NCBI GenBank assembly: GCA_943736015.1
Contig: OX031063.1
Coordinates: forward strand, 31,988,172-32,052,171
DNA: 64,000 bases
Source of the DNA: Tridacna crocea
Lineage: Eukaryota > Mollusca > Bivalvia > Cardiida > Cardiidae
Reading direction: 5' to 3'
The first letter of the stretch is position 1, and each line of letters opens with the position of its first letter. The notes beneath the pieces were generated by a model, which was not told the origin of the DNA, did no database searches, and was given only the letters and a program-made list of their open reading frames with translations. This document shows positions 1 through 64,000 of the stretch, one piece after another. The translations under genes and the position numbers were made by a program.

Positions 1-71
1 CATTATGTTCATTCACGGGAATTTAACATTCTATAAAGTAAACAATTGATAAAATATGAAACACCCCCCCC

Positions 72-860
72 TACCTTCAGTCTGAAGGTGTCTGCTCCGA
101 TGCTATTTTTGTGACTGGTCTTCGCTAACACCTTCAGGCCAGCCATTCATTGAACCCGTATGGAAAAAATACGATTTTACCCGCATCTTTTCGAACGGCT
201 CTATGCGACAGAATTTCAAATGACAACTAATAAAATTGGCATGGATTGTTAGATAAATGATTAATCTTTACAAAAAAACTAGTGTTAGTTCATATCCAAC
301 TCTTACCTTTGTGCAAATCTGTACTTTTCAACGTAAATAATCGTTGACCTACTTCACCAGAAATCAAAACATGGTGATCTTTTCAATGCGCATGTCTTGG
401 CAGAAATCGCAGTATCTCTGACACGCTACAGGATGGTTTAGTTGCGAATTTTGCTGTACACAAACACACCTTGATCGAACTTGGCTGTATAGGGTTAGGG
501 AACCAGACTGTACAAATTTCAAATTCTGTTGAGTGCGCATGCCTGACTAACGGAAGTCGCCGTGTTAGTGGTTTACAAAATACGCTGGATTTATTTACGT
601 TTGGAAAAAGGTAAATTCCCATTGATTTAATTGGTATTTTGCAGCATATTTTGTGTGCTCTTAAAGATTAATCATTTATCTAACGATCCATACCTATTTT
701 ATTAGCTGTCATTGGAAATTTTGTCGCATTGAGCCGTTCGAAAAGATGCGGGTAACATTGTATTTTTTCCAGAAGGGTTTAATGAATGGCTGATATGAAG
801 GGGAATGCGAAGACCAGTCACAAAAATAGCATCGGAGCAGACACCTTCAGACTGAAGGTA
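72..860. mobile_element. 789-bp foldback element with ~205-bp terminal inverted repeats
   Basis: The arms at about 72-281 and 660-860 are inverted copies with scattered mismatches, and each ends in TACCTTCAGTCTGAAGGTG, itself a small palindrome. A run of C lies outside both ends in the same orientation (8 C at 64-71, 11 C at 862-872), which looks like a target duplication or insertion into poly-C. The 380-bp interior is unrelated to the arms and richer in CpG than its surroundings. No transposase reading frame is present. Confidence 0.75.
282..659. other. interior of the foldback element; possible promoter or 5' UTR exon
   Basis: This moderately CpG-rich stretch contains an ETS-like CGGAAGT at about 551 and a plausible donor (AAAAG|GTAAAT) at 611. 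The first recognised PARP coding exon begins with a splice acceptor, so an upstream untranslated exon is expected and could lie here. There is no direct evidence of transcription, and the stretch could equally be cargo of the element. Confidence 0.2.
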
Positions 861-967
861 ACCCCCCCCCCCATATAGGGGAGTGTTTTTTTAAAAATAT
901 TTTACCATATTTTTTTTTATTATAGAATGTCAAATTCCTGTAATTTTAAGGAAAAAGTACCTCTACA

Positions 968-1110
968 TTAACCCATTACCACACAATCCCTACTTTTGAC
1001 ACCCCTGAGAAAGAAACCTTTAGAAAACATTGTGGAAAAAGGAGAAAATGCTGGTAACCAGCATTTTCTCCTTTTTCCACAATGTTTTCTACCCTTTTGA
1101 GTCCTGCTTA
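968..1110 (+). mobile_element. MITE-A, left half plus stem
   Basis: It starts with TTAACCCATTACCACACAAT. An uninterrupted stem lies at about 1024-1092. The right arm is missing. Confidence 0.8.
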
Positions 1111-1164
1111 GGGGGGAAAACAATTAAATCATCAGACAGACTGGTCCTTTGACCTGCAGATGAT

Positions 1165-1420
1165 TTATCAACGGCAAAAAAGTTTTGGCCCAGGTCAACC
1201 TGTGCCTAATGGCTATGCAGGGTAACCTGGGTACATTTTTTTGCCGCACTCGGCCCTCTTTTCACGGAGTATGGCTCATTTATGATTTAACCCCTAAAGT
1301 ACCCTTCATGTCTGTAGAAGCCTTTGCCACCAGTGTAGATCAAGATCAGACTGCTCAGAATGTGCAGTCTTATCCTTGATCTTCATTGTCCATTTTGGTG
1401 AGATATTCCGTGGCACTGCA
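1165..1420. repeat. dispersed repeats F and E, adjacent
   Basis: The family F signature (TTTTGGCCCAGGTCAACCTG, then a stretch resembling CCCTCTTTTCACGGAGTATG) is followed from about 1290 by the family E signature (GTAGATCAAGATCAGACTGC and its inverted partner near 1375). Both signatures recur through the window. Confidence 0.55.
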
Positions 1421-1494
1421 ATTATTTAGGTTTCATTTCAACACTGAAAATGCTTTTTGGTTTAACTCGGCCCTCTCAGACATAAAAGTTTTTG

Positions 1495-1677
1495 CACAAT
1501 CCTGAGTTTTAACTAGCAAAGGAAAAAGGACTTTACAAAAGAAGAAAATGCTGGTGACCATCATTTTATACTTTTCCTACAATGTTTTCTTTCCTTTCAG
1601 AGATGTTTTATGTTATACTCTTTCTGTTTGTCATCTACAAGAGCATTTACCCTTCTAAAATTTTGTTCTTTGGTTAA
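1495..1677 (+). mobile_element. MITE-A, decayed
   Basis: Stem traces lie at 1540-1595, and the right arm ends TTTGGTTAA. The final TTAA is also the first TTAA of the MITE-B that follows. Confidence 0.6.
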
Positions 1678-1902
1678 ACCTTTACTCCATAGATACTCGT
1701 TTCTACGCATTGCTTGTAGGAGCCTTTGGAAAACATTGTGGCAAAAGGAGAAATTGCTCGTGACGAGCAATTTCACCTTTTGTCACAATGTTTTCTATGC
1801 TATAAAAAGGCGTCCTATACACATAAAAAACGGCTTCATCCTTGCTGTTAATTAGGGTCAATTAGAGATACCACAGAAATGCCTTATGGGGTAAAAGGTT
1901 AA
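1674..1902 (-). mobile_element. MITE-B, full length
   Basis: This is a 229-bp element flanked by TTAA. Its stem reads GAAATTGCTCG TGA CGAGCAATTTC at the centre, with outer stem AAAACATTGTG/CACAATGTTTT. Its arms (CTCCATAGATACTC... and ...AATGCCTTATGGGGTAAA) share nothing with MITE-A beyond the terminal CCTTTAC. Confidence 0.85.
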
Positions 1903-1926
1903 GTTACAGGATAAAAACTTAACCAA

Positions 1927-2155
1927 TTAATCCTTTACCAAAAGACAAAATTTGGGATGTGACCAAATTGAAAGCATTTGCAGACGACAAATTAAACATT
2001 GATGAAATGATGAATTCTCTCTTTGATTGAGTAGAAAACACTGAGGGAAATGGAGAAAATGCTGATTACCAGCAATTTCTCCTTTTCCCACAGTGTTTTC
2101 CAAACACTTCTTCTTTAGGGTCGTTAAAAGTCGGGATCTTGTGGTAAAGACTTAA
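1927..2155 (-). mobile_element. MITE-A, full length
   Basis: TTAA lies at both ends. The outer stem carries CACTG on the left and CAGTG on the right, a paired change from the usual CATTG/CAATG. Confidence 0.85.
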
Positions 2156-2245
2156 GAAGAAAAACCTAGTAACCAGAATTGTCCTCTCCCAAGGATCGTT
2201 TACTCAAGTTTGGTTATCTTTGTTCAGGTTAAGCCTGTTTTGAGG

Positions 2246-2366
2246 ATGAGCGACAGTGATGAAATGACAGAGTATTTTGACCCAGCTGAAGGACTTGTAC
2301 AAGACTCAGATCAAGAATCTGATCACTCCAGTCAGGAATCAGATTCTGAAAGTGATTCTTCCTCAG
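2246..2366 (+). CDS. PARP exon 1 (first recognised coding exon)
   Basis: The acceptor TTTGTTCAG ends at 2227 and the donor TCAG|GTTTGT follows 2366. The first ATG in the open frame is 2246 (AGGATGA, purine at -3). The exon encodes an acidic, Ser-rich segment (MSDSDEMTEYFDPAEGL) and ends in phase 1. Confidence 0.75.
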
Positions 2367-5300
2367 GTTTGTGGTATTTGGAGTCATGCTCTGGCAAAAG
2401 GCGGGTTTAACTTTTTCCATAACAAGATGTTACCAGAAGCTTTTTTGAACAGTGTAGATCGAGATCCATTGCTATATTCTAGATTATGACAGTTCGCTTG
2501 ATTTTAACCCATTACCACACAATCCTTACTTTTGACGCCTCTGAGATGGAAGCCTTTTGAAAACACTGTAAGAAAGGGGGAAAATGCTGGTAACCAGCAT
2601 TTTCTCCTTTTCCCACAGTGTTTTCTACCCTTCCCAGTACAAATTTCAATTTTTCAGTCACCTTTATTTTGTTGTCTGCAAATGCTTTCAATTTGAACAA
2701 GTCTAAAATTCTGTCGTGTGGTAAAGAGTTAAAAGGAAATGTATTTTTAGCCTTTCAGGAAATACAATTTATTCTCCTTTGGTGCATTATACACATACCA
2801 AGCTAGTCATCGCATCATTACCATTTTTCCATGCCGTGGATACAAACAAAATCATGATTGTAATATCTCACCCAAATATTTCCCATAAATTACTGTCAAA
2901 CTTTTTGAACCCTTTGCCACACAAGTCCAAGTTTTAGCGGCCCTTAGAAAGAAAGCTTTTGAAAACATTGTGGGAAAAGAAGAAAATGCTGGTAACCAGG
3001 ATTTTCTTCTTTTCCCACTTTGTTATCTCCCGAATAAATAACAATTTCAATTATTTGAACCACGCCTTATTTTGTTGTCTGTGAATTCTGTCATTTTGGA
3101 CAAGTCCATAAAATAGTCATGTGCTAAAGAGTTAGGAGGTCAGTCAACGGAGTGGTCAACTTTGGCCTCGTACAGTGCATGGTAGTTTAACACAAGCTTC
3201 AATTTTTAGGGTTGCAAACTTGGAAATACATTAAATATTTTTTTAACACTTTTCCACACAATCTCGTGTTTTAATGACAAGAAGCAAGAAGGGTTTTGAA
3301 GACACTGTCATAAAAGGAGAAAATGCTGGAAACTTGCATTTTTTCAAATATAGGCTTTACTGGTTGCCTATTGCAGTGAATGAGTCGTCAGTTGATCTTT
3401 AATATTTGGACTTGAAAAAAATAGTTTTTGATAAACTCAGAGCTTTGACCAACCTACAAGAGGCAAAATGGAGAACTGACGGAAAATTCCAAGCTGTAAA
3501 ACCTACGAGCCAAACAGAGTTTAACTCATTACCAAATGACAGTATTTTAGGCTTGTCCAAATCAAAAGCTTTTCCAGACGACAATATAAAAGTGACTGAA
3601 AAATTAAAATTTGTTTTGTGAAGGGTAGGTTACCAGCATATACTCCTTTTCCCACAATGTTTTCATAAGGCTTCTATCCTAGGGTTGTAAAAACCAGGGA
3701 TTGTTTGGTAAAGGGTTAACCCTTTACCCCATAAGGCATTTCTGTGGCATATATATGACACCTTTTGATAGCATAGAAAACATTGTGGCCAAAGGTCACG
3801 AGCAATTTCACCTTTGGCCACAATGTTTTCCAAAGGCTCCTACAAGTAATGCGTAGAAATGAGTATCTATGGAGTTTTGCTATCAAAAGGTGTCATATAC
3901 ACATAAGAAACTGCTTTAGGGTCAATTAGAGATGCCATAGAAATGCCTTATGGGGTAAAGGGGATAAAGGGTTAAAGAGTTAAAACAATAAAGATGTATA
4001 ACATTTACAATGAATATACTGAAGAAGGAAAATCCATGTTGTTATAGTTTCAGACTCGGATGACGATACACTGTCAAAGAGATATGGTAGTGTTAAAGTT
4101 TCTGTGATCAAAGATGAAATGAAAAATCAACAGGTACAATAATGCTTGCATCCAGTCCTTGTGATCATGTAGTCATATATTGCAGTGATCCTGCTTTATT
4201 TCTTGTAGTGATAACCTATTTGCCCAATGCACCCTTTACTACACAATCCTGACCTTTATCAACCCTTCAAAAAGAAGCCTTTTGAAAACAATGTCGGAAA
4301 AGGAGAAAATGTTGTTTCTTACCATTTTCTCCTATTCCCACTATATTTCTAACTCATTACCAACTGCAGACGACAAAATAAAAGTGAATGAAAATTTGAA
4401 ATTTGTTGTGTGAGGACTAGAAAAAAAATTATGGGGAAAAGCAGAAAATGCTAGTTACCAGCATTATCTCCTTTTCCCACAATGTTTTCTAAAGGCTTCA
4501 TTCTCAGGGTCGTCAAAAGTAGGGACTGTGTGGTAATTGGTTAAAAGGCCTCTGTCTCAGGATCGGGATTGTGTGGTAAAGGACTACTCTTTACCGCATA
4601 AAAAGTTAACTCTTTACCAAACGACAAAATTTTGGACTAGCCCAAATTGAAAGCATTTGCAGACGACAAAATAAATGTGAATCAAAAAATGAAACTTGAT
4701 TTGGAAAGGGTAGAAAACATTGTGGGAAAAGGAGAAAATGCTGGTTACCAGCATTCCTCCTTTTCCCACAATGTTTTCAAAGGCTTACTTTCTCAGGGTC
4801 GTTAAAAGTCGGGATTGTGTGGTAAAGAGTTAATGGGCTTATACCAATAAAAAGAATTTGCAGACAATAATTGACTTTAACTAAAAGATTATTCCGTATT
4901 TGAAATTGTAAAAAAACACTGAGGGATATGGAGAAAATGCTGGTTACCATGTTTCCAATATCTTCTCTTTTAGAGTCACCAAAACTTAGGAATGTGTAGT
5001 TAAAAAATTAACCCTTTCCCAAACGACAAACTTTTTGACTAGACCAAATTGAAAGCATTTGCAGACGACAATTCAACTCTTGCTGAAAAGATGATTTCTG
5101 TCTATGATAGGGTAGAAAACATTGTGGGAAAAGGAGAAAATGCTGGTTACCAGCATTTTCTCCTTTTCCCACAATGTTTTCAAAAGGCTACTATTTCAGA
5201 CCCGTAAAAACCAGGGATTGTTTGGGAAAGGGTTAAACCTATGTTGTGGTACTGATTCATATTTTCTGGTTTCAAAAGTTCTAACAAGTACTTGTACTTA

Positions 5301-8300
5301 CAAGATGGGTACACATAATCATGGAGAACCTGAGAGATTTTTTTTTTTCGTAACATGTTACAGAACGTTGCTGATTTTGATCAACTCTTGGACATAAGCC
5401 TTTTGAAAACATTGTAGGAATGAGAAAATGCTGGTAACTATCCCATTTTTCCTTTTCTCACAATGTTTTCAAAGAAAAAATTGCACCATTTTAGTCACTT
5501 TGAAATTATTGTCATCTGCAAATGCCTTCAGTTTGGAATTTTAACAAGGCTAAAATTTTGTCATCTGGGAAAAGGTTACCACAGTAATTTCTATGTTCTT
5601 GTGTTATCTGTATCTCAGATATAGTTGTTTTTGTTAAAGGTGGATGTTATTGTGAACAGCACATCAGCCTCCCTTGACCTCAGTAAGGGAGTTGCATCAC
5701 GTGCTTTACTACAGGCAGCAGGAGATACTATCCAAAAGGAATGCAAAGATAAATACCCAAATGGAATAACTGAAACCAACATAGCTGTTACAGGTGGAGG
5801 CAACTTGCAGTGTTCAAATGTATACCATGTTAATTTGCAGAAATGGACTGGAGAGGCCAGCAAAAAGGTATTTTTGACATTGTATTTCAGGACTGGACAA
5901 AAATAAGAAAAAGGACAAACTGAAACCTCAATACTTTGTGTGCAAAGTTTAATCTTTGTTCTACAAACTATGTTTCTTGATTTCAGCTTATGACTTTCTT
6001 AACTCTTTACCACACAATCCTAACTTTTAACAACCCTGAAAAAGAACCCTTTTGAAAACACTATGGGAAAAGGAGAAAATGCTGGTAACCAGCACGTTCT
6101 CCCTTTTCCTACAATTTTTTCTATCCCTCCTAAAACAATCTTCAAAATTAGGTTCACAATTATGTTGTCATTTGGAAATGCTTTCAGTTTGGACTACTCT
6201 TAAATTTTGTTGTTTGATAAAGGTGTTAATAGTCTTAGCAATGGTCAGAGCATCTTCATTTATCTCTATAATTGTTTGTTAAGTAGGAATCAAATTCTTT
6301 TACCAAACACATTTTAGTAATACCAAGTAAAACGGCTCTTGTAAACATTAAGGAAAAAGGGAAAAACTGCTACTTTTCCAAATACAAATACACGTCCTTC
6401 ATTTCTGCCGTAACTACATATGTCTTGCTTGTCTGCAAATACATTTACATGTATGTGCTTACAATTTTGACAAGTCGAAATTTTGCCATTTTAGTGGTAC
6501 CAAATAATTACATGTAGTGATCATAATCTGGGGACCTTTATTACTGAGACAGTCAATGATTATTTACCTGTTGCAGGCACTGGAAGAACTGATTTTGAAA
6601 TGTTTAAAAGAGGTCTCCTCTGCAAACCACAGCTCTATTGCCCTCCCTGCCCTAGGAACTGGCATGTTGAGTTATGACAGAAATCTTGTGGCCAGATCTA
6701 TGTTCAAATGTGTGAAGCATTTCCAGAGTGAAAACACTAGTACAAAATTACAAGATGTCAGATTTGTTATATATCCTGCTGATACTGCTACCTATCAGGC
6801 ATTCATGAGAAGATTGAAAAGAAGTGGAGAATACCTTGGTAATTCCAACTTCAATAACAGTTTAATATTTTAATCTTTGTCAAACAGTTGTCTGTTTCAA
6901 AATCGCCGGAGAAGGAAGCTTTTGAAACAATTGTGAGAAAAGATGAAGTACTTGAAACAAGCATTTTCTCCTATACAAATACTTTCATTTAGCTTTATAA
7001 AGCCAGATTTCCTCATTTTAGCAATGTTTTCTTTGTTATCTGTCAAGGGGTCTGTTTTTCGGTGATTCCAAATATTTATTGCCTGGCATACAGTCAATAT
7101 GACACAAGATCCGAGGTTGTTTTGGTCAGTTTTTGACTTTCAGTGAAATCTTACTTGATATAATTATAGTTTGGGTGGTTTTTTTTTGCACTTTGTTTTT
7201 TAGATACATGTATATTATAATGACAATGATGATGATTTTCAAGTTTTAGATATATTTAGTTTATCTTTCAGAATGTTTGAAACTTAGCTTTAACTCTTTA
7301 CTACACAATCCCGACTTTTAACAACCCTGAGAGAGAAAACATTGTGGGAAAAGGAGAAAGTGCTGGAAACCAGCATTTTCTCCTTTTCCCACAATGATTT
7401 TTATTCTTCCCAAAACAAAGTTCCATTTTTCAGTCACATTTATTTTGTCGTCTGCAAATGCTTTTAATTTGGACCAGCCTAAAATTTTGTTGTTTGGTAA
7501 AGAGTTAAATGACAATTCAAAAAAGTCTAAATCAATTTACAGAATAGAGTTCAAATGAGTATTATGACTTCCTAAAAGTCATTAATGTTGCTCGTCACAA
7601 GAATCTGTGATGCAGGTTCTGATTTGAATTGACTTGAAAAAAGCACATGTGTAAAATAGAACCCAAATTCGTAAGAGGAGCAATTACTTGTCTGAAGCAA
7701 AGTTTTCAACAGATATTTACAGTAGGCTTGTAAATGTATGTATGAGAGTAACTGTTCCTTTATTGTCTCAATGACATAAAAAACATAATTATAGTTGACA
7801 CAAATAACTCTCTTCCAGACAAACATGTCAAACTCATCAATATCAAAAGTATCTCAGATGATAAATGTGGCACAAATGATTAAACCTGTGATTGAACATT
7901 CAGAAAACATTATGGGATTACAATAAATTGCTGATTATCAGCTTTTTTTCTTATTCCAAAAGAACTTTTTCAAAAGTCTCATGTTGCTAGCAGTATAATA
8001 CTTATAATGCAATGGTTTAGAAAAGCCTTGAGTTAATATTTATATTTCAGAAGAAAAGGCAAAATTAGTTGAAACTGCTAAAGTAGGTGAGATAGATGTT
8101 AAACTTGTCATTGGAACACTAATAAATCAAGATGTAAGTACATGTTTAATTTTTTAATCTTTGTTAACCCTGAACCCTTTACCAAACGACAAAATTTTAG
8201 ACTGATCCAAATTGAAAGCATTCGCAGACTAGAAAATGAATATGACTTGGGAATTAAAATTTGATAAAGGAAGGGTAGAAAACATTGTGGGAAAAGGGAA

Positions 8301-11300
8301 AAATGCTGGTTACCAGCATTTTCTCCTTTTCCCACAATGTTTTCAAAAGGCTTCTTTCACACAGGGGTGTTAAAAGTCGGGATTGTGTGTAAGGGGTTAA
8401 AGCACCTTTCACAACTATAGATGCCTTTGAGGCCAGTACAGAACAAGATCTAGTCTGATCTTTGATCTACAACATCCACTTTGCTGAACCCCTGTAGACA
8501 AAAGCAACCTTGAAATAGAAGTTGTTTGGGTCATAATTCTAGGATGTAAAATTCTGATTTGTTTGGCTCCCTAAAGGCTAATAAATATCAACAAATTTGT
8601 CAGCCCAATTGACCTTTATATAAATGTGAGTTTGGCAAGCTCCCCTTAGTAATGCGCTATATTGGTTGTTACGCCTCGCAAGCTAACCAGAAATTGTGTC
8701 AGACTTTTTTGTTTACATTACGCCTAATGCTGCGTTTTCATTGGCCGATAAGACGTTGGTAGACCTGTCAATCAAAATCTACAGAAAGGTCAATTATTTG
8801 CAAACCTCACACTGGTACACAGATAAAATCAGACAAGACAGATACAAATTTTGTATCTGTATTGCATATGGTTTAAAAAACAGTATGATAAAGTGGCTTT
8901 ATTTCATGCTTTCCGGTAGTCTATCGAGAAATAACAGAGAAATATCTTTCGAAATTTTATGGGTACGACCAGTGACAAACACATATTTTATTGTGTAACT
9001 CAGGCGGAAACAGTAGTTCACATGCATTAGTCACATAGGTAAATGCAAGTGTGCCACTCAACCAGATTGAACTATGATGTAATTTACCATACATTTCTGG
9101 TGCCACTCATGACAATATTACTAAAGATGTTCACTCAATGAAATAAAGTTTGATCTTCCACCAAAATAAGCAAAATATCCTCTACTTGTTCTCCATCATA
9201 ACACCAGTAGAATGGTCATTGAACATGTAGAAAATTTACCAAAGGCAAAATACTTTGACCCTTGTCGACCTATGTAGGCTAACATCATTAAATACTTTTT
9301 GCAGATGCTTTTAATTTCCTTTTCAGCACATGACTTGCAATAGTTATTTACAGGAAACTGTTGGCTACCAATATGCATTTACTGGATTATCTGCTTTTAA
9401 CCTTTGTCCTGCCAAATAAATGAAATGAAACTTTCAGACCGATAGTAAAAACTGAAATTTCGCTAGTTCAAAGGTATTTTGGGGTCAAAAGCACTCCTTA
9501 TTTGACAGTGTAGATCTAAGATCAGACTGTGCATTTTGTTGAATCTGATCTTGATCTACACTGTCTGCAAAAGGTCCTTTAGTCAAGCTTAACAGCCTTA
9601 GGATTAAGTACTAATTGGTTAGACATCTTTCTTTGTTATTCATGTTGGGTTTTGCCATTTGTCTTTTCTATTTAAAAAACAATCTTGGCAGAGTAAGTGA
9701 AACAAAATTATTTTTGAGATAATTCTAGAGCTTTGCCACAATGTTTTCAAAACCTAGTCAGCTACAAGGACAAATAAGTTGTCTGAAGGGGGCAATAGTT
9801 TTAGCATTGTTCAAAATGGGCAATTCATGATTTGCAGTTGAAAATCTTGACTTATCTAACTTTTGAATCTTAGTGACCAACTGTTCCCAACTCAATTGTA
9901 AATTTACATTAAAATTAATTCTCCACCAAACAACCAGCATTTTCTCCTTTTCCCACAATATTTTCAAAAGGCTTGATCCTTAGGGTGGTCAAAAGTTGTC
10001 ATTGTGTGGCAAAAGAGTTACCTGCCAATGAGCATAATTCCAGCTGCATCTAAATTGTTGTCTGCAAATCCTATGACAACTGCAAATATTAGACATTAAT
10101 ATAAAAGTATGATTGCGTAAAAGCAGCTGGAATATGCTCATTGACAGTTAACCCTTTACCACACAATGACAACTTTTGACGACCCTAAGGTACAAGCCTT
10201 TTGAAATATTGTGGGAAAAGGAAAAAATGCTGGATACCAGCATTTTCTCCTTTTCCCACAAGGTTTTCTATCCTTTCAGAGAAAAACTGCAACATTTGAG
10301 CTACACAGAAATTGTCGTCTGCAAATGTTTTCTATTGGGAAAAGGCTAACATTTTGTCATCTGGTAAGGGGTTAAAGGGAAGAAAACATTATTGGATAGA
10401 AAATGCTGGTTGCCAGCATTTTCTCCTTTTTCAACAATGTTTTTGAAATCTTTATCAGTATTATTAAAAGTTTGGGTTTTGTGGTAAAGGCTTAACTCTT
10501 TACCAAACAACAAAGGTTTGGACTTGTCCAAATCAAAGTATTTGCAAACAACCAAATAAATGTGATTTTCAAAAATTGAAACTTGTTCCTGAAAGGGTAG
10601 AAAACATTGAGAGAAAAGCAGAAAATATAAGTTACCAGCATTTTCTCCTTTGCCCACAATGTTTTCATAGTTCTTCTTCTATGGGGTCGTTTAAACTTGG
10701 AACTGTGTGGTAAAGGTTAATAACTACATGTATTTACAAACCAACAAAATTTTAGGCTCACCTAAAATGAACAGAAAGCATACACTTTCGAGGAAAAGAA
10801 AACATTGAAGGAAAAGAGAAAAATTCTGGGTACCAGCGTCTTCTCCTTTTTTCCCATAATTTTTTGGGAGCCTTTTTCCACAGGGAATTCTTTGTAAAAG
10901 ATGAATATACATGTATTTCAGTGTGAGGTTGTTATGACTACAAGTACACGCAAACTGGACTTGTCAAAAGGTTTTCTTAGTCCATCAGTGCTGAAAGCTG
11001 CAGGTTCAAGCTTACAAAGAGAGTGTTGTTCAAAATATGTGAATGGTATAAAGCATGGGGAAATAGCTGTTTTATCAGCAGGAAAAATGTCTAGTAAGAA
11101 AATCATTTGTGGAGCATTGCCGAGGTACGACAAACCACCTGACGGATCAGAAAACCCCTCACAGGTCTGCTTTCTTTTGTTATAGAATGTTGACACTTAA
11201 AGCACCTTACACAACTTTAATCTCTTATGTAGCAAGTGTAGATGAAGATTATATTGCACACAATGAGCAGCTTGATCTAAGCAGATGTAGAGAAATTTGG

Positions 11301-14300
11301 GTGAAAAGTACCCTTAATATAGCAATATTTGCAAACTTTGGTTTGAAAGTCTGATTTTTGTTGGTACTAAAGATCAAACCTAAACTGCACAGATAAGATC
11401 AGGTCTACTCTCACTGTGTACTGTTTTGTAAGACATTCTTACTGAAAACAACAATGAAATTGCAACAATTTGTCTTTATCCTCTTACAAGATAATTAATT
11501 GATATGTTCCTGCCCCACATACCCACCCCCAACCCTGCCCCAAAGAAATATTTAAATTATAGGCCTGCCTACCTACTTACCTACCTACCTACGTACCAAG
11601 CCACCCACTCTATGTCTCTCTGTCTTATTACCCGTATCTACCCTCTGTCTCTCTGTGTGTCTCTTGCTTTGTATTCTGTCCCTCTGTGTATATATTGTCA
11701 GTTTATTTCCAAAACCTCGTAACTACAGCTTGTTACAAGATGTAGTTACGAGGTTTTGAAAGTAAACCGACTATGTGTGTGTTGAAGTGTCACTTTACTA
11801 TCGACTTTTTTAAAGACTGAAATCATTTCAGCAATATTGAATTTCTTGAGTGCAACTGTTTTCGCTGTGGGGCTGTCTAAAATTTTGTCAACTGGTAAAC
11901 ATTTAGCTTTCATCAGTTTTTGTACATACTTTCCAGTTACTCACAAAGATTGTAACAGCAAGTCTGAAAGAAGCGAGCAAAGATAACTTGACATCAATCT
12001 GTTTTCCAACACTGGGCACTGGCTACTTGAAATACCCACCTAATACATCAGCTAGTCTTATGTTTGCTGCAATCAAAGATTTTGCTGTAAACAATAGAAG
12101 TTCTGCCTTGAGAACAGTGATTATTGTGATACATTCAATATCTCCCAGCACACTTTTACAGGTTTGGTCAATAATTCTTCCATTGTTTCTCCCTCTTGGT
12201 TTCTACTTCTCTCTGTATTCACTCTGCACTATTATTTAGAAAAACTTTTGACTCTTTTCAGATGACAAATGAAATGTTACTCAAACAGAGGGATATGTCT
12301 TTGAAATGGTAGAAAGTGCTGGATGATTTAGGCACATTTAATTCGTCAAATGCAAATGCTTTCAGTTCAATGAGTCTAGAATTTTGTCATTTTGTAAAGA
12401 GTTAAAAATCTAATTCAGTAGACCATTTGAGCAGATTGTAGTGGATGCTAAGTTGTTGAGTTTACCCTTTACCACAAACCTTTGATTTTAAATGACCCTG
12501 AAATAGCAGCCTTTTGAAAACATTGTGGGAAAGGCTGGTAAACAGCATTTTCTCCTTTTCCCAAAAATGTTTTCAACCCAATTAAAAACAAATTCCATCA
12601 GTTTAGCCACACTTAAATTGTTGTGTGCAAACGTTTTCAGTTTGGACAAGTCTACAATTTTTTTTTATTGTGTGGTATAGTGTTGAAAAGGAACAATTAA
12701 CATCTTACAAGATGAAAAAATTTTACATCCATCCAAATTGAAAGCAACAGCAAGCAACGAAATAATGTGGCTTAAATATCTCTGGAAGGTAAGAAAAACA
12801 TTGGAGGAAAAGGAGAAAATGCTGGTAGCCAGCATTTTCTCCTTTTTCCACAATGTTTTGAAAAGCGTTCATCTTCAGGGTTGTTAAAATACAGGTTTGT
12901 TCAGTAAATTATCAAAAAAAAAATTAACACGAACTGGTTTTCTATTCACAGCCATTTCAAAGTAAACACAAGGAAATCCTATCAGTCCAAGAAATACCAG
13001 AGCCAACTAAAAGATCAAAACCTGAAGTACCTCCCAGAAGGAGAGTTAGACCTATGACAGCAGAACTGGCCAGCAGACTGTCAACTGTAGACATAGGAGT
13101 AATTGAGAAAGCAATAAAAAGACCTATTTCAGTTGAACAGTGCTCAAATATCAAGCTGCCTCCAGGAGCTGTTCCTATTTTACCAAGGCTGCCCTCTACC
13201 CAATCTAAAACAGATAAAGAAGAGGTAAACACCACTGGGGCAGCAGCAGCTCCTTCTAGAAATACACCACAGTTTTGCATGCACATGTACCAGCTTGAAA
13301 TATACCCTCCACATTACTGGACAGCTTATACCAATGATAGAAATGTTAAAGAATGGAAAGTGAAAGAAATGGGCGAAACAGGGTATAAATGTATAAAAGT
13401 GACTGGTCCCATGTTCAGATCTATTGCTAAGCTTGTGAATGCTACCTGGAACCAAGCTAAAGTTGGACAAGGAAGAGATGCTCTCGGACTATCAGGGCTT
13501 GGACATTCGAGTCTGAAGGTCACAAAGGTTCAGAGGATTGAAAATTTAAAAGTCTATGAGAGTTACAGACAGAAACAGCAACAGTTGTTTCACAAAGCTG
13601 GAGAAGGTCAGTAACTGGATAAGCATTTGATCAGTCTTGGACCTTTTATATCTCTCAGTCAGGTGTCAAGACTAGAAAAGTAGAATTAAAGTGGAATTTA
13701 GAGTGTTTTCAAAAGGCTTCTATCTCAGGGTTGTAAAAACCAAGGATTATTTGGTAAAGTGAAAAAAATTTAAACACATATTAGCCTGCTACGTATTCCC
13801 AGACTGACCTGGGCCAAAACTTTTTACTTTCGTTAGACTTCCTGCATGTTGAAGGACTATTCTACCATGTCTGCTTTTAGACAAAGTGGAGCTAAATTGC
13901 AAAACAGCTTGATTTGTCCATGAATTATGTGGAAGTATAAAATCTCCCTTTCCCAGATTAATGCTAATTATTTGTTATACATGTAGCTTGGTTTCTGAAT
14001 AGGCCATCATGCTGTCGCTAATTGTATGTTGGAGAAACAAAAAAAGATTTTTATTTTATTCCCTGCCAAAAAGGCAGCAAGGATAATGGTAATAGTAGCC
14101 ATCTGTTTCTCCTTCATTCTGTCTGTCTGTTTATCCTTCTATCTCACGTTCTTGTCCACAGCTTGAGAGGTGTAAACATTAAACTGCACAAGTTGATAGA
14201 TGACATTAATGACAAGTACAGTGTACAAGAACCATAACTTTCAGCCCCATAATTTAGAAGTTATAACTCAAAAACTATCAGAAGTGTAACATGATACTTC

Positions 14301-17300
14301 ACTGGTGCATAAATGACTTTGATGAGAAATGCAGTGCACAAGAACCATAATTCTTGGTTGCATATTTAAGGAGTTATTGACCTTTGTCACTTGTTCTTAT
14401 TTTAATTTTATCCAGAGCATAACTTGAAAACAACGTGAGATAGAAACACAAAACTTTGCATGTTGATAGATGACATTGAGAAGTGCATTGTACAAGAACC
14501 ATAACTTGTGGTGCTATAATTTAGGAGTTATTTCTCTTTGTTACTTTTCCTACTCAGTTTTTCATAACCCTTTACCACACGAGACAAGTTTAGACCAATC
14601 CAAATTGAAAGCATATGCAGACAACAAAATAAATGTGACTAAAGAATTAAGATTTGTTTAAGGAAGGGAAGAAAACATTGTGGGAAAAGGAGAAAATGCT
14701 GGTAGCCAGCCTGTTCTCCTTTTCCAACAATGTTTTCAAAAGGCTTTTTTCTCAGGGTCATTAAAAGTTGGGATTGTGTGGTTAAGAGTTTAGATACCAA
14801 TATTAGACTTCAGAGTTAGGCAAATTTTATTGAGGATAATGGCAATACTATGATTTGGGTTATGCCCCTTTGTTAAGTTTTTTTTTTGTCTCAAGGTTCC
14901 TTTGGAGCACAACACGAGCTGTATAAACTTCACAGCTGGATAGTTGTCTCTGAGGAAGACTGCAGTACACAAGATTGATACTCTACCTTCATTTTTTTTT
15001 TTATTGGTCTTTGTTGTTTTTCAGATTTTTTTTAAAATCTGATATCATTTGTGTTTATACCTGACAGCCATGTAAGAAAAGTGTGCCTTGAAGTTATATC
15101 ATACTTTGTATGTAGCATTGTCAGAAACTGATTCTTATATCTGGCTGTTTCAGCCTTTTGACCAAGACACAGATCTTTTATTGAGCAAGCATTTGGTGGC
15201 ATGGTATGGCCATGTCAATATGGTGCTTGTTATTATTGCAAGTATCTGCTCAACTCTGAATATTGTGAAAAAATACTGATCAGAATTTAGTCTCAGTTGA
15301 AGAATATGATGACTATGGGTCCTTAATCTTAAATTGTTAGATTGAAACACTTAACCCTTTCCCAAATGGCATATTTTATACCAGACCAAATTGAAGGATT
15401 TTGCAGATGATAAATTAACAGTTGCTAAAAAGATGATTTTTCTATATGAAAGGGTAGAAAATATTGTGGGAAAAGGAGAAAATGCTGGCTTCCAGCATTT
15501 TCTCCTTTTCCCACAATATTTTTTAAAAGGCTTCTATTCCTGGGATTGTTTGGGAAAGGGTTCAAATAGATGAGGATAAGTGCAGATTGAGAGCAGAGTG
15601 CTAAATGATGCAATCTGACCTGGAATCTCATCTGTCTTATATTGTGTCAGATATATTTGCAATACATTGTGCTAGACATTTCATCCACTTAAAACTGTCT
15701 TGAAGTCCTAAAACTGATATGAAATTGAAATATATGCAAAGGTGTTTAGTTCCTCAGGTGCACATGAAATTTATAAACAATGCTCTGTCAAGGTATCAAC
15801 CGATGTCACCTTGACTATCTGCACAGGCTGATGGGTAAAATCATTTTGGACTAAATTTGCTACATGTCCAAAGACCAGTTTACCTCATGATTCAGGTGAT
15901 TGATAGAATAGATTTTATGGGTTCATAGCCTTGTTATGACTTGTCTGGTGTAATGCATCACAGTTTTCCCAAAGCAAGGCTCATGTACCTTTTATAATGA
16001 CAAACTGAATTATAATAATCCATTCATTTAACTCTATACTAAACGATAAAATTTTGGACTAGTCTAAATTGAAAGCATTTGCAGACGACAAAATAAAAGT
16101 GACAGAAAATCAGAAATTTTTTTTGTGAAAGGTAGAAAACATTGTGGGAAAAAGGAGAAAATGCTGGTTACCAGCATTTTCTCCTTTTCCCACAATGTTT
16201 CCTAAAGGCTTCTTTCTCAGGTAAAAGTATGGATTGTGTGGTAATGGGTTAACTCTGTACCAAATGATAAAATTTTGGACTAGTCAAAATTGAAAGCACT
16301 TGGAGACAAGAGATAAACATAATGCAAAAATTGAAGTTTGTTTCCACCAGGGTAGAAAACATTGTGGAAAGAGGAGAAAATGCTGGTTACCAGCATTTTC
16401 TTCTTTTCCTACACTGTTTTCAAGAGGCATTTATCTCAGCATCGTAAAAACAAGGGATTGTTTGGTAAAGGGTTAAAACAGAAAAGTTGAAAAGACTACA
16501 CACTAGAAATTGACAGTTAAGCTAACCAGCACAGACAATTCCTTTTCACTTACATTCATATTTTTTCATGTTTTTCAGAAAATATGTTTGAGAAGCTTTC
16601 TTCCATGCAAGCAAAATATGGTGACCCAAAGTCTGTGACTCACCTTGATGATACCATGAAAGCCTCCCTCTACGATGAGGTCAATGAAGGATACTTTTTC
16701 CATGGAACAAAACAAGAAAATGTAGAAGGGGTAATCAAGAATGGGATTGACCCAAGATTAGCTCACCAACATGCTGTCTTTGGACAAGGACTTTACATGG
16801 CTGAAAGCTCTACGAAAGCTGATCAGTATACTGGTATGTGATAAATATTTTTATACCACCCAAAACTCTGTTTGGGGGGTATATAGAAGTCAGCTTTTAC
16901 CACATTATCCAAGCTTTTACCACCATGGCATGGAGAGGTTTTGAGAATATTGGTTGAAGAATAGGAAAGCTCATTACCATTTTCATCCCCTCAATGTTTT
17001 TTACCCTTTCAAAATAATTTCATGGAGGGGGTAAACTGGAATCACTATGGCTGGCTGTCTGTCTGTTCTTCTGTCTGTAGACATGAATTTGTCTGGTGAA
17101 ATACTCAAACAGTTTTTCAGGTACTGAACTAATATTTACACACAGTATTCCTATATTGTGCATGTTCAATTTTCATGACCCTACTGAGATTTGTTGCAGA
17201 ATTATCTCCCCTTGAACTTTTTTTTTCCAAATTTTACTTTTGTACCAAACCATTCTGTGACAAAGACCTGCTTTTTGACAGGGAGCTGGTGGGGGGTATG

Positions 17301-18092
17301 ATCATGTTTAGTGATAGCTCTAGTTTCTGCAGTGTTTCACTTGTCATCAGCAAATACTTCCAATTTCGGCCAGTCTAAAGTTTTGCACTGGGTAAAGAGT
17401 AAGTCAAAAAGACGTATTCTCACAATTCTCTGGCTTGACCCAACAATTGCAATTGAAAGCAATTAAAATGGTCTCAAATATCTTTCAAAGTGTCCAATAG
17501 TTTATATTCAAGAAACATGTATAGTGACCAATGCATGCTCTTGATCATAGTCTACATGTATCTTGCTGAAAGCTTTTAAAGCAATTTTGTTTAATTCTTT
17601 ACCACACAATCCCGAGTTTCTATGACCCTTAAAGAGAAGGCTTTGAAAACATTGTGGGAAAAGGAGAAAATTATGTTAATCTGTGCTAATACTTTTCTGG
17701 TGCATTAAGCCCCCATTTCACAGAGTATGGCTCATAAGTCTTTCTTTGAAGTCGACAAATTCTTGAGAAATCGACTATACATGTTATCAAGAATGGACTA
17801 CAATGCCTCTGTTGTTTTATTTTCAGATGAGAGGGGGGAGAACAGCAGAAAGCGGAAAAATTTACAAATGTTCTTGGTGCGCTGTAGTTTGGGCAAAATT
17901 TGTTTGATGAAAAAAGCAGAAAAATTTCGGCGCCCTCCATGTTGTGTGTCAGACTGTTTAAGTGATGCATGCACACATGATAAGAGATATGATAGTATTG
18001 TGGAAGAAGAACGGTATATATTTAGAGAATTTGTTGTCTACGAGGGTTGCCAGGCTTATCCAGAGTATCTGATCACTTATGACAGAGTTTAA
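2246..18092 (+). CDS. macrodomain ADP-ribosyltransferase, PARP14/15-like (10 exons, 805 aa)
   Basis: Exons 2246-2366, 4054-4133, 5640-5867, 6577-6838, 8051-8133, 10922-11164, 11937-12161, 12952-13606, 16579-16833 and 17827-18092 join in frame. Residues 1-50 are Ser/Asp/Glu-rich. Macrodomain 1 (about 55-230) has VDVIVNST and LDLSKG. Macrodomain 2 (about 238-412) has LDLSKG and LGTG but a degenerate VVMTTST in place of DVIVN. The PARP catalytic domain (about 515-805) has H674 in FFHGTK, Y705 in GQGLYMAE and E785 in REFVVY, followed by QAYPEYLITY. By family, it transfers ADP-ribose from NAD+ to proteins, and macrodomains bind ADP-ribose; vertebrate relatives act in innate immunity. The macro-macro-PARP order resembles PARP15; no WWE, RRM or ankyrin domain is visible. 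The start at 2246 is uncertain, because the exon is open back to its acceptor at 2227 and N-terminal exons could lie further upstream. A MITE-A begins at the stop codon. Confidence 0.9.
2504..2732 (+). mobile_element. MITE-A, full length
   Basis: It lies in PARP intron 1, flanked by TTAA. The outer stem has CACTGT/ACAGTG, a paired change. Confidence 0.9.
2906..3135 (+). mobile_element. MITE-A, full length, ends decayed
   Basis: The terminal tetranucleotides have mutated to TGAA and TTAG. The stem has AAGAAGAAAA on the left and TTTTCTTCTT on the right, a paired change from GGAG/CTCC. Confidence 0.8.
3242..3352 (+). mobile_element. MITE-A fragment
   Basis: This is a left arm and left stem with decayed sequence; the right half is missing. 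Confidence 0.5.
3521..3720 (-). mobile_element. MITE-A, left stem arm deleted
   Basis: TTAA lies at both ends. The left stem arm between GAAGGGTAG and GTTACCAGCAT is missing, so no hairpin can form. It shares its right TTAA with the next element. Confidence 0.8.
3717..3975 (+). mobile_element. MITE-B, rearranged with two copies of one end
   Basis: It begins as a normal MITE-B (CCCCATAAGGC arm, stem at about 3775-3830 with GTGGCCAAAGG/CCTTTGGCCAC). After CTATGGAG it switches to an inverted copy of its own first arm (TGCTATCAAAAGGTGTCATA ... CCTTATGGGGTAAA). Both outer ends are therefore the same end. Confidence 0.75.
4054..4133 (+). CDS. PARP exon 2
   Basis: The exon runs from TTTCAG|ACTCGG to CAACAG|GTACAA (80 nt, phase 1 to phase 0). 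It encodes DDDTLSKRYGSVKVSVIKDE, the acidic tail and first strand of macrodomain 1. Confidence 0.8.
4232..4544. mobile_element. two abutting MITE-A remnants
   Basis: The left half of one copy (4232-4342, stem with mismatches) is followed directly by a reverse-orientation copy (4343-4544, stem about 4420-4490) ending GGTAATTGGTTAA. Confidence 0.65.
4606..4833 (-). mobile_element. MITE-A, full length
   Basis: TTAA lies at both ends. The stem is nearly perfect except for a short deletion in the right arm (CATTCCTCC). Confidence 0.9.
4850..5011 (-). mobile_element. MITE-A, decayed
   Basis: It has traces of the GCAGAC arm and a partial stem (GAGAAAATGCTGGTTACCA). It abuts the next copy at TTAA. 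Confidence 0.5.
5008..5236 (-). mobile_element. MITE-A, full length, CCCTTTCCCA subtype
   Basis: The ends read TTAACCCTTTCCCAAACGAC and TTTGGGAAAGGGTTAA, a paired CCCA/TGGG variant of the termini. The stem of about 67 nt is perfect. Confidence 0.92.
5397..5580 (+). mobile_element. MITE-A, left end lost
   Basis: The stem is imperfect and the right arm keeps GTCATCTGCAAATGC. Confidence 0.6.
5640..5867 (+). CDS. PARP exon 3, macrodomain 1 N-terminal half
   Basis: The exon runs from TTAAAG|GTGGAT to AAAAAG|GTATTT (228 nt, phase 0 to 0). It starts VDVIVNST and contains LDLSKG and LLQAAGDTIQKEC, the ADP-ribose pocket region of macrodomains. Confidence 0.92.
5999..6229 (+). mobile_element. MITE-A, full length
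   Basis: It lies in PARP intron 3 with TTAA at both ends. The right stem arm carries several changes. Confidence 0.85.
6577..6838 (+). CDS. PARP exon 4, macrodomain 1 C-terminal half
   Basis: The exon runs from GTTGCAG|GCACTG to CCTTG|GTAATT (262 nt, phase 0 to 1). It encodes IALPALGTGMLSYD, the second ADP-ribose loop, and the final macro strand VRFVIYPAD. Confidence 0.9.
6890..7030 (+). mobile_element. MITE-A, strongly decayed
   Basis: It retains GAAGGAAGCTTTTGAAACAA and a broken stem. Confidence 0.35.
7290..7508 (+). mobile_element. MITE-A, full length
   Basis: TTAA lies at both ends. A 10-bp deletion in the left arm brings the stem closer to the end. Confidence 0.88.
7509..8050. other. 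PARP intron 4 sequence
   Basis: This is AT-rich DNA with one badly decayed MITE-A stem near 7905-7965. I see nothing else in it. Confidence 0.5.
8051..8133 (+). CDS. PARP exon 5
   Basis: The exon runs from TATTTCAG|AAGAAA to CAAGAT|GTAAGT (83 nt, phase 1 to 0). It encodes KVGEIDVKLVIGTLINQD, the first strands of macrodomain 2. Confidence 0.8.
8171..8400 (-). mobile_element. MITE-A, full length
   Basis: The left TTAA has decayed to TGAA and the right TTAA is intact. The stem is nearly perfect. Confidence 0.88.
8401..8520. repeat. dispersed repeat E
   Basis: It contains GCACCTTTCACAACTATAGA and the paired GATCTAGTCTGATC motif of family E. Confidence 0.45.
8640..9000. other. CpG-richer patch in PARP intron 5, unidentified
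   Basis: Base composition differs from the flanks (GCGCTATATTGG, TTGGCCGATAAGACG). It holds an open 100-codon frame (8696-8998) with no recognisable domain. It could be a remnant of an unlisted repeat; no function is proposed. Confidence 0.25.
9495..9600. repeat. dispersed repeat E with inverted GATC motifs
   Basis: ACAGTGTAGATCTAAGATCA and TGATCTTGATCTACACTGT form an imperfect inverted pair around a short loop. Confidence 0.55.
9917..10020 (-). mobile_element. MITE-A right half
   Basis: The right stem arm and the GTCATTGTGTGGC arm are intact; the left half is missing or scrambled (a stray stem piece lies at 9733-9753). Confidence 0.6.
10023..10146. mobile_element. 124-bp snapback element
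   Basis: CTGCCAATGAGCATAATTCC at 10023 is inverted as ATATGCTCATTGACAG ending at 10146 (about 23-bp arms, one gap). The 75-bp loop is unrelated to the MITEs on either side, and no clear target duplication can be read. Confidence 0.5.
10148..10375 (+). mobile_element. MITE-A, full length
   Basis: TTAA lies at both ends. The stem is nearly perfect with a GGATACC centre. Confidence 0.9.
10383..10495 (-). mobile_element. MITE-A half, stem plus right arm
   Basis: The right arm ends GTGGTAAAGGCTTAA, and the TTAA is shared with the next copy. Confidence 0.65.
10492..10720 (-). mobile_element. MITE-A, full length
   Basis: TTAA lies at both ends. The stem is imperfect (left arm GAGAGAAAAGCAG). Confidence 0.85.
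10717..10900 (-). mobile_element. MITE-A, decayed, next to a splice acceptor
   Basis: It abuts the previous copy at TTAA and ends about 20 bp before the acceptor of PARP exon 6, so the branch-point region of this intron probably derives from or borders the element. Confidence 0.6.
10922..11164 (+). CDS. PARP exon 6, macrodomain 2 N-terminal half
   Basis: The exon runs from ATTTCAG|TGTGAG to TCACAG|GTCTGC (243 nt, phase 0 to 0). It encodes CEVVMTTSTRKLDLSKG and LKAAGSSLQREC; the usual Asn of VNxxN is replaced. Confidence 0.9.
11195..11420. repeat. dispersed repeat E
   Basis: It begins AAGCACCTTACACAACTTTA and includes GTGTAGATGAAGATTATATT. Confidence 0.45.
11565..11700. repeat. simple repeats (CTAC)n and CT/GT-rich
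   Basis: CCTACCTACCTACCTACGTA is followed by TCTGTCTCTCTGTGTGTCTC-type sequence. Confidence 0.85.
11711..11757. repeat. perfect 17-bp hairpin, 13-nt loop
   Basis: AAAACCTCGTAACTACA and TGTAGTTACGAGGTTTT are exact reverse complements. It lies in PARP intron 6 beside the simple repeat. Confidence 0.85.
11937..12161 (+). CDS. PARP exon 7, macrodomain 2 C-terminal half
   Basis: The exon runs from TTTCCAG|TTACTC to TTACAG|GTTTGG (225 nt, phase 0 to 0). It encodes ICFPTLGTGYLKYP and RTVIIVIHS. Confidence 0.92.
12330..12410 (+). mobile_element. MITE-A right arm remnant
   Basis: It keeps CAAATGCAAATGCTTTCAGT and AGAATTTTGTCATTTTGTAA. Confidence 0.4.
12462..12686 (+). mobile_element. MITE-A, full length, stem arm shortened
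   Basis: The left stem arm has lost AAAAGGAGAAAATGCTG-like sequence (GTGGGAAAGGCTGG), so only part of the stem pairs. Confidence 0.75.
12697..12910 (-). mobile_element. MITE-A, decayed arms, good stem
   Basis: The stem at about 12795-12860 is nearly perfect. The element ends about 40 bp before PARP exon 8. Confidence 0.7.
12952..13606 (+). CDS. PARP exon 8, linker and start of catalytic domain
   Basis: The exon runs from TATTCACAG|CCATTT to GAGAAG|GTCAGT (655 nt, phase 0 to 1) and is the largest exon. The first ~110 codons are a basic/Pro-rich linker with an Ala run. The rest reads as the N-terminal part of a PARP catalytic domain, ending VQRIENLKVYESYRQKQQQ, which matches the helix before the NAD+-binding core. 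Confidence 0.92.
13685..13770 (-). mobile_element. MITE-A right-arm fragment
   Basis: TTTTCAAAAGGCTTCTATCT then GGATTATTTGGTAAA. Confidence 0.55.
13783..13960. repeat. dispersed repeat F
   Basis: It contains AGACTGACCTGGGCCAAAAC and GACTATTCTACCATGTCTGC. Confidence 0.45.
14160..14560. repeat. internally repetitive element (~115-150-bp units)
   Basis: The motif TACAAGAACCATAACTT recurs near 14222, 14337 and 14490, each time after GATAGATGACATT-like sequence and before TTTAGGAGTTAT-like sequence. A further relative lies near 14930-14970. Confidence 0.6.
14565..14792 (-). mobile_element. MITE-A, full length, ends decayed
   Basis: It starts ATAACCCTTTACCACACGAG and ends GTGGTTAAGAGTTTA. The right stem arm has CCTGTTCTCC. 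Confidence 0.8.
15351..15564 (-). mobile_element. MITE-A, CCCTTTCCCA subtype
   Basis: The left TTAA is intact and the right has decayed to TTCA. The stem has AATATTGTGGG/CCCACAATATT, a paired change in the outer stem. Confidence 0.88.
16028..16252 (-). mobile_element. MITE-A, full length
   Basis: TTAA lies at both ends. The stem is nearly perfect. It shares its right TTAA with the next element. Confidence 0.9.
16249..16476 (-). mobile_element. MITE-A, full length, head to tail with the previous copy
   Basis: It starts TTAACTCTGTACCAAATGAT and ends TGGTAAAGGGTTAA. It has the same orientation as its neighbour but a clearly different sequence, so this is not a recent tandem duplication. Confidence 0.88.
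16579..16833 (+). CDS. PARP exon 9, catalytic core with His and Tyr
   Basis: The exon runs from TTTTCAG|AAAATA to TACTG|GTATGT (255 nt, phase 1 to 1). It encodes YFFHGTKQENVEGVI (His 674, codon at 16701) and FGQGLYMAESSTKADQYT (Tyr 705). Confidence 0.95.
16850..17260. repeat. unclassified bivalve-type repeat in PARP intron 9
   Basis: It starts near TACCACCCAAAACTCTGTTT and includes GGCTGGCTGTCTGTCTGTTC and TTTTCATGACCCTACTGAG. No internal coding sequence is recognised. The assignment rests on general resemblance only. Confidence 0.35.
17590..17675 (+). mobile_element. MITE-A left half
   Basis: TTAATTCTTTACCACACAAT and the left stem arm; the rest is missing. Confidence 0.65.
17827..18092 (+). 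CDS. PARP exon 10, end of catalytic domain and stop
   Basis: The acceptor TATTTTCAG ends at 17826. The exon encodes MFLVRCSLGKICLM, YIFREFVVYEGCQAYPEYLI (Glu 785) and ends TYDRV followed by TAA at 18090-18092. That TAA lies inside the TTAA that opens the following MITE-A. Confidence 0.93.
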
Positions 18093-18316
18093 CTCATTAC
18101 CAAAATAAAAAAATTTTTGGATAGTCCAAATTGAAAGCATTTGCAGACAGCAAAGTAAAAGTGACTGAAAATTTGAAATTGGTTTGTGAAGGGTAGAAAA
18201 CATTGTGGGAAAAGGAGAAAATGCTGGTTGCCAGCATTTCTCCTTTTCCTACAATGTTTTCTAAAGGCTTCTATCTCAGGATTGTAAAAAGTAGGGATTG
18301 TGTGATAATGGGTTAA
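18089..18316 (-). mobile_element. MITE-A, full length, inserted at the PARP stop codon
   Basis: The element starts TTAACTCATTACCAAAATAA; bases 2-4 of its TTAA are the PARP stop. It ends GATAATGGGTTAA. The stem at about 18195-18262 is nearly perfect with a GTTGCC centre. A mutation in its left arm has created AATAAA at 18104-18109, 12 nt after the stop. Confidence 0.92.
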
Positions 18317-18429
18317 TGGTGCTCTCTGCATCGATTGCAATTATGTTGTCTATGTTTATGTAATGATAGAAAATTTTCAAACCAAAAATTTCAAATTTTA
18401 ACTCTTAGACAAACATTCATGCCATGTTT

Positions 18430-18648
18430 TTAACCCTTTAGCAAATGAGTTTTAGATTGGTCCAAAGTAAAAGCATTTTGCAGATGATAAATGTTGTGAA
18501 GATGATGTTTATGCAAGTGTAGAAAAGCTAATGGGAAAAGGAGAAAAAACTGGTCACCAGCATTTTATTCTTTCCCCATTAGGTGTTAGGTTTCAAAAGG
18601 CTGTTTTCTCAGGGTCGTAAAAGTCTGGAGTGTGTGTTAAAGATTTGA
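18430..18648 (-). mobile_element. MITE-A, decayed
   Basis: It starts TTAACCCTTTAGCAAATGAG. The stem is partial. Confidence 0.65.
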
Positions 18649-18775
18649 CAACCCTTGGGAAAAGGGCTTTTGAAACAGCATTTTTCCTTTTCTGACATTG
18701 CTTTCTACCCTTTCAAAGTCCAGCCCCATTACTTTGAGCGAATTGGAAGTGTCCTTTTCGTGATTTGGACAAAGA

Positions 18776-19004
18776 TTAACCCATTACCAAACAACAAATT
18801 TTTAGAGTGACCGAAATTGAAAGCATTTGTAGATGACAAAATAATTGTGACTCAGAAATTAGAATTTGATTTAGGAAGGGCAGAAAACATTGTGGGAAAA
18901 GGAGAAAATGCTGCTTACCAGCATTTTCTCCTTTTCCCACAATGTTTTCAAAAGGCTTCTTTCACAGGGTAGTTAAAAGTTGGGATTGTGTGATAAAGGG
19001 TTAA
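18776..19004 (-). mobile_element. MITE-A, full length
   Basis: TTAA lies at both ends. The stem is nearly perfect (one C in CTGCTTACCAG). The right TTAA is shared with the next copy. Confidence 0.92.
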
Positions 19005-19180
19005 CTCTTTATCAAACTAAAAGGTTTTGGATGGGCCCAGATTGAAAGCATTTGCAGACAGTTAATTAAAAGTAGTTTAATTGACAGAATTTGCCTGTAA
19101 TGTTTTTAAAAGTCTTTTTTCTCAGGATCATTAAAATTTAGGATTGTGTCCATTTATTGCAAAGATTTAACCCTCTACTG
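19001..19180 (-). mobile_element. MITE-A, stem deleted
   Basis: The arms GCATTTGCAGACAG and TCTTTTTTCTCAGGATCATT are joined without the palindrome. Confidence 0.6.
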
Positions 19181-19182
19181 TT

Positions 19183-19365
19183 TACCACACAATCTGGACT
19201 ACTAATGATTATGAAAAAAGTTTCTGAAAACATTGTGAGAAAAGGACAAAATGTAGCATCCAGCATTTCCTCCTTTTCTCATTATATTTGTTGAAAGTCT
19301 TTGTTTCCCAGGGTCTTTAGAAGTCTAGACTGTGTTGTAAATGCTTGGTCTTAAGTTTTAACATT
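19183..19365 (+). mobile_element. MITE-A, decayed
   Basis: GTTTACCACACAATCTGGAC with a partial stem GAGAAAAGGACAAAATG. Confidence 0.55.
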
Positions 19366-19383
19366 AGGCAAAGAGTTAACCTA

Positions 19384-19592
19384 TAACCCTTTACCACAAA
19401 AGGCCAAGTTTTAATGACAAAACATTGTGGGAAAAGGAGAAAATCCTAATAACCAGCATTTTCTCCTTTTTCGTCAATGTTTTCTACCATGTTAAAGAAA
19501 TATTGCAGCATTTGAGCCACATTTAAATTGTCATCTGCCAATGCTTTGAATTTGGACATGGCTAAAGTTTTGTGTCTGTGAAAAGGTTAAAG
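19384..19592 (+). mobile_element. MITE-A, near full length
   Basis: The left end is decayed (ATAACCCTTTACCACAAAAG). The stem is interrupted at the centre (CCTAATAACCAGC). Confidence 0.75.
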
Positions 19593-19606
19593 CACTTTTC
19601 ACAACT

Positions 19607-19839
19607 CTTAACTTTTTACCACACAACAAAATTTTACAATTTTACAGTTTTGTTTTGTCAAAATTGAATGCAGTTGCAGGCGGCTGATTAGGTCAAACAA
19701 TGGATGGTTGACCTGGAAAGGGTAGAAAACATTGTGGGGAAAAAAGGAAAATCCCGCAATTCTTTTAAAATCCTTTCCAGCATTTTCTCTATTTTTCCCA
19801 CATAATTTTCAATTTTTTTTCCATTCTCAAGGTCATTAA
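19607..19839 (-). mobile_element. MITE-A, decayed
   Basis: TTAACTTTTTACCACACAAC with a disrupted stem. It abuts the next MITE-B at TTAA. Confidence 0.6.
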
Positions 19840-20064
19840 CCCTTTACTCCATAGATACTCACTTCTACGCATTGCTTGTAGTAGCCTTTGGAAAACATTG
19901 TGGCAAAAGGTGAAATTGCTTGTGATGAGCAATTTGCCCTTTTGTCACAATGTTTTCTATGCTATCAAAAGGTGTCATATACACATAAGAAACAGCTTCA
20001 TTCTTGCTGTTATTTAGGGTTAATTAGAGATACCATAGAAATGCCTTATGGCGTAAATGGTTAA
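19836..20064 (-). mobile_element. MITE-B, full length
   Basis: TTAA lies at both ends. The stem has GAAATTGCTTGTGATGAGCA at its left and centre. Confidence 0.9.
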
Positions 20065-20187
20065 AAAATTGTTTGCTACAGGGTTAATTGCCTTTTGTTC
20101 CAGAGTAGATTAAGATCAGACTGCAGTTTCTGCAGTTTCTCTACCTAAATTATAACTAAGGTTTCTTCCGATTTCTACATGGATTAT

Positions 20188-20360
20188 CTCATTACAACAT
20201 GATCCCGACTTTTAACAACCACTAGAATGAAGCCTTTCGAAAACATTGTTTGAAAAAGAGAAAATGCTGGTAACCAGCATTTTCTTCTTTTCCCACAATG
20301 TTTTCAGAAGGCCTCTTCCTCTGGGTCGTAAAAACCAGGTATTGTTTGGTAAAGAGTTAA
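20188..20360. mobile_element. MITE-A with the same arm on both sides of the stem
   Basis: Left AATCC/TCCCGACTTTTAACAACC arm and right GGGTCGTAAAAACCAGGTAT arm are both the short arm, in inverted orientation, so the copy is almost wholly palindromic. It ends TGGTAAAGAGTTAA. Confidence 0.6.
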
Positions 20361-20814
20361 AGCATTCTGAGGATTCAAATGGGTGAATCACAGAATACTT
20401 TGATTTTATAATAAATTTACAAAAAAGGGTTACAGTTTGAGAAACGATTTACAATTTGAATTCTGATTTACAATCTGGATGTATGATCAGACAAATGAAA
20501 TATAAGAAATATAGTGACTTTAATTATGTTAGGAATAACTTTTTTTCTATACATAAACAGATTTTTTTTTTCTATTTGCTTGTTTTTTAATAAATAAATG
20601 TTTTTAATATTTCAGCTTGTTCTGCTTTTACTGTGAATGGTAATTCTGATGAATGATGTTTACTCCTTTCATGCATTAATAGACCAGTATGATCTTGATT
20701 ATTCTTGAAAGACATTTTTTCTTGGTTCATTCTTCTTCACAGTTTTCAGTCGCTTTTATATATACATCTTTGATCATTGAAAAGGTTGTTTGTAACACCA
20801 AAACTGATTAGCAG
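20361..20814. other. intergenic, nothing recognised
   Basis: AT-rich DNA with T-runs. No coding or repeat signal can be supported. Confidence 0.5.
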
Positions 20815-20817
20815 GTA

Positions 20818-21030
20818 CCATGAAGATTTGATGAAATTGAGAGCATTTGCAGACGACAGTTCAAAGGTACCTGAAATTATGGATATTATCTTTGATAGGG
20901 TATAAAACATTGTGGGGAAAGGAAAAAATTATGGATTCCAGAATTTTCTCCTTTTCCCAAAATGTTTTCAAAGGGCTTTTTTTTTTCCTAGGGTTTGTGA
21001 AAACCAGAGATTGTTCAGGAAAGCGTTTAG
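20818..21030 (-). mobile_element. MITE-A, left end decayed
   Basis: GCATTTGCAGACGACAGTTC, an imperfect stem, and CCAGAGATTGTTCAGGAAAG. Confidence 0.65.
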
Positions 21031-21319
21031 GAACGATTTTGGAAAAAATGTCTTATACACTTGTTATTTTCCTTCCATTGACAAGATCTCTTCTGCTGTG
21101 AGAAATGGCTGTAGGAATTCAATTGACTTTTTCCACAATATTTCTTGATTACTCGCATTCCTGCAAAAAAAAAGTTAAGGCAAAACTGGTTATGAAAATT
21201 TTAGTAATCCTTACCTTCATTCTTTTCTAAACAAACAAGCACTTTCTCCTTTTTTTGCAATGTTTTCTACAGAACAACTACTCAAGCTAAGTTAAGTTGT
21301 CATTTTTACATTTTTTTTT

Positions 21320-21590
21320 AATGTGACAGGGGGAAATCTTGTCACAGAAAAAGCCTGTGTGACTAGAAAAAGCCAATGTTATAGTCACAAACAAATAAAT
21401 TGTTATTTTAACTGCACCTGTCAATGAATATGTCTTAATATCCCCGCCAGCGCTTTGACAGAAATAGGCAAATTACTAGCATTTTGTACACAGATGGACA
21501 CATGGACAGACACACAAACACGGAAAGACAGGCTGATTTCAGCATAACCCCGGAAACTTCGTTTTGTGGGGGTATAAATAAGTATGAACT
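21320..21590. repeat. unclassified repeat
   Basis: It contains TATCCCCGCCAGCGCTTTGA and CATAACCCCGGAAACTTCG, GC-richer than the surroundings. No coding sequence is recognised. Confidence 0.3.
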
Positions 21591-21604
21591 TTATGAAAGA
21601 TCAA

Positions 21605-21740
21605 TTCCTTACCACACATGAAAAATTTTACACTTGTCTATTTGTAAACATTTGCCAATGACAAAACAACTAGTCAGTTCAAACTATTATCTTCTTTTCC
21701 CGCAGTATTCTCAAGATTCTTTCTTCTCATGGTCATTTAA
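21605..21740 (-). mobile_element. MITE-A, decayed
   Basis: TTCCTTACCACACATGAAAA and TTCTTTTCCCGCAGTATTCT. It abuts the next copy at TTAA. Confidence 0.5.
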
Positions 21741-21965
21741 CCCATTACCACACAATCCCTACTTTTGATGCCCCTGAGAAAGAAGACGTCAGAAACCATT
21801 GTGGGAAAAGGAGAAAATGCTGGTATCCAGCATTTTCTCCTTTACCCACAATGTTTACTACCCTGATGAAAACAAATTTCAATCTTTGATTCAAATTTAT
21901 TTTGTCATCTGCAAATGCTTTCAATTTGGACCAGTCTAAAATATTGTCGTTTGGTAATGGGTTAA
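21737..21965 (+). mobile_element. MITE-A, full length
   Basis: TTAACCCATTACCACACAAT to TTTGGTAATGGGTTAA. The CCCATTACC/GGTAATGGG variant is matched at both termini. Confidence 0.92.
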
Positions 21966-21989
21966 AGAAGGGATTGAGTCATAAAGGGT

Positions 21990-22230
21990 TTGGTAGTCAT
22001 TGTTATACGCCCCTGTTGTCTGTCTGTCTCTGTTCGTCCATCTGTCCGTCCATTAGCAATTTCTTGTGTACACAACTCCTACAGTTTCCATCGGAATATC
22101 TTGAAACTTCCACAATGAAACTCTATGATGTGAAGTTGAAGATTCAACAGTTGAAATTTGGATCTCTTGTAAGCTTTGTAGGTTTTAACCCATTTCACTG
22201 ACAAGCCCATTTGGGCGTATATGCGCCGCT
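21990..22230. repeat. unclassified repeat with CTGT-rich start
   Basis: GTTGTCTGTCTGTCTCTGTT then TGTGTACACAACTCCTACAG. No coding signal. Confidence 0.3.
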
Positions 22231-22351
22231 CTGTGAAGCTCTTATTATAGTATGGTGTAATTCCAGAGACCCAACATATATTGAGATTCGAAGCCAGCAC
22301 CACATTTACTAAAGGTTACCTATCTGTCCGTACCATCCTGTATTTCCAGAA

Positions 22352-22575
22352 CCTTTAACCACACAATATCAAGTTATAACTGCCCTGGAAAAAAAAGGCT
22401 TTTTACCACGCTGTGGGAAAAGAAAAAAATGCTAAAAACCAGCATTTCCTAATTTTGCCAAAATATTTTCTACCGTTCCCAAGTCAATTACTGTACATGT
22501 ATCAATTCTTGAGTCACTTTCATTTTGTTAAGTGCAAATGCTTTCGACATCTTGGAAAAGGTTTTAAAAAAAGTT
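22352..22575 (+). mobile_element. MITE-A, decayed, downstream of the SDR gene
   Basis: TTAACCACACAATATCAAGT, a weak stem, and GTGCAAATGCTTTCGACATC. It lies in the 3' flank of the minus-strand gene. Confidence 0.6.
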
Positions 22576-22659
22576 TAGTTTGTTCAGGGATTCTATATAA
22601 CGTTATGTATGATCCCTGGTTTGTTATTCAGATAGCATATGATATAGTGTATGATGTAC

Positions 22660-22793
22660 TTACGAAGCTTCAGAGCTGGGAGTTTTACGTTCAAAGTCAT
22701 GGAAAACAACTCCCGATACATTCTGAAGATTTGGGTTTGTAGTACAATCAATGGCGCATCTGGCAGCCTTAGCTGGTGTGTGGGCAAAACAAA
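22660..22793 (-). CDS. SDR exon 6 (terminal)
   Basis: The acceptor is CTCTCTACAG (minus strand). It encodes FAHTPAKAARCAIDCTTNPN and VSGVVFHDFERK, the usual SDR tail with the substrate-loop helix. The frame ends GCT TCG TAA. The same bases read C|GTAAGTAC, a perfect splice donor, so transcripts may splice here and extend the C-terminus. Confidence 0.85.
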
Positions 22794-25700
22794 CTGTAGA
22801 GAGATGAAAGAAAAACTTGTACTAGCGTTATGTAGGGATAACCTGAAATCATGCTTTACAAAGACTTAGAGACCAGGGATTCCATACCTTTCGCAGTTCC
22901 CTAAGTACTTTTGTTCTATAATTCATCCATTTTAGCAACAGTAGCTTAAACGCAAGTCCATAACACAGTGGACACTTAATGTAACCAATGTCTGAGGTTT
23001 TATGGATAATGCCTGTATCTCAGCTTGTTTCACAATTTGAAAACCGATTAATCTTGCTTTCAGTGCTTTGAATATCTTTTAATCTCTTAAAGATGCATCC
23101 GAACAACCACAGAGACAGAACAATTGTTAAAACTTGAGAGTGTGTAGAGTGACTCGGCTATGTAAACATAGACGAATAACCAATTTTAATTTTGTAAGGG
23201 ATAGAGAAACTCCGGGGATTCGTATTCATTTAAAACCTGAAACGATAAAAGCGGTTTCTTTGAAACCTTCCAAAAAATGAAATGAATTTTTTATATCTGT
23301 CGAAATTTGTGCAACCTTGCAGCTGTCATAGGCAACATTTGGCATGAACATAAAGTGTAATAATAGTGTCAGAAAACACCCGGATGAAATAGGTTAAAAA
23401 CTGACAGTAAACGAGTTGAGATGTATCTTTAAACTCGTACGGTACTTACACGTCCGTCCACAACATAGTACGCATTTTATGTAACAAACATCGGCGTCGT
23501 CATAGAAATTGCTGTGAACCAGATATGGGTAGACACAGTTGACGGTGATATTTGACGACTTCAGTCGTCTCGCCATGCTGTACATCTGCATAATCTGAAA
23601 TTTTTAATTACACATGATTTTCTCTGGGAATGTCCTTTGGAAGCACAGACGTTGCGTTGGCGAAAAACTGAAGATCAAGAGAACATTGGCCCTATGATTA
23701 TATATTGTATCACGCAGATACATTAAACCCCCTTTTGTCGAAGTAGGGCTCAATTCTATTTTTCATCATCTAGGGGTACTACATGCCTATCCCATCCATC
23801 ACCCTCTCCCTCCGTCCTTTTGGAAACTAATAGATCAACAACAATATATTTAAGAAGACTGGTACGCCCATCCTCTTGATCTGATGGACAAATGTAAAAA
23901 GATACCGAAATTTTTAGGTGCACTCATCCGTTTACGTTTGTTCTTTATCATTCTATACACCAATTTAACTCACACGATCCAACCGTCAGTCTTTCTACCA
24001 ACAGTCTCATCACCACACCTATCTACGATAAATCTCAATTACTACTCGAATAATGTAATTTCAGTATCAGACTGTAGGTTTTGTGCAGTCTGATCTTGAT
24101 CGATATTGTCCGCCAAAGGTCACCGAGTAGTGCTTTGCACCCAAAGGATTCACCACTTCACAGCTCAACAATTATATCAATAAACCACAATAGGCTTACC
24201 TGATACAGCTTCGACCGGGCATAATGTTGTAGATGAGCATAATCATCTTTAGGACCTGTGTAGTTGATCGTATTTATGTCAAAACTAGCTGTTCTGTGTG
24301 CTGGACTGGTCATAAACAGTATTCTACAGTCCGGACCCGAGTTCTTCATTACCGGTAACAACTTCGATATCATTAGAAAGTGACTTAAATAGTTGACTTG
24401 AAACACTTCTTCAAATCCGTCCTCGGTGGTGCCTGTCAGAAGTAAAGAAAGAATGGCATATAATGAATATATAATAAGCCTGCATTGTCTCCGTTTCCCC
24501 CAATGTTTTCTACCCTTCCCAATTCAAATTTCGATTTTTCAGTCACTTTTATTTTGTCTTCTACAAGTGCTTTCAATTTGGACCAGTCTAAAAAGTTTTC
24601 ATGTGGTCAAGAGTTAAGACTAAGAATGCAGTTTAGAATGGTTACTGAATACTAGCACTACCCACACTGGTATACTAATTTTCCTGCTACATACCATATT
24701 TCTCAAAACCTTCACCAGCATTACAAAACAGAACATGGATCGGTCGTCCGGTGGCCAGGAGCGTTTTGGTAAAAGTCATCACGGACTTTAATGAAGCGAG
24801 GTCGACAAGCATCAATTCTAGGGCTAGTTCGTTAGCTTGACTTATCCCTTTAGTTCCTTTGGCTTTCTCATCACGAAACTCGGCATTCATTCGAGATATT
24901 GCCTGAAAATAAAGCCGGGAATAAGTGTTATACCAAGTCAAATTAAAACCGAGTTTGATCGTGGCTAGGCGTTAAAGCCTCATATCTTTACAAAGAGACA
25001 AATGATGAGCTTTGCCCTGGGGTGGGGTGGGGGTTTAACTGTCCTAAACTCAAAGTGTTTGCAGATGACAATTTTGAATTTGATGAGAATGGCAGAAAGT
25101 TTTCCCGATAGTCTAGAAAACACTGTGAGAAGAGGAGAAATTGCTCGTTACGAGCAATTTCTCCTTTTCCCACCGTGTTTTCTAAAGACTTTTACTGCAA
25201 ACACGTAAAAACCAGGGCTTGTTTGGGAAAGGGTTAATGCATGTTCTTGATGTATGATATCAAGCAAATCATCACATAGTATGGATCCATAACACATGAA
25301 TTGTCTGTGAACAACCTACTGGAACATGAGGTAGACTATTCTTTTGTCAGGCCGAAAATTTACAAAGAGCAGAAAGAATCCAATCGGGCAGCCCATACAG
25401 ATTTTGCAGGCTGACCCGAGTCGATATATATTTTGCATATCGCATAAAGCTCCCTTTTCACAGAGCACGGTTTATTGAACGGCAATCTAAGGCCATCAGA
25501 CAACATATCTACTATACTTATACATGTCGATAATGTTGGACGAAAACCTATTCATTGAACATTGTTCTAGTTTTTCTTTGACTATAATACTTAGCTGCTC
25601 TGAATCCCTACTGAACAAATTCTCCAAAGGGTACTTCACTATATTGGTTTTATGAATGAATATATTGTTATTTGCATTATGGGCCGGTGTCCTTTTCGTA

Positions 25701-28700
25701 AATAAACTTAAGTTGACTTGAGTTGAATATGAAATAAAACAAAATTATTTAATTGGTATATAAGTAATTAGAAATACTATATAAACTATAAAACTCATAC
25801 CTGTTTGGCTCTGGTCTCCGATCGACATGCCATGATAACTGTTGCACCCATCATAGCCGTCCATTTTGCTATTTCATACCCGAGACCTGTAGCAAACAAT
25901 TACGGGTGAAAACAAAATCACTATACATGGATGTATGAGCCATGATGCCCTATGGAAAACGGGTTGAATGTATCGACCTAAGTAAGCAGGAGCTGTCTGC
26001 GCAGTCTGGCATGGCTCAAAACTTTTTTGCAATCGGTTAATTTACTACATGTATGCTGTAGGTCAGGGCCCATGTTCACAAACCATTTTACAGAACATTC
26101 TTCTTCTTATTCTCCAGAATTTTCTACATTTGTAAGTAACACAACCTCTGATTGGCTAAACCATTCCTTCGGTTTAGCCAATCAGAAGTTGTGTTACTTA
26201 CAAATTTAGAAAACCTTGGAGAATAAGACTAAGAATATTCTCAAGAATGGTTGGTGAATACGGGCCCAGGTCTACTTCATGATCCAGTGTGCTGAAATTC
26301 AAAATGGATTTTATGTGTCCAAAGTTATGTGATGAGTTGCTACGTATGACGCATCACAAAGATTGAGCCCTCTTTTGTCAAAGGATGGCTCTTGTATATG
26401 CAATAAAAATTCATATAGGGGCCTACATTTATTCAAACTGTCCCGTCTTTTGCTCTACATACTGAAAAATAAGTCATTTTCAAATATTTAGCATTATATA
26501 CTGTAGATCTACATTAAAGTAATTCTTTTTTTTTTGCATTATATAGAGGACATTTTTTTTTTTCAGTGAAATATCAAAATTTATTTCATCGAGTGGACAC
26601 CATCGGTAATATTTTCACGAGTGGCGCAGCAACTACTTTATTTCATGCTTTTAACCCTTTCTAGGAGGAACCTTATCAAAATCCAGTACAGTTCTTTTCC
26701 GTTATTCCCCTTGGCGTGCCCCTCCCGCATAGCAACGCATTACAATATTACGTCAAGAGCGAGAAATGTAAGGTAAATGACGTCATATTTCCACCTGGTT
26801 GTGAGGTACGCGCAATTAACCTAGGCAACAAGAACATGAAAATCGGTATTTCTACTGGTGGTACCAGTGTAAGATCGAGAAATATTTTCACTGCCATTTC
26901 TCGATATCCTGACGGAAATCATGAAATAATTAGCATTATAGACTATACTGTATGTTGAAGTCAGGGTTTTTTTGCAATACTACCTCGATCTTTCATGTCC
27001 ACGAATATGTGTAGAGCCGGGTGTAGCAAGCTTAACCCTTTACCATACCATCCTGAGTTTCCTCAATCCTTATTAGTCACGCTTTTGAAAACATTTGAAA
27101 ACATTGTCGGCAAAGGAGAAGATACTGTTAACCAGCATTTCCTTCTTCCCGGCGATTTTTTCTGTCCATTTGAATACAAATTCTAATATCCTAACTATAT
27201 TTCATTCGTTGTCTGCAAATGCTTTCAAAATTGACAAGTTTAAAATTCAGCCTTAAATAGCATAAAGTGTTGAGGTTAATTTCAAACTTATATTTTACAA
27301 CTTTGATTACTTCCTCGAAGAGTGAGGACCAGGATCAGACAGCAAAAAAGTACAATTTTATATTTCAATCTAATTTGCCCGATTTTTGTGACGTACATGT
27401 ACATGTATTTGCTGGCTAAATCGACCTTGAAATATTTTTGGTCAATTATATTGACTTGATGTTTATCTGGGTGAATCACTTTCTACTCTACTGGTGTATT
27501 TTGTGCCTCAGTGAGTTCTAATTAACTGATGGTGAAATGCTGTGAAACCTGTGGTCCGTATTTAGAAACCATTAATAGGAACAATTTTTGTCTTATTCTT
27601 CGAGAATTTACGTATTTTAAAGCCACACAACTTCTGATAGGCTCAACTAAATGGTTTAGCCAATTAGAAATTGTGTTGGTTTCGAATTTTGAAAATCTTA
27701 CAGAATAATATTTTTTATTTGGTCGTTGTATCCCTGGTGACGATGCTGGGGTCCCTTAACCCTTTTCTCCATAGGTATTCGTTTCTACGCATTGCTCATA
27801 AGAGCCTTTGGAAAACATTGTGGCAAAAGGTGAAATTGCTCGTGACGAGCAATTTCACCTTTTGTCACAATGTTTTCTATGCTATCAAAAGGAGTCATAT
27901 ACCCATAAAAAACGGCTTCATCCTTGCTGTTATTTAGGGTCAATTAGAGATACCCTAGAAATGCCTTATGGGGTAAAGGGTTAAGACTTTGGTCGTGAAA
28001 CAACCGGTCTGCAGGTGGTACTTAACATCAATTCTAAACTCTAGAGTTTGTTCTAAAGTTTGCTCACATTCTAGGTCAAAATGCCTGAATTAATCACATC
28101 ACATGGTTTGTCTTCAGATTTAGGATTAGAGTTAAATTTTGTCAGGTTTGTATAAGACCTCTCCAGGATCAACATTGTCCTATATGTTGACAATGCGGAC
28201 ATTGGAGGTAAATTAACGGTCCAATCGGCTATAGAGAAGAGAAATGAAACAATAACAAAGTTGGTAAATAACAAAAATTACAATAACAAAGTTCATGTTT
28301 TTGCTTGTCGGTATACATGTAGGCTACATTATATACATCTATGTGGCATGCTCTGGCAAAAAATGGCTTATTGCACTGTTGAGAGATATATCAAGCAAAC
28401 CAAAAAAGTCATCAGATAATTAAGAACCAATAAATCCATATTTTTTTTTAAACCAACTCAATTTTGAAGTAGAATGGTCCTTGGAACACGTAGCCAAAGG
28501 CAAAAAGTTTCAACTCGGATCAGCCTGCGCGAATTGCGCAGGCTGATCCGAGTCGATACTTTTTGTAGATGCATTAAATCTCCTTTTCCTAAGGCATGAA
28601 CCATGTGTAATCTGTAAAGACGAATGACACTTACCGGAATTGGCCCCTGTCACTAACACAGTCCGTTCCTTCGGCAAGCTTGTTATAGGGAACGATCTGC

Positions 28701-28710
28701 TTGTACCCAT
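22660..28710 (-). CDS. short-chain dehydrogenase/reductase, RDH/WWOX-like (6 exons, 293 aa)
   Basis: On the minus strand, exons 28710-28635, 25886-25801, 24902-24695, 24432-24200, 23594-23450 and 22793-22660 join in frame to a TAA stop. The product has the classical SDR plan: the dinucleotide-binding TGANSGLG at residues 21-28, ACRSETRA after the second strand, CNAG at 114-117, FQVNYLSHFL with N137, Ser 166 in MTSPAHR, and YARSK with Tyr 194 and Lys 198. The expected reaction is NAD(P)(H)-dependent oxidation or reduction of an alcohol/carbonyl; the substrate (retinoid, steroid or other) cannot be read. TTEDGFEEVFQVNYLSHFLM is typical of retinol dehydrogenases and WWOX. No WW domain, signal peptide or membrane anchor is seen, so it is probably cytosolic. 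The C-terminus is shorter than in most RDHs. Confidence 0.9.
23450..23594 (-). CDS. SDR exon 5
   Basis: The exon runs from TTTCAG|ATTATG to GGACGT|GTAAGT on the minus strand (145 nt, phase 0 to 1). It encodes MARRLKSSNITVNCVYPYLV, matching the SDR segment usually ending HPG; here it is YPY, an atypical form. Confidence 0.88.
24065..24125. repeat. dispersed repeat E fragment
   Basis: CAGACTGTAGGTTTTGTGCA followed by GTCTGATCTTGATCGATATT. Confidence 0.45.
24200..24432 (-). CDS. SDR exon 4, catalytic residues
   Basis: The exon runs from TCTGACAG|GCACCA to TATCAG|GTAAGC on the minus strand (233 nt, phase 1 to 0). It holds Asn 137, Ser 166, Tyr 194 and Lys 198. Confidence 0.93.
24483..24616 (+). 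mobile_element. MITE-A right half
   Basis: The right stem arm begins CTCCGTTTCCCCCAATGTTT and the right arm ends GTGGTCAAGAGTTAA. It lies in an SDR intron. Confidence 0.7.
24695..24902 (-). CDS. SDR exon 3
   Basis: The exon runs from CAG|GCAATATC to AATATG|GTATGT on the minus strand (208 nt, phase 0 to 1). It encodes ELMLVDLASLKSVMTF and PIHVLFCNAGEGF. Confidence 0.92.
25035..25237 (-). mobile_element. MITE-A arms carrying a MITE-B type loop
   Basis: The arms are MITE-A (GTGTTTGCAGATGACAATTT; AAAAACCAGGGCTTGTTTGG), but the centre of the stem is AAATTGCTCGTTACGAGCAA as in MITE-B. The outer stem has CACTGTG/CCGTG. Confidence 0.85.
25385..25485. repeat. dispersed repeat F
   Basis: CAGGCTGACCCGAGTCGATA then AAGCTCCCTTTTCACAGAGC. 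Confidence 0.5.
25801..25886 (-). CDS. SDR exon 2
   Basis: The exon runs from GCTACAG|GTCTCG to AAACAG|GTATGA on the minus strand (86 nt, phase 1 to 0). It completes the Gly-rich loop (GLGYEIAKW) and adds ATVIMACRSETRAKQ. Confidence 0.92.
26066..26267. mobile_element. foldback element C, best copy
   Basis: A 202-bp inverted repeat with GGGCCC at both ends; TTTGTAAGTAACACAACCTC is mirrored by GAAGTTGTGTTACTTACAAA, and TTTAGCCAATCAG by CTGATTGGCTAAA. It lies in SDR intron 1. Confidence 0.85.
26665..26958 (+). CDS. unidentified lone exon or gene relic, 97 codons
   Basis: A stop-free frame on the + strand inside intron 1 of the minus-strand SDR. It is preceded by TTTCTAG (possible acceptor, and an in-frame stop if not spliced) and ends with TGA. 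The product has balanced composition, for example FFSVIPLGVPLPHSN, NDVIFPPGCEVRAINLGNKN and ISTGGTSVRSRNIFTAISRY. CpG content is above the surroundings. I do not recognise the family. No partner exon is visible, so it may be a pseudogene fragment, a transposon-derived exon, or chance. Confidence 0.35.
   Translation, partial: EEPYQNPVQFFSVIPLGVPLPHSNALQYYVKSEKCKVNDVIFPPGCEVRAINLGNKNMKIGISTGGTSVRSRNIFTAISRYPDGNHEIISIIDYTVC
27032..27274 (+). mobile_element. MITE-A, decayed
   Basis: TTAACCCTTTACCATACCAT. A small duplication (GAAAACATTTGAAAACATTG) precedes the stem. Confidence 0.7.
27547..27720. mobile_element. foldback element C, decayed
   Basis: TGGTTTAGCCAATTAGAAAT and CTGATAGGCTCAACTAAA are inverted remnants. 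Confidence 0.55.
27756..27984 (-). mobile_element. MITE-B, full length
   Basis: TTAA lies at both ends. A perfect central palindrome GAAATTGCTCG/CGAGCAATTTC lies within GTGGCAAAAGG/CCTTTTGTCAC. Confidence 0.92.
28480..28610. repeat. dispersed repeat F with a perfect palindrome
   Basis: At 28514-28552, CTCGGATCAGCCTGCGC and GCGCAGGCTGATCCGAG are exact reverse complements around GAATT. The usual CGATACTTTTTGTAGATGCA tail follows. Confidence 0.75.
28635..28710 (-). CDS. SDR exon 1 with start codon
   Basis: The ATG at 28710-28708 (minus strand, GTAAACATGG, good context) opens MGTSRSFPITSLPKERTVLV and TGANS. The donor is TCCG|GTAAGT. Confidence 0.88.
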
Positions 28711-29684
28711 GTTTACCAAAACTTTGCCTGTGATTATGTTGTGTTATTCACATTTTTTTTTTTTTATTAACATTGCAAGTGGTTGTAAATATCCTTTACC
28801 CACAGCCTTGCCTCGGCCCACAGGTAGATTTGCTCTGACGCCCATTTAAAATTTGAAACTCCTATACACATGACTGACTGAATGAAAACTCTCATAGATT
28901 GCTTGCAAAATTCGGTTTGAAATCATTTTACTGTAGTTGATATTAATACAATGATTGCATTCCTGGGACAAATATATGGTTCTCCTAACCCTTAGGCTGC
29001 TAAGCGTGACTAAAGGCCCTTATGCAGTCAGTGTAGAACGATTAAGATCTTTGATCTGCGCTCTCCGATAAGGAAATGACATTTACTGTGATTTCAAAAA
29101 CATTTTGAGGAGGAAAACAATAATAAATGTCTTTGAAATTGCAGCATTCGGGTTTTAAAGTTCCTGTTTTTTAGTTTGTTAGCAGGTAAAGGGTTAAGAA
29201 GGAGAAATGGTAAAGGATATTTCTATTTTCACTAAATGGATCCGGTTCATCGACTACATCGAATTTTACCAATTGTAATACTTACTAAACGGAAATGTCC
29301 TGAGGCTGAATTTTGATACAAGGATCTGAATAATTTCACTGATCTAAAGTTTGCCCGAGGGTTTCCGGACATTGATCAGCTATCTGATTCTATCCCCCCT
29401 TTTTTGTGAGATGGCGTGAGGAGTCCGATAGTAATTTTTAGTTTTCTTTTTTTTTAAAAACATTTATGGTCTAAGAGAGACAACTCGTACGGTATTCCAA
29501 ACAATTTTTAAATGATATAAGGAATAAATCGTTCCCATAATTCTACACAACGCATGCGCAATTAAAACTCAACTCTGTGGATCCTTTCAAAATAAGAAAT
29601 AAAGATAACTTAGGAAAATCCACAATCCAGTTCAAGACAGTGACATTGGCATCAATGAAGTAATTAGTATCGAACATACCTATC
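28711..29684. promoter_or_regulatory. divergent intergenic region of SDR and PAN3
   Basis: About 970 bp separates the two start codons, so both promoters should lie here. ACGCATGCGCAAT at 29550-29562 resembles an NRF-1 site, common in housekeeping promoters. A decayed family E repeat (about 28995-29180, ATTAAGATCTTTGATCTGCG) lies in the middle. No TATA box stands out. Confidence 0.35.
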
Positions 29685-29883
29685 ATGACAAGTGCGGTTC
29701 CAATCGGAAAAAAGCCCGCACTCTGTAGATATTTCATGAGCACAGGCTCGTGTACGTACGGTGACGACTGTCAGTTTCTTCATCAAAACCCACTGGCTTT
29801 TCAACATCAACAGAATATTTCCAGTCCTTATGGTAGTGGACCAGTTCAACAGAATGGCATGAGTAATGGACAGGAAAACTTAG
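29685..29883 (+). CDS. PAN3: PAN3 exon 1, CCCH zinc finger
   Basis: The ATG (CTATCATGA, A at -3) is the first after an in-frame stop. The exon ends AACTTAG|GTACTC in phase 1. Confidence 0.95.
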
Positions 29884-32800
29884 GTACTCATGAATTTCCG
29901 AATGAATGTTTCACACAATAGACTAGTTTCCATACGGACCCGTTTCTGATATCATTTGTTTATTTGGGTCAAGGCTGAAACAGCTACAAATAACTCAACA
30001 TTTTGCTAGTGTCATTTATTGAAAAATTAATCTTAAAAATCAAACTCATTATTACAGTGAAGGTTCATTGGTTATCTCCTTTCATTCTTTTCATGTGATA
30101 TTGCATATCTACCCATAAAAGATTTGTACATGTTAGTTAAATTAGTAGCCTCGAGTGTCCATATTCTGTGATAATAAGGAAATAACTTGGTGAAATTGAG
30201 AATTGAGACCAGAATATATGCTAGAAATTACTTGCCTTCATGAAAAATAATATCTGGTCACTTTCATATGAAAATAATAACTTAGATAACTATTTTCATG
30301 TTCAGTGTGCATGAAGAACATACTGTTGGCCTTCTTGTGCAAACATGTCGTGACTTAATTCCGTAGCTCGGTAGTATTTACTGCAGAAAGTCGATGATCT
30401 TTGTATTTTTGAGAAGTGACACTACTTAGCATCAAGGAAAAGATGTAGATTTCTTTAACACATGACAATTAGTTTATTTTCCTGTGTATTTGTCTTGCAT
30501 TTGTCTGAAATTCAGGGGCAGTGAGACATTCGAATATTGGTAAGGGTTATGATCAGAAACACTGTGTGATGTCATAAAAATATGTACTCCACGAAATGTA
30601 CGCAAGTCAGCGGTTCAAAAACACTCACAGAATAAGGACACTCGACAATAAATGTTACAGATGTACATATTTTTTTTCTTTCCTTGAACAAAACTGTGTA
30701 TTATGATTTGTATTATGTAGCAATATTGGGGTCACCTCTATGCTACTAGCTTGTATTAAACAATTGCCCCTGTCTAGAATAAACACTGCAAATCTACTCC
30801 TTTCTTTGATTTCTTATTTTATCTTTTTACTTCAGGCATGCCTGTTCAAGATTCGGTGGGAGCTAATGGGGACCAGTACTTCAGTGCTACATTTTCTGGT
30901 GGAGAGGGAAATCTTCAGGAGTTTAAACCGTTCTCGGTAATTAATCAGTGGTGATCAAGTTTAGACTGTCCTTTATAGATTGTGTAGACCAAGATCCAAC
31001 TTCTCAGGTCATGTCGATCTGTAATGTACTCTGTCCGTCGTTTTGTAAGATACTCTAACCAAAAATACCCGAGAAATAGCAATGCTTTGCTGTACTTTGC
31101 AGAGAGAATCCATTTCATTGATTCAGTGCTAGAAGGGTTCATAAGGCCTAAAAGAAAATAGTTGCCTATCGGGTATCCCTACCCTACCTAGAAAATGCTG
31201 CTGATCCTTATTTTCAATGGGATAATGTCCCTTCCTCAAAGAAAATCAATGTGACATTTTGAAAACCAATACGGCAATTTAACCCTTTACCAAACGACAA
31301 AATTATAGACTGGTCCAAATCCAAAGCACTTGCAGATGACAACTTCAGTGTGGCTCAAATGGCAAAATTTAAATATCATATATAATGCACTTCAAGTAGT
31401 AATTTGCCAACAAAAATATACGTCCTACTCATCTGCTGTCGGTTGTCGTCAAAATGAAACTTAGGTATTCCAAGAAAAGAGCTAGACATAGAAAATTGTT
31501 GCTTAGATATCAACAAAATGGTGATTCCACTAAATCATGTAGAGATTCCATTGATTTCAGTGATTCCACAAAGTTGTCCCACCGGTTGTCCGCCATTTTG
31601 GAACTTGAGAAACTCTCAGTTGCAGCAGGGCTGATAAGAGTCAAGTTCAAAAGGTCAAATTAAGTCATTCAAGCAGAAACTGTACCCTTTCATGAGAAAC
31701 TCTACTGACTATGGTCGAAACCCGAGTGCTTTATGAACTAGGCCCTTATATCCTTTGCTTCCTACAACTGCCGATCAAGCCACGTCGGGCAGCAATTCAG
31801 ACGAAAATGTTTGGTCTGTCAAAAAGTGAAGTCAACCTTTCCGTCAAAAATGACTGTCAACTTTTCTATCTTGGAGTTTAAAGGTGAAATGCATTGTAAA
31901 TCGTGCTTGAAGTTGATGATGAAGAGATTCGTTTATTTTGACCCCCTAAATTAATGAAATTAGTTTAGTTTAAACATATTTATTTTACATCGATTGAGAA
32001 ACAAGTTCTTACAACTTATACTAATCTCTCTCGATTCTGCTTCCTGGGAATTACACCAGTACTTGCGCCGAATGTGTGGGCCAATGAAAAATCTCAAAGT
32101 TGACACCCGCTCCCAGGTATCGAACTCAGGACCTTTAGGTTGTGAGGCCGACGCTCTACCTCACGACCACGGACACCACTGAAATTAGTATGAGTGCCTT
32201 TATCTATTTAGGTAAGGTTTTAGCCCTTTGCCAAACCATTCTAAGGAGGATGGCTTTTTGAATCATTGTGGTTTAAGAAAAAAATAGCTGGTACCAGCAT
32301 TTTTCTTTTTTTCCATGATAGTATGTGGATTTTAGTTATTTGTGATTTGCTGTCTGCAAATGCATTTAATTTGGAAGAATCTAGAATTCTGTTGCTTGGT
32401 GAAGAGTTTAAAACAGATACCATTGCATGCAACTTTCCTTACAACAGCCTTTTCAGGGTTAAATACTAGCTCTTAGCACAGGTATACCAAAGTCATTATT
32501 TGGCAAAGCCTTTAGCATCCCATTCTTGAAAGTGCTAAATTTCAACCGTGATAATGAGGGAAAATATTTGTATCAACCTCTTCTTTTGAAAACTGTTCTG
32601 AGTCCAACTTTTTTCAGATATCATGAATTTAATTACGTTAGTTTTGGCTGCTCTTTCCTTTTTTTTTTCAAGTTCAACTCAAAATAATAGAAGGTGGTTA
32701 TGTAGTTAGCTTTCATTTTGTATACTACCATTTTTTTGTCCATGTTGACCTCCTGACTTTCGCTTCTTTTCTAGACAATTAAATGTTGCTTTTGACTATT

Positions 32801-35800
32801 TTGAAAGTATTAGCCAACCAAATATTTGATACTGCCCAAATTATTGGAATTATCATACACAGAGCTCAAAACTTTGTATGAAAAACAGAAAAAGCTAGAA
32901 CTTTACTCCTTTTCCCATAGTGTTTTCAAAAAAAATGTTACCTTTCCTCCATATATACTCATTTTAACACAGTGAAGAAAAAAGCTTTAGGAAAACGTTG
33001 GGAGTGAAGAAAAAAGCTTTAGGAAAACATTGGGGGAAAAGGTGAAATTGCTCAAATGAGCAATTTCACCCTTTTCCTCAATGTTTTCTTTGGAATCTGT
33101 ATCGTAAAGTCTCTTAATAGCCACATTTCAGTTGTTGTCTGCAGCTTCTTTGAATTTGGGATGGTATCAGTATGGTATATAAGGGAATGGGTTAAAACAA
33201 GGGATTGGTCGGTGAAGGATTAAAAGTTGTAATGATGTAATATCCATCCAAGGATACCAAGACGTGGTGTCTTTTGCTTGGATAAAAATTAAAAAAAAAA
33301 AAAAGATTTAAAATTATTTCATTATTTAGAGACAGACTGGACCAATTTCTCGTCAGCCACGGAATGGGAGCCTGGGGATAGCTGGCAATGGTAGCATGAC
33401 TCAAGCCAATAGCCCTATGTCGCAAGCTAGCATGATTTCTAGTCCTTTCAACAGCTCATCTGTCACTCCTATGAAAGCACCTATCTCTCAAAGCACTCCA
33501 CTCTCACAACAGGTAATTTAGACTGAAGTTCTCATTTCTGCAGAATTATAGAAATAGATTTGTAGGTTTGAATCAACTACTACAGGAAGAGTGTGTGAAT
33601 TATTTCTTAACATATTGTGAGAAAAGGACCTATTTTTCCATTTCAGTATAGAACACTTCCATTTAAAAGTCAGTTTATGTGGCATTGCACTTGTCAGTTT
33701 GTGTTATGTCAAACAGTAGCTTCTATTGTAAGTTGATATTGGTGAACTTACAATACAACTTACAATGTTCATTTCATAAAACAGTGTGGTAGATGCACAT
33801 GGGTCATGACTTATTTCTGAGGCAATTTATGGACATATCCACAACATGGTTGATAGTAAAAGAACAATAACCTAACATGACTTTAATTATTTTTCTTTGT
33901 AGACCATAAAGTAACTCCTAAATGTACTGCAATATATGCCAGACTTTTTCTACAGAAAGACATTGCCATCAGTACTATAGTTTTTATTGCTTCTCTCTTT
34001 TAACCGTTCACTAAATGACAAAATTTAGGCTGGCCCAAATTAAAAGCTTTTTCAGCCAACAAATTTAGGTGGATCAAAATCTAAAATCTAGCTTTCGGAA
34101 AGGTAAAAAGCATTGTGGGGAAAAAGAGAAAAAGTTGGTGATCCGCATTTTCTCTTCTCTCATAATGTTTTCAAAGCTTTTTTTCTTCAGGTTGTTAAAA
34201 ATTGGGATTGTGTGATTAAGGGTTAAGTTATAATTCTGTTTGGGAAGAACTGCATAGCTGTAAATGCTGCTTGAATAGCTACTCTTCAGATAATAGTAAT
34301 TTTTGTTTCATTAGTTTGCTAAATCTTGCACAACTAAAACTGACAGTATCTTTTTGCAAATTGTATGGATCAAGGTCACACTATATAAAGCATGCATCCT
34401 ACATTTTGATCTAAGTGGTCTGTTTCTTGAATGTATACCAATGTCTATCTATAACTGATATTGTATTTCAGATCTTGAAAATCATGTGATTTAGAAAGCT
34501 TTACACAGTAGAGCTGTGAGCATAACTTTACTTGATTTTGCAGGCAATGTAGATGAAAGTCATAATATCTTTTGATGGAAATACGGTGCATATCAAGATC
34601 AGACAGCACAAACATGTCTGATCTTGGATCTACACTGTAAGATATTTGTTGATTGTTTTGTTAAGATACTTTGAAATTTAGTGTGTTTTTGTCCTCTTGA
34701 ATGGACTAAAATCATCCATATCTGATTTATATATTCTCTAAGGGTTATCTTAGCTGCATATTTTTCTGCAGGTTCCATCTCATGCTCCTCCACAAAATGG
34801 TCCAATATTATCTATGATGAATGGACAAATGCCCCCAAACATGAAACAATTCATAGGAAGTGGGAATTATGACTCAAGTATGGCAAGTGATTTCTCCGCT
34901 TTGAATCTCTCTGTGCCCCAGAATGCAAAGGTAGGTATCATTGTGCTATAACAGTTCTCATAGAGTAGTATGCATGCCTTGCATGATGATATAACCACAC
35001 TATTGACATATTCTTTTTTTTATTTTTGATAAATAAAAGAATTACATTTCATACAGTAGGAATGGCCATATATTTGCAGCTCTAAAGCTGTTTCACAGAG
35101 TTTTGGACGATATAGGCTTTGAGCATGCAGTCTGCACTACCCATAAATACATCTTGTGTTACGTTAACAGATTTTTGCAGCATATGCAGAAGACAGCCTT
35201 TCAGAAAGTCCGAAAAGTTGTAGATCCCTTCAATAGAATGTTGCTGTTTTTCCTATGATATTTTTCAAATCGGTCAAAATGTTATTTTTTTTTTAATCTC
35301 ATTTGCAATGTTTTTGATTTGTCCAAATGTTGACTGTCCTGTACTTAAAAAGGTTTTTGTTTTTGGTTGTTCTTTTTACATTAATAAAGGAAGCTGACAA
35401 CATGATAGTTTCTAATACTGTACTTTGATATATTTCTTTCTCACTTGAATGATTTTTCTGTGTTTAACTCTTTACCAAACGACAAAATTTTGGACTAGTC
35501 CAAATCAAAAGCATTTGCAGACGACAAAATAAATGTGTATCAAAATTTGGAATTTGATTTGGAGAGGGAAGAAAACGTGGGGAAAGGAGAAAATACTGGT
35601 TACCAGCATTTTCTCCTTTTCTGATAATGTTTTCAGAAGGCTTTCTTTCTCAGGGTTGTTAAAAGTCGGGATTGTGTAGTAAAGAGTTAAAGAACTCTGA
35701 CTCATTGTCTAATGTGACATCAATTTGTATACAAAATTTTAAAGAACAAATCCATGTACGTCAGAGTTGTAAAATCTGTATATAATATTTCAGGGAACAA

Positions 35801-38800
35801 ATTTGTGTACGTTAAGTGTTTTCAATCTGTATATAATATTTCAGGGAACAAATCCATGTACGTCAGAGTTGTCAATCCGTAAATAATATTTCAGGGAACA
35901 GATCTGTGTATGTTGGAGTTTTCAATCTGTACATAATATTTCAGGGAACAAATCCATTTGTGTCGGAGTTTGTACCCAAGTTGTCTCACAGTGCAAGTTC
36001 CCCCAACTTCTCCAGCTACAACAACATGTCAATGGGCGGGAGTATTGCTAATACAACATCAGGCCCAAACTCCCACCTAGGGGGCTTGGCAGTCACATCC
36101 AATGCAAGCCCCAATCACAGCCCTAGGTTGTCCCCTGCTAATTCTCCATTGATGATTAGACGTTCAGGTTCACCAGTGGCTCCTTTGCGAGCAAACAAGG
36201 CACCCCCTGGAGGTACCATACAGGAAAATGTTGGTGGGACTACATACTTCTATAATGCAGAGGACTTTACTCCACAGAGAGATGGCATAGTAAGTTGTTT
36301 ATTTTTGGCATTGCATAATTGTACTTGTCATTGTAATAATGAATTTCATAGACAAAAGAGATAAAAATTGAAAATGAATATACATACATGTTCATGTGAA
36401 GGAAATTTCAAATTTTGTTTGTATATAATTTTAAGATTTTGTTGCACTGATAACTCCATTCTGAAAATATCTTAAAATTCCTTTGTGTGTGTTAAAGCAG
36501 GGAGTGATATGTGAAAGGCTTTTGTCTTCTAAACTGATCAAGAAGTGTAGAGAAAAAACAAAACCAGTGAAACTTTTAAAAAGCAAAATGGGTCACATTG
36601 TAAAAATTGTATGTATCTAGAAATGGCCTTGCACTGATAAGACATGCACTATGGATTAAACAATAAAAAAAATTAAATGTTACTGCACATGTTTACATAG
36701 GAAATAGATGTTTTCATGGAAAGAGATGCTTTCACCTAGATCTCTGATGTATTTTTCAGTCTCTTCCAAACTTTACAATGTACCATGGACCACCAGCATA
36801 TGTTGCTCACATGAAGGTGAAATCAAACATGCCACAGTTTTTCATGCCTGATGAACTAAAAATGGAGATTTTAACCAAAAACTCTATCACAATGGCACAA
36901 ATTGATCTTGAACAAAATGGAGGTAAGCCTTTCATTCTAATTCAAAGCTAGAGTCATCTACAACTGAGTATTTGTAGTCCTGATTTTAATTCTTGAATAT
37001 TAGAAAAGGAAAAAAATATTTTAGTGGACTGGTGGTACAGAGAAATTTAGTTGTGTATAGTTTATTAACTTGTATGTACATGTACATGTATTAAAGATGT
37101 GGTACAAACATTTTTTTACTGTTCAGATATTCCAAGTGAAGTGGACACATACAGAAATCTGTTCCCTCTTGAACCTCCACCTGATAATCCACATCAAAAA
37201 TCTAAAACATTTGGCTATCCTACTACATGTTACAAGGCGTTGAACACAAAGGATGGCCAGACATACTGTCTGCGTAGAATTCATGGTGAGTTTTCTTCTG
37301 GGATTTGTTCTTACGATTTCTTGCACATAAGAAGTTCTACACATTCATGGAAGATCCGTTCCCCAACACCTGTATCCAGAAAAGGCCAAAAAGCAGTAAG
37401 GGCCACATCCTGAGACAAGAAAAACAGTTCTATTAATACCCACAACACATGCTGTAGAAATGAAAGTATGATTTCGAAATTTGTTTGCTCTTTATTTGCG
37501 ACTTTTGGTTATAGCAGAATATATTTACAATATGCTTCCGCAAAACACATACTAGAATAGCTGGTCTCAGTTCTGTAAGTCTTTCTGTCCATGTATGGTA
37601 TATTTTTAAGTCACACACACATCTTTTATTTATTTGTGCTATCCTGTACTGAGGGCTTTTACAATTGATGACCAGAAAGTTTTAATGTGCTAGGCAATAA
37701 TATGTACATGTATGTTGACCTTGGAAGGTTGAAGAACTTCACTTTTAAATTTTTTGAGTGCAGACACTTCTGATATAATGCACAATAGGATTGAACAGCA
37801 TATCTATTAGAGCACTTTATAGAGTTGTAATGCTACTCTTTCTCTAGGTGTAGCATAACTAAGTAAGAGTTGCATGATGAACACCAATTTTATTTCGGGT
37901 GTTTTTAAAGAAATCGTCATGGTTTTGTCATAGTCCTGACGTCTAAATCTTCGTTGTCTTACAAAAACTCTGACATTCTGTAATACGTTTATCATTAGTG
38001 AAGATATTTAATTCAAATTGGACCAGTTGGTAACTGTCAAAAGGAAAATCAAACCCATACAACATTGGCAGGTAACTATCAAATTGTTTTTGACACAGTT
38101 GTCCCCTTTTTTGTCTTTAATCTTTTCACCAGAAGCAACTGCAGCAGAGCATTAGCAGTGCATGCGGTTCACTTGTTTTATTGACAGTGATAGAATTGTG
38201 TATACCAAAACTTTTGATAGGGACACTCAAGCTACAGCACTGCAGAGAGAGGTGTGAAGAATCTTGTTTTTTAATTACTTTCTGACACCTTGCTTTTAGA
38301 TAATGTCTTACCCTAATTGAAGAATTGATCTGTTTTTAAGTTTTGATAATGAGATTTGTCTGATACTGGGGAACAACATATATGTAAGTACTTTTTAATA
38401 TTTTTCGCCAGGCTTTAGATTGGTTAATACAAAGTGTATGAGTCTGGTTGACATGTGGAAGAAGATGTATCATCCAAATATTGTTCAGCTGAGAGAGGTA
38501 TTCACTACCAAAGCATTTGGAGATCATTGTGAGTATACTTTCTGAAAGATATCTTTATGATCTTAATTAATGATTGCTTTATGCAGACCGTAATTTTCGC
38601 CGTAGTGGGCAATGTGGTGTTAAAGTGGCTAAGTCTAGTTTTGTATTTTTATAGGATGTATTCATGGTTCAATATAGTTCAGATGGTTAAACAAATGTCA
38701 GATTTTCAGTGCTCTTTATCCTTGTCCAAAATTGTTTTCTTTTGGCAAACCTAGTGTCTTTTTTCCCACCAATATTTTTTGCCGTATTTTCTTACACATA

Positions 38801-41800
38801 TTTGCAGTTGAAATTTTGTTACGATAGGTTTTTGAAAGGAATTTGCTTTAGATAAGCCATCGAACCAATTCACAGTTTTTTTCAACTAAAGGAAATTTAA
38901 ATACAAGCTAGACCGTTGCGTTAAAAAGGTATGACGGACTGAAAAAAACTAGGTCTGCTTACATTTATCAACATCTGTATTTGTTTGATTTCGAAAATTG
39001 AGTTTTACTCATTGATTTGTTCCATAGGCCATGGTTATAGTGCAAAGATGTTCCATTTTTGTTTAACCTTTTCAGCTATTGTATTCGTGTATGATTTCTA
39101 CCCAATGGCAGAAACGTTGTTGACAAAACATTTCTCGTCATCACCAATAAATGGTTTCAACAACCCATTCAACATGGACTCATCAGCTAGACCATTTAGC
39201 TCTGGAAAAGGTACTTTTTATTGTGTAGCAAGCTTTTTCCTTTCGTGTTTGTAGGTTTAGATTCCCCATGCATGCAGTTGCAAAAGGGGTCTAACCCTTT
39301 CCCAAATAATCTCTGGTTTTTACGGGTCAGGAATAAAAGCCTTTTGAAAACTTTGTGAGAAAAGGAGAAAATGCTGGTAACCAACATTTACTCCTTTTCC
39401 CACAATGTTTTCTACCCTACAAAATAGAAAAATAATTTTTTTTGCAACTGTTTAATTTGTCATTTGCAAAATGCTTTCAATTTGGTCTGGTCCAAAATTT
39501 GCTGTTTAGGAAAGGGTTAATGAATTTCTGTGATGTATAATACTAAAAAAATTATCAGAGCATTATGGATCCATATTATTCATTTTCTACAATACCTGAC
39601 TGAATCTTGAAGTTCACTCGTCATTTGACATGTAGAAAATTTACTAAAAGTAAAAGGTGTTGACAAAGGTTAGCCTTTGTGGTTACCAGCATTTTCTCCT
39701 TTTCCTGCAATGTTTTTGAAAGCCTTTGTTCTTCAGAGTTGTTAAAACTTGGGATAATGGTAAAGGGTTGAGGAAGAAAGCTTTTGAAACCATTATGAAA
39801 AAAGGAGAAAATTCAAGTAGCCAGACAAATGTAACAGAGGCATATTTAATTTGTTCACTTTGAAAAACAACGCTATATTGTTCCATATTTCTGCTTTTGT
39901 CTTTTTCAATGGATCTAGTTTCCTTGATGTCTGGGAGAGACTTATTTAATGCCTTAATCATTTTGATATCATTTCATTTTCAGGTTCATCCATGCCACGA
40001 CAATATGCTGGGCTGTTACCAGAAAGCCAGATATGGTCCTACATTGTCCAGCTATCATCTGCTCTACGCGCCATTCATGCTGCTGGCTTATCATGTAGAA
40101 CGCTTGATCCATCAAAAATCATCATATACAACAAGTCAAGGTAAATACCCTCCAATTACTTAAATCATTACCAAATGACAATATTTTAGGCTTGTCCAAA
40201 TCAAAAGCATTTGCAGACGACAAAATAAAAGTGACTTAAAATTTGAAATTTGTTTTGTGAAGGGTAGAAAACATGTTGGGAAAAGGAGAAAATGCTGGTA
40301 ACCAGCATTTTCTTCTTTTCCCACAATGTTTGTTAAAGGCTTCTTTTTCGGGGGTGTCAAAAGTAGGGATTGTGTTGTAATGGGTTAACAGTCACATGAT
40401 TTTTCTCCCATGCAGAGAAAATATGGTGTGAAAGGGAGAAATGAGTGTTTATGTCTCTTTCCATGATATTTTTTACCTCATAAGAAGAAATTCAAATATG
40501 AAACTGTAATTGGTTAAGGCCTTTGAACTCAGCATTTTGTAGGAGATTTGTCTTTTTGGTATGAAAATGAATTGTCAGAGCAACATGACTTGTTACTTGT
40601 AATCCAAATGAAAGTGGTTTTCGTACATGCTTTTCTTAGAACTGGCATAAAAAAACAAAAAAGTGCTATTGGAGTATCTTGTATACTCATGTCAGCAGCT
40701 CATATATAACATACTTCTAATTAGAGACTACAGAGATTTTTCCCCCACAGAAAATCTACCATATAATACAAGGTCAATTTCAGTGCAGTATGTATGATGC
40801 TTATGTCATGTTTCTGAGTGACAGTTGTTTTGCTTAGTTTGACTCACAAACTCTAGAACTTTGTAGGAATGAGATATGAAAGAAGAATAATTAAGGTTAA
40901 TTTTGCAATGTCAAGTTAATGAGGGGAAATTTATTTTTGATCACTTGATCCTCAATAACAACATTTTGGATTTGTTCAAATAATCAGTTGAATAAGAGAA
41001 ATTAAATGTGGCTGTTATGGAGGAAATGTCATTGAAAAGGTACTGTGGGAAAAGGAGGTAATGCTAGTCACCAGCACTGTCTGCTTTTTCCACAAAGTTT
41101 TCAAAAGTTTTCTTCCTCAAGATCGTTCAGTTGTGTTTGAATGGTAAAGAGTTGATAAGACCCAGTTAACAATTTCATTGGTGCCTCATCAGAATATCTT
41201 TGAAAATATTGGACCTTGCAGATCCAAGATCAGTTGTACATTCTCATATTGCTGAATTTTGGCTGAAAAAGCAACTAAATTTGTGATAGGCATCATAAGA
41301 GAAAAGTAAAAGTATTTGTTTTTTTTTTTTGAAGGTTGAGGTTGAATTGTTGTGGAATATTTGATGTGTTGACATTTGACAATAGTCAGAGTAATCCCAT
41401 GGCACTGACACCCCACTATCAGGTTAGTAGTTATACCTATCTACTATGAAATTAGATTGGAGGAGGAGGGGGGTATACTGGTATCATGTTATCTGTTAAT
41501 CCATCTGTTAACTCACACTAGAAAATTCTGGACTCAACAAATTTGAAAGCATTTGAAGACAACAATATAAATGTAGATGAACTGCTGTTTTGTGTCTGTG
41601 ATAGTTAGAAAACAAGGTTAGAAAAGGAGAAAATGCTGGTTATCACCATTTTCTCCTTATCTCACAATGTTTTCAAAAGCCATCTCCTTCAGGGTCATTA
41701 CTAGTATTTACACGTTTTCCAAGCAATGTTTTCAAAAAAAGCCTTCTTTCTTAGGGTATCTGAAGCTAGGATTGTTTGGCAAAGGGCTAGATACCGGTAT

Positions 41801-44800
41801 ATCATTATATACCGGTATGTGAATGTTCTAATAATAGAAAGCTGGATATCCCCAATTTTTTATTTGTTTTGTTTTTTTCCCTATGATTTACATTTTCCGA
41901 AAATCACTTTTACATGTGACGGTATTTCCATTTTTTTTTTATATCTTTGTCGGTATTATTTGTGCATTATTTCACGTGTAGGTTTGTAATTTTGTACATT
42001 TTTTTAATTTCATTTATAAGCGTTTCAGGCATGATTTTGCGTTATCAGAATTATTGTAAGGCTTGCGTCGTTAATTACTTCTGGTGATATTGAGGCGTTA
42101 TGATATTTTTTCAGCAAGAAGATTTGGTCTCATTAGGTAAAGTAGCTCTTGCACTAGCCTGCTATAGTGTAATGGCTATACAGAGAGACAACCTTCAAAC
42201 ATCCATGGAAATTGTAGCTCGAAGCTATTCTCCAGATCTCAAAAATCTCATTCTGTAAGTTAACCTACTCATATATTTAATCCTTAGAATACCAAAAAAA
42301 AAAGCTTACAGTTATTTTCAGTCAGGAGATAAGATTAAAGAAATTGATTCACTGACTCTATTTGTTCAGAACATCTTGTTGTAGTGGGCTGTATAGATTA
42401 AAGATTGGACTGCATGGTTTGTGCAGTCTGATCATGATATATGTCAGTAGCAAAAGCAATTATAGTTGTGAAAGGTGCTTTAAGGGTTGATTAAAACTCT
42501 CAACAAAGTTGAAAGAATTTACAGGCAAAAATAGGTGTTTTTCAAAAGATGATTGCTGTCTTTGAAATTGAAGGAAATATTTAGAAAAAGAAAATTGGTC
42601 AAAGTGTCTTTCATATTACTAAGATTATCTCAAATATGTCATGGGTTTTTTACCAATACTAGATTTGGGTTCTTGAGTAAAAGTCTGTGCTTAAAGTGAG
42701 GATTCAACCCAGGACCAGGATGCAAACTCTATTGTCTATGGCTGAGTCATGTAGGACCCCAAAAATAGCCTAATTGTAATCTGCTGTAAGAATGCTTAAA
42801 AAATCACATTCCACTTTACCAGCTGCTTTTTCAATGAACTATTTTAAAATTGCATTTTTTAATCATTGTAGGAAAAGAAGAAGTTGCTTGCAAATATCAG
42901 TGTTTCCATATATACAATGTGTCCATATATATTAATGTATCAATTTCTGTAGTTAATTTCTTTTTTATGACTGTACTACAGGTATTTGTTGAGCAATCAA
43001 AACCGTCCCCGCAGCATAAATGACATTATGCCCATGATAGGAGCTAGATTTTATACGCAATTAGATTCAGCGCAGCTACGGAGTGATGTGATAGAGAATG
43101 AACTATCAAAGGTAAGATATTCTATGAAAGTTGCTTAGCTAATGTTTTAACACTGTCACTGTCTTGGTCTTTGTGCAAAAAATAAAATCACATTTTATAA
43201 TATTACTGTAGTTTCTGTGGATATTTACTTCAACATCTCCCCTCGTAAGTATGAAATGGGTTAAAAACTGGCTTTAGATGAGTTACAAATATATAATTAA
43301 ATGGATTAAGGTTTTTGTGGTAGAAAAATTCTATGGAGTGTCATAGTGTAGGATTGAGAAGGCAAACAAAGAAGGTATAACTTTTGGCCTTAGGTCTGAT
43401 TTACATGTGAATTTAATTGTATTTTCTACCTGGTGACTCAATCATTTAACTGTTAATCTTCGTTTTGTCTTAACCTTTAGGAGGAATTGTCTTGAAGTTA
43501 GGATTGTCGGAAAACGTTTCTGCCCTATTTATGAAAATTTGACTGATGGGGTAGCATCTAATTTGTTGTCAATAAAGCTTTCAAAATTAAAATGTCTATA
43601 AATTTTACCTTCTACCTTTTTATTGTCAAGTTGGAAAAGGTTAAAGGCTGAAACTTTTTGCTTCAGGCACCAACTCTATCAAGAAATCAAATGATTAATT
43701 GATTTGTTGTATAGCTTTTTCCCTACCTTTTTTCAGGAAGTGGAAAATGGCAGATTGTTCAAGATACTGTGTAAACTTGGAGTAATAAATGAAAGGCCAG
43801 AGTAAGTTAAACAATTTGAGTATAAACTCTTTACCCAACAATCCCAAATTTTAATGACTTTGGGAAGAATGTTTTTGAAAACATTATGGAAAAAAGAGGA
43901 AATACTAGTAATGAGAATTTTCATTTCCCCACAATGTTTTCTTCCCTTTTCCATACAATCAACACTATCTGAAAAACTTTTTGATGTTGTCAGCAAATGC
44001 ATTCACTTTGAATGAGTCTAACAATTTGTTTTGTGGTTAAAAGTTGATAATGTATTAACAATTATTTATAATTTAACAGTTCCTTTGGTTTGAAATGGTA
44101 TTTTGTTTCATCATTGAGTTTTCAGTTGATTCAGGGACATTCATGTGTCACTTGGGTTTCACCAGCACTAGGTCTGGGTCTAGTTCAAGGGAGACATCAT
44201 ACAAATCCAAATGAGGTATGGCAGACCTAATTATGTAAGGAATAATTCTATGATCCTCTAACCTTTTTATCAACAGAGTTTGTACATGTATAAAATTTCA
44301 TCGAACAACCCTGCAAGTTTCCTGTGTTGTAGTTTTATCAGCTGGTAAAGCAGTTGTTTAAATTACTTGGACATTTAGAATTCAAACATATATAGGTTTG
44401 AGTGTGTGAGACTTTATGTATTTGATCCACATCTCTGTTTTGTTGCTCTTTCCATATCACAGGAGCACTTGACATGGAGCATGTGATCTGTAAAAAGTGT
44501 TTGCCAGACAGAAAAAATTGTCACCTGTTTTCCTTCTTTTGTGTTGACTAGGTTTAATTTGGATCCCCAGTGGTCAGAGACTGGTGATAGGTACATGCTG
44601 AAACTGTTCCGAGATTACTTGTTTCATCAGGTGGATGAAAATGGAGCCCCTTGGATTGACATGTCACATATCATTATGTGCATCAATAAGGTAAGTAGCT
44701 CAACACACAATTTGACAAAAGTACCCATTCCCATAATGGAAGATCAGACAACAGCCACTTTAAATGCATATTCCAGTTTTTTCTAATAGAACTCTGCATG

Positions 44801-45825
44801 ATCCAAACTTTAAATGACACTGAGTAAGAAGCCTGGTTGGACTGCATGAATTGCACAGGCTGACCGGGGTCAAAACTTATCAATTATATGATAATTTCTG
44901 TATGAAAACTGGTCATTCTACCTTGTTATATAACCATTTTTGAACCGTCAACTTAAATTGACCCACACTGCACTATCGTTTATTTGTTTTCATCCTCTAT
45001 TGTCCCTTATCGGGTAGCTGGTCACATATTCATTACATTGTAAGTTCATGTGCCCAGTCCAGTAGCTTGATGGGTAAGATATAGGATTCCTAATCCAGGC
45101 TCTGTATTCACCAACCATTCATAAGAAGATTCTTATTCTTTAGAATTTTCTAAATTTGAAAGTAACAGCAAGTTATGTTACTTTGAAATTTAGAATATTT
45201 TGAAGAATAAGACTAACAGTGTTCTGAAGAATGGTGGTGAATACAGACCTAGGAATCTCTAGTTTGAAATCCAGCCTGGCAAAATTGTCTCAACATACAG
45301 CTTTTTGTAAAAATGCTTAACCCTTTACCACACAATCTCGACTTTAAACACCCCTGCGAAAGAAGCCTTCTGAAAACATTGTGGGAAAAGGACAAAATGC
45401 TGGTTACCAGCATTTTGTCCTTTTCCCACAATGTTTTCTTCCCTTCCTAAAACATATTTTAATTCTTTAGTCACAGTCATTTTGTCATCTGCAAATACTT
45501 TGAATTTGGACCAGTCTAAGAATTTTGTTATTTGGTAAAGGGTTAAAGAACAATCTTTCTCCAGATTTTGAGTAACTATTGTCATGTTATTACTTTGATA
45601 GTTAAAACTTTTATAGATGAGGCAGATGCAGTGTATCAGTATCAATTTCCACTCTTTTTCTCTCTTCTACAGCTTGATGCTGCGTCCCCGGAGAAAATAA
45701 CCCTGATGTCACGAGATGAGCAGAATGTCTTAGTTGTCAGCTATGCTGAGTTAAAGCAATGCTTTGAAAATGCATTCACAGATGTGTTGAATAGTGCTCA
45801 TTCTCGTGGAAGTGCTATTTCATAG
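29685..45825 (+). CDS. PAN3: PAN3, PAN2-PAN3 deadenylation complex subunit (16 exons, 810 aa)
   Basis: Sixteen exons close in frame (listed separately). In order: an N-terminal CCCH zinc finger (C14-X8-C23-X5-C29-X3-H33, CRYFMSTGSCTYGDDCQFLH); a low-complexity Ser/Asn/Pro/Gln region (about 40-320) with a PAM2-like TNPFVSEFVP at 216-225; a pseudokinase domain from about 395 (TCYKALNTKDGQTYCLRRIH; MYHPNIVQLREVFTTKAFGD; FVYDFYPMAETLL; LDPSKIIIYNKSR); and the C-terminal coiled-coil/knob domain ([40 protein letters not shown]). By family, PAN3 dimers bind poly(A)-binding protein and RNA and recruit the PAN2 nuclease for cytoplasmic poly(A) shortening. Human PAN3 is 887 aa, so this is near full length. 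An in-frame TAA at 29661 supports the ATG at 29685. Confidence 0.97.
29884..30835. other. PAN3 intron 1, no repeat recognised
   Basis: AT-rich; no MITE copy is seen in this 950-bp intron. Confidence 0.6.
30836..30936 (+). CDS. PAN3: PAN3 exon 2
   Basis: CTTCAG|GCATGC to TTCTCG|GTAATT (101 nt, phase 1 to 0); encodes QYFSATFSGGEGNLQEFKPF. Confidence 0.9.
30950..31150. repeat. dispersed repeat E
   Basis: GTGTAGACCAAGATCCAACT and GTAAGATACTCTAACCAAAA match other E copies. Confidence 0.45.
31279..31390 (-). mobile_element. MITE-A left arm only
   Basis: TTAACCCTTTACCAAACGAC through GCAGATGACAACTTCAGTGT; stem and right arm are missing. Confidence 0.7.
31970..32180 (-). repeat. tRNA-derived SINE
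   Basis: Read on the minus strand, 32175-32100 resembles a tRNA with an A-box-like TGGTCGTGAGGTAGAGC and B-box GAGTTCGATACC. It is followed by a non-tRNA body and an AAATAAATATG tail. Stem mismatches and the attached body argue against a functional tRNA gene. Confidence 0.65.
32219..32411 (+). mobile_element. MITE-A, decayed
   Basis: TTTAGCCCTTTGCCAAACCA, the short stem centre AGCTGGTACCAGC, and CTGTCTGCAAATGCATTTAA. Confidence 0.65.
32936..33196. mobile_element. MITE-A/MITE-B mosaic with a 33-bp local duplication
   Basis: The left arm resembles MITE-B (CCTCCATATATACTCATT), the stem centre is MITE-B-like (GAAATTGCTCAAATGAGCAA), and the right arm is MITE-A (GTTGTTGTCTGCAGCTTCTT). GTGAAGAAAAAAGCTTTAGG occurs twice, 33 bp apart. 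Confidence 0.65.
33330..33512 (+). CDS. PAN3: PAN3 exon 3
   Basis: TTATTTAG|AGACAG to CAACAG|GTAATT (183 nt, phase 0 to 0). Low complexity, Ser/Asn/Gln/Met-rich. Confidence 0.9.
34000..34226 (-). mobile_element. MITE-A, full length, stem decayed
   Basis: TTAA lies at both ends; several stem mismatches. Confidence 0.8.
34560..34690. repeat. dispersed repeat E
   Basis: ATCAAGATCAGACAGCACAA and GTCTGATCTTGGATCTACAC. Confidence 0.5.
34772..34930 (+). CDS. PAN3: PAN3 exon 4
   Basis: TTCTGCAG|GTTCCA to GCAAAG|GTAGGT (159 nt, phase 0 to 0); encodes ILSMMNGQMPPNMKQFIG and DFSALNLSVPQ. Confidence 0.93.
35464..35690 (-). mobile_element. MITE-A, full length
   Basis: TTAA lies at both ends; a short deletion in the outer left stem (GAAAACGTGGGG). 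Confidence 0.9.
35741..35944 (+). repeat. tandem array of ~50-bp units, each with a 3' splice site
   Basis: Four AATATTTCAG|GGAACA acceptor-like junctions end at 35793, 35844, 35894 and 35944 (51, 50 and 50 bp apart), with a diverged fifth unit start at 35741. Only the last is the acceptor of PAN3 exon 5. Each unit carries a version of the exon's first ~25 bases. Confidence 0.9.
35945..36289 (+). CDS. PAN3: PAN3 exon 5, PAM2-like motif
   Basis: TTTCAG|GGAACA to GGCATA|GTAAGT (345 nt, phase 0 to 0). It opens GTNPFVSEFVP, resembling the PABP-binding PAM2 consensus LNPxAxEFVP with L and A changed. A Ser/Asn/Pro-rich stretch and TTYFYNAEDFTPQ follow. Confidence 0.95.
36760..36922 (+). CDS. PAN3: PAN3 exon 6
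   Basis: TTTTCAG|TCTCTT to AATGGAG|GTAAGC (163 nt, phase 0 to 1); encodes MPQFFMPDELKMEILTKNS. Confidence 0.95.
37127..37285 (+). CDS. PAN3: PAN3 exon 7, start of pseudokinase domain
   Basis: GTTCAG|ATATTC to TTCATG|GTGAGT (159 nt, phase 1 to 1); encodes YRNLFPLEPP and TCYKALNTKDGQTYCLRRIH. Confidence 0.97.
37286..38411. other. PAN3 intron 7, nothing recognised
   Basis: 1.1 kb of AT-rich DNA without a recognisable MITE copy. Confidence 0.5.
38412..38528 (+). CDS. PAN3: PAN3 exon 8
   Basis: TCGCCAG|GCTTTA to ATCATT|GTGAGT (117 nt, phase 1 to 1); encodes FRLVNTKCMSLVDMWKKMYH. Confidence 0.97.
39076..39210 (+). CDS. PAN3: PAN3 exon 9
   Basis: TTTTCAG|CTATTG to GGAAAAG|GTACTT (135 nt, phase 1 to 1); encodes IVFVYDFYPMAETLLTKHF. 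Confidence 0.97.
39291..39520 (+). mobile_element. MITE-A, CCCTTTCCCA subtype
   Basis: CTAACCCTTTCCCAAATAAT to TTTAGGAAAGGGTTAA; the stem has a few mismatches. Confidence 0.85.
39680..39769 (-). mobile_element. MITE-A right half
   Basis: GTTACCAGCATTTTCTCCTT to AATGGTAAAGGGTTGA. A further left-stem fragment follows at 39772-39830. Confidence 0.6.
39984..40140 (+). CDS. PAN3: PAN3 exon 10
   Basis: TTTTCAG|GTTCAT to GTCAAG|GTAAAT (157 nt, phase 1 to 2); encodes IWSYIVQLSSALRAIHAAGL and LDPSKIIIYNKS. Confidence 0.97.
40160..40388 (-). mobile_element. MITE-A, full length, 20 bp after an exon
   Basis: TTAA lies at both ends; it begins just 20 bp downstream of the exon 10 donor. The right stem arm has TTCTTC while the left has GGAG. 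Confidence 0.92.
40945..41157 (-). mobile_element. MITE-A, decayed
   Basis: TACTGTGGGAAAAGGAGGTA with partner CTGCTTTTTCCACAAAGT. Confidence 0.55.
41335..41422 (+). CDS. PAN3: PAN3 exon 11
   Basis: TTTGAAG|GTTGAG to TATCAG|GTTAGT (88 nt, phase 2 to 0); encodes LRLNCCGIFDVLTFDNSQSN. Confidence 0.93.
41507..41790 (-). mobile_element. MITE-A plus a second right-arm fragment
   Basis: The first copy (41507-41705) has the stem GGAGAAAATGCTGGTTATCA. A second right arm (TTTTCAAAAAAAGCCTTCTT ... GTTTGGCAAAGGGCTAG) follows at once. Confidence 0.65.
42115..42254 (+). CDS. PAN3: PAN3 exon 12
   Basis: TTTTCAG|CAAGAA to ATTCT|GTAAGT (140 nt, phase 0 to 2); encodes VSLGKVALALACYSVMAI. Confidence 0.97.
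42380..42485. repeat. dispersed repeat E
   Basis: ATTGGACTGCATGGTTTGTG and CAGTCTGATCATGATATATG. Confidence 0.45.
42982..43111 (+). CDS. PAN3: PAN3 exon 13
   Basis: ACTACAG|GTATTT to TCAAAG|GTAAGA (130 nt, phase 2 to 0); encodes INDIMPMIGARFYTQLDSAQ. Confidence 0.97.
43737..43801 (+). CDS. PAN3: PAN3 exon 14
   Basis: TTTTCAG|GAAGTG to GCCAGA|GTAAGT (65 nt, phase 0 to 2); encodes NGRLFKILCKLGVINERP. Confidence 0.96.
43826..44046 (+). mobile_element. MITE-A, decayed
   Basis: TAAACTCTTTACCCAACAAT, a broken stem, and GTTGTCAGCAAATGCATTCA. Confidence 0.65.
44552..44690 (+). CDS. PAN3: PAN3 exon 15
   Basis: TTGACTAG|GTTTAA to AATAAG|GTAAGT (139 nt, phase 2 to 0); encodes the conserved [20 protein letters not shown]. 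Confidence 0.98.
44836..44940. repeat. dispersed repeat F
   Basis: TTGCACAGGCTGACCGGGGT followed by CAAAACTTATCAATTATATG. Confidence 0.5.
45101..45250. mobile_element. foldback element C, shorter copy
   Basis: AAATTTGAAAGTAACA and TGTTACTTTGAAATTT are inverted; GTATTCACCAACCATTC pairs with GAATGGTGGTGAATAC. Confidence 0.8.
45317..45546 (+). mobile_element. MITE-A, full length, paired stem change
   Basis: TTAA lies at both ends. The stem has GGACAAAATG on the left and CATTTTGTCC on the right; both arms differ from the consensus at the matching position, keeping the pairing perfect. Confidence 0.95.
45673..45825 (+). CDS. PAN3: PAN3 exon 16 (terminal)
   Basis: TTCTACAG|CTTGAT; encodes [20 protein letters not shown] and ends AIS TAG. 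Confidence 0.97.
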   Translation, partial: [50 protein letters not shown]

Positions 45826-46048
45826 TGTTCAGGAAAGTGTAATGAAAGCCAAAGAAAAACGCCAATGATCAAGCACTGCTGGAAATATAAAATAACCTAT
45901 AACTGTTGGTGGCCAACTCTTTCTTAGTGGATATTCCTTCTTCAGCATTGTTTACTTACAATCTTTTTGAATTTCAAAGGAGAGAAACCATTATACACCA
46001 AACCAGTATGTGTTTCTCCTTGGAATACAAAATAGCTATAACGTCCTT
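45826..46048 (+). other. PAN3: probable start of PAN3 3' UTR
   Basis: Unique sequence directly after the stop. The nearest canonical AATAAA seen is at 46583-46588; where the transcript ends is not known. Confidence 0.35.
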
Positions 46049-46193
46049 GGACTCATTACCACATTAGTACAGAAGATACTTGTTCAAATTCAAAGCATTT
46101 GTAGATGATCATTCAAATTTGGCTCAAATGATGGAATTTATCTTTGATTGGGTGCTTTTTCAACAATGCTTTCAAAAGGCTGCAGATGGTTAA
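46049..46193 (-). mobile_element. MITE-A, stem missing
   Basis: ACTCATTACCACATTAGTAC, GCATTTGTAGATGATCATTC, and a right fragment TTTTCAACAATGCTTTCAAA. It abuts the next copy at TTAA. Confidence 0.5.
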
Positions 46194-46417
46194 CCATTTA
46201 CCAAACAATCCTTGGTTTTTATGACCCTGAAATAGAAGCCTTTTGAAAACTTTGTGGGAAAAGGAGAAAATGCTGGTAACCAGCATTTTCCCCTTTTCCC
46301 ACAGTGTTTTCATCCCTGCTAGAAACAAATGTGAATTTTGATTTACGTTTATTTTGTTGTCTGCAATTGCTTTCAATTTGGACCAATGTAAAATTTTGTC
46401 ATTTGGGAAAGGATTAA
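46190..46417 (+). mobile_element. MITE-A, full length
   Basis: TTAA lies at both ends. The right stem arm has CCCCTTTTCCCACAGTG. Confidence 0.92.
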
Positions 46418-47160
46418 AACTTGGATTGAGTAGTAAAGAGATTCATATTTCAGATGAAATCTTCAGATGAAATACTGTGGATTTGAAACGAATTGTTCTG
46501 GTCTGGAAAAAAAAACATGTTGAAGTGTTTAGTGTAGACATTAATGTGTCTTATTTCCCTATGATTAATTGAAAGATAAGCAAATAAAGACATATCTCGG
46601 TATTTGCTAATAGCAATATTGTGTTTTTTAGTATCACTTCCAATATTGTGGTAAGGCCGTACATTAATCTGAAGCTTTACAAAGGAGTTTATTCATCACG
46701 AAAACTGCATAGAAACTGCATAATGTGCTTGATATATCAGACTGCAGGGAAACTCTGCTTGGTAAACTGTAAATGTTACAGATCAAAGCGGATACACTTG
46801 TACTGAAAAAGCATTGATCTGTTGTATAGAAATTTGCTTTAAATCTAGTGTTATAATATTTGGTAAATTTATTTTTGTCTACAATTGTTTATTTTGAAAT
46901 CAGAGAGAGAGACTGAATGTTTATATGTTAAGTGTCCACCATACCCATTAGTTACATGTTGAAAATGTTACGCACATGAATTTTTTCTTGACATTTTTAG
47001 CCATAGTCTTTGAAAAAGGGGCTTAAAACATGTCTCCACGATATGCACAATACCAAGCAAATCTTCAAAGTATTATAGATCTGTAAAAACAATTTTGTTT
47101 ATCAACTGGCTGAAGTATGAGGTATCCTGGTCCCATGAGTGGCTCAAAATAGCATAGCAA
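46418..47160. other. intergenic, nothing recognised
   Basis: No repeat or coding signal is supported. It may include PAN3 3' UTR (AATAAA at 46583). Confidence 0.4.
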
Positions 47161-47164
47161 CATG

Positions 47165-47235
47165 TTTTCGCCCAGGTCAGACTCCACAAGCTGTGTGATC
47201 TCAACTGGGTCGATACTTTCTGCAGATGCATTAAC
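47165..47235. repeat. dispersed repeat F fragment
   Basis: CAACTGGGTCGATACTTTCT then GCAGATGCATTAA, interrupted by the MITE-A at that TTAA. Confidence 0.5.
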
Positions 47236-47463
47236 CCTTTACCAAACAATCCCTGGTTTTCAAGACCCTGGGTAAGAAGGCTTTCGAAAACAATGTGGGA
47301 AAAGGAGAAAATGCTGGTTACCAGCATTTTCTCCTTTTCCCACATATTTTCCATCATATCGGAGAGCTTCAACTCATTTGCACTAATTTTGAATGTTTTG
47401 TCTGCAGATTTTTTGAGTTTGAAAATACCTTGAAAACACATTTGGCGTTTTGGAAAGGGTTAA
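47231..47463 (+). mobile_element. MITE-A inserted in repeat F
   Basis: The F tail (GCAGATGCATTAA) is cut at TTAA. After the element the sequence resumes as TTAAGCCCCCTTTTTCACAG, the next part of F. This fixes TTAA as the target duplication. Confidence 0.92.
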
Positions 47464-47542
47464 GCCCCCTTTTTCACAGAGCATTGCTCATTGTTTGACT
47501 GTAACTTGAACTGGACCTGAGTTCTAAGTATTACTCATCAGC

Positions 47543-47775
47543 AATTTACCAGGTGACAAGGTTGTAGACTTGTTCAAATTGAGCCCATTTTACAGACAAC
47601 AAATAAGTGTTGCTCAGTTGATGGTTTTAGTAAATGTCTGAGTATTTGAAGGGGTTGAAATATTGTGGAAAAAAGGAAAATGTGAGATATCAGCATTTTC
47701 TCCCATTCTACCATGTTTTCAAAAGCCTTCTTCATCAGAGTCATTTAAAGTCAAGATTATTTGTTAAAGAATTGA
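47543..47775 (-). mobile_element. MITE-A, decayed
   Basis: TTACCAGGTGACAAGGTTGT, a weak stem, and AGTCAAGATTATTTGTTAAA. Confidence 0.55.
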
Positions 47776-48190
47776 GGAGATCATTTGAACTAATGCTCTG
47801 TTTGCAAGTTTTAGTCATATGATATTAAAACCCGTAAAGTAGAAGAAACAGACATTTTTAGTCTGTCGGAAGGCCTGGATATTTTAACTTTCATTACTAC
47901 CGGTGCCCATAGTATGTCGAGGCACCTTACAGTGTTGATCTAAGATCAGACAGAAAATGTTACGCAACATGACTTAATACTAGGCTGTCTGAGAAACCTT
48001 TTGAAACTGATAGGACTGAAGAGGGGACATGGATGAAATTAAAAAAAAGTTATGACAAATGAGAAGAATTTATTATTTTGAAAGAGGGTTCCTGTGTGGT
48101 TTAGTGGTGAAGTGTTGGACTGGTAGCCTTGGGGCCCTGAGCCTAGCTGGAAGCACTTAGTTTTTGTTGGAGGTGTCCTTGGGACAGACA

Positions 48191-48356
48191 TTTAACTCTA
48201 CCACATGAGAAAGTTTTAGACTGGTCCAAATTGAAAGCATTTGCAGACAACAATATAAAAGGGAAATGGAGAGAGTGATGATTTGCAGTATTTTCTTTTT
48301 CCACTACGGTTTTTTCTCAGGGTCATTTAAACTCGGGATTGTTTGGCAAAGGGTAA
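48191..48356 (-). mobile_element. MITE-A, internal deletion
   Basis: TTTAACTCTACCACATGAGA ... TCGGGATTGTTTGGCAAAGG; the stem is mostly lost. Confidence 0.6.
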
Positions 48357-48358
48357 AT

Positions 48359-48567
48359 CAGTGGCAGAGCACCATATAAGAGGGAGTAATCATATGCTAA
48401 AGAATTTTTTTCTCCTCAAAACCCTATGTTGTGGGTACTCATTAGAATCATCTTGATGAGACGATTCTAATGAGTACCCACAATATAGGGTTTAGCAGAG
48501 AATGATTTATATTTCAAATTTTGAAATCAAAATCATACTCCATCTAGAGCTCTGCATTGGTGTGCTA
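48359..48567. mobile_element. foldback element D, best copy
   Basis: The core is a hairpin (48420-48493): ACCCTATGTTGTGGGTACTC and AATGAGTACCCACAATATAG with AGAATC/GATTCT inside. The outer arms GTGGCAGAGCACCATATAAG and GAGCTCTGCATTGG are inverted too. Confidence 0.8.
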
Positions 48568-48798
48568 GATGCATAAGAGATTTTGTTTATCATTTTGTAA
48601 TTGTTATATGAGAAAGGCAGCTTGGAAATCATTTGTCTATGATTTTTTTTTTTTGAAGGGCATTTTCAATCATCAGTTTTAGTAAATGTCTAGTAGATAA
48701 TAGTTATTGAATGGAGAAAATGGATAAGAAATCTGATAGGTGGTGTATTTTTTTGTATGCATTATTGTTTTATCTGATAAATCTGAAAAGCTATTGAT

Positions 48799-49021
48799 AT
48801 CTTTACACAACAAAATTTTTGGCTAGTCCAAATTGAAAACATAAATTTTGCAGATGACAAAACTAATGAAACTGAAAAAATAAAACTTGTTGTTTGAAGG
48901 TTAGAAAATTTTGGAAAAAGGAGAAAATACTGGTTATCAGTATTTTCTTGTTTACTACAATACTTTCAAAAGCTGTCATTCTTTGGGTTGTTAAATTTGG
49001 GATTTTGTGGTAAAGGGATAA
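48799..49021 (-). mobile_element. MITE-A, decayed arms, paired stem change
   Basis: The inner stem reads ATACTG/CAGTAT where most copies have ATGCTG/CAGCAT. Confidence 0.8.
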
Positions 49022-49197
49022 ACCATTTTACAGTCATAGGGAACTTAGATAGCTTTTCAGTACAGTGTAAATCATATATTGATATGCATGGAAAAGTGCA
49101 TTACATGTATTTCTAGACCAGTTTATATTTTCAAACATGATTATGAGAGAAAAAAATGGTTACTGATCTGTTACGAAAATGGTGAATTCAGTTGTTG

Positions 49198-49648
49198 CTC
49201 AACTCTTTACCGCACAGTCCAGACTTTTAGTGACCTTAACCCATTACCAAACGACAAAATTTTAGACTGGTCCAAATTGAAAGCATTTAAAGACGAGAAA
49301 ATAAAAGTGACTGAAAATTTGAAATTTATTTTGTGAAGGATAGAAAACATTGTGGGAAAAGGAGAAAATGCTGGTTACCAGCATTTTCTCCTTTTTCCAC
49401 AATGTTTTCTAAAGGCTTCTTTCTCAAGGGCGTCAAAAGTAGGGATTGTGTGGTAATGGGTTAAATGAAGGGTATTGTGAACTTTATAGGAAAAGGAGAA
49501 AATGCTGGTTACCAGCATTTTCTCCTTTTCCTACAATGTTTTCAACTCTACAAAAGACAAATTTCATCTTTTTAGTTGCATTTAATTTGTCTGCAGTTGA
49601 TTTGAATTCGGACAAGTCTTTAATCTTGTCATTTGATAAAGAGTTGAT
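49198..49648 (+). mobile_element. MITE-A interrupted by a nested MITE-A
   Basis: The left arm (49198-49239, CTCTTTACCGCACAGTCCAG) and the remainder (49461-49648, stem and GTTGATTTGAATTCGGACAA arm) flank a complete inserted copy. Confidence 0.85.
49236..49464 (-). mobile_element. MITE-A, full length, nested
   Basis: A full copy with an excellent stem, bordered by TTAA on both sides within the older element. Confidence 0.95.
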
Positions 49649-49839
49649 TTTGTTGAACTTTGTATTTTTCAATTGGAAAGAAATTTTATTTCAACAAAAT
49701 GGATACTATTAACATTGACGCATTGGAATAGTTGCGTATGATAAATTCACCCAGTATTATTTAACCATTACCGTGCTCCCTTTTTTTTTCTTCTCTTGAC
49801 TTTCATGACATTCAGTTTAAGTCCAAACATACGGTTACG

Positions 49840-50067
49840 TTAACCCTTTACCCCATAAGGCATTTTTATGGTATCTGTAATTGACCCTAAATTACAGCAA
49901 GGATGAAGCCATTTCTTATGTGTATATGACACCTTTTGAAAGCATAGAAAACATTGTGGCAAAAGGTGAAATTGCTCATCACAGCAATTTCACCTTTTGC
50001 CACAATGTTTTCCAAAGGCTCCTAGAAGCAGTGTGTAGCAATGAGTATCTATGGAGTAAAGGGTTAA
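49840..50067 (+). mobile_element. MITE-B, full length
   Basis: TTAA lies at both ends. The stem GTGGCAAAAGGTGAAATTGC is matched exactly on the other arm, with centre TCATCACA. Confidence 0.93.
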
Positions 50068-50333
50068 CTATCCTTACTGTATTAGGCTATAGTATACAAC
50101 TACTGGAAATATCTGAAAATTAAACCTTTTTTTTTTGGTTTTTAGAGAGAAACATTAGTACATCACAAAACATGGGTGAATGTTGCTTTCATTGCATAAG
50201 CCATAGTCCTACATTCCAATCTTTTTTTTTCTGCTTATGTTTTGTGCTTACTAAAGTCTTATTAAAAACATATGGGTAGAGTAGGAGAACTTCATAAATC
50301 GGTAATAGAATTAATTGTCTTTCGTGTGCAACC

Positions 50334-50824
50334 TTTAACCTTTCCCCAAAAAATTTCGGGTTTCAGTAGCCTGAGAAAGAAGCCTTTTGGAAAACATAGT
50401 GAGAAGGAATAAAATACTGGTAACCAGCAGTTTATCCTTTTCCCACAATGTTTTCTACCCTTCCCAAAACAAGTTACACTTTTTGACTTACATTAATTTT
50501 GTTGTCCTGAAACTACCCTTCATTTGGCCTGAAATACGTGAAAAGATGCATTTGGACATTTGCTTAAATGTAGTCTCAGATCAGGCTTCACAGTCTGTTC
50601 AGGCTAATCTGAGATGGCACTTTCCGTTTTTATGTATTTTTATGTTTTGCGCAAGTCTGCTCTAGCAAAAAATCTAATGCAGTTGTAAAATGCAGTCTGG
50701 GATTAGCCTGCGCATTGCCCAGGCTGGTCCGAGACAACACTTTACTCAAATATCCAAATCTCCCTTTCAGGTTTTGTGAGCCATTTTGACAAGTTGAAAT
50801 TTTGTTCTTTGGAAAAGGGTTAAA
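50334..50824 (+). mobile_element. MITE-A interrupted by repeat F
   Basis: The left part (50334-50519) has CCTTTCCCCAAAAAATTTCG and a stem. The right end (about 50776-50824, CATTTTGACAAGTTGAAATT ... GGAAAAGGGTTAA) resumes after the insertion. Confidence 0.8.
50530..50775. repeat. dispersed repeat F, complete copy inside a MITE-A
   Basis: It contains AGATCAGGCTTCACAGTCTG and the mirrored GATTAGCCTGCGCATTGCCC. Being inside a datable MITE gives its bounds. Confidence 0.65.
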
Positions 50825-51241
50825 AAATGTAACATTAAACAAAAGAACTTATGTGCTTTTCCCCAGTTGTTTGAAAGCAGTGATCAACTGGAAAAATAGA
50901 GATTTTTTTGGCTATAATTAGAAATCATAGATATGAATAGAATAGAATTAAGATCACTGCATTGTCTGTGCAACCTGACCATGATTGATGCTGTACTCAT
51001 TTAAGTTACCTATGTCACCCATGGCAGTAAAAGAGGCTTCTAGTATATTTTAACTCTTTACCTTGCAACAAAATTTCTAACCTTCTTTATACTGAGAACC
51101 TTTTAGGATATTCTCCAGTGATCAGCAAGGTTTTCAATCCATTTCATTGACCCATCATCTATACTTGAAACACCCTGTGTCATAAATTGTCTTCTTTTTT
51201 ACTGCTAAAGATAGATTTTTTTGTCTAAATTTCACCCGTTT

Positions 51242-51471
51242 TTAAGCCTGTACCACACAATCACAAGTTTAAGCCACCCTGGGAAAGAAGGCTTAAAAAA
51301 GAAAAAATGGGAATAGGAGAAAATGCTGGTAACCAGCATTTTCACCTTTTCCATCATCTTTTTCTAACCATTTAAGGACAAATTTGATTATTTGACCCAT
51401 AGTTAAATTGTCATGTACAAATGCTTTCTATTTAGACATGTCTAAGATTTTGTTGTGTGGTAAACAGTTAA
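51242..51471 (+). mobile_element. MITE-A, full length, outer stem decayed
   Basis: TTAA lies at both ends. The inner stem GGAGAAAATGCTGGTAACCA is intact. Confidence 0.85.
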
Positions 51472-52007
51472 ATATTGCACCAGCATTTCACAACATAAAC
51501 CATGACAAAAACCAGTGCCATCTATGAAAGACAATGAATGTTAACATACAGTATTTTGTTTTTTTTGCTTTATGCATCAAAGAACTATCAATATCTGAAT
51601 TTCAGACCCTTTCTATCACCTTTTGCTTGTATGCAATATAGATCAAGATCAGGCTGTGTAGAATATGTGATTGTAGATCTGCATGGTCTGTTAACTTGAA
51701 AAAGCATTAGAACTTTAGAATTACATGAATCGAAAGCATTGCAGAAAAAAATTAGATGTGATACAATTCCTGAAAATTGTTAAACATTTGGATTATTTGG
51801 TAAAGGGTTTAATGACATTGCCATCCATGAGATTCTTAAGGCTAATTAGGTCCTAAAACAAAGTTGCTGCAGATAGTTCTGAAAATATCTTTGTTAGACA
51901 GGGATGATCCATATGAATTTGGGTGTAATGTTTCAATGAAAATGAAAAAAGTATACAGAACTCCAGATAAGAGACTGATGGCATTCTAGTTCCATTATTT
52001 CTCTTCT

Positions 52008-52160
52008 AAACCTTATGTTGTGTGTACTCATTAGAATTGTCTGGATGAGACGATTCTGATGAGTACTCACATGTTTTAATAGTGGAGAATAACTAATGTT
52101 TCAATTATGAAATCAAAGTCACTCCCTCTGTCTGGAACTCTGAGTATGTCAGAGGGCATC
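52008..52160. mobile_element. foldback element D
   Basis: Hairpin ACTCATTAGAATTGTC/GACGATTCTGATGAGT with flanks resembling the 48.4-kb copy (TCAAAGTCACTCCCTCTGTC). Confidence 0.7.
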
Positions 52161-52381
52161 TTTTCTTGAAGATGGGAAAAGTATGTCAATTGTAATGTGT
52201 AAATTGATTGTCTAGAGTAACAATGTACACATTTTTTACAACTGCTATATTGTGGTGACAAAGTTTTTGTAGTTCTTGTTGTTGAGGTTGTTGGAATGAC
52301 ACGGAAAATAATGGAACATCGAGCTGCATTTGTCTAACTAGACCATGTATACCAGTTTCATGTTACATTTGAGCTAAACTC

Positions 52382-52480
52382 ACCTTTCTTGCTTTCAATG
52401 ACTGACTTTGGTGCTGTTGTAGAAAAATGCTATCAAGATACTGCATAAACTGTATATTTTGATCTAGAATCTGTACTTTC
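52382..52480 (-). other. exon-like open segment on the minus strand
   Basis: The minus-strand frame VQILDQNIQFMQYLDSIF and LQQHQSQSLKARK ends at a consensus donor AAG|GTGAGT. The putative acceptor (AATAAACAG) has no pyrimidine tract. No neighbouring exon was found, so this may be chance. Confidence 0.2.
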
Positions 52481-52852
52481 TGTTTATTTGTTATATTTTT
52501 TAGCAAAAACTGATCACAAATGATTGCTAATAGAATTTTTCCTCTAACTGAAAACATTTTCAATTTATTTTACCTGTCCAAAGATTCAGTGCCAGCAATT
52601 TTTAAAGACTTGTTATGTTTCTTTCACTCCACTAGTTACAGGCTTGTACATCTATTTTTGTAGATTTTTTTCTTGCAAAGTTTTTCTTGAAATTGAAAGC
52701 TGCTGGTCTTTTTCACCATTTCAAAATCTTTGATATATTATTTAGGTCAAAAGATAAAAGCTCTTTGCACTTGGTGCAAATGTGAACGCAAACTTAATTT
52801 GTAAAAAATAAAAACAGAAAACTAAGCTTTTTTAGAACTTTTTTTATATCTA

Positions 52853-53060
52853 ATAACCTCCCATGTGATTCCGAGTTTTGATAACCTGGAGGGGGACAGC
52901 TCATAAAAACATTGTGAAAAAAGAAAAGAATCCTTGAACCAGCATTCTTTCCTATTCATACAATTCTTTCTTCATTTACAAAGTGAAATTTCAATTTTGA
53001 GCCCCATTTGTTGTCTGCAAACGCTGTCAATTTGGACAGGTCTTAAACATTGCTTGGTAA
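52853..53060 (+). mobile_element. MITE-A, decayed
   Basis: AACCTCCCATGTGATTCCGA and TTGTTGTCTGCAAACGCTGT. Confidence 0.55.
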
Positions 53061-53086
53061 CAAGATAATTATTATATCACTATTTG

Positions 53087-53315
53087 ATAACCCTTTCCCA
53101 AACACTCCTGGGTTTTCATGACCCTGAGTAAGAAGTCTTTTTAAAAACATCATTGGAAAAGGAGAGAATGGTGATAACCAACAGTTTTCTCCATTTCCCA
53201 CAATGTTTTCTATCCTTCCCAAAACAAATTTCAATTTTTGAGTTCCATTTATTTTGTCGTCAGCAAGTGTTTTCAAATTGGACAAGTGTACAGTATTGTC
53301 CTTTTGTAAGGCGCT
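53087..53315 (+). mobile_element. MITE-A, CCCTTTCCCA subtype, decayed
   Basis: ATAACCCTTTCCCAAACACT; the stem has several mismatches (GAGAATGGTGATAACCAACA). Confidence 0.75.
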
Positions 53316-53639
53316 AAGGAATTGTAAGCAGTGTAATAAACAATTGTATCTCTTTTTCTGTTTTTCCCAGTGTTTTGTCAGTCAGTTCTATTTTGTATCA
53401 TTTATTTCATTGATTCATTAAAAGTATATTTTTACTGATGTTTATGTAAATACATGTACCTATTTATTGCTGTATTTCATTTGTACATTATATTTTCCTT
53501 TAATTGTCTGAGATAAGTCTTCTGTCAGAGGCTCATGTAGAAATTGTTCACTGTTGAAGTACATCTTTTCAATGATTTTTGTTTAAGTTTCAAGTTAATC
53601 GAGGGTTCGATTATTTTCTTTAATTACCTTGTAATCTTT

Positions 53640-53808
53640 AATAAAATAATGGGAAATAATGCTTTGGTAAACAATGTTGGAGTAGGAGAGAATTCTGATT
53701 TTTCCGTTTAACCCATAATGTTTTCTACCTTTTCTAAGACAAATTTCATGAATGAGCTTTAAATTTAGACAAGTCTCAAAATAATGTCATTTGGTGAAGA
53801 GTTGAAGT
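53640..53808 (+). mobile_element. MITE-A, decayed
   Basis: TTTAGACAAGTCTCAAAATA and GTCATTTGGTGAAGAGTTGA. Confidence 0.4.
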
Positions 53809-54139
53809 GCAGAGACTGTATTTACAAACATTGCCCCATTTTGTAATTCAAGGACTAGCAATATGACTGCTTATGGTTTTCTATCTCAGCCAATCAAATG
53901 GCTAGTCTTTGCAACTTGATTCAGATTTAAAGATAGAATGGTAGGTGAATGTTAGCCAGTAACTTACAGTCCATACCTTTGTTGCTTTTTTTTTTTTCTC
54001 TTCTTTTTTTAACAATCTGATCTTGTCATCTGCAGTAACTCTGCTTCAGGGGATACATGTATTAGGAAAGTCAACAAATAAATGAAAGATTCTCTTCCCT
54101 ATCTTGTGTGTTGTAATACTGTGCTTCCTTTGGAAAGTG

Positions 54140-54337
54140 ACTACAAAAAGATCAGTATTGTCATTTGTGCACTCTATCGAGTTTATTTCATCAGCTTGTG
54201 GTAAATGTGGGGAATATTTGCCAAAAAAGGAAAAGGTATGCGAAAATAACTCTTGCCGTAAGGTACAAATTATTTTTGCAGACCTTTCCCTTTTGAGTCA
54301 ATTATTTCCCCATATTAATCACAAGCTGATGAAATAA
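54140..54337 (+). pseudogene. zinc-ribbon-like protein relic, copy 1
   Basis: The frame reads CGKCGEYLPKKEKVCENNSC then RKVQIIFADLSLLSQLFPHI and ends TGA/TAA after NHKLMK. The spacing C-x2-C ... C-x4-C suggests a zinc ribbon. It is related to the segment at 63.2-63.4 kb. No upstream domain is present; it is probably the tail of a transposon-type or host gene left behind. A 19-bp perfect inverted repeat (TTTATTTCATCAGCTTGTG at 54182 and its complement ending near 54339) brackets it. Confidence 0.4.
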
Positions 54338-54869
54338 ATTATATATTTTATTTCCTCTTATTATTTTGTCAACGAATGCCACTTTTAAAACAAGTGATCT
54401 CAAGTTAACTAATCAGAATTTTGGCAGGAGGAAAATATTCACTGTGACTGGGAAATAATTCCCCTCCTTAAATTACGTAATTTCTTTACCCATAACATTT
54501 CTAAAAGTAGACACATAAAGTATAACACGAGCTTTTTCTGCTGTTTTTGATATGAAATGAATGTTTGAGTTGTATAATGCCATTGGAATTCATTACAGTG
54601 GTAGGCTGTAGTAAACTTGCCATTCATCAAAATAGTTCTCAGGTTTTTGAAGGAACAAATTAGGCTTTAGTGTTATGATAGGAAGAGGTGAGAATGTTAC
54701 AATAAAGTGAGGGTTTAGTGCCTTAAAGCTCATATCTAGTCTATCTTGTACTTTATCTGTATTTTTTCATGATGATAGAAAGTCAAGATGGGTTGAGAGA
54801 GGTTGAAATAAAAAGGTGACCTAGAAAAGTAGCAATAACAATGCTTGGAAAGATCAGACGGCTTTCTGT

Positions 54870-54940
54870 TAAAGGTCCAAGACAAGTCTGTTTTGTATGG
54901 AGTCTGATCTTTGGCTTTGCTCCACAGAATCAGAAAACAT
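54870..54940. repeat. dispersed repeat E fragment
   Basis: AAGGTCCAAGACAAGTCTGT and GAGTCTGATCTTTGGCTTTG. Confidence 0.35.
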
Positions 54941-54951
54941 TCAACTTCATC

Positions 54952-55188
54952 TGAACCCTTTATCAAGTAATCCTGAGTGCATGACAAAATTTTAGATAGG
55001 TCCAGATTGAAGGCACTTGCAGACGACAAAATAACTAACTGAAATTAAAATTTGTTTCCAGCAGAATAGAAAACATGTGGGAAAAGGAAAAAATGCTGGT
55101 TACCAGCATTTTCTCCTTTTCCCAGAATGTCTTCAGCAGAAGGCTTCTTTCTCTGGGTCGTAGAAACCAGGGATTGTTTGGTAAAGGA
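54952..55188 (-). mobile_element. MITE-A, near full length
   Basis: TGAACCCTTTATCAAGTAAT, a good stem, and GGGATTGTTTGGTAAAGG. Confidence 0.8.
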
Positions 55189-55545
55189 TTTTCAATAATG
55201 TTTCATATGCTTTTCATTATGTCGATGTGAAAGGATTTCAACTTTTGACTTGCCTTAGTATTTCTATACCTGTCTCTAAATTGAATCTGCTCTTTTTTTG
55301 TTCAATCCCTTAACTTTAATGAGCTGCAATATCTTGGAGAGGTAATGTATGAAGTAATAATGATAAGAAAGTGTTGTGTGACACATTTATTTGTTTTTTT
55401 CTGAGTGAAAGGAGTAAGAGAATTTATTTGCTCTTGTAAATGGAGGAAAGTGATAAAGGTTTGGTTTGTTACAGCAGGAAAAAAGTGTTATGCGTTTTGT
55501 ACTTGAAAATGTACATATTAAATTAACTGGTTGTGATTAAGTACA

Positions 55546-55680
55546 TTAACTCTTTACCAAATAGTCACTGGTTTTTATGACCCTGAGATAGAAGCCTTTT
55601 GAAAACTGTGAGAAAAGGAGAAAATGCTGGTAACAAGCATTTTCTCCTTTTCCCGCAAAGTTTTCTACCCCACTTACCCT

Positions 55681-55682
<2 letters not shown>
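55546..55682 (+). mobile_element. MITE-A left half and stem, cut by poly-T
   Basis: TTAACTCTTTACCAAATAGT with a slightly shortened stem. The right arm is replaced by the T-run. Confidence 0.8.

Positions 55683-55712
<30 letters not shown>
55683..55712. repeat. poly-T run of 30
   Basis: A homopolymer at the break of a MITE-A; it could be a retroposed poly(A) tail on the minus strand. Confidence 0.9.
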
Positions 55713-55713
<1 letters not shown>

Positions 55714-55788
55714 ATAAAACCTATTCACATCCTAAAGCATGTGTTTTGTTACTGAACTTATTGTTGTGGGGGATGGGGGGGCCATTGG

Positions 55789-55897
55789 AATAATCTCATC
55801 AAGAGAATTTAAATGAGTACCCACATCGTAGGTTTTAGCGAAGAACAAAAGTGTATGCATAGGTGTATAGCACTTTTTGATTTCAAAGATATTCCCT
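55789..55897. mobile_element. foldback element D, half copy
   Basis: AAATGAGTACCCACATCGTA and GGTTTTAGCGAAGAAC match the right half of D. Confidence 0.55.
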
Positions 55898-56128
55898 TTA
55901 ACCGTCTACTGCACATGTATAAGTTATCAAGACCATGATTGAAAGTTTTTGGAAAGGATTTTGGGAAAAGCAGAAAATGCTCATGGTTAACAGCATTGTT
56001 TCCTTTTCCCACAATGTTTATTTCCCCTTGGACGGCAAAGTCCCATCGTTTGCTTTATTGACTTTGTAGTCTGCAAATGCATTCAACATGGGCCATTCTA
56101 AAGTTTAGTCATTTTATAAAAAGTCAAC
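55898..56128 (+). mobile_element. MITE-A, decayed
   Basis: TTAACCGTCTACTGCACATG, a stem with mismatched centre, and GTAGTCTGCAAATGCATTCA. Confidence 0.75.
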
Positions 56129-56131
56129 TAA

Positions 56132-56356
56132 TTAACCCATTACTACACAATCCCTACTTTTTACGACCCTGAGAAAGAAGCCTTTAGAAAACATTTGTGG
56201 GAAAAGGAGAAAATGCTGATAACCGAATTTTCTGCTTTTCCCAGTTTTCTACGCTTCACAAAACAAATGTCAAATATTCGGTCACTTTTATTTTGTCATA
56301 TGCAAATGCTTTCGATTTGGACAAGCCTGAAATATTGTAGTTTGGTAATGGGTTAA
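56132..56356 (+). mobile_element. MITE-A, full length
   Basis: TTAACCCATTACTACACAAT to TTTGGTAATGGGTTAA; gaps in the right stem arm. Confidence 0.9.
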
Positions 56357-56528
56357 TCTATGAACAATGAAATCTTTTCTTTGCTCAGACAGATAAGGGC
56401 AGTTTTTTATTAGATTGCCGGGATATTATTTATGTAATTTGTTGTTTCCATATTTTCCTTCTGCAATATTTTTTTGTGAATCCTTTTTTATAGTTCTACA
56501 CAGAACAGTGCATCGGTGATTCTGCATT

Positions 56529-56757
56529 TTAACCCATTACCATACAATCCCTACTTTTGATGCCTCTGAGACAGAAGCCTTTAGAAACATTGTGGGAAAA
56601 GGAGAAAATGCTGGTAACCAACATTTTCTCCTTTTCCCAAAATGTTTTCTACCATTCATAAAAACAAGTTTTTAATTTTCAGTCACTTTTATTTTGTCGT
56701 CTGCAAATGCTTTCTATTTGGACAAACCTGAAATTTTGTTGTTTGGTAATGAGTTAA
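56529..56757 (+). mobile_element. MITE-A, full length
   Basis: TTAACCCATTACCATACAAT to TTTGGTAATGAGTTAA; nearly perfect stem. Confidence 0.93.
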
Positions 56758-56894
56758 GATAGTTTTGCAGATCTGATTGTGAGACTGACATCTATTGGAA
56801 AAGAAAGCTATGGTTAGTATTGGAAATGCTTGATGGATCAAATGAGAGATTGTCTGGCGTTTTAAAGAGACTTGATTTTGTATTTATTACTCTT

Positions 56895-57103
56895 ACTTAA
56901 TGACAAAATTTAACACAAATCCAAATTGAAACCATCTGCAGATAACAAAATAAACGTCACTAAAAAATTGACATTCATTTTGGAAGGGCAGACAACATTT
57001 TTGGAAAAGGATAAAACGCTGGTTAAAGGCATTTTTTTCCCACAATGTTTTCAAAAGCTTTGGTTTTCAAGATTGTCAAAATTCTGAGTCGTGAGGTTAA
57101 GGA
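56895..57103 (-). mobile_element. MITE-A, decayed
   Basis: ACCATCTGCAGATAACAAAA and a partial stem with AAAACGCTGGTTAAAGGC. Confidence 0.55.
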
Positions 57104-57104
57104 T

Positions 57105-57205
57105 GTCTCAGTAAAAATATTTTTCAGATATATTGGACCGTGCAGGTCTAAGGTCAGATTGCATAAAATAGGCAGTCTGATCTTGGTATATGCAAGAATA
57201 CCTAT
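57105..57205. repeat. dispersed repeat E
   Basis: GGACCGTGCAGGTCTAAGGT and GGCAGTCTGATCTTGGTATA. Confidence 0.5.
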
Positions 57206-57537
57206 ACCTGTCTGATATTAAAAAGTCTGTCTGTAGATTAGAGGATATTAGAAACATTGTGGTATAAGTAAAAAATATACTTTTATAATGCACATTTTCT
57301 TTTCTCACATTGTTATCCACCTTTTCAAATTGAAGACCTTATTTGTGGTCTGCACATGTGTCATTTGGATGAGTTTAAGATATGTGAAAAATGTTTGTTG
57401 TTTGACATTTTGATTTTGAGAAATTATTTTGTCATGTGACTTGTATTTTCAAACACCCGTGACTGATATTATTCCAAATAAGGCAGAAAGTTACTTTTAA
57501 TACTCAAAAGTGTGTGTCAGGGTAATATGAATTAGCT

Positions 57538-57767
57538 CTTAGCCCATTACCACACAATCCCTACTTTTGACGACCCTGAGAAAGAAGCCTTTTGATAACA
57601 TTGTGGGAAAAGGAGAAAATGCTGGTAACCAGCATTTTCTCCTTTTCCCACAATGTTTTCTTCCGTTCCTAAAACAAATTTAAATTCTTTAATCACGTTT
57701 ATTTTGTCGTCTGCAAAAGCTTTCAATTTGAACCAGTCTGAAATTATGTTGTTTGGTAAAGAGTTAA
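57538..57767 (+). mobile_element. MITE-A, full length, near consensus
   Basis: TTAGCCCATTACCACACAAT to TTTGGTAAAGAGTTAA. Apart from one base near the outer end of the left arm the palindromic core is perfect; this is one of the youngest-looking copies. Confidence 0.95.
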
Positions 57768-57997
57768 TCATGGATAATTCCAGAGTCTTACCTTTCTTTT
57801 TGATGGTTGGTGCATTAACAGACCACATAGATCAAGATCAGGCTGCAGTGAATGTGGAGTTAAATACACATAACTTGGTTTTTTTATGGGTGGATGATCT
57901 GTCGAAAATAAGCCTTGAAGTTGTAGTGTCTAGTCTGCATTTAACGACTGATTTTTGTTCATTATATACCCTTTAGTAGAAGTGTTAACACCCAGCT

Positions 57998-58212
57998 TTA
58001 ACTGTACTAGACAGCCAAATTTTAGGGTATACCAAATTGAATGCACTTGCAGAAGACCTTATAAATGTGGCTGAAAAATTAAAGCATATTGTGAGAAGGG
58101 TAGAAAACCTAGTAGGAAAAGGAGAAAATTAATTTCTCCTTTTCCTACAATGTTTTCAAGAGTTTTCTTTTCCAGGGTTTTCAGCGCTTGTGATTGTGTG
58201 GTAAAGAATTAA
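57998..58212 (-). mobile_element. MITE-A with shortened but still perfect stem
   Basis: The inner TGCTGG...CCAGCA segment is absent, leaving GTAGGAAAAGGAGAAA/TTTCTCCTTTTCCTAC around ATTAA. GTAGG/CCTAC is a paired change from GTGGG/CCCAC. Confidence 0.88.
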
Positions 58213-58348
58213 ATTGGAGAGATAGATATATTTAGAACAGTGAAATAAGGGCAGATAAAGCAGTTTCAAGATTTTAAAATGTTAGACATCTAAGACTTTT
58301 ATTGATATTGTAGATTTATATCATAAAAGAAACTCTGGACCCACACTA

Positions 58349-58576
58349 TTAACCCTTTACCCCATAAGGCAATTCTATGGTATTTCTAATTGACCCTTAA
58401 TAACAGCAAGGATGAAGCTGTTTCTTATGTGTATATGACACCTTTTGATAGCATAGAAAACATTGTGGCAAATGGTGAAATTGCTCGTTACAATCAATTT
58501 CACCTTTTGCTACAATGTTTTCCAAAGGCTCCTTCAAGCAATGTGTAGAAATGAGTATCTGTGGAGTAAAGGGTTA
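58349..58576 (+). mobile_element. MITE-B, full length
   Basis: TTAA lies at both ends. The stem centre is GAAATTGCTCGTTACAATCA, with mismatches in the inner stem. Confidence 0.92.
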
Positions 58577-58883
58577 AAAGAAGCAAGTTATGTCACTCTT
58601 TGTGGCAAGATACATGAATTATTAAAAAAAAAAACATTCCATATATAATATATATATGAGATGTGCTCTGGCTAAAGGGGGTTAACTATAATTATCTCTG
58701 TGATGCATTTTATCCCGTTTTCGTCAAAAGCTCACCCTTTCAGTTTTGAAAGCCTCACCGGATAAAGTTTATCCATGTCGGCACCAACCATATATTCTCT
58801 ATATACCAAGTCATCATAATTATGGATACACAAAATACATTTTGTGTAACAACCAACTAAATCCTGGGATGGAATCATTCTTT

Positions 58884-59088
58884 ACTCTTTACCACTCATT
58901 CTCGACTTTTAACAACCTTGAAAAAGAAAGCTTTTGAAAATGTTGTGGGAAAAGGAGAAAATGTTGGTAACCAGCATTTTCTTCTTTTCCCACAATGTTA
59001 TCTACCTTTTCCAAATTAAATTTCAAATTTCTATTCATTTATTTTGTTGTCTGCAAATGCTTTCAATTTCGATTTATCCAAAATTATT
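58884..59088 (+). mobile_element. MITE-A, abutting the next copy
   Basis: CTCTTTACCACTCATTCTCG, stem GTGGGAAAAGGAGAAAATGT, and right end fused to the next copy at TTATTTACCAAACAA. Confidence 0.8.
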
Positions 59089-59308
59089 TACCAAACAACC
59101 CCTTGTATTTACGACCCTGAGTAAGAAGCCTTTTGAAAACATTGTGGGAAAAGGAGAAAATGCTGGTAACCAGCATTTTCTCCTTTTCCCACAATGTTTT
59201 CTACCCTGCTGGAAACAAATTTCAATTTTTGAGCTACGCTTGTTTTGTTGTCTGGAAGAGCTTTCAATCTGGACTTATCCAAAATTTTGTCGTTTGGTAA
59301 AGAGTTAA
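59086..59308 (+). mobile_element. MITE-A, near full length
   Basis: A perfect stem; the right end is TTTGGTAAAGAGTTAA. Confidence 0.9.
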
Positions 59309-59334
59309 ACATGTTGAAATTGACCAATAGTAAA

Positions 59335-59425
59335 AAGTTTTGACTGCAAGCTGACTTGGGTCTATACTTTTTGCAGATGCATCAAGTCTCCCTTTCACAG
59401 AGCATGGCTCATATCTTCCTTAGTC
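59335..59425. repeat. dispersed repeat F
   Basis: GCAAGCTGACTTGGGTCTAT then GATGCATCAAGTCTCCCTTT. Confidence 0.5.
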
Positions 59426-59442
59426 AAACAGCATTATGATAC

Positions 59443-59671
59443 TTAACCCATTACCACTCAATCCCTACTTTTTACGCCCCTGAGAAAGAAGCCTTTAGAA
59501 AACATTGTGGGAAAAGGAGAAAATGCTGGTAACCAGCATTTTCTCCTTTTCCCACAATGTTTTCTGCCCTTCAGTAAACAAATTTCAAATTTTCGGTCAC
59601 TTTTATTTTGTCGTCTGCAAATGCTTTGGTTTTGGACAAGCTTAAAATATTGTCGTTTGGTAATGAGTTAA
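59443..59671 (+). mobile_element. MITE-A, full length, near consensus
   Basis: TTAA lies at both ends, the 67-nt core is perfect, and the termini carry CCCATTACC/GGTAATGAG. Confidence 0.95.
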
Positions 59672-59810
59672 GTCAGTGGAACCATATATGAAAGCTTTGT
59701 ATAACAACCCCAAAGAAGAAAACCTTTGAAAAGGTTGTGGGCAATGGAGAAAATTCTTGACACTAGCAGTTTCTCTTTCTCCTAAGATCTTCTCTACCTT
59801 TACAGAATCA

Positions 59811-60009
59811 GGGCTTGTATTCATCAACCGTTCTTAAGAATGTTCGTTGGATTATTTTCCAGAATTTTCTACATTTGTAAGTAACACAACTTTCGATTCG
59901 GTTTAGCCAAATGGTTTAGCCTATCAAAGTTGTGTTACTTATAAATGTAGAAAACTTTGAAGAATAAGACTAAGAATATTCTCAAGAATGGTTGGTAAGT
60001 ATGGGTCCC
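59811..60009. mobile_element. foldback element C
   Basis: CATTTGTAAGTAACACAACT is mirrored by AGTTGTGTTACTTATAAATG; outer GTATTCATCAACCGTTCTTA is mirrored by AAGAATGGTTGGTAAGTA. Confidence 0.85.
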
Positions 60010-60560
60010 AATTCTACCATTTCAGTAATATGTAATACATTTTAGGCAAACGTTTTCAATTTTGACCCATCTAGAATTTTTTCTTCAGTAATGGCATAAG
60101 ATTTTATATTTAGGTAATAGGTGATATTTATATTATTTCCACTAGTAAGATCTGAAGCTGAGCTTGATTCTATATGTTTAGAGTTGAGGTAATGATTACC
60201 CAAGTTGATGGTTGTTTCTGTGTAGAGAAAGGGATTCAGAAACTGTGTAATTTAAAGATTATTTTTTATGAAGAGCATAAAAATTTGTAAAAACCTTGAA
60301 TAAAAATTAATAAAACTTGTTAAAATATTGATGTATTTGTTATTACTTTACTTACCAATGGATCATTTGCTTTGTGGTTTTGAAAATTTTGTCTTTAGAA
60401 TTGAAAATGTTGACATACATAATGATGTTGATAAGTTGTTATGAAAGAAAAGGGACAAAAATCTTTGCACTGCTATACATGTTTGCATTAGGAAAAAATG
60501 CAAGTGTGGCACAGAAACTCTAGGAACGCATGAAAAGTTGGGCATTGAACTGTAACATAT
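60010..60560. other. intergenic, nothing recognised
   Basis: AT-rich unique DNA without a supported feature. Confidence 0.45.
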
Positions 60561-60561
60561 C

Positions 60562-60645
60562 TTGACTCTTTACCAAACGACAAAATTTCAAACTGGTCCC
60601 AATTGGAGGCATTTGCAGACGACAAAATAAATGGGACTCAACTGA
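60562..60645 (-). mobile_element. MITE-A left arm only
   Basis: CTCTTTACCAAACGACAAAA through GCAGACGACAAAATAAATGG. Confidence 0.7.
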
Positions 60646-60899
60646 CAGTGGGATGGGCATATCTTACATTATCATTCTGTCTTGAACCGCAATATTTGGT
60701 ATTTATCTTCATTGTAGACCTTGACTGCTTAGTACACAGGTGAGCGATATAGGACCATCATGGTCCTCTTGTCTATCGTTGACTTTTCCAGTCTTTCAAA
60801 GACAAAACCAATCTCTTGAGCCACACTTGACTACTTGTCTGAAAATTCTTTTGATGCTGGGAAAGTAAAGCTTTCATTCTGGTAGAGGTAACAATGCAC

Positions 60900-61112
60900 T
60901 CTAACCCTTACCAAACATTTCCAAGTTCTAACAATCCTCAGGCATGAGGCTTTTGAAAAACATGGTGGAAAGAAGAAAATGCTGGTAACCAGGATTTTCT
61001 CCTTTCTCAACACTCTTTTCTACTCTTTTTGAAACATATCGTAAATGTGAAACAATTTTAATTTGTTGTCTGCAAATTGAACGAAGGCAAAATATTGTCT
61101 GGTAAGAGTTGC
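60900..61112 (+). mobile_element. MITE-A, decayed
   Basis: CTCTAACCCTTACCAAACAT, a partial stem, and TTGTTGTCTGCAAATTG. Confidence 0.65.
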
Positions 61113-61198
61113 AATATTAGAATTTGACAGAAAATCTTAAAAAAAAGGCTTTTTCTAATTCAATGTGAGCCTTTGACTTTTGCCAAACCAGTTAACTA

Positions 61199-61417
61199 TT
61201 GAACCCTTTCTCAATCCCTGCTTTGTATGACCCTGAGATAGAAGCCTCTTGAAAACATTGTTGGAAGAGGAGAAAATCCTGGTAACCAGCATTTTCTCTT
61301 TTTCCCACCATGTTTTCCACCCTGCTGGAAAATTTTCCGTAACATTAATTTTGTCGTCTGCAAGAAGTGCTTCCAATTTGGGCCAGTCTAAAATTTTGTC
61401 TTCGGTAAAGCGTTAAA
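61199..61417 (+). mobile_element. MITE-A, full length
   Basis: TTGAACCCTTTCTCAATCCC to CGGTAAAGCGTTAA, with several stem mismatches. Confidence 0.82.
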
Positions 61418-61659
61418 AGAAGACCACGAATCCATTCTCACAAGTAATACCTGTGATAACTTTAGTTTTACAGTATGCTGCATCAACCATCAGACCATTG
61501 TCAGTATCTGCAAAACTCTAGCATAGGATGAAAGGAAACTTCATTTTATTGTGGTCTGACATCATTTTTTTCTGTGATTCCAGATGATGCCGCTATAGAG
61601 AAAATGAAGTTATAATGGTGAATTTACGCATATATCATCCATTTTAACATGTGCCAAGA

Positions 61660-61930
61660 ATACTAACAATTGACGAAACAAAAAATGTCAAGATGAGACC
61701 ATTTTGCAAACTACAAATTCAATGTGGCTAAAGTGGTGGAGCTTGTTAAAGAGAGAGTAAGGCAACATTCTGGAAAAACCTTATAATGCTGGTGAACAGC
61801 ATTTTATCCTTTTCAAACCATGTTGTCTGCCTGTCTGATTAAACATTTCAGTTTTCAAGCTACTTCTATTGTGTTCAAATGCTTTCAATTTGAAAAAGTC
61901 TTAAATTTTGTCATTTGGTAAAGAGCAAAA
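61660..61930. mobile_element. MITE-A, decayed, same long arm on both sides
   Basis: Left TTGCAAACTACAAATTCAATGTGGC and right TTGTGTTCAAATGCTTTCAA arms are both the long arm, inverted around a weak stem. Confidence 0.5.
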
Positions 61931-62231
61931 TGGCAAACCAGCCATTTCTAGATATGAAGTGTAAACAAAGAGATGATGAATGAGGCTGTCAATAATTCTT
62001 AAGACTAATGGGTTATAATCCTATCACAAAATAGACAAACTAACAACAGATCAAGAACAACACTTCACTATGAATCCATTACCATTTATTGCCAAAATCC
62101 AACAAACTTTACAGATCTATGGTTACATAACCTAATTATGTAAATAACAGAGAGTCACTCCTCAAAAATACATTCTAAAAGGCAATAGTGAATACTGGCT
62201 GATTATTGAGAATATGAAATATCCATTTCCT

Positions 62232-62425
62232 TAACTCTTTCCCAAACTACTAAATTTTAAACTTGTCAAAATTGAAACCATCTGCAGATGGTAAAATAAA
62301 ATGTGACCCAAGAAATGAATTCTGTTTTCATGATGGGTAGAAAGCATTTTTTTTTTTCTTTTTCCCAAAATGCTTTCAAAAGCTTTTTTCTCAGGGTTGC
62401 TAAAAGTCTGAATTGTGTTGCAAGT
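62232..62425 (-). mobile_element. MITE-A, left stem arm replaced by a T-run
   Basis: TTAACTCTTTCCCAAACTAC, GAAACCATCTGCAGATGGTA, then TTTTTTTTTTTCTTTTTCCC. Confidence 0.65.
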
Positions 62426-62719
62426 GGTCGAGTGATTTTTTTTATATAAACCTTCAAAGTCAAGAAATGTATCATACAACTCTGAATTATGTTAAAATGG
62501 AATGTTCAACAGGATAAAATTCATAATAGCAATTTATCCCTTTGATGAGCCACTTTATGATATCCTTAACAGTGGATGCATAATAGGAATTTGTGGCACC
62601 AATGCTAGGATTTTTTCTTTGGCTGAATTAAGAATATTGTGGGAAAATGGTTATGCAGGTTATCAGCATGTTCCCCTTTTCCCACATTCTTTTCAAAAGA
62701 CTTCCAAATAAGGGATGCT

Positions 62720-62910
62720 GAATGTCAGGCTGACCTGGGCCAAAACTTTTCCCTATTGGTAAATTTTATGTTTAACAAAGGACCAATCTACTTTATGATT
62801 AAGAAGATTATCTGAAAAAGTGGCTCTTATGGATCAATAAACCTAGTGATGATTTGGGCTACAATCAAATATATTTAAGTCCCCTTTTGCCAGCTAATGG
62901 CTCATATTTA
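62720..62910. repeat. dispersed repeat F
   Basis: GTCAGGCTGACCTGGGCCAA at the start and CCCCTTTTGCCAGCTAATGG near the end. Confidence 0.55.
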
Positions 62911-63140
62911 GCCCTTTACCACACATTCCTGACTTTTAACGACTCTGGGAATACAGCCTTTTGAAAACATTGCGGGAAAAGGAGAAAATGCGGGCTGGTA
63001 ACCAGCATTTTCTCCTTTTCTCACAATGTTTTCTACCCTTTCTAAATCAAATTTCAATTTTTGATTCACATTTATTTTGTCATCTGCAAATGCTTCCAAT
63101 CTGGACTTGTCCAAAATTTTGTCATTTGGTAAAGAGTTAA
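62908..63140 (+). mobile_element. MITE-A, full length
   Basis: TTAGCCCTTTACCACACATT to TTTGGTAAAGAGTTAA. A 4-nt insertion (GGGC) sits in the left stem. Confidence 0.9.
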
Positions 63141-63407
63141 GAAAGAATAAATTATTGTTATCAGTGTCAGAGTTGTCTGATGAAAATTTGCCCACAGGTA
63201 CTGAGATAAACAATGTAGGAAGAAAAACTTCATATCAAAATGACAATAAATGGAGTTTACTTCATCAGCTTGTGGTTAATATGGGGAAATATTTGCTGAA
63301 AAAGGGAAAGGTATGCAAAAATAACGAGTGCCATAAGTCACAAGTTATTTCCGTGGACCTTTCCCATTTGAGGCAAATATTTTCTGATATTAACCATATC
63401 AAGTGAC
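63141..63407 (+). pseudogene. zinc-ribbon-like protein relic, copy 2
   Basis: The frame reads LSVSELSDENLPTGTEINNV, KWSLLHQLVVNMGKYLLKKG, KVCKNNECHKSQVISVDLSH and LRQIFSDINHIK then stop. It aligns with the 54.1-kb relic (GEYLPKKEKVC / GKYLLKKGKVC). The first Cys pair of copy 1 is lost. The frame carries on upstream to the MITE-A that ends at 63140. Confidence 0.4.
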
Positions 63408-63589
63408 ACTCTATTACCATTAAAGTATATTATCAAAAAAATCTTGGTATATAAGCACTTGATGTGAAAAAGTAATAATGATCAATATACATAAATAAGT
63501 GAAGCAATATGCACTACAAAAATAAATCTTTGCCATCTGTTTATACATATCAGTGCAGAACTAGCGCATTACTAACAATCTGATCTTAA

Positions 63590-63809
63590 CCCTTTATCAG
63601 ACAAACAAACTTTAGACTTGTTTAACTCGGAAGCATTTCCATACAATAAAATGGAAGTGGCTCAACTTAGGGATGAGTCTCTTACCTGGACAAAAAAATA
63701 ATGTGGGAAAAGAAGAAAATGCTGGTTACCAGCATTTTCTTCTTTTCCCACATTGTTTTCACAATCTTTCTTTCTCAAGCTTGTTCAAACTCTCAACTGT
63801 ATGGTAAAT
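63590..63809 (-). mobile_element. MITE-A relative, first unit of a 203-bp tandem pair
   Basis: TTAACCCTTTATCAGACAAA, arm GAAGCATTTCCATACAATAA, and stem GTGGGAAAAGAAGAAAATGC paired with CATTTTCTTCTTTTCCCAC. The duplicated unit is about 63607-63809. Confidence 0.88.
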
Positions 63810-64000
63810 AAACTTTAGACTTGTTTAAATCAGAAGCATTTCCATACAATAAAATGGAAGTGGCTCAACTTAGGGATGAGTCTCTTACCTGGACAAAAAA
63901 TAATGTGGGAAAAGAAGAAAATGCTGGTTACCAGCATTTTCTTCTTTTCCCACATTGTTTTCACAATCTTTCTATCTCGAGCTTGTTCAAACTCTCAACT
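63810..64000 (-). mobile_element. MITE-A relative, second tandem unit, cut by the window edge
   Basis: Nearly identical to 63607-63797 at an offset of 203 bp, including the stem variant. It runs off the window. Confidence 0.92.

Follow-up and report, generated by a model that had tools for sequence, protein, structure and literature searches.

In the cases of quasipalindrome correction and template-switch mutation described in PMC8604942, PMC8794818 and PMC3820800, the arms of an inverted repeat grow alike in a single step, compensatory changes are grouped, and the loop or spacer is inverted. In yeast, template switching yields arm homogenisation together with spacer inversion (PMC8604942). 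Among mobile elements, the CMITE elements of Acropora are small, with TTAA target sites, mostly CCCTTT-type ends and tandem copies, and their families with different ends have a conserved internal region of 75 bases in common (PMC2872659). In Drosophila, the hairpin stem sequence of DINE-1, an element whose classification as a MITE or a Helitron is debated, varies between species, and the authors suggest that compensatory mutations maintain the stem (PMC2374699). Apart from that one sentence on DINE-1, none of the literature matches listed, mostly from non-subscription journals, was on point for paired or template-switch changes in MITEs.

About 20 kb of the 64-kb stretch of Tridacna crocea DNA analysed here (the window) is taken up by a TTAA-flanked element whose changes recall the template-switch cases in the matching of the arms and may do so in the grouping of changes and in the loop. 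The known cases were placed on a phylogeny or selected with a reporter, whereas here the sequences are copies of a mobile element and the events are inferred statistically and undated. The likeness to CMITE extends to small size, target site, some of the ends, tandem copies and the sharing of an internal region between families with different ends. By description alone, the two differ in length (about 100 bp in CMITE compared to 226–235 bp here), and the parts of the CMITE description considered here make no mention of a palindromic internal region. The DINE-1 stem differs from ours in measuring 7–11 nt, in lying near the 3' end and in having been compared across species.

The family A model is 226 bp long, flanked by TTAA, with a central palindrome of 33 bp around a single central base; the folded loop is 3 nt. 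There are 116 matches to this model in the window, B-type copies included, and their union covers 19,980 bases. The copies are short, numerous and of uniform length. Family B (for example 27755..27989) has arms unlike those of A, a related palindrome and TTAA ends. Of the 39 matches that span both model ends, 32 have TTAA at their 5' end, 26 have it at their 3' end and 24 have it at both; no empty sites were seen. The terminal inverted repeat that follows TTAA fits CC[C/T]T at 8 of the 32 5' ends (7 CCCT and 1 CCTT) and at 10 of the 26 3' ends (all CCCT); CTCT and CCCA are likewise common after TTAA at element ends. A Pfam scan of 12 frames found no transposase family, and two long frames matched no Pfam family. 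The frame at 12928 had no match in the PDB, and an exact-pattern scan with part of the stem gave none in viral contigs and none in genome contigs. We regard the elements as putative non-autonomous MITEs of the TTAA (piggyBac-like) type that carry a 33-bp palindrome at their centre. The predicted DNA fold of the 5009..5234 element, whose palindrome is a perfect consensus, has an energy of -37.2 kcal/mol (z -16.6). Selected copies are listed in Table 1.

Table 1. Element copies in the window and the changes in their palindromes
Position	Strand	Family	Feature
1675..1903	+	B	element
2506..2731	-	A	pair 8 T-A to C-G on both arms; palindrome 2559-2625
2908..3134	-	A	pair 20 G-C to A-T on both arms; palindrome 2961-3027
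3711..3874	-	B, partial	additional paired A-T to C-G at pair 15
5009..5234	+	A	perfect consensus palindrome 5115-5181; CCCTTTCCC at both ends
15352..15562	+	A	pair 6 C-G to T-A on both arms, private to copy; palindrome 15457-15523
18431..18643	+	A	complementary changes at pairs 7, 9, 10 (three within four pairs)
19836..20065	+	B	element
25038..25235	+	A-type arms (by score)	both sides in the B state, only at pairs 26, 31
27755..27989	+	B	palindrome 27811-27877; against A, four paired transversions (pairs 14, 21, 26, 31) and one-sided pair 13
33008..33162	-	A-type arms (by score)	both sides in the B state at pairs 21, 26, 31; pair 14 mismatched
45319..45545	-	A	pair 22 G-C to C-G (private to copy) and loop centre T to A; palindrome 45372-45438
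48805..49017	+	A	pair 28 G-C to A-T, private to copy (48927-48943)
49464..49645	-	A	pair 12 G-C to A-T and loop centre A
49840..50067	-	B	element
58002..58207	+	A	pair 12 G-C to A-T on both arms; apex deletion; palindrome 58103-58157
58347..58577	-	B	element
63587..63808	+	A	paired changes at pairs 8 and 20; palindrome 63694-63760

The initial annotation had pointed to paired changes at 45391-45420, 15460-15520, 48927-48943, 58112-58148, 2563-2619 and 2975-3012 (with 63703-63755), and all six are present in the sequence. At 58112-58148 the change of pair 12 on both arms stands, while the "symmetric loss" of the inner stem described there is most simply one deletion crossing the apex, and we do not count it as a paired event. 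The accompanying statement that stems are kept perfect was too strong, since perfect pairing is seen in only 5 of the 42 complete stems, and a complementary double change is present in 27 of the 78 A copies defined below; most changes are one-sided. Eight near-perfect full-length stems (1.9% diverged, compared to 21.9% in their arms) were rejected as proof because the copies had been chosen by their stems.

Stems were readable at 20 or more of the 33 pairs in 87 of the 116 matches, and the removal of eight with B-type stem states and one duplicate (63810-63994) leaves 78 A copies. These contain 276 left-arm and 269 right-arm changes, and 63 pairs are changed on both sides, 37 in a complementary and 26 in a non-complementary manner. 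Re-pairing with wrong partners matched for base and rate gave 46.4 doubles and 18.4 ± 3.2 complementary ones, with 37 reached in none of 5000 trials. Simulated independence gave 52.7 doubles, 22.4 ± 4.6 of them complementary, and 37 was reached in 3 of 1000 simulations. Matching changes on both arms exceed chance by either measure, as had been claimed, and non-complementary doubles are at expectation (26 compared to about 30). Distinct complementary types number 27, compared to 15.5 expected under simulated independence (1 of 1000). A shuffle in bins of eight copies, which retains part of the true arm pairing, was less extreme, with 25.1 ± 4.2 complementary doubles and a maximum of 41 in 1000. 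The excess is real yet moderate, amounting to about 15–19 of the 37, and it remains when site-specific rate, spectrum, the age of the copies and shared ancestry (by re-pairing within copies) are taken into account. The bare count of paired changes was rejected as evidence because about half of them are expected at mutable pairs.

The strongest part of the excess lies in complementary transversions (18 observed, 6–7 expected), while complementary transitions are near expectation (19 compared to 14.5). In the 44 copies with at most 7 stem changes we found 11 complementary doubles where about 3 were expected; in those with at least 13, there were 14 compared to 11.3. This lack of growth with copy age means that the excess may stem from source elements and not continue after insertion. 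A separate pair counter, applied to the 30 indel-free A stems of the 78 (28 distinct), found 14 cells changed on both sides compared to 4.5 after shuffling (0 of 500). Covariation score and pair types peak in the true register, although sliding the register by +2 gave 15 cells. A tree built from the arms of 70 copies places 17 complementary events on one branch, compared to 9.0 expected (5 of 5000), and doubles of every kind also exceed expectation (38 compared to 25.4). The terminal repeats, about 200 bp apart, show 11 paired cells of 3 types where 4.3 ± 2.0 were expected.

The loop centre gives a separate view of the palindrome. The central T is replaced by A in 13 of 75 copies, compared to 3.4% at other T positions of the stem, a fivefold difference (p = 1.5 × 10−6), while replacement by C (4 copies) and G (2 copies) is near expectation. 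The frequency of the T to A change fits what loop inversion would give, although, with a single base at the centre, an inverted loop cannot be told from a point mutation in any one copy. Among the 10 centre-A copies with enough arm sequence, the nearest neighbour is a centre-T copy in 9. At eleven arm columns, T to A or A to T changes are more frequent than at the loop centre.

These results lead us to propose hairpin-templated (template-switch) correction as the best reading of the paired excess, one to which we give about as much belief as doubt. While the DNA is single-stranded, most likely during replication or repair, the palindrome arms would fold back, and the polymerase could occasionally copy a stretch of one arm off the other. 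A change in one arm would then be copied into the other, so that a paired change results, or it would be erased, and a switch running through the apex would invert the loop. Such templating would add to ordinary one-sided decay, which still produces most changes, and the excess paired events would make up an estimated 3% or so of stem substitutions. Some events probably took place in source elements before these multiplied, and the difference between A and B would be explained in this way. Templating fits best: an excess restricted to complementary doubles, with both transitions and transversions among them, is what it predicts and what is seen, and the changes at the loop centre fit the loop inversion that it also predicts; the transversion excess counts in its favour since transversions have no G·U route. 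Four paired transversions and a single one-sided change separate the A stem from the B stem, and the two A-armed intermediates (25038..25235 and 33008..33162) carry no one-sided B state at pairs 14, 21, 26 and 31. This paired difference with its intermediates is a further sign of arm-to-arm templating.

Several observations count against templating. Conversion of tracts predicts close clusters, and these are weakly enriched here, with paired changes at most 3 positions apart in 4 of 9 copies compared to 1.9 expected (p = 0.09). Loop inversion and paired change are not associated: a complementary double is found in 3 of 13 centre-A copies and in 24 of 65 others. The maximum of the binned shuffle, the count in the +2 register, the arm-tree excess in double events of all kinds and the paired cells of the terminal repeats point the same way. 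Stems are half as diverged as arms (11.3% compared to 22.6%), for which unbiased correction gives no explanation. The proposal of arm-to-arm templating in the initial annotation is supported in part, as the best fit to the complementary doubles, the transversions and the loop centre, while the excess does not grow with age and clustering is weak. In favour of templating, the best single case of clustering is the copy at 18431-18643, where paired changes occupy three of four successive positions. A further caution comes from rRNA genes, in which compensatory changes standing alone did not exceed simulation and were termed uninformative on mechanism (PMC8794818); most paired cases in the A stems are isolated, like that class.

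A broader version of the templating proposal is possible, if doubtful. Switching in inserted copies as well as sources would mirror or erase mutations, flip the loop and take the whole palindrome in steps from the perfect A sequence to the perfect B sequence while the arms were exchanged, and a dense MITE population would then amount to a replicated assay, provided by nature, of how quasipalindromes are corrected in the germ line of an animal. Should the excess hold across the genome and postdate insertion, the germ-line rate of template switching, its tract length and the rate of loop inversion would become directly measurable in an animal, and paired changes in a hairpin could not by themselves be taken to prove that RNA structure is under selection.

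Compensatory evolution in source elements appears rather unlikely, although it addresses the low stem divergence that templating does not. Pairing of the palindrome, as a DNA cruciform, a transposase-bound structure or an RNA, would aid mobility, so that restored lineages multiply and their copies then decay neutrally. The excess is strongest where stem changes are few, families with different arms have a palindrome in common that differs by paired changes, and the terminal repeats contain paired variants, as constraint at the source would give. The coral CMITE families likewise have a conserved internal region in common (PMC2872659). This explanation does not predict the T to A excess at the loop centre, and the paired excess is largest in transversions, which lack a wobble intermediate. 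Single transitions that leave G·U are not preferred over those that leave A·C (113 compared to 103, p = 0.54), which makes the RNA form unlikely, though most single mismatches are probably post-insertion decay. Selection on a folded RNA, suggested initially, finds no support and was rejected, there being neither a G·U preference nor an Rfam match at gathering score anywhere in the window.

We consider it less probable still that each paired change arose once in a source and spread by transposition, or by ectopic conversion tracts that cover the apex and take both arms. Of the 27 paired types, nine are found in at least two of the 78 copies, the window presumably holds a small fraction of the genome's copies, and the B-type inner stems of the two A-armed copies match what apex-centred conversion from B would leave. 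However, copies that have a type in common are not near one another by arm sequence (ranks from 9 to 66 among 67–69, for the 9 of 11 pairs rankable within the window), so the single-founder origin raised in the initial annotation is not seen in the window's arms, although a founder could lie outside it. The excess also persists when types are counted once, and the first origin of each change is left without explanation. Independent mutation, in which chance changes, mostly C to T and G to A, strike both members of mutable G-C pairs whose context is the same in each arm, predicts about 18–22 of the 37 complementary doubles and a number of complementary transitions close to that observed, yet is disfavoured and highly improbable as sole cause given the re-pairing and simulation results and the transversions; the initial view that independent mutation rarely hits both arms holds for the excess and does not hold for this predicted share.

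Several paired types recur within the window. The pair 8 change of 2506..2731 is also found in 1929-2150 and 25038-25235, and the pair 12 change is common to 58002..58207 and 49464..49645. The pair 20 change of the palindromes at 2961-3027 and 63694-63760 recurs in 32224-32408 and in 63810-63994, a copy that adjoins 63587..63808 and has an identical stem.

The initial annotation proposed that paired substitutions keep the stems of a MITE perfect, with gene conversion in a cruciform, hairpin-templated replication or selection on a folded RNA as possible causes. The element (family A) is 226 bp long, flanked by TTAA, with a central 33-bp palindrome around one base; family B has a related palindrome and different arms (the element sequence outside the stem). 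The element profile gave 116 matches covering 19,980 bases, B-type copies included, with TTAA at both ends in 24 of the 39 matches spanning the full model. In single-stranded form, the DNA fold of a perfect copy has an energy of -37.2 kcal/mol (z -16.6), its loop being the central TTA. At least 20 of the 33 stem pairs were readable in 87 matches. Eight of these showed B-type states in the stem and another was a tandem duplicate; without them, 78 A copies with 2455 pair cells were retained.

These copies contain 276 changes on the left and 269 on the right side of the stem. Both sides are changed in 63 cells, and in 37 of these the change is complementary, with pairing retained. When each left column was matched instead to a non-partner right column carrying an identical base, 44.4 doubles and 18.6 ± 3.4 complementary doubles were expected, and none of 2000 re-pairings reached 37; matching for base and rate gave 46.4 and 18.4 ± 3.2 (0 of 5000). 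Because re-pairing leaves every copy whole, this null has the same shared ancestry as the data. A simulation in which rates were set for each column and each copy, and spectra for each column, gave 52.7 and 22.4 ± 4.6 (3 of 1000 reaching 37). Slid partners, whose columns are unmatched for base, gave 28–48 and 3–14, and shuffling among groups of eight similarly diverged copies, by which the true pairing partly survives, gave 55.9 and 25.1 ± 4.2 (maximum 41). For non-complementary doubles, the 26 observed do not exceed the expected number of about 30. Among the 30 indel-free stems, 14 of 18 doubles are complementary compared with 5.2 expected (4 of 1000). A pair counter applied to the same stems found 14 cells compared with 4.5 (0 of 500), and a +2 slide there also gives 15; with five B-type stems added it found 29 compared with 7.4, much of this inherited within B.

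Paired change goes beyond independence, as proposed, for some 15–19 of the 37 complementary cells, or an estimated 3% or so of stem substitutions. To say that stems are kept perfect is too strong, since any complementary double occurs in 27 of 78 copies and a complete stem is perfect in 5 cases out of 42.

Complementary transversions number 18 (6.8 expected) and transitions 19 (14.5 expected). Against arm-to-arm templating, the paired excess is no greater in older copies: complementary doubles are 11 compared with 3.0 expected in the 44 copies with at most 7 stem changes, 12 compared with 7.0 at 8 to 12 changes, and 14 compared with 11.3 above 12. Clustering of paired changes along the stem is no more than suggestive (p = 0.09). 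Of 75 A copies, 56 carry T at the central position, 13 carry A, 4 C and 2 G; another 3 copies lack this base. T to A affects 3.4% of other stem T, making 13 about five times the expectation (p = 1.5e-6), with C and G close to theirs. The centre rate is the highest in the stem; 11 of 143 compared T or A columns are higher, all in the arms (up to 34%). A centre-T copy is the nearest neighbour for 9 of 10 centre-A copies with sufficient arm sequence, and centre-A copies are mutually no closer than random sets. The loop TTA inverted is TAA, exactly the change seen. Centre A was not found associated with complementary doubles (3 of 13 centre-A copies compared with 24 of 65 others).

Template switching between palindrome arms is established in bacteria. 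Switching between arms of imperfect palindromes, homogenising arms and inverting spacers, is also described in yeast and RNA gene evolution (PMC8604942, PMC8794818, PMC3820800). Arm-to-arm template switching, to which we give about an even chance, fits the signs better than compensation, founders or chance, because the copy counts show a complementary excess without a non-complementary one, transversions are included, and the loop change has the direction of an inversion. As described in PMC8794818, multiple compensatory changes and loop inversions are enriched but isolated compensatory changes are not and are termed uninformative; most paired cases in these MITEs are isolated.

Compensation in source elements is a tentative, rather unlikely alternative. 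Stem divergence is half that of the arms (11.3% versus 22.6%). This difference suggests that source elements are under constraint, and unbiased arm-to-arm correction leaves it unexplained. In 8-column steps over 62 copies, divergence is lowest in the palindrome (7–14%; e.g. in 5009-5234) and highest in the left spacer directly preceding it (26–34%). Paired change is likewise seen in the terminal repeats, which lie about 200 bp from each other, with 11 complementary doubles compared with 4.3 ± 2.0 in three types: CCCATT at both ends (7 copies), CCCTTTCCC (3 copies) and a single case. The first two look like subfamilies, as if these differed in recognition sequences; paired change can therefore be retained at the source level, perhaps through transposase recognition. 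Selection on one folded RNA strand is disfavoured by single transitions, which leave G·U 113 and A·C 103 times (p = 0.54), although singles are probably mostly post-insertion decay and the test is therefore weak for source elements.

That founders and ectopic conversion spread the paired states is unlikely. The excess persists with each complementary type counted once (27 versus 15.5 expected, 1 of 1000). On a weak tree of 70 copies from about 155 arm columns, single-branch complementary changes number 17 compared with 9.0 ± 2.4 (5 of 5000), and doubles of every kind are in excess too (38 versus 25.4). Compared with the A consensus, the B stem at 27811-27877 has four paired transversions (stem pairs 14, 21, 26 and 31) and one one-sided change (pair 13). 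Both sides have the B state in 6 of 6 B copies at pair 14, 3 of 5 readable at 21, 5 of 5 readable at 26 and 2 of 6 at 31; the remaining copies later changed on one side. Two copies with arms scoring as A have two-sided B states, 25038-25235 at pairs 26 and 31, and 33008-33162 at pairs 21, 26 and 31 with pair 14 mismatched. These look like steps on a paired path, but an A copy that received an apex-spanning conversion tract from B would look no different. Chance alone is very improbable given the matched re-pairing and the simulation.

The related palindrome within different arms looks as if it had moved between element families. The nearest published element found, compared by description, is the CMITE group of corals, which is described as similar in ends, target site and an internal region common to several families (PMC2872659). 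Copies abut with one common TTAA at 16029-16250 and 16250-16474 and at 10374-10492 and 10493-10716; end-to-end copies are also described for CMITE arrays (PMC2872659). The adjoining 63587-63808 and 63810-63994 have no TTAA at the joint and resemble a tandem duplicate.

Positions of element copies and gene fragments in the window
Feature	Position	Strand	Remark
Family B copies	27755-27989, 1675-1903, 19836-20065, 49840-50067, 58347-58577, 3711-3874		common other arms
CATT at both ends	copies starting 18090, 21739, 40162, 49237, 56134, 56531, 59445		
CTTTCCC at both ends	copies starting 5009, 15352, 39293		
Macro-domain/PARP gene exons	5625-16838		
Short-chain dehydrogenase-like frame	24158-24523	minus	under Pfam cut-off
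PAN3 exons	35837-44783		

Judged by sequence matches, the window is animal DNA, because it contains macro-domain and PARP exons and fragments of PAN3. For PAN3, Pfam PF18101 identifies a pseudokinase exon (44487-44783, E 4.3e-23), and a weak match lies at 35837-36361 (E 0.0017). Other imperfect palindromes, whose arms measure roughly 30-110 bp and whose loops are short, lie at 26053-26280, 45131-45212, 48410-48502, 11694-11774 and 28501-28565, the first two similar by eye.
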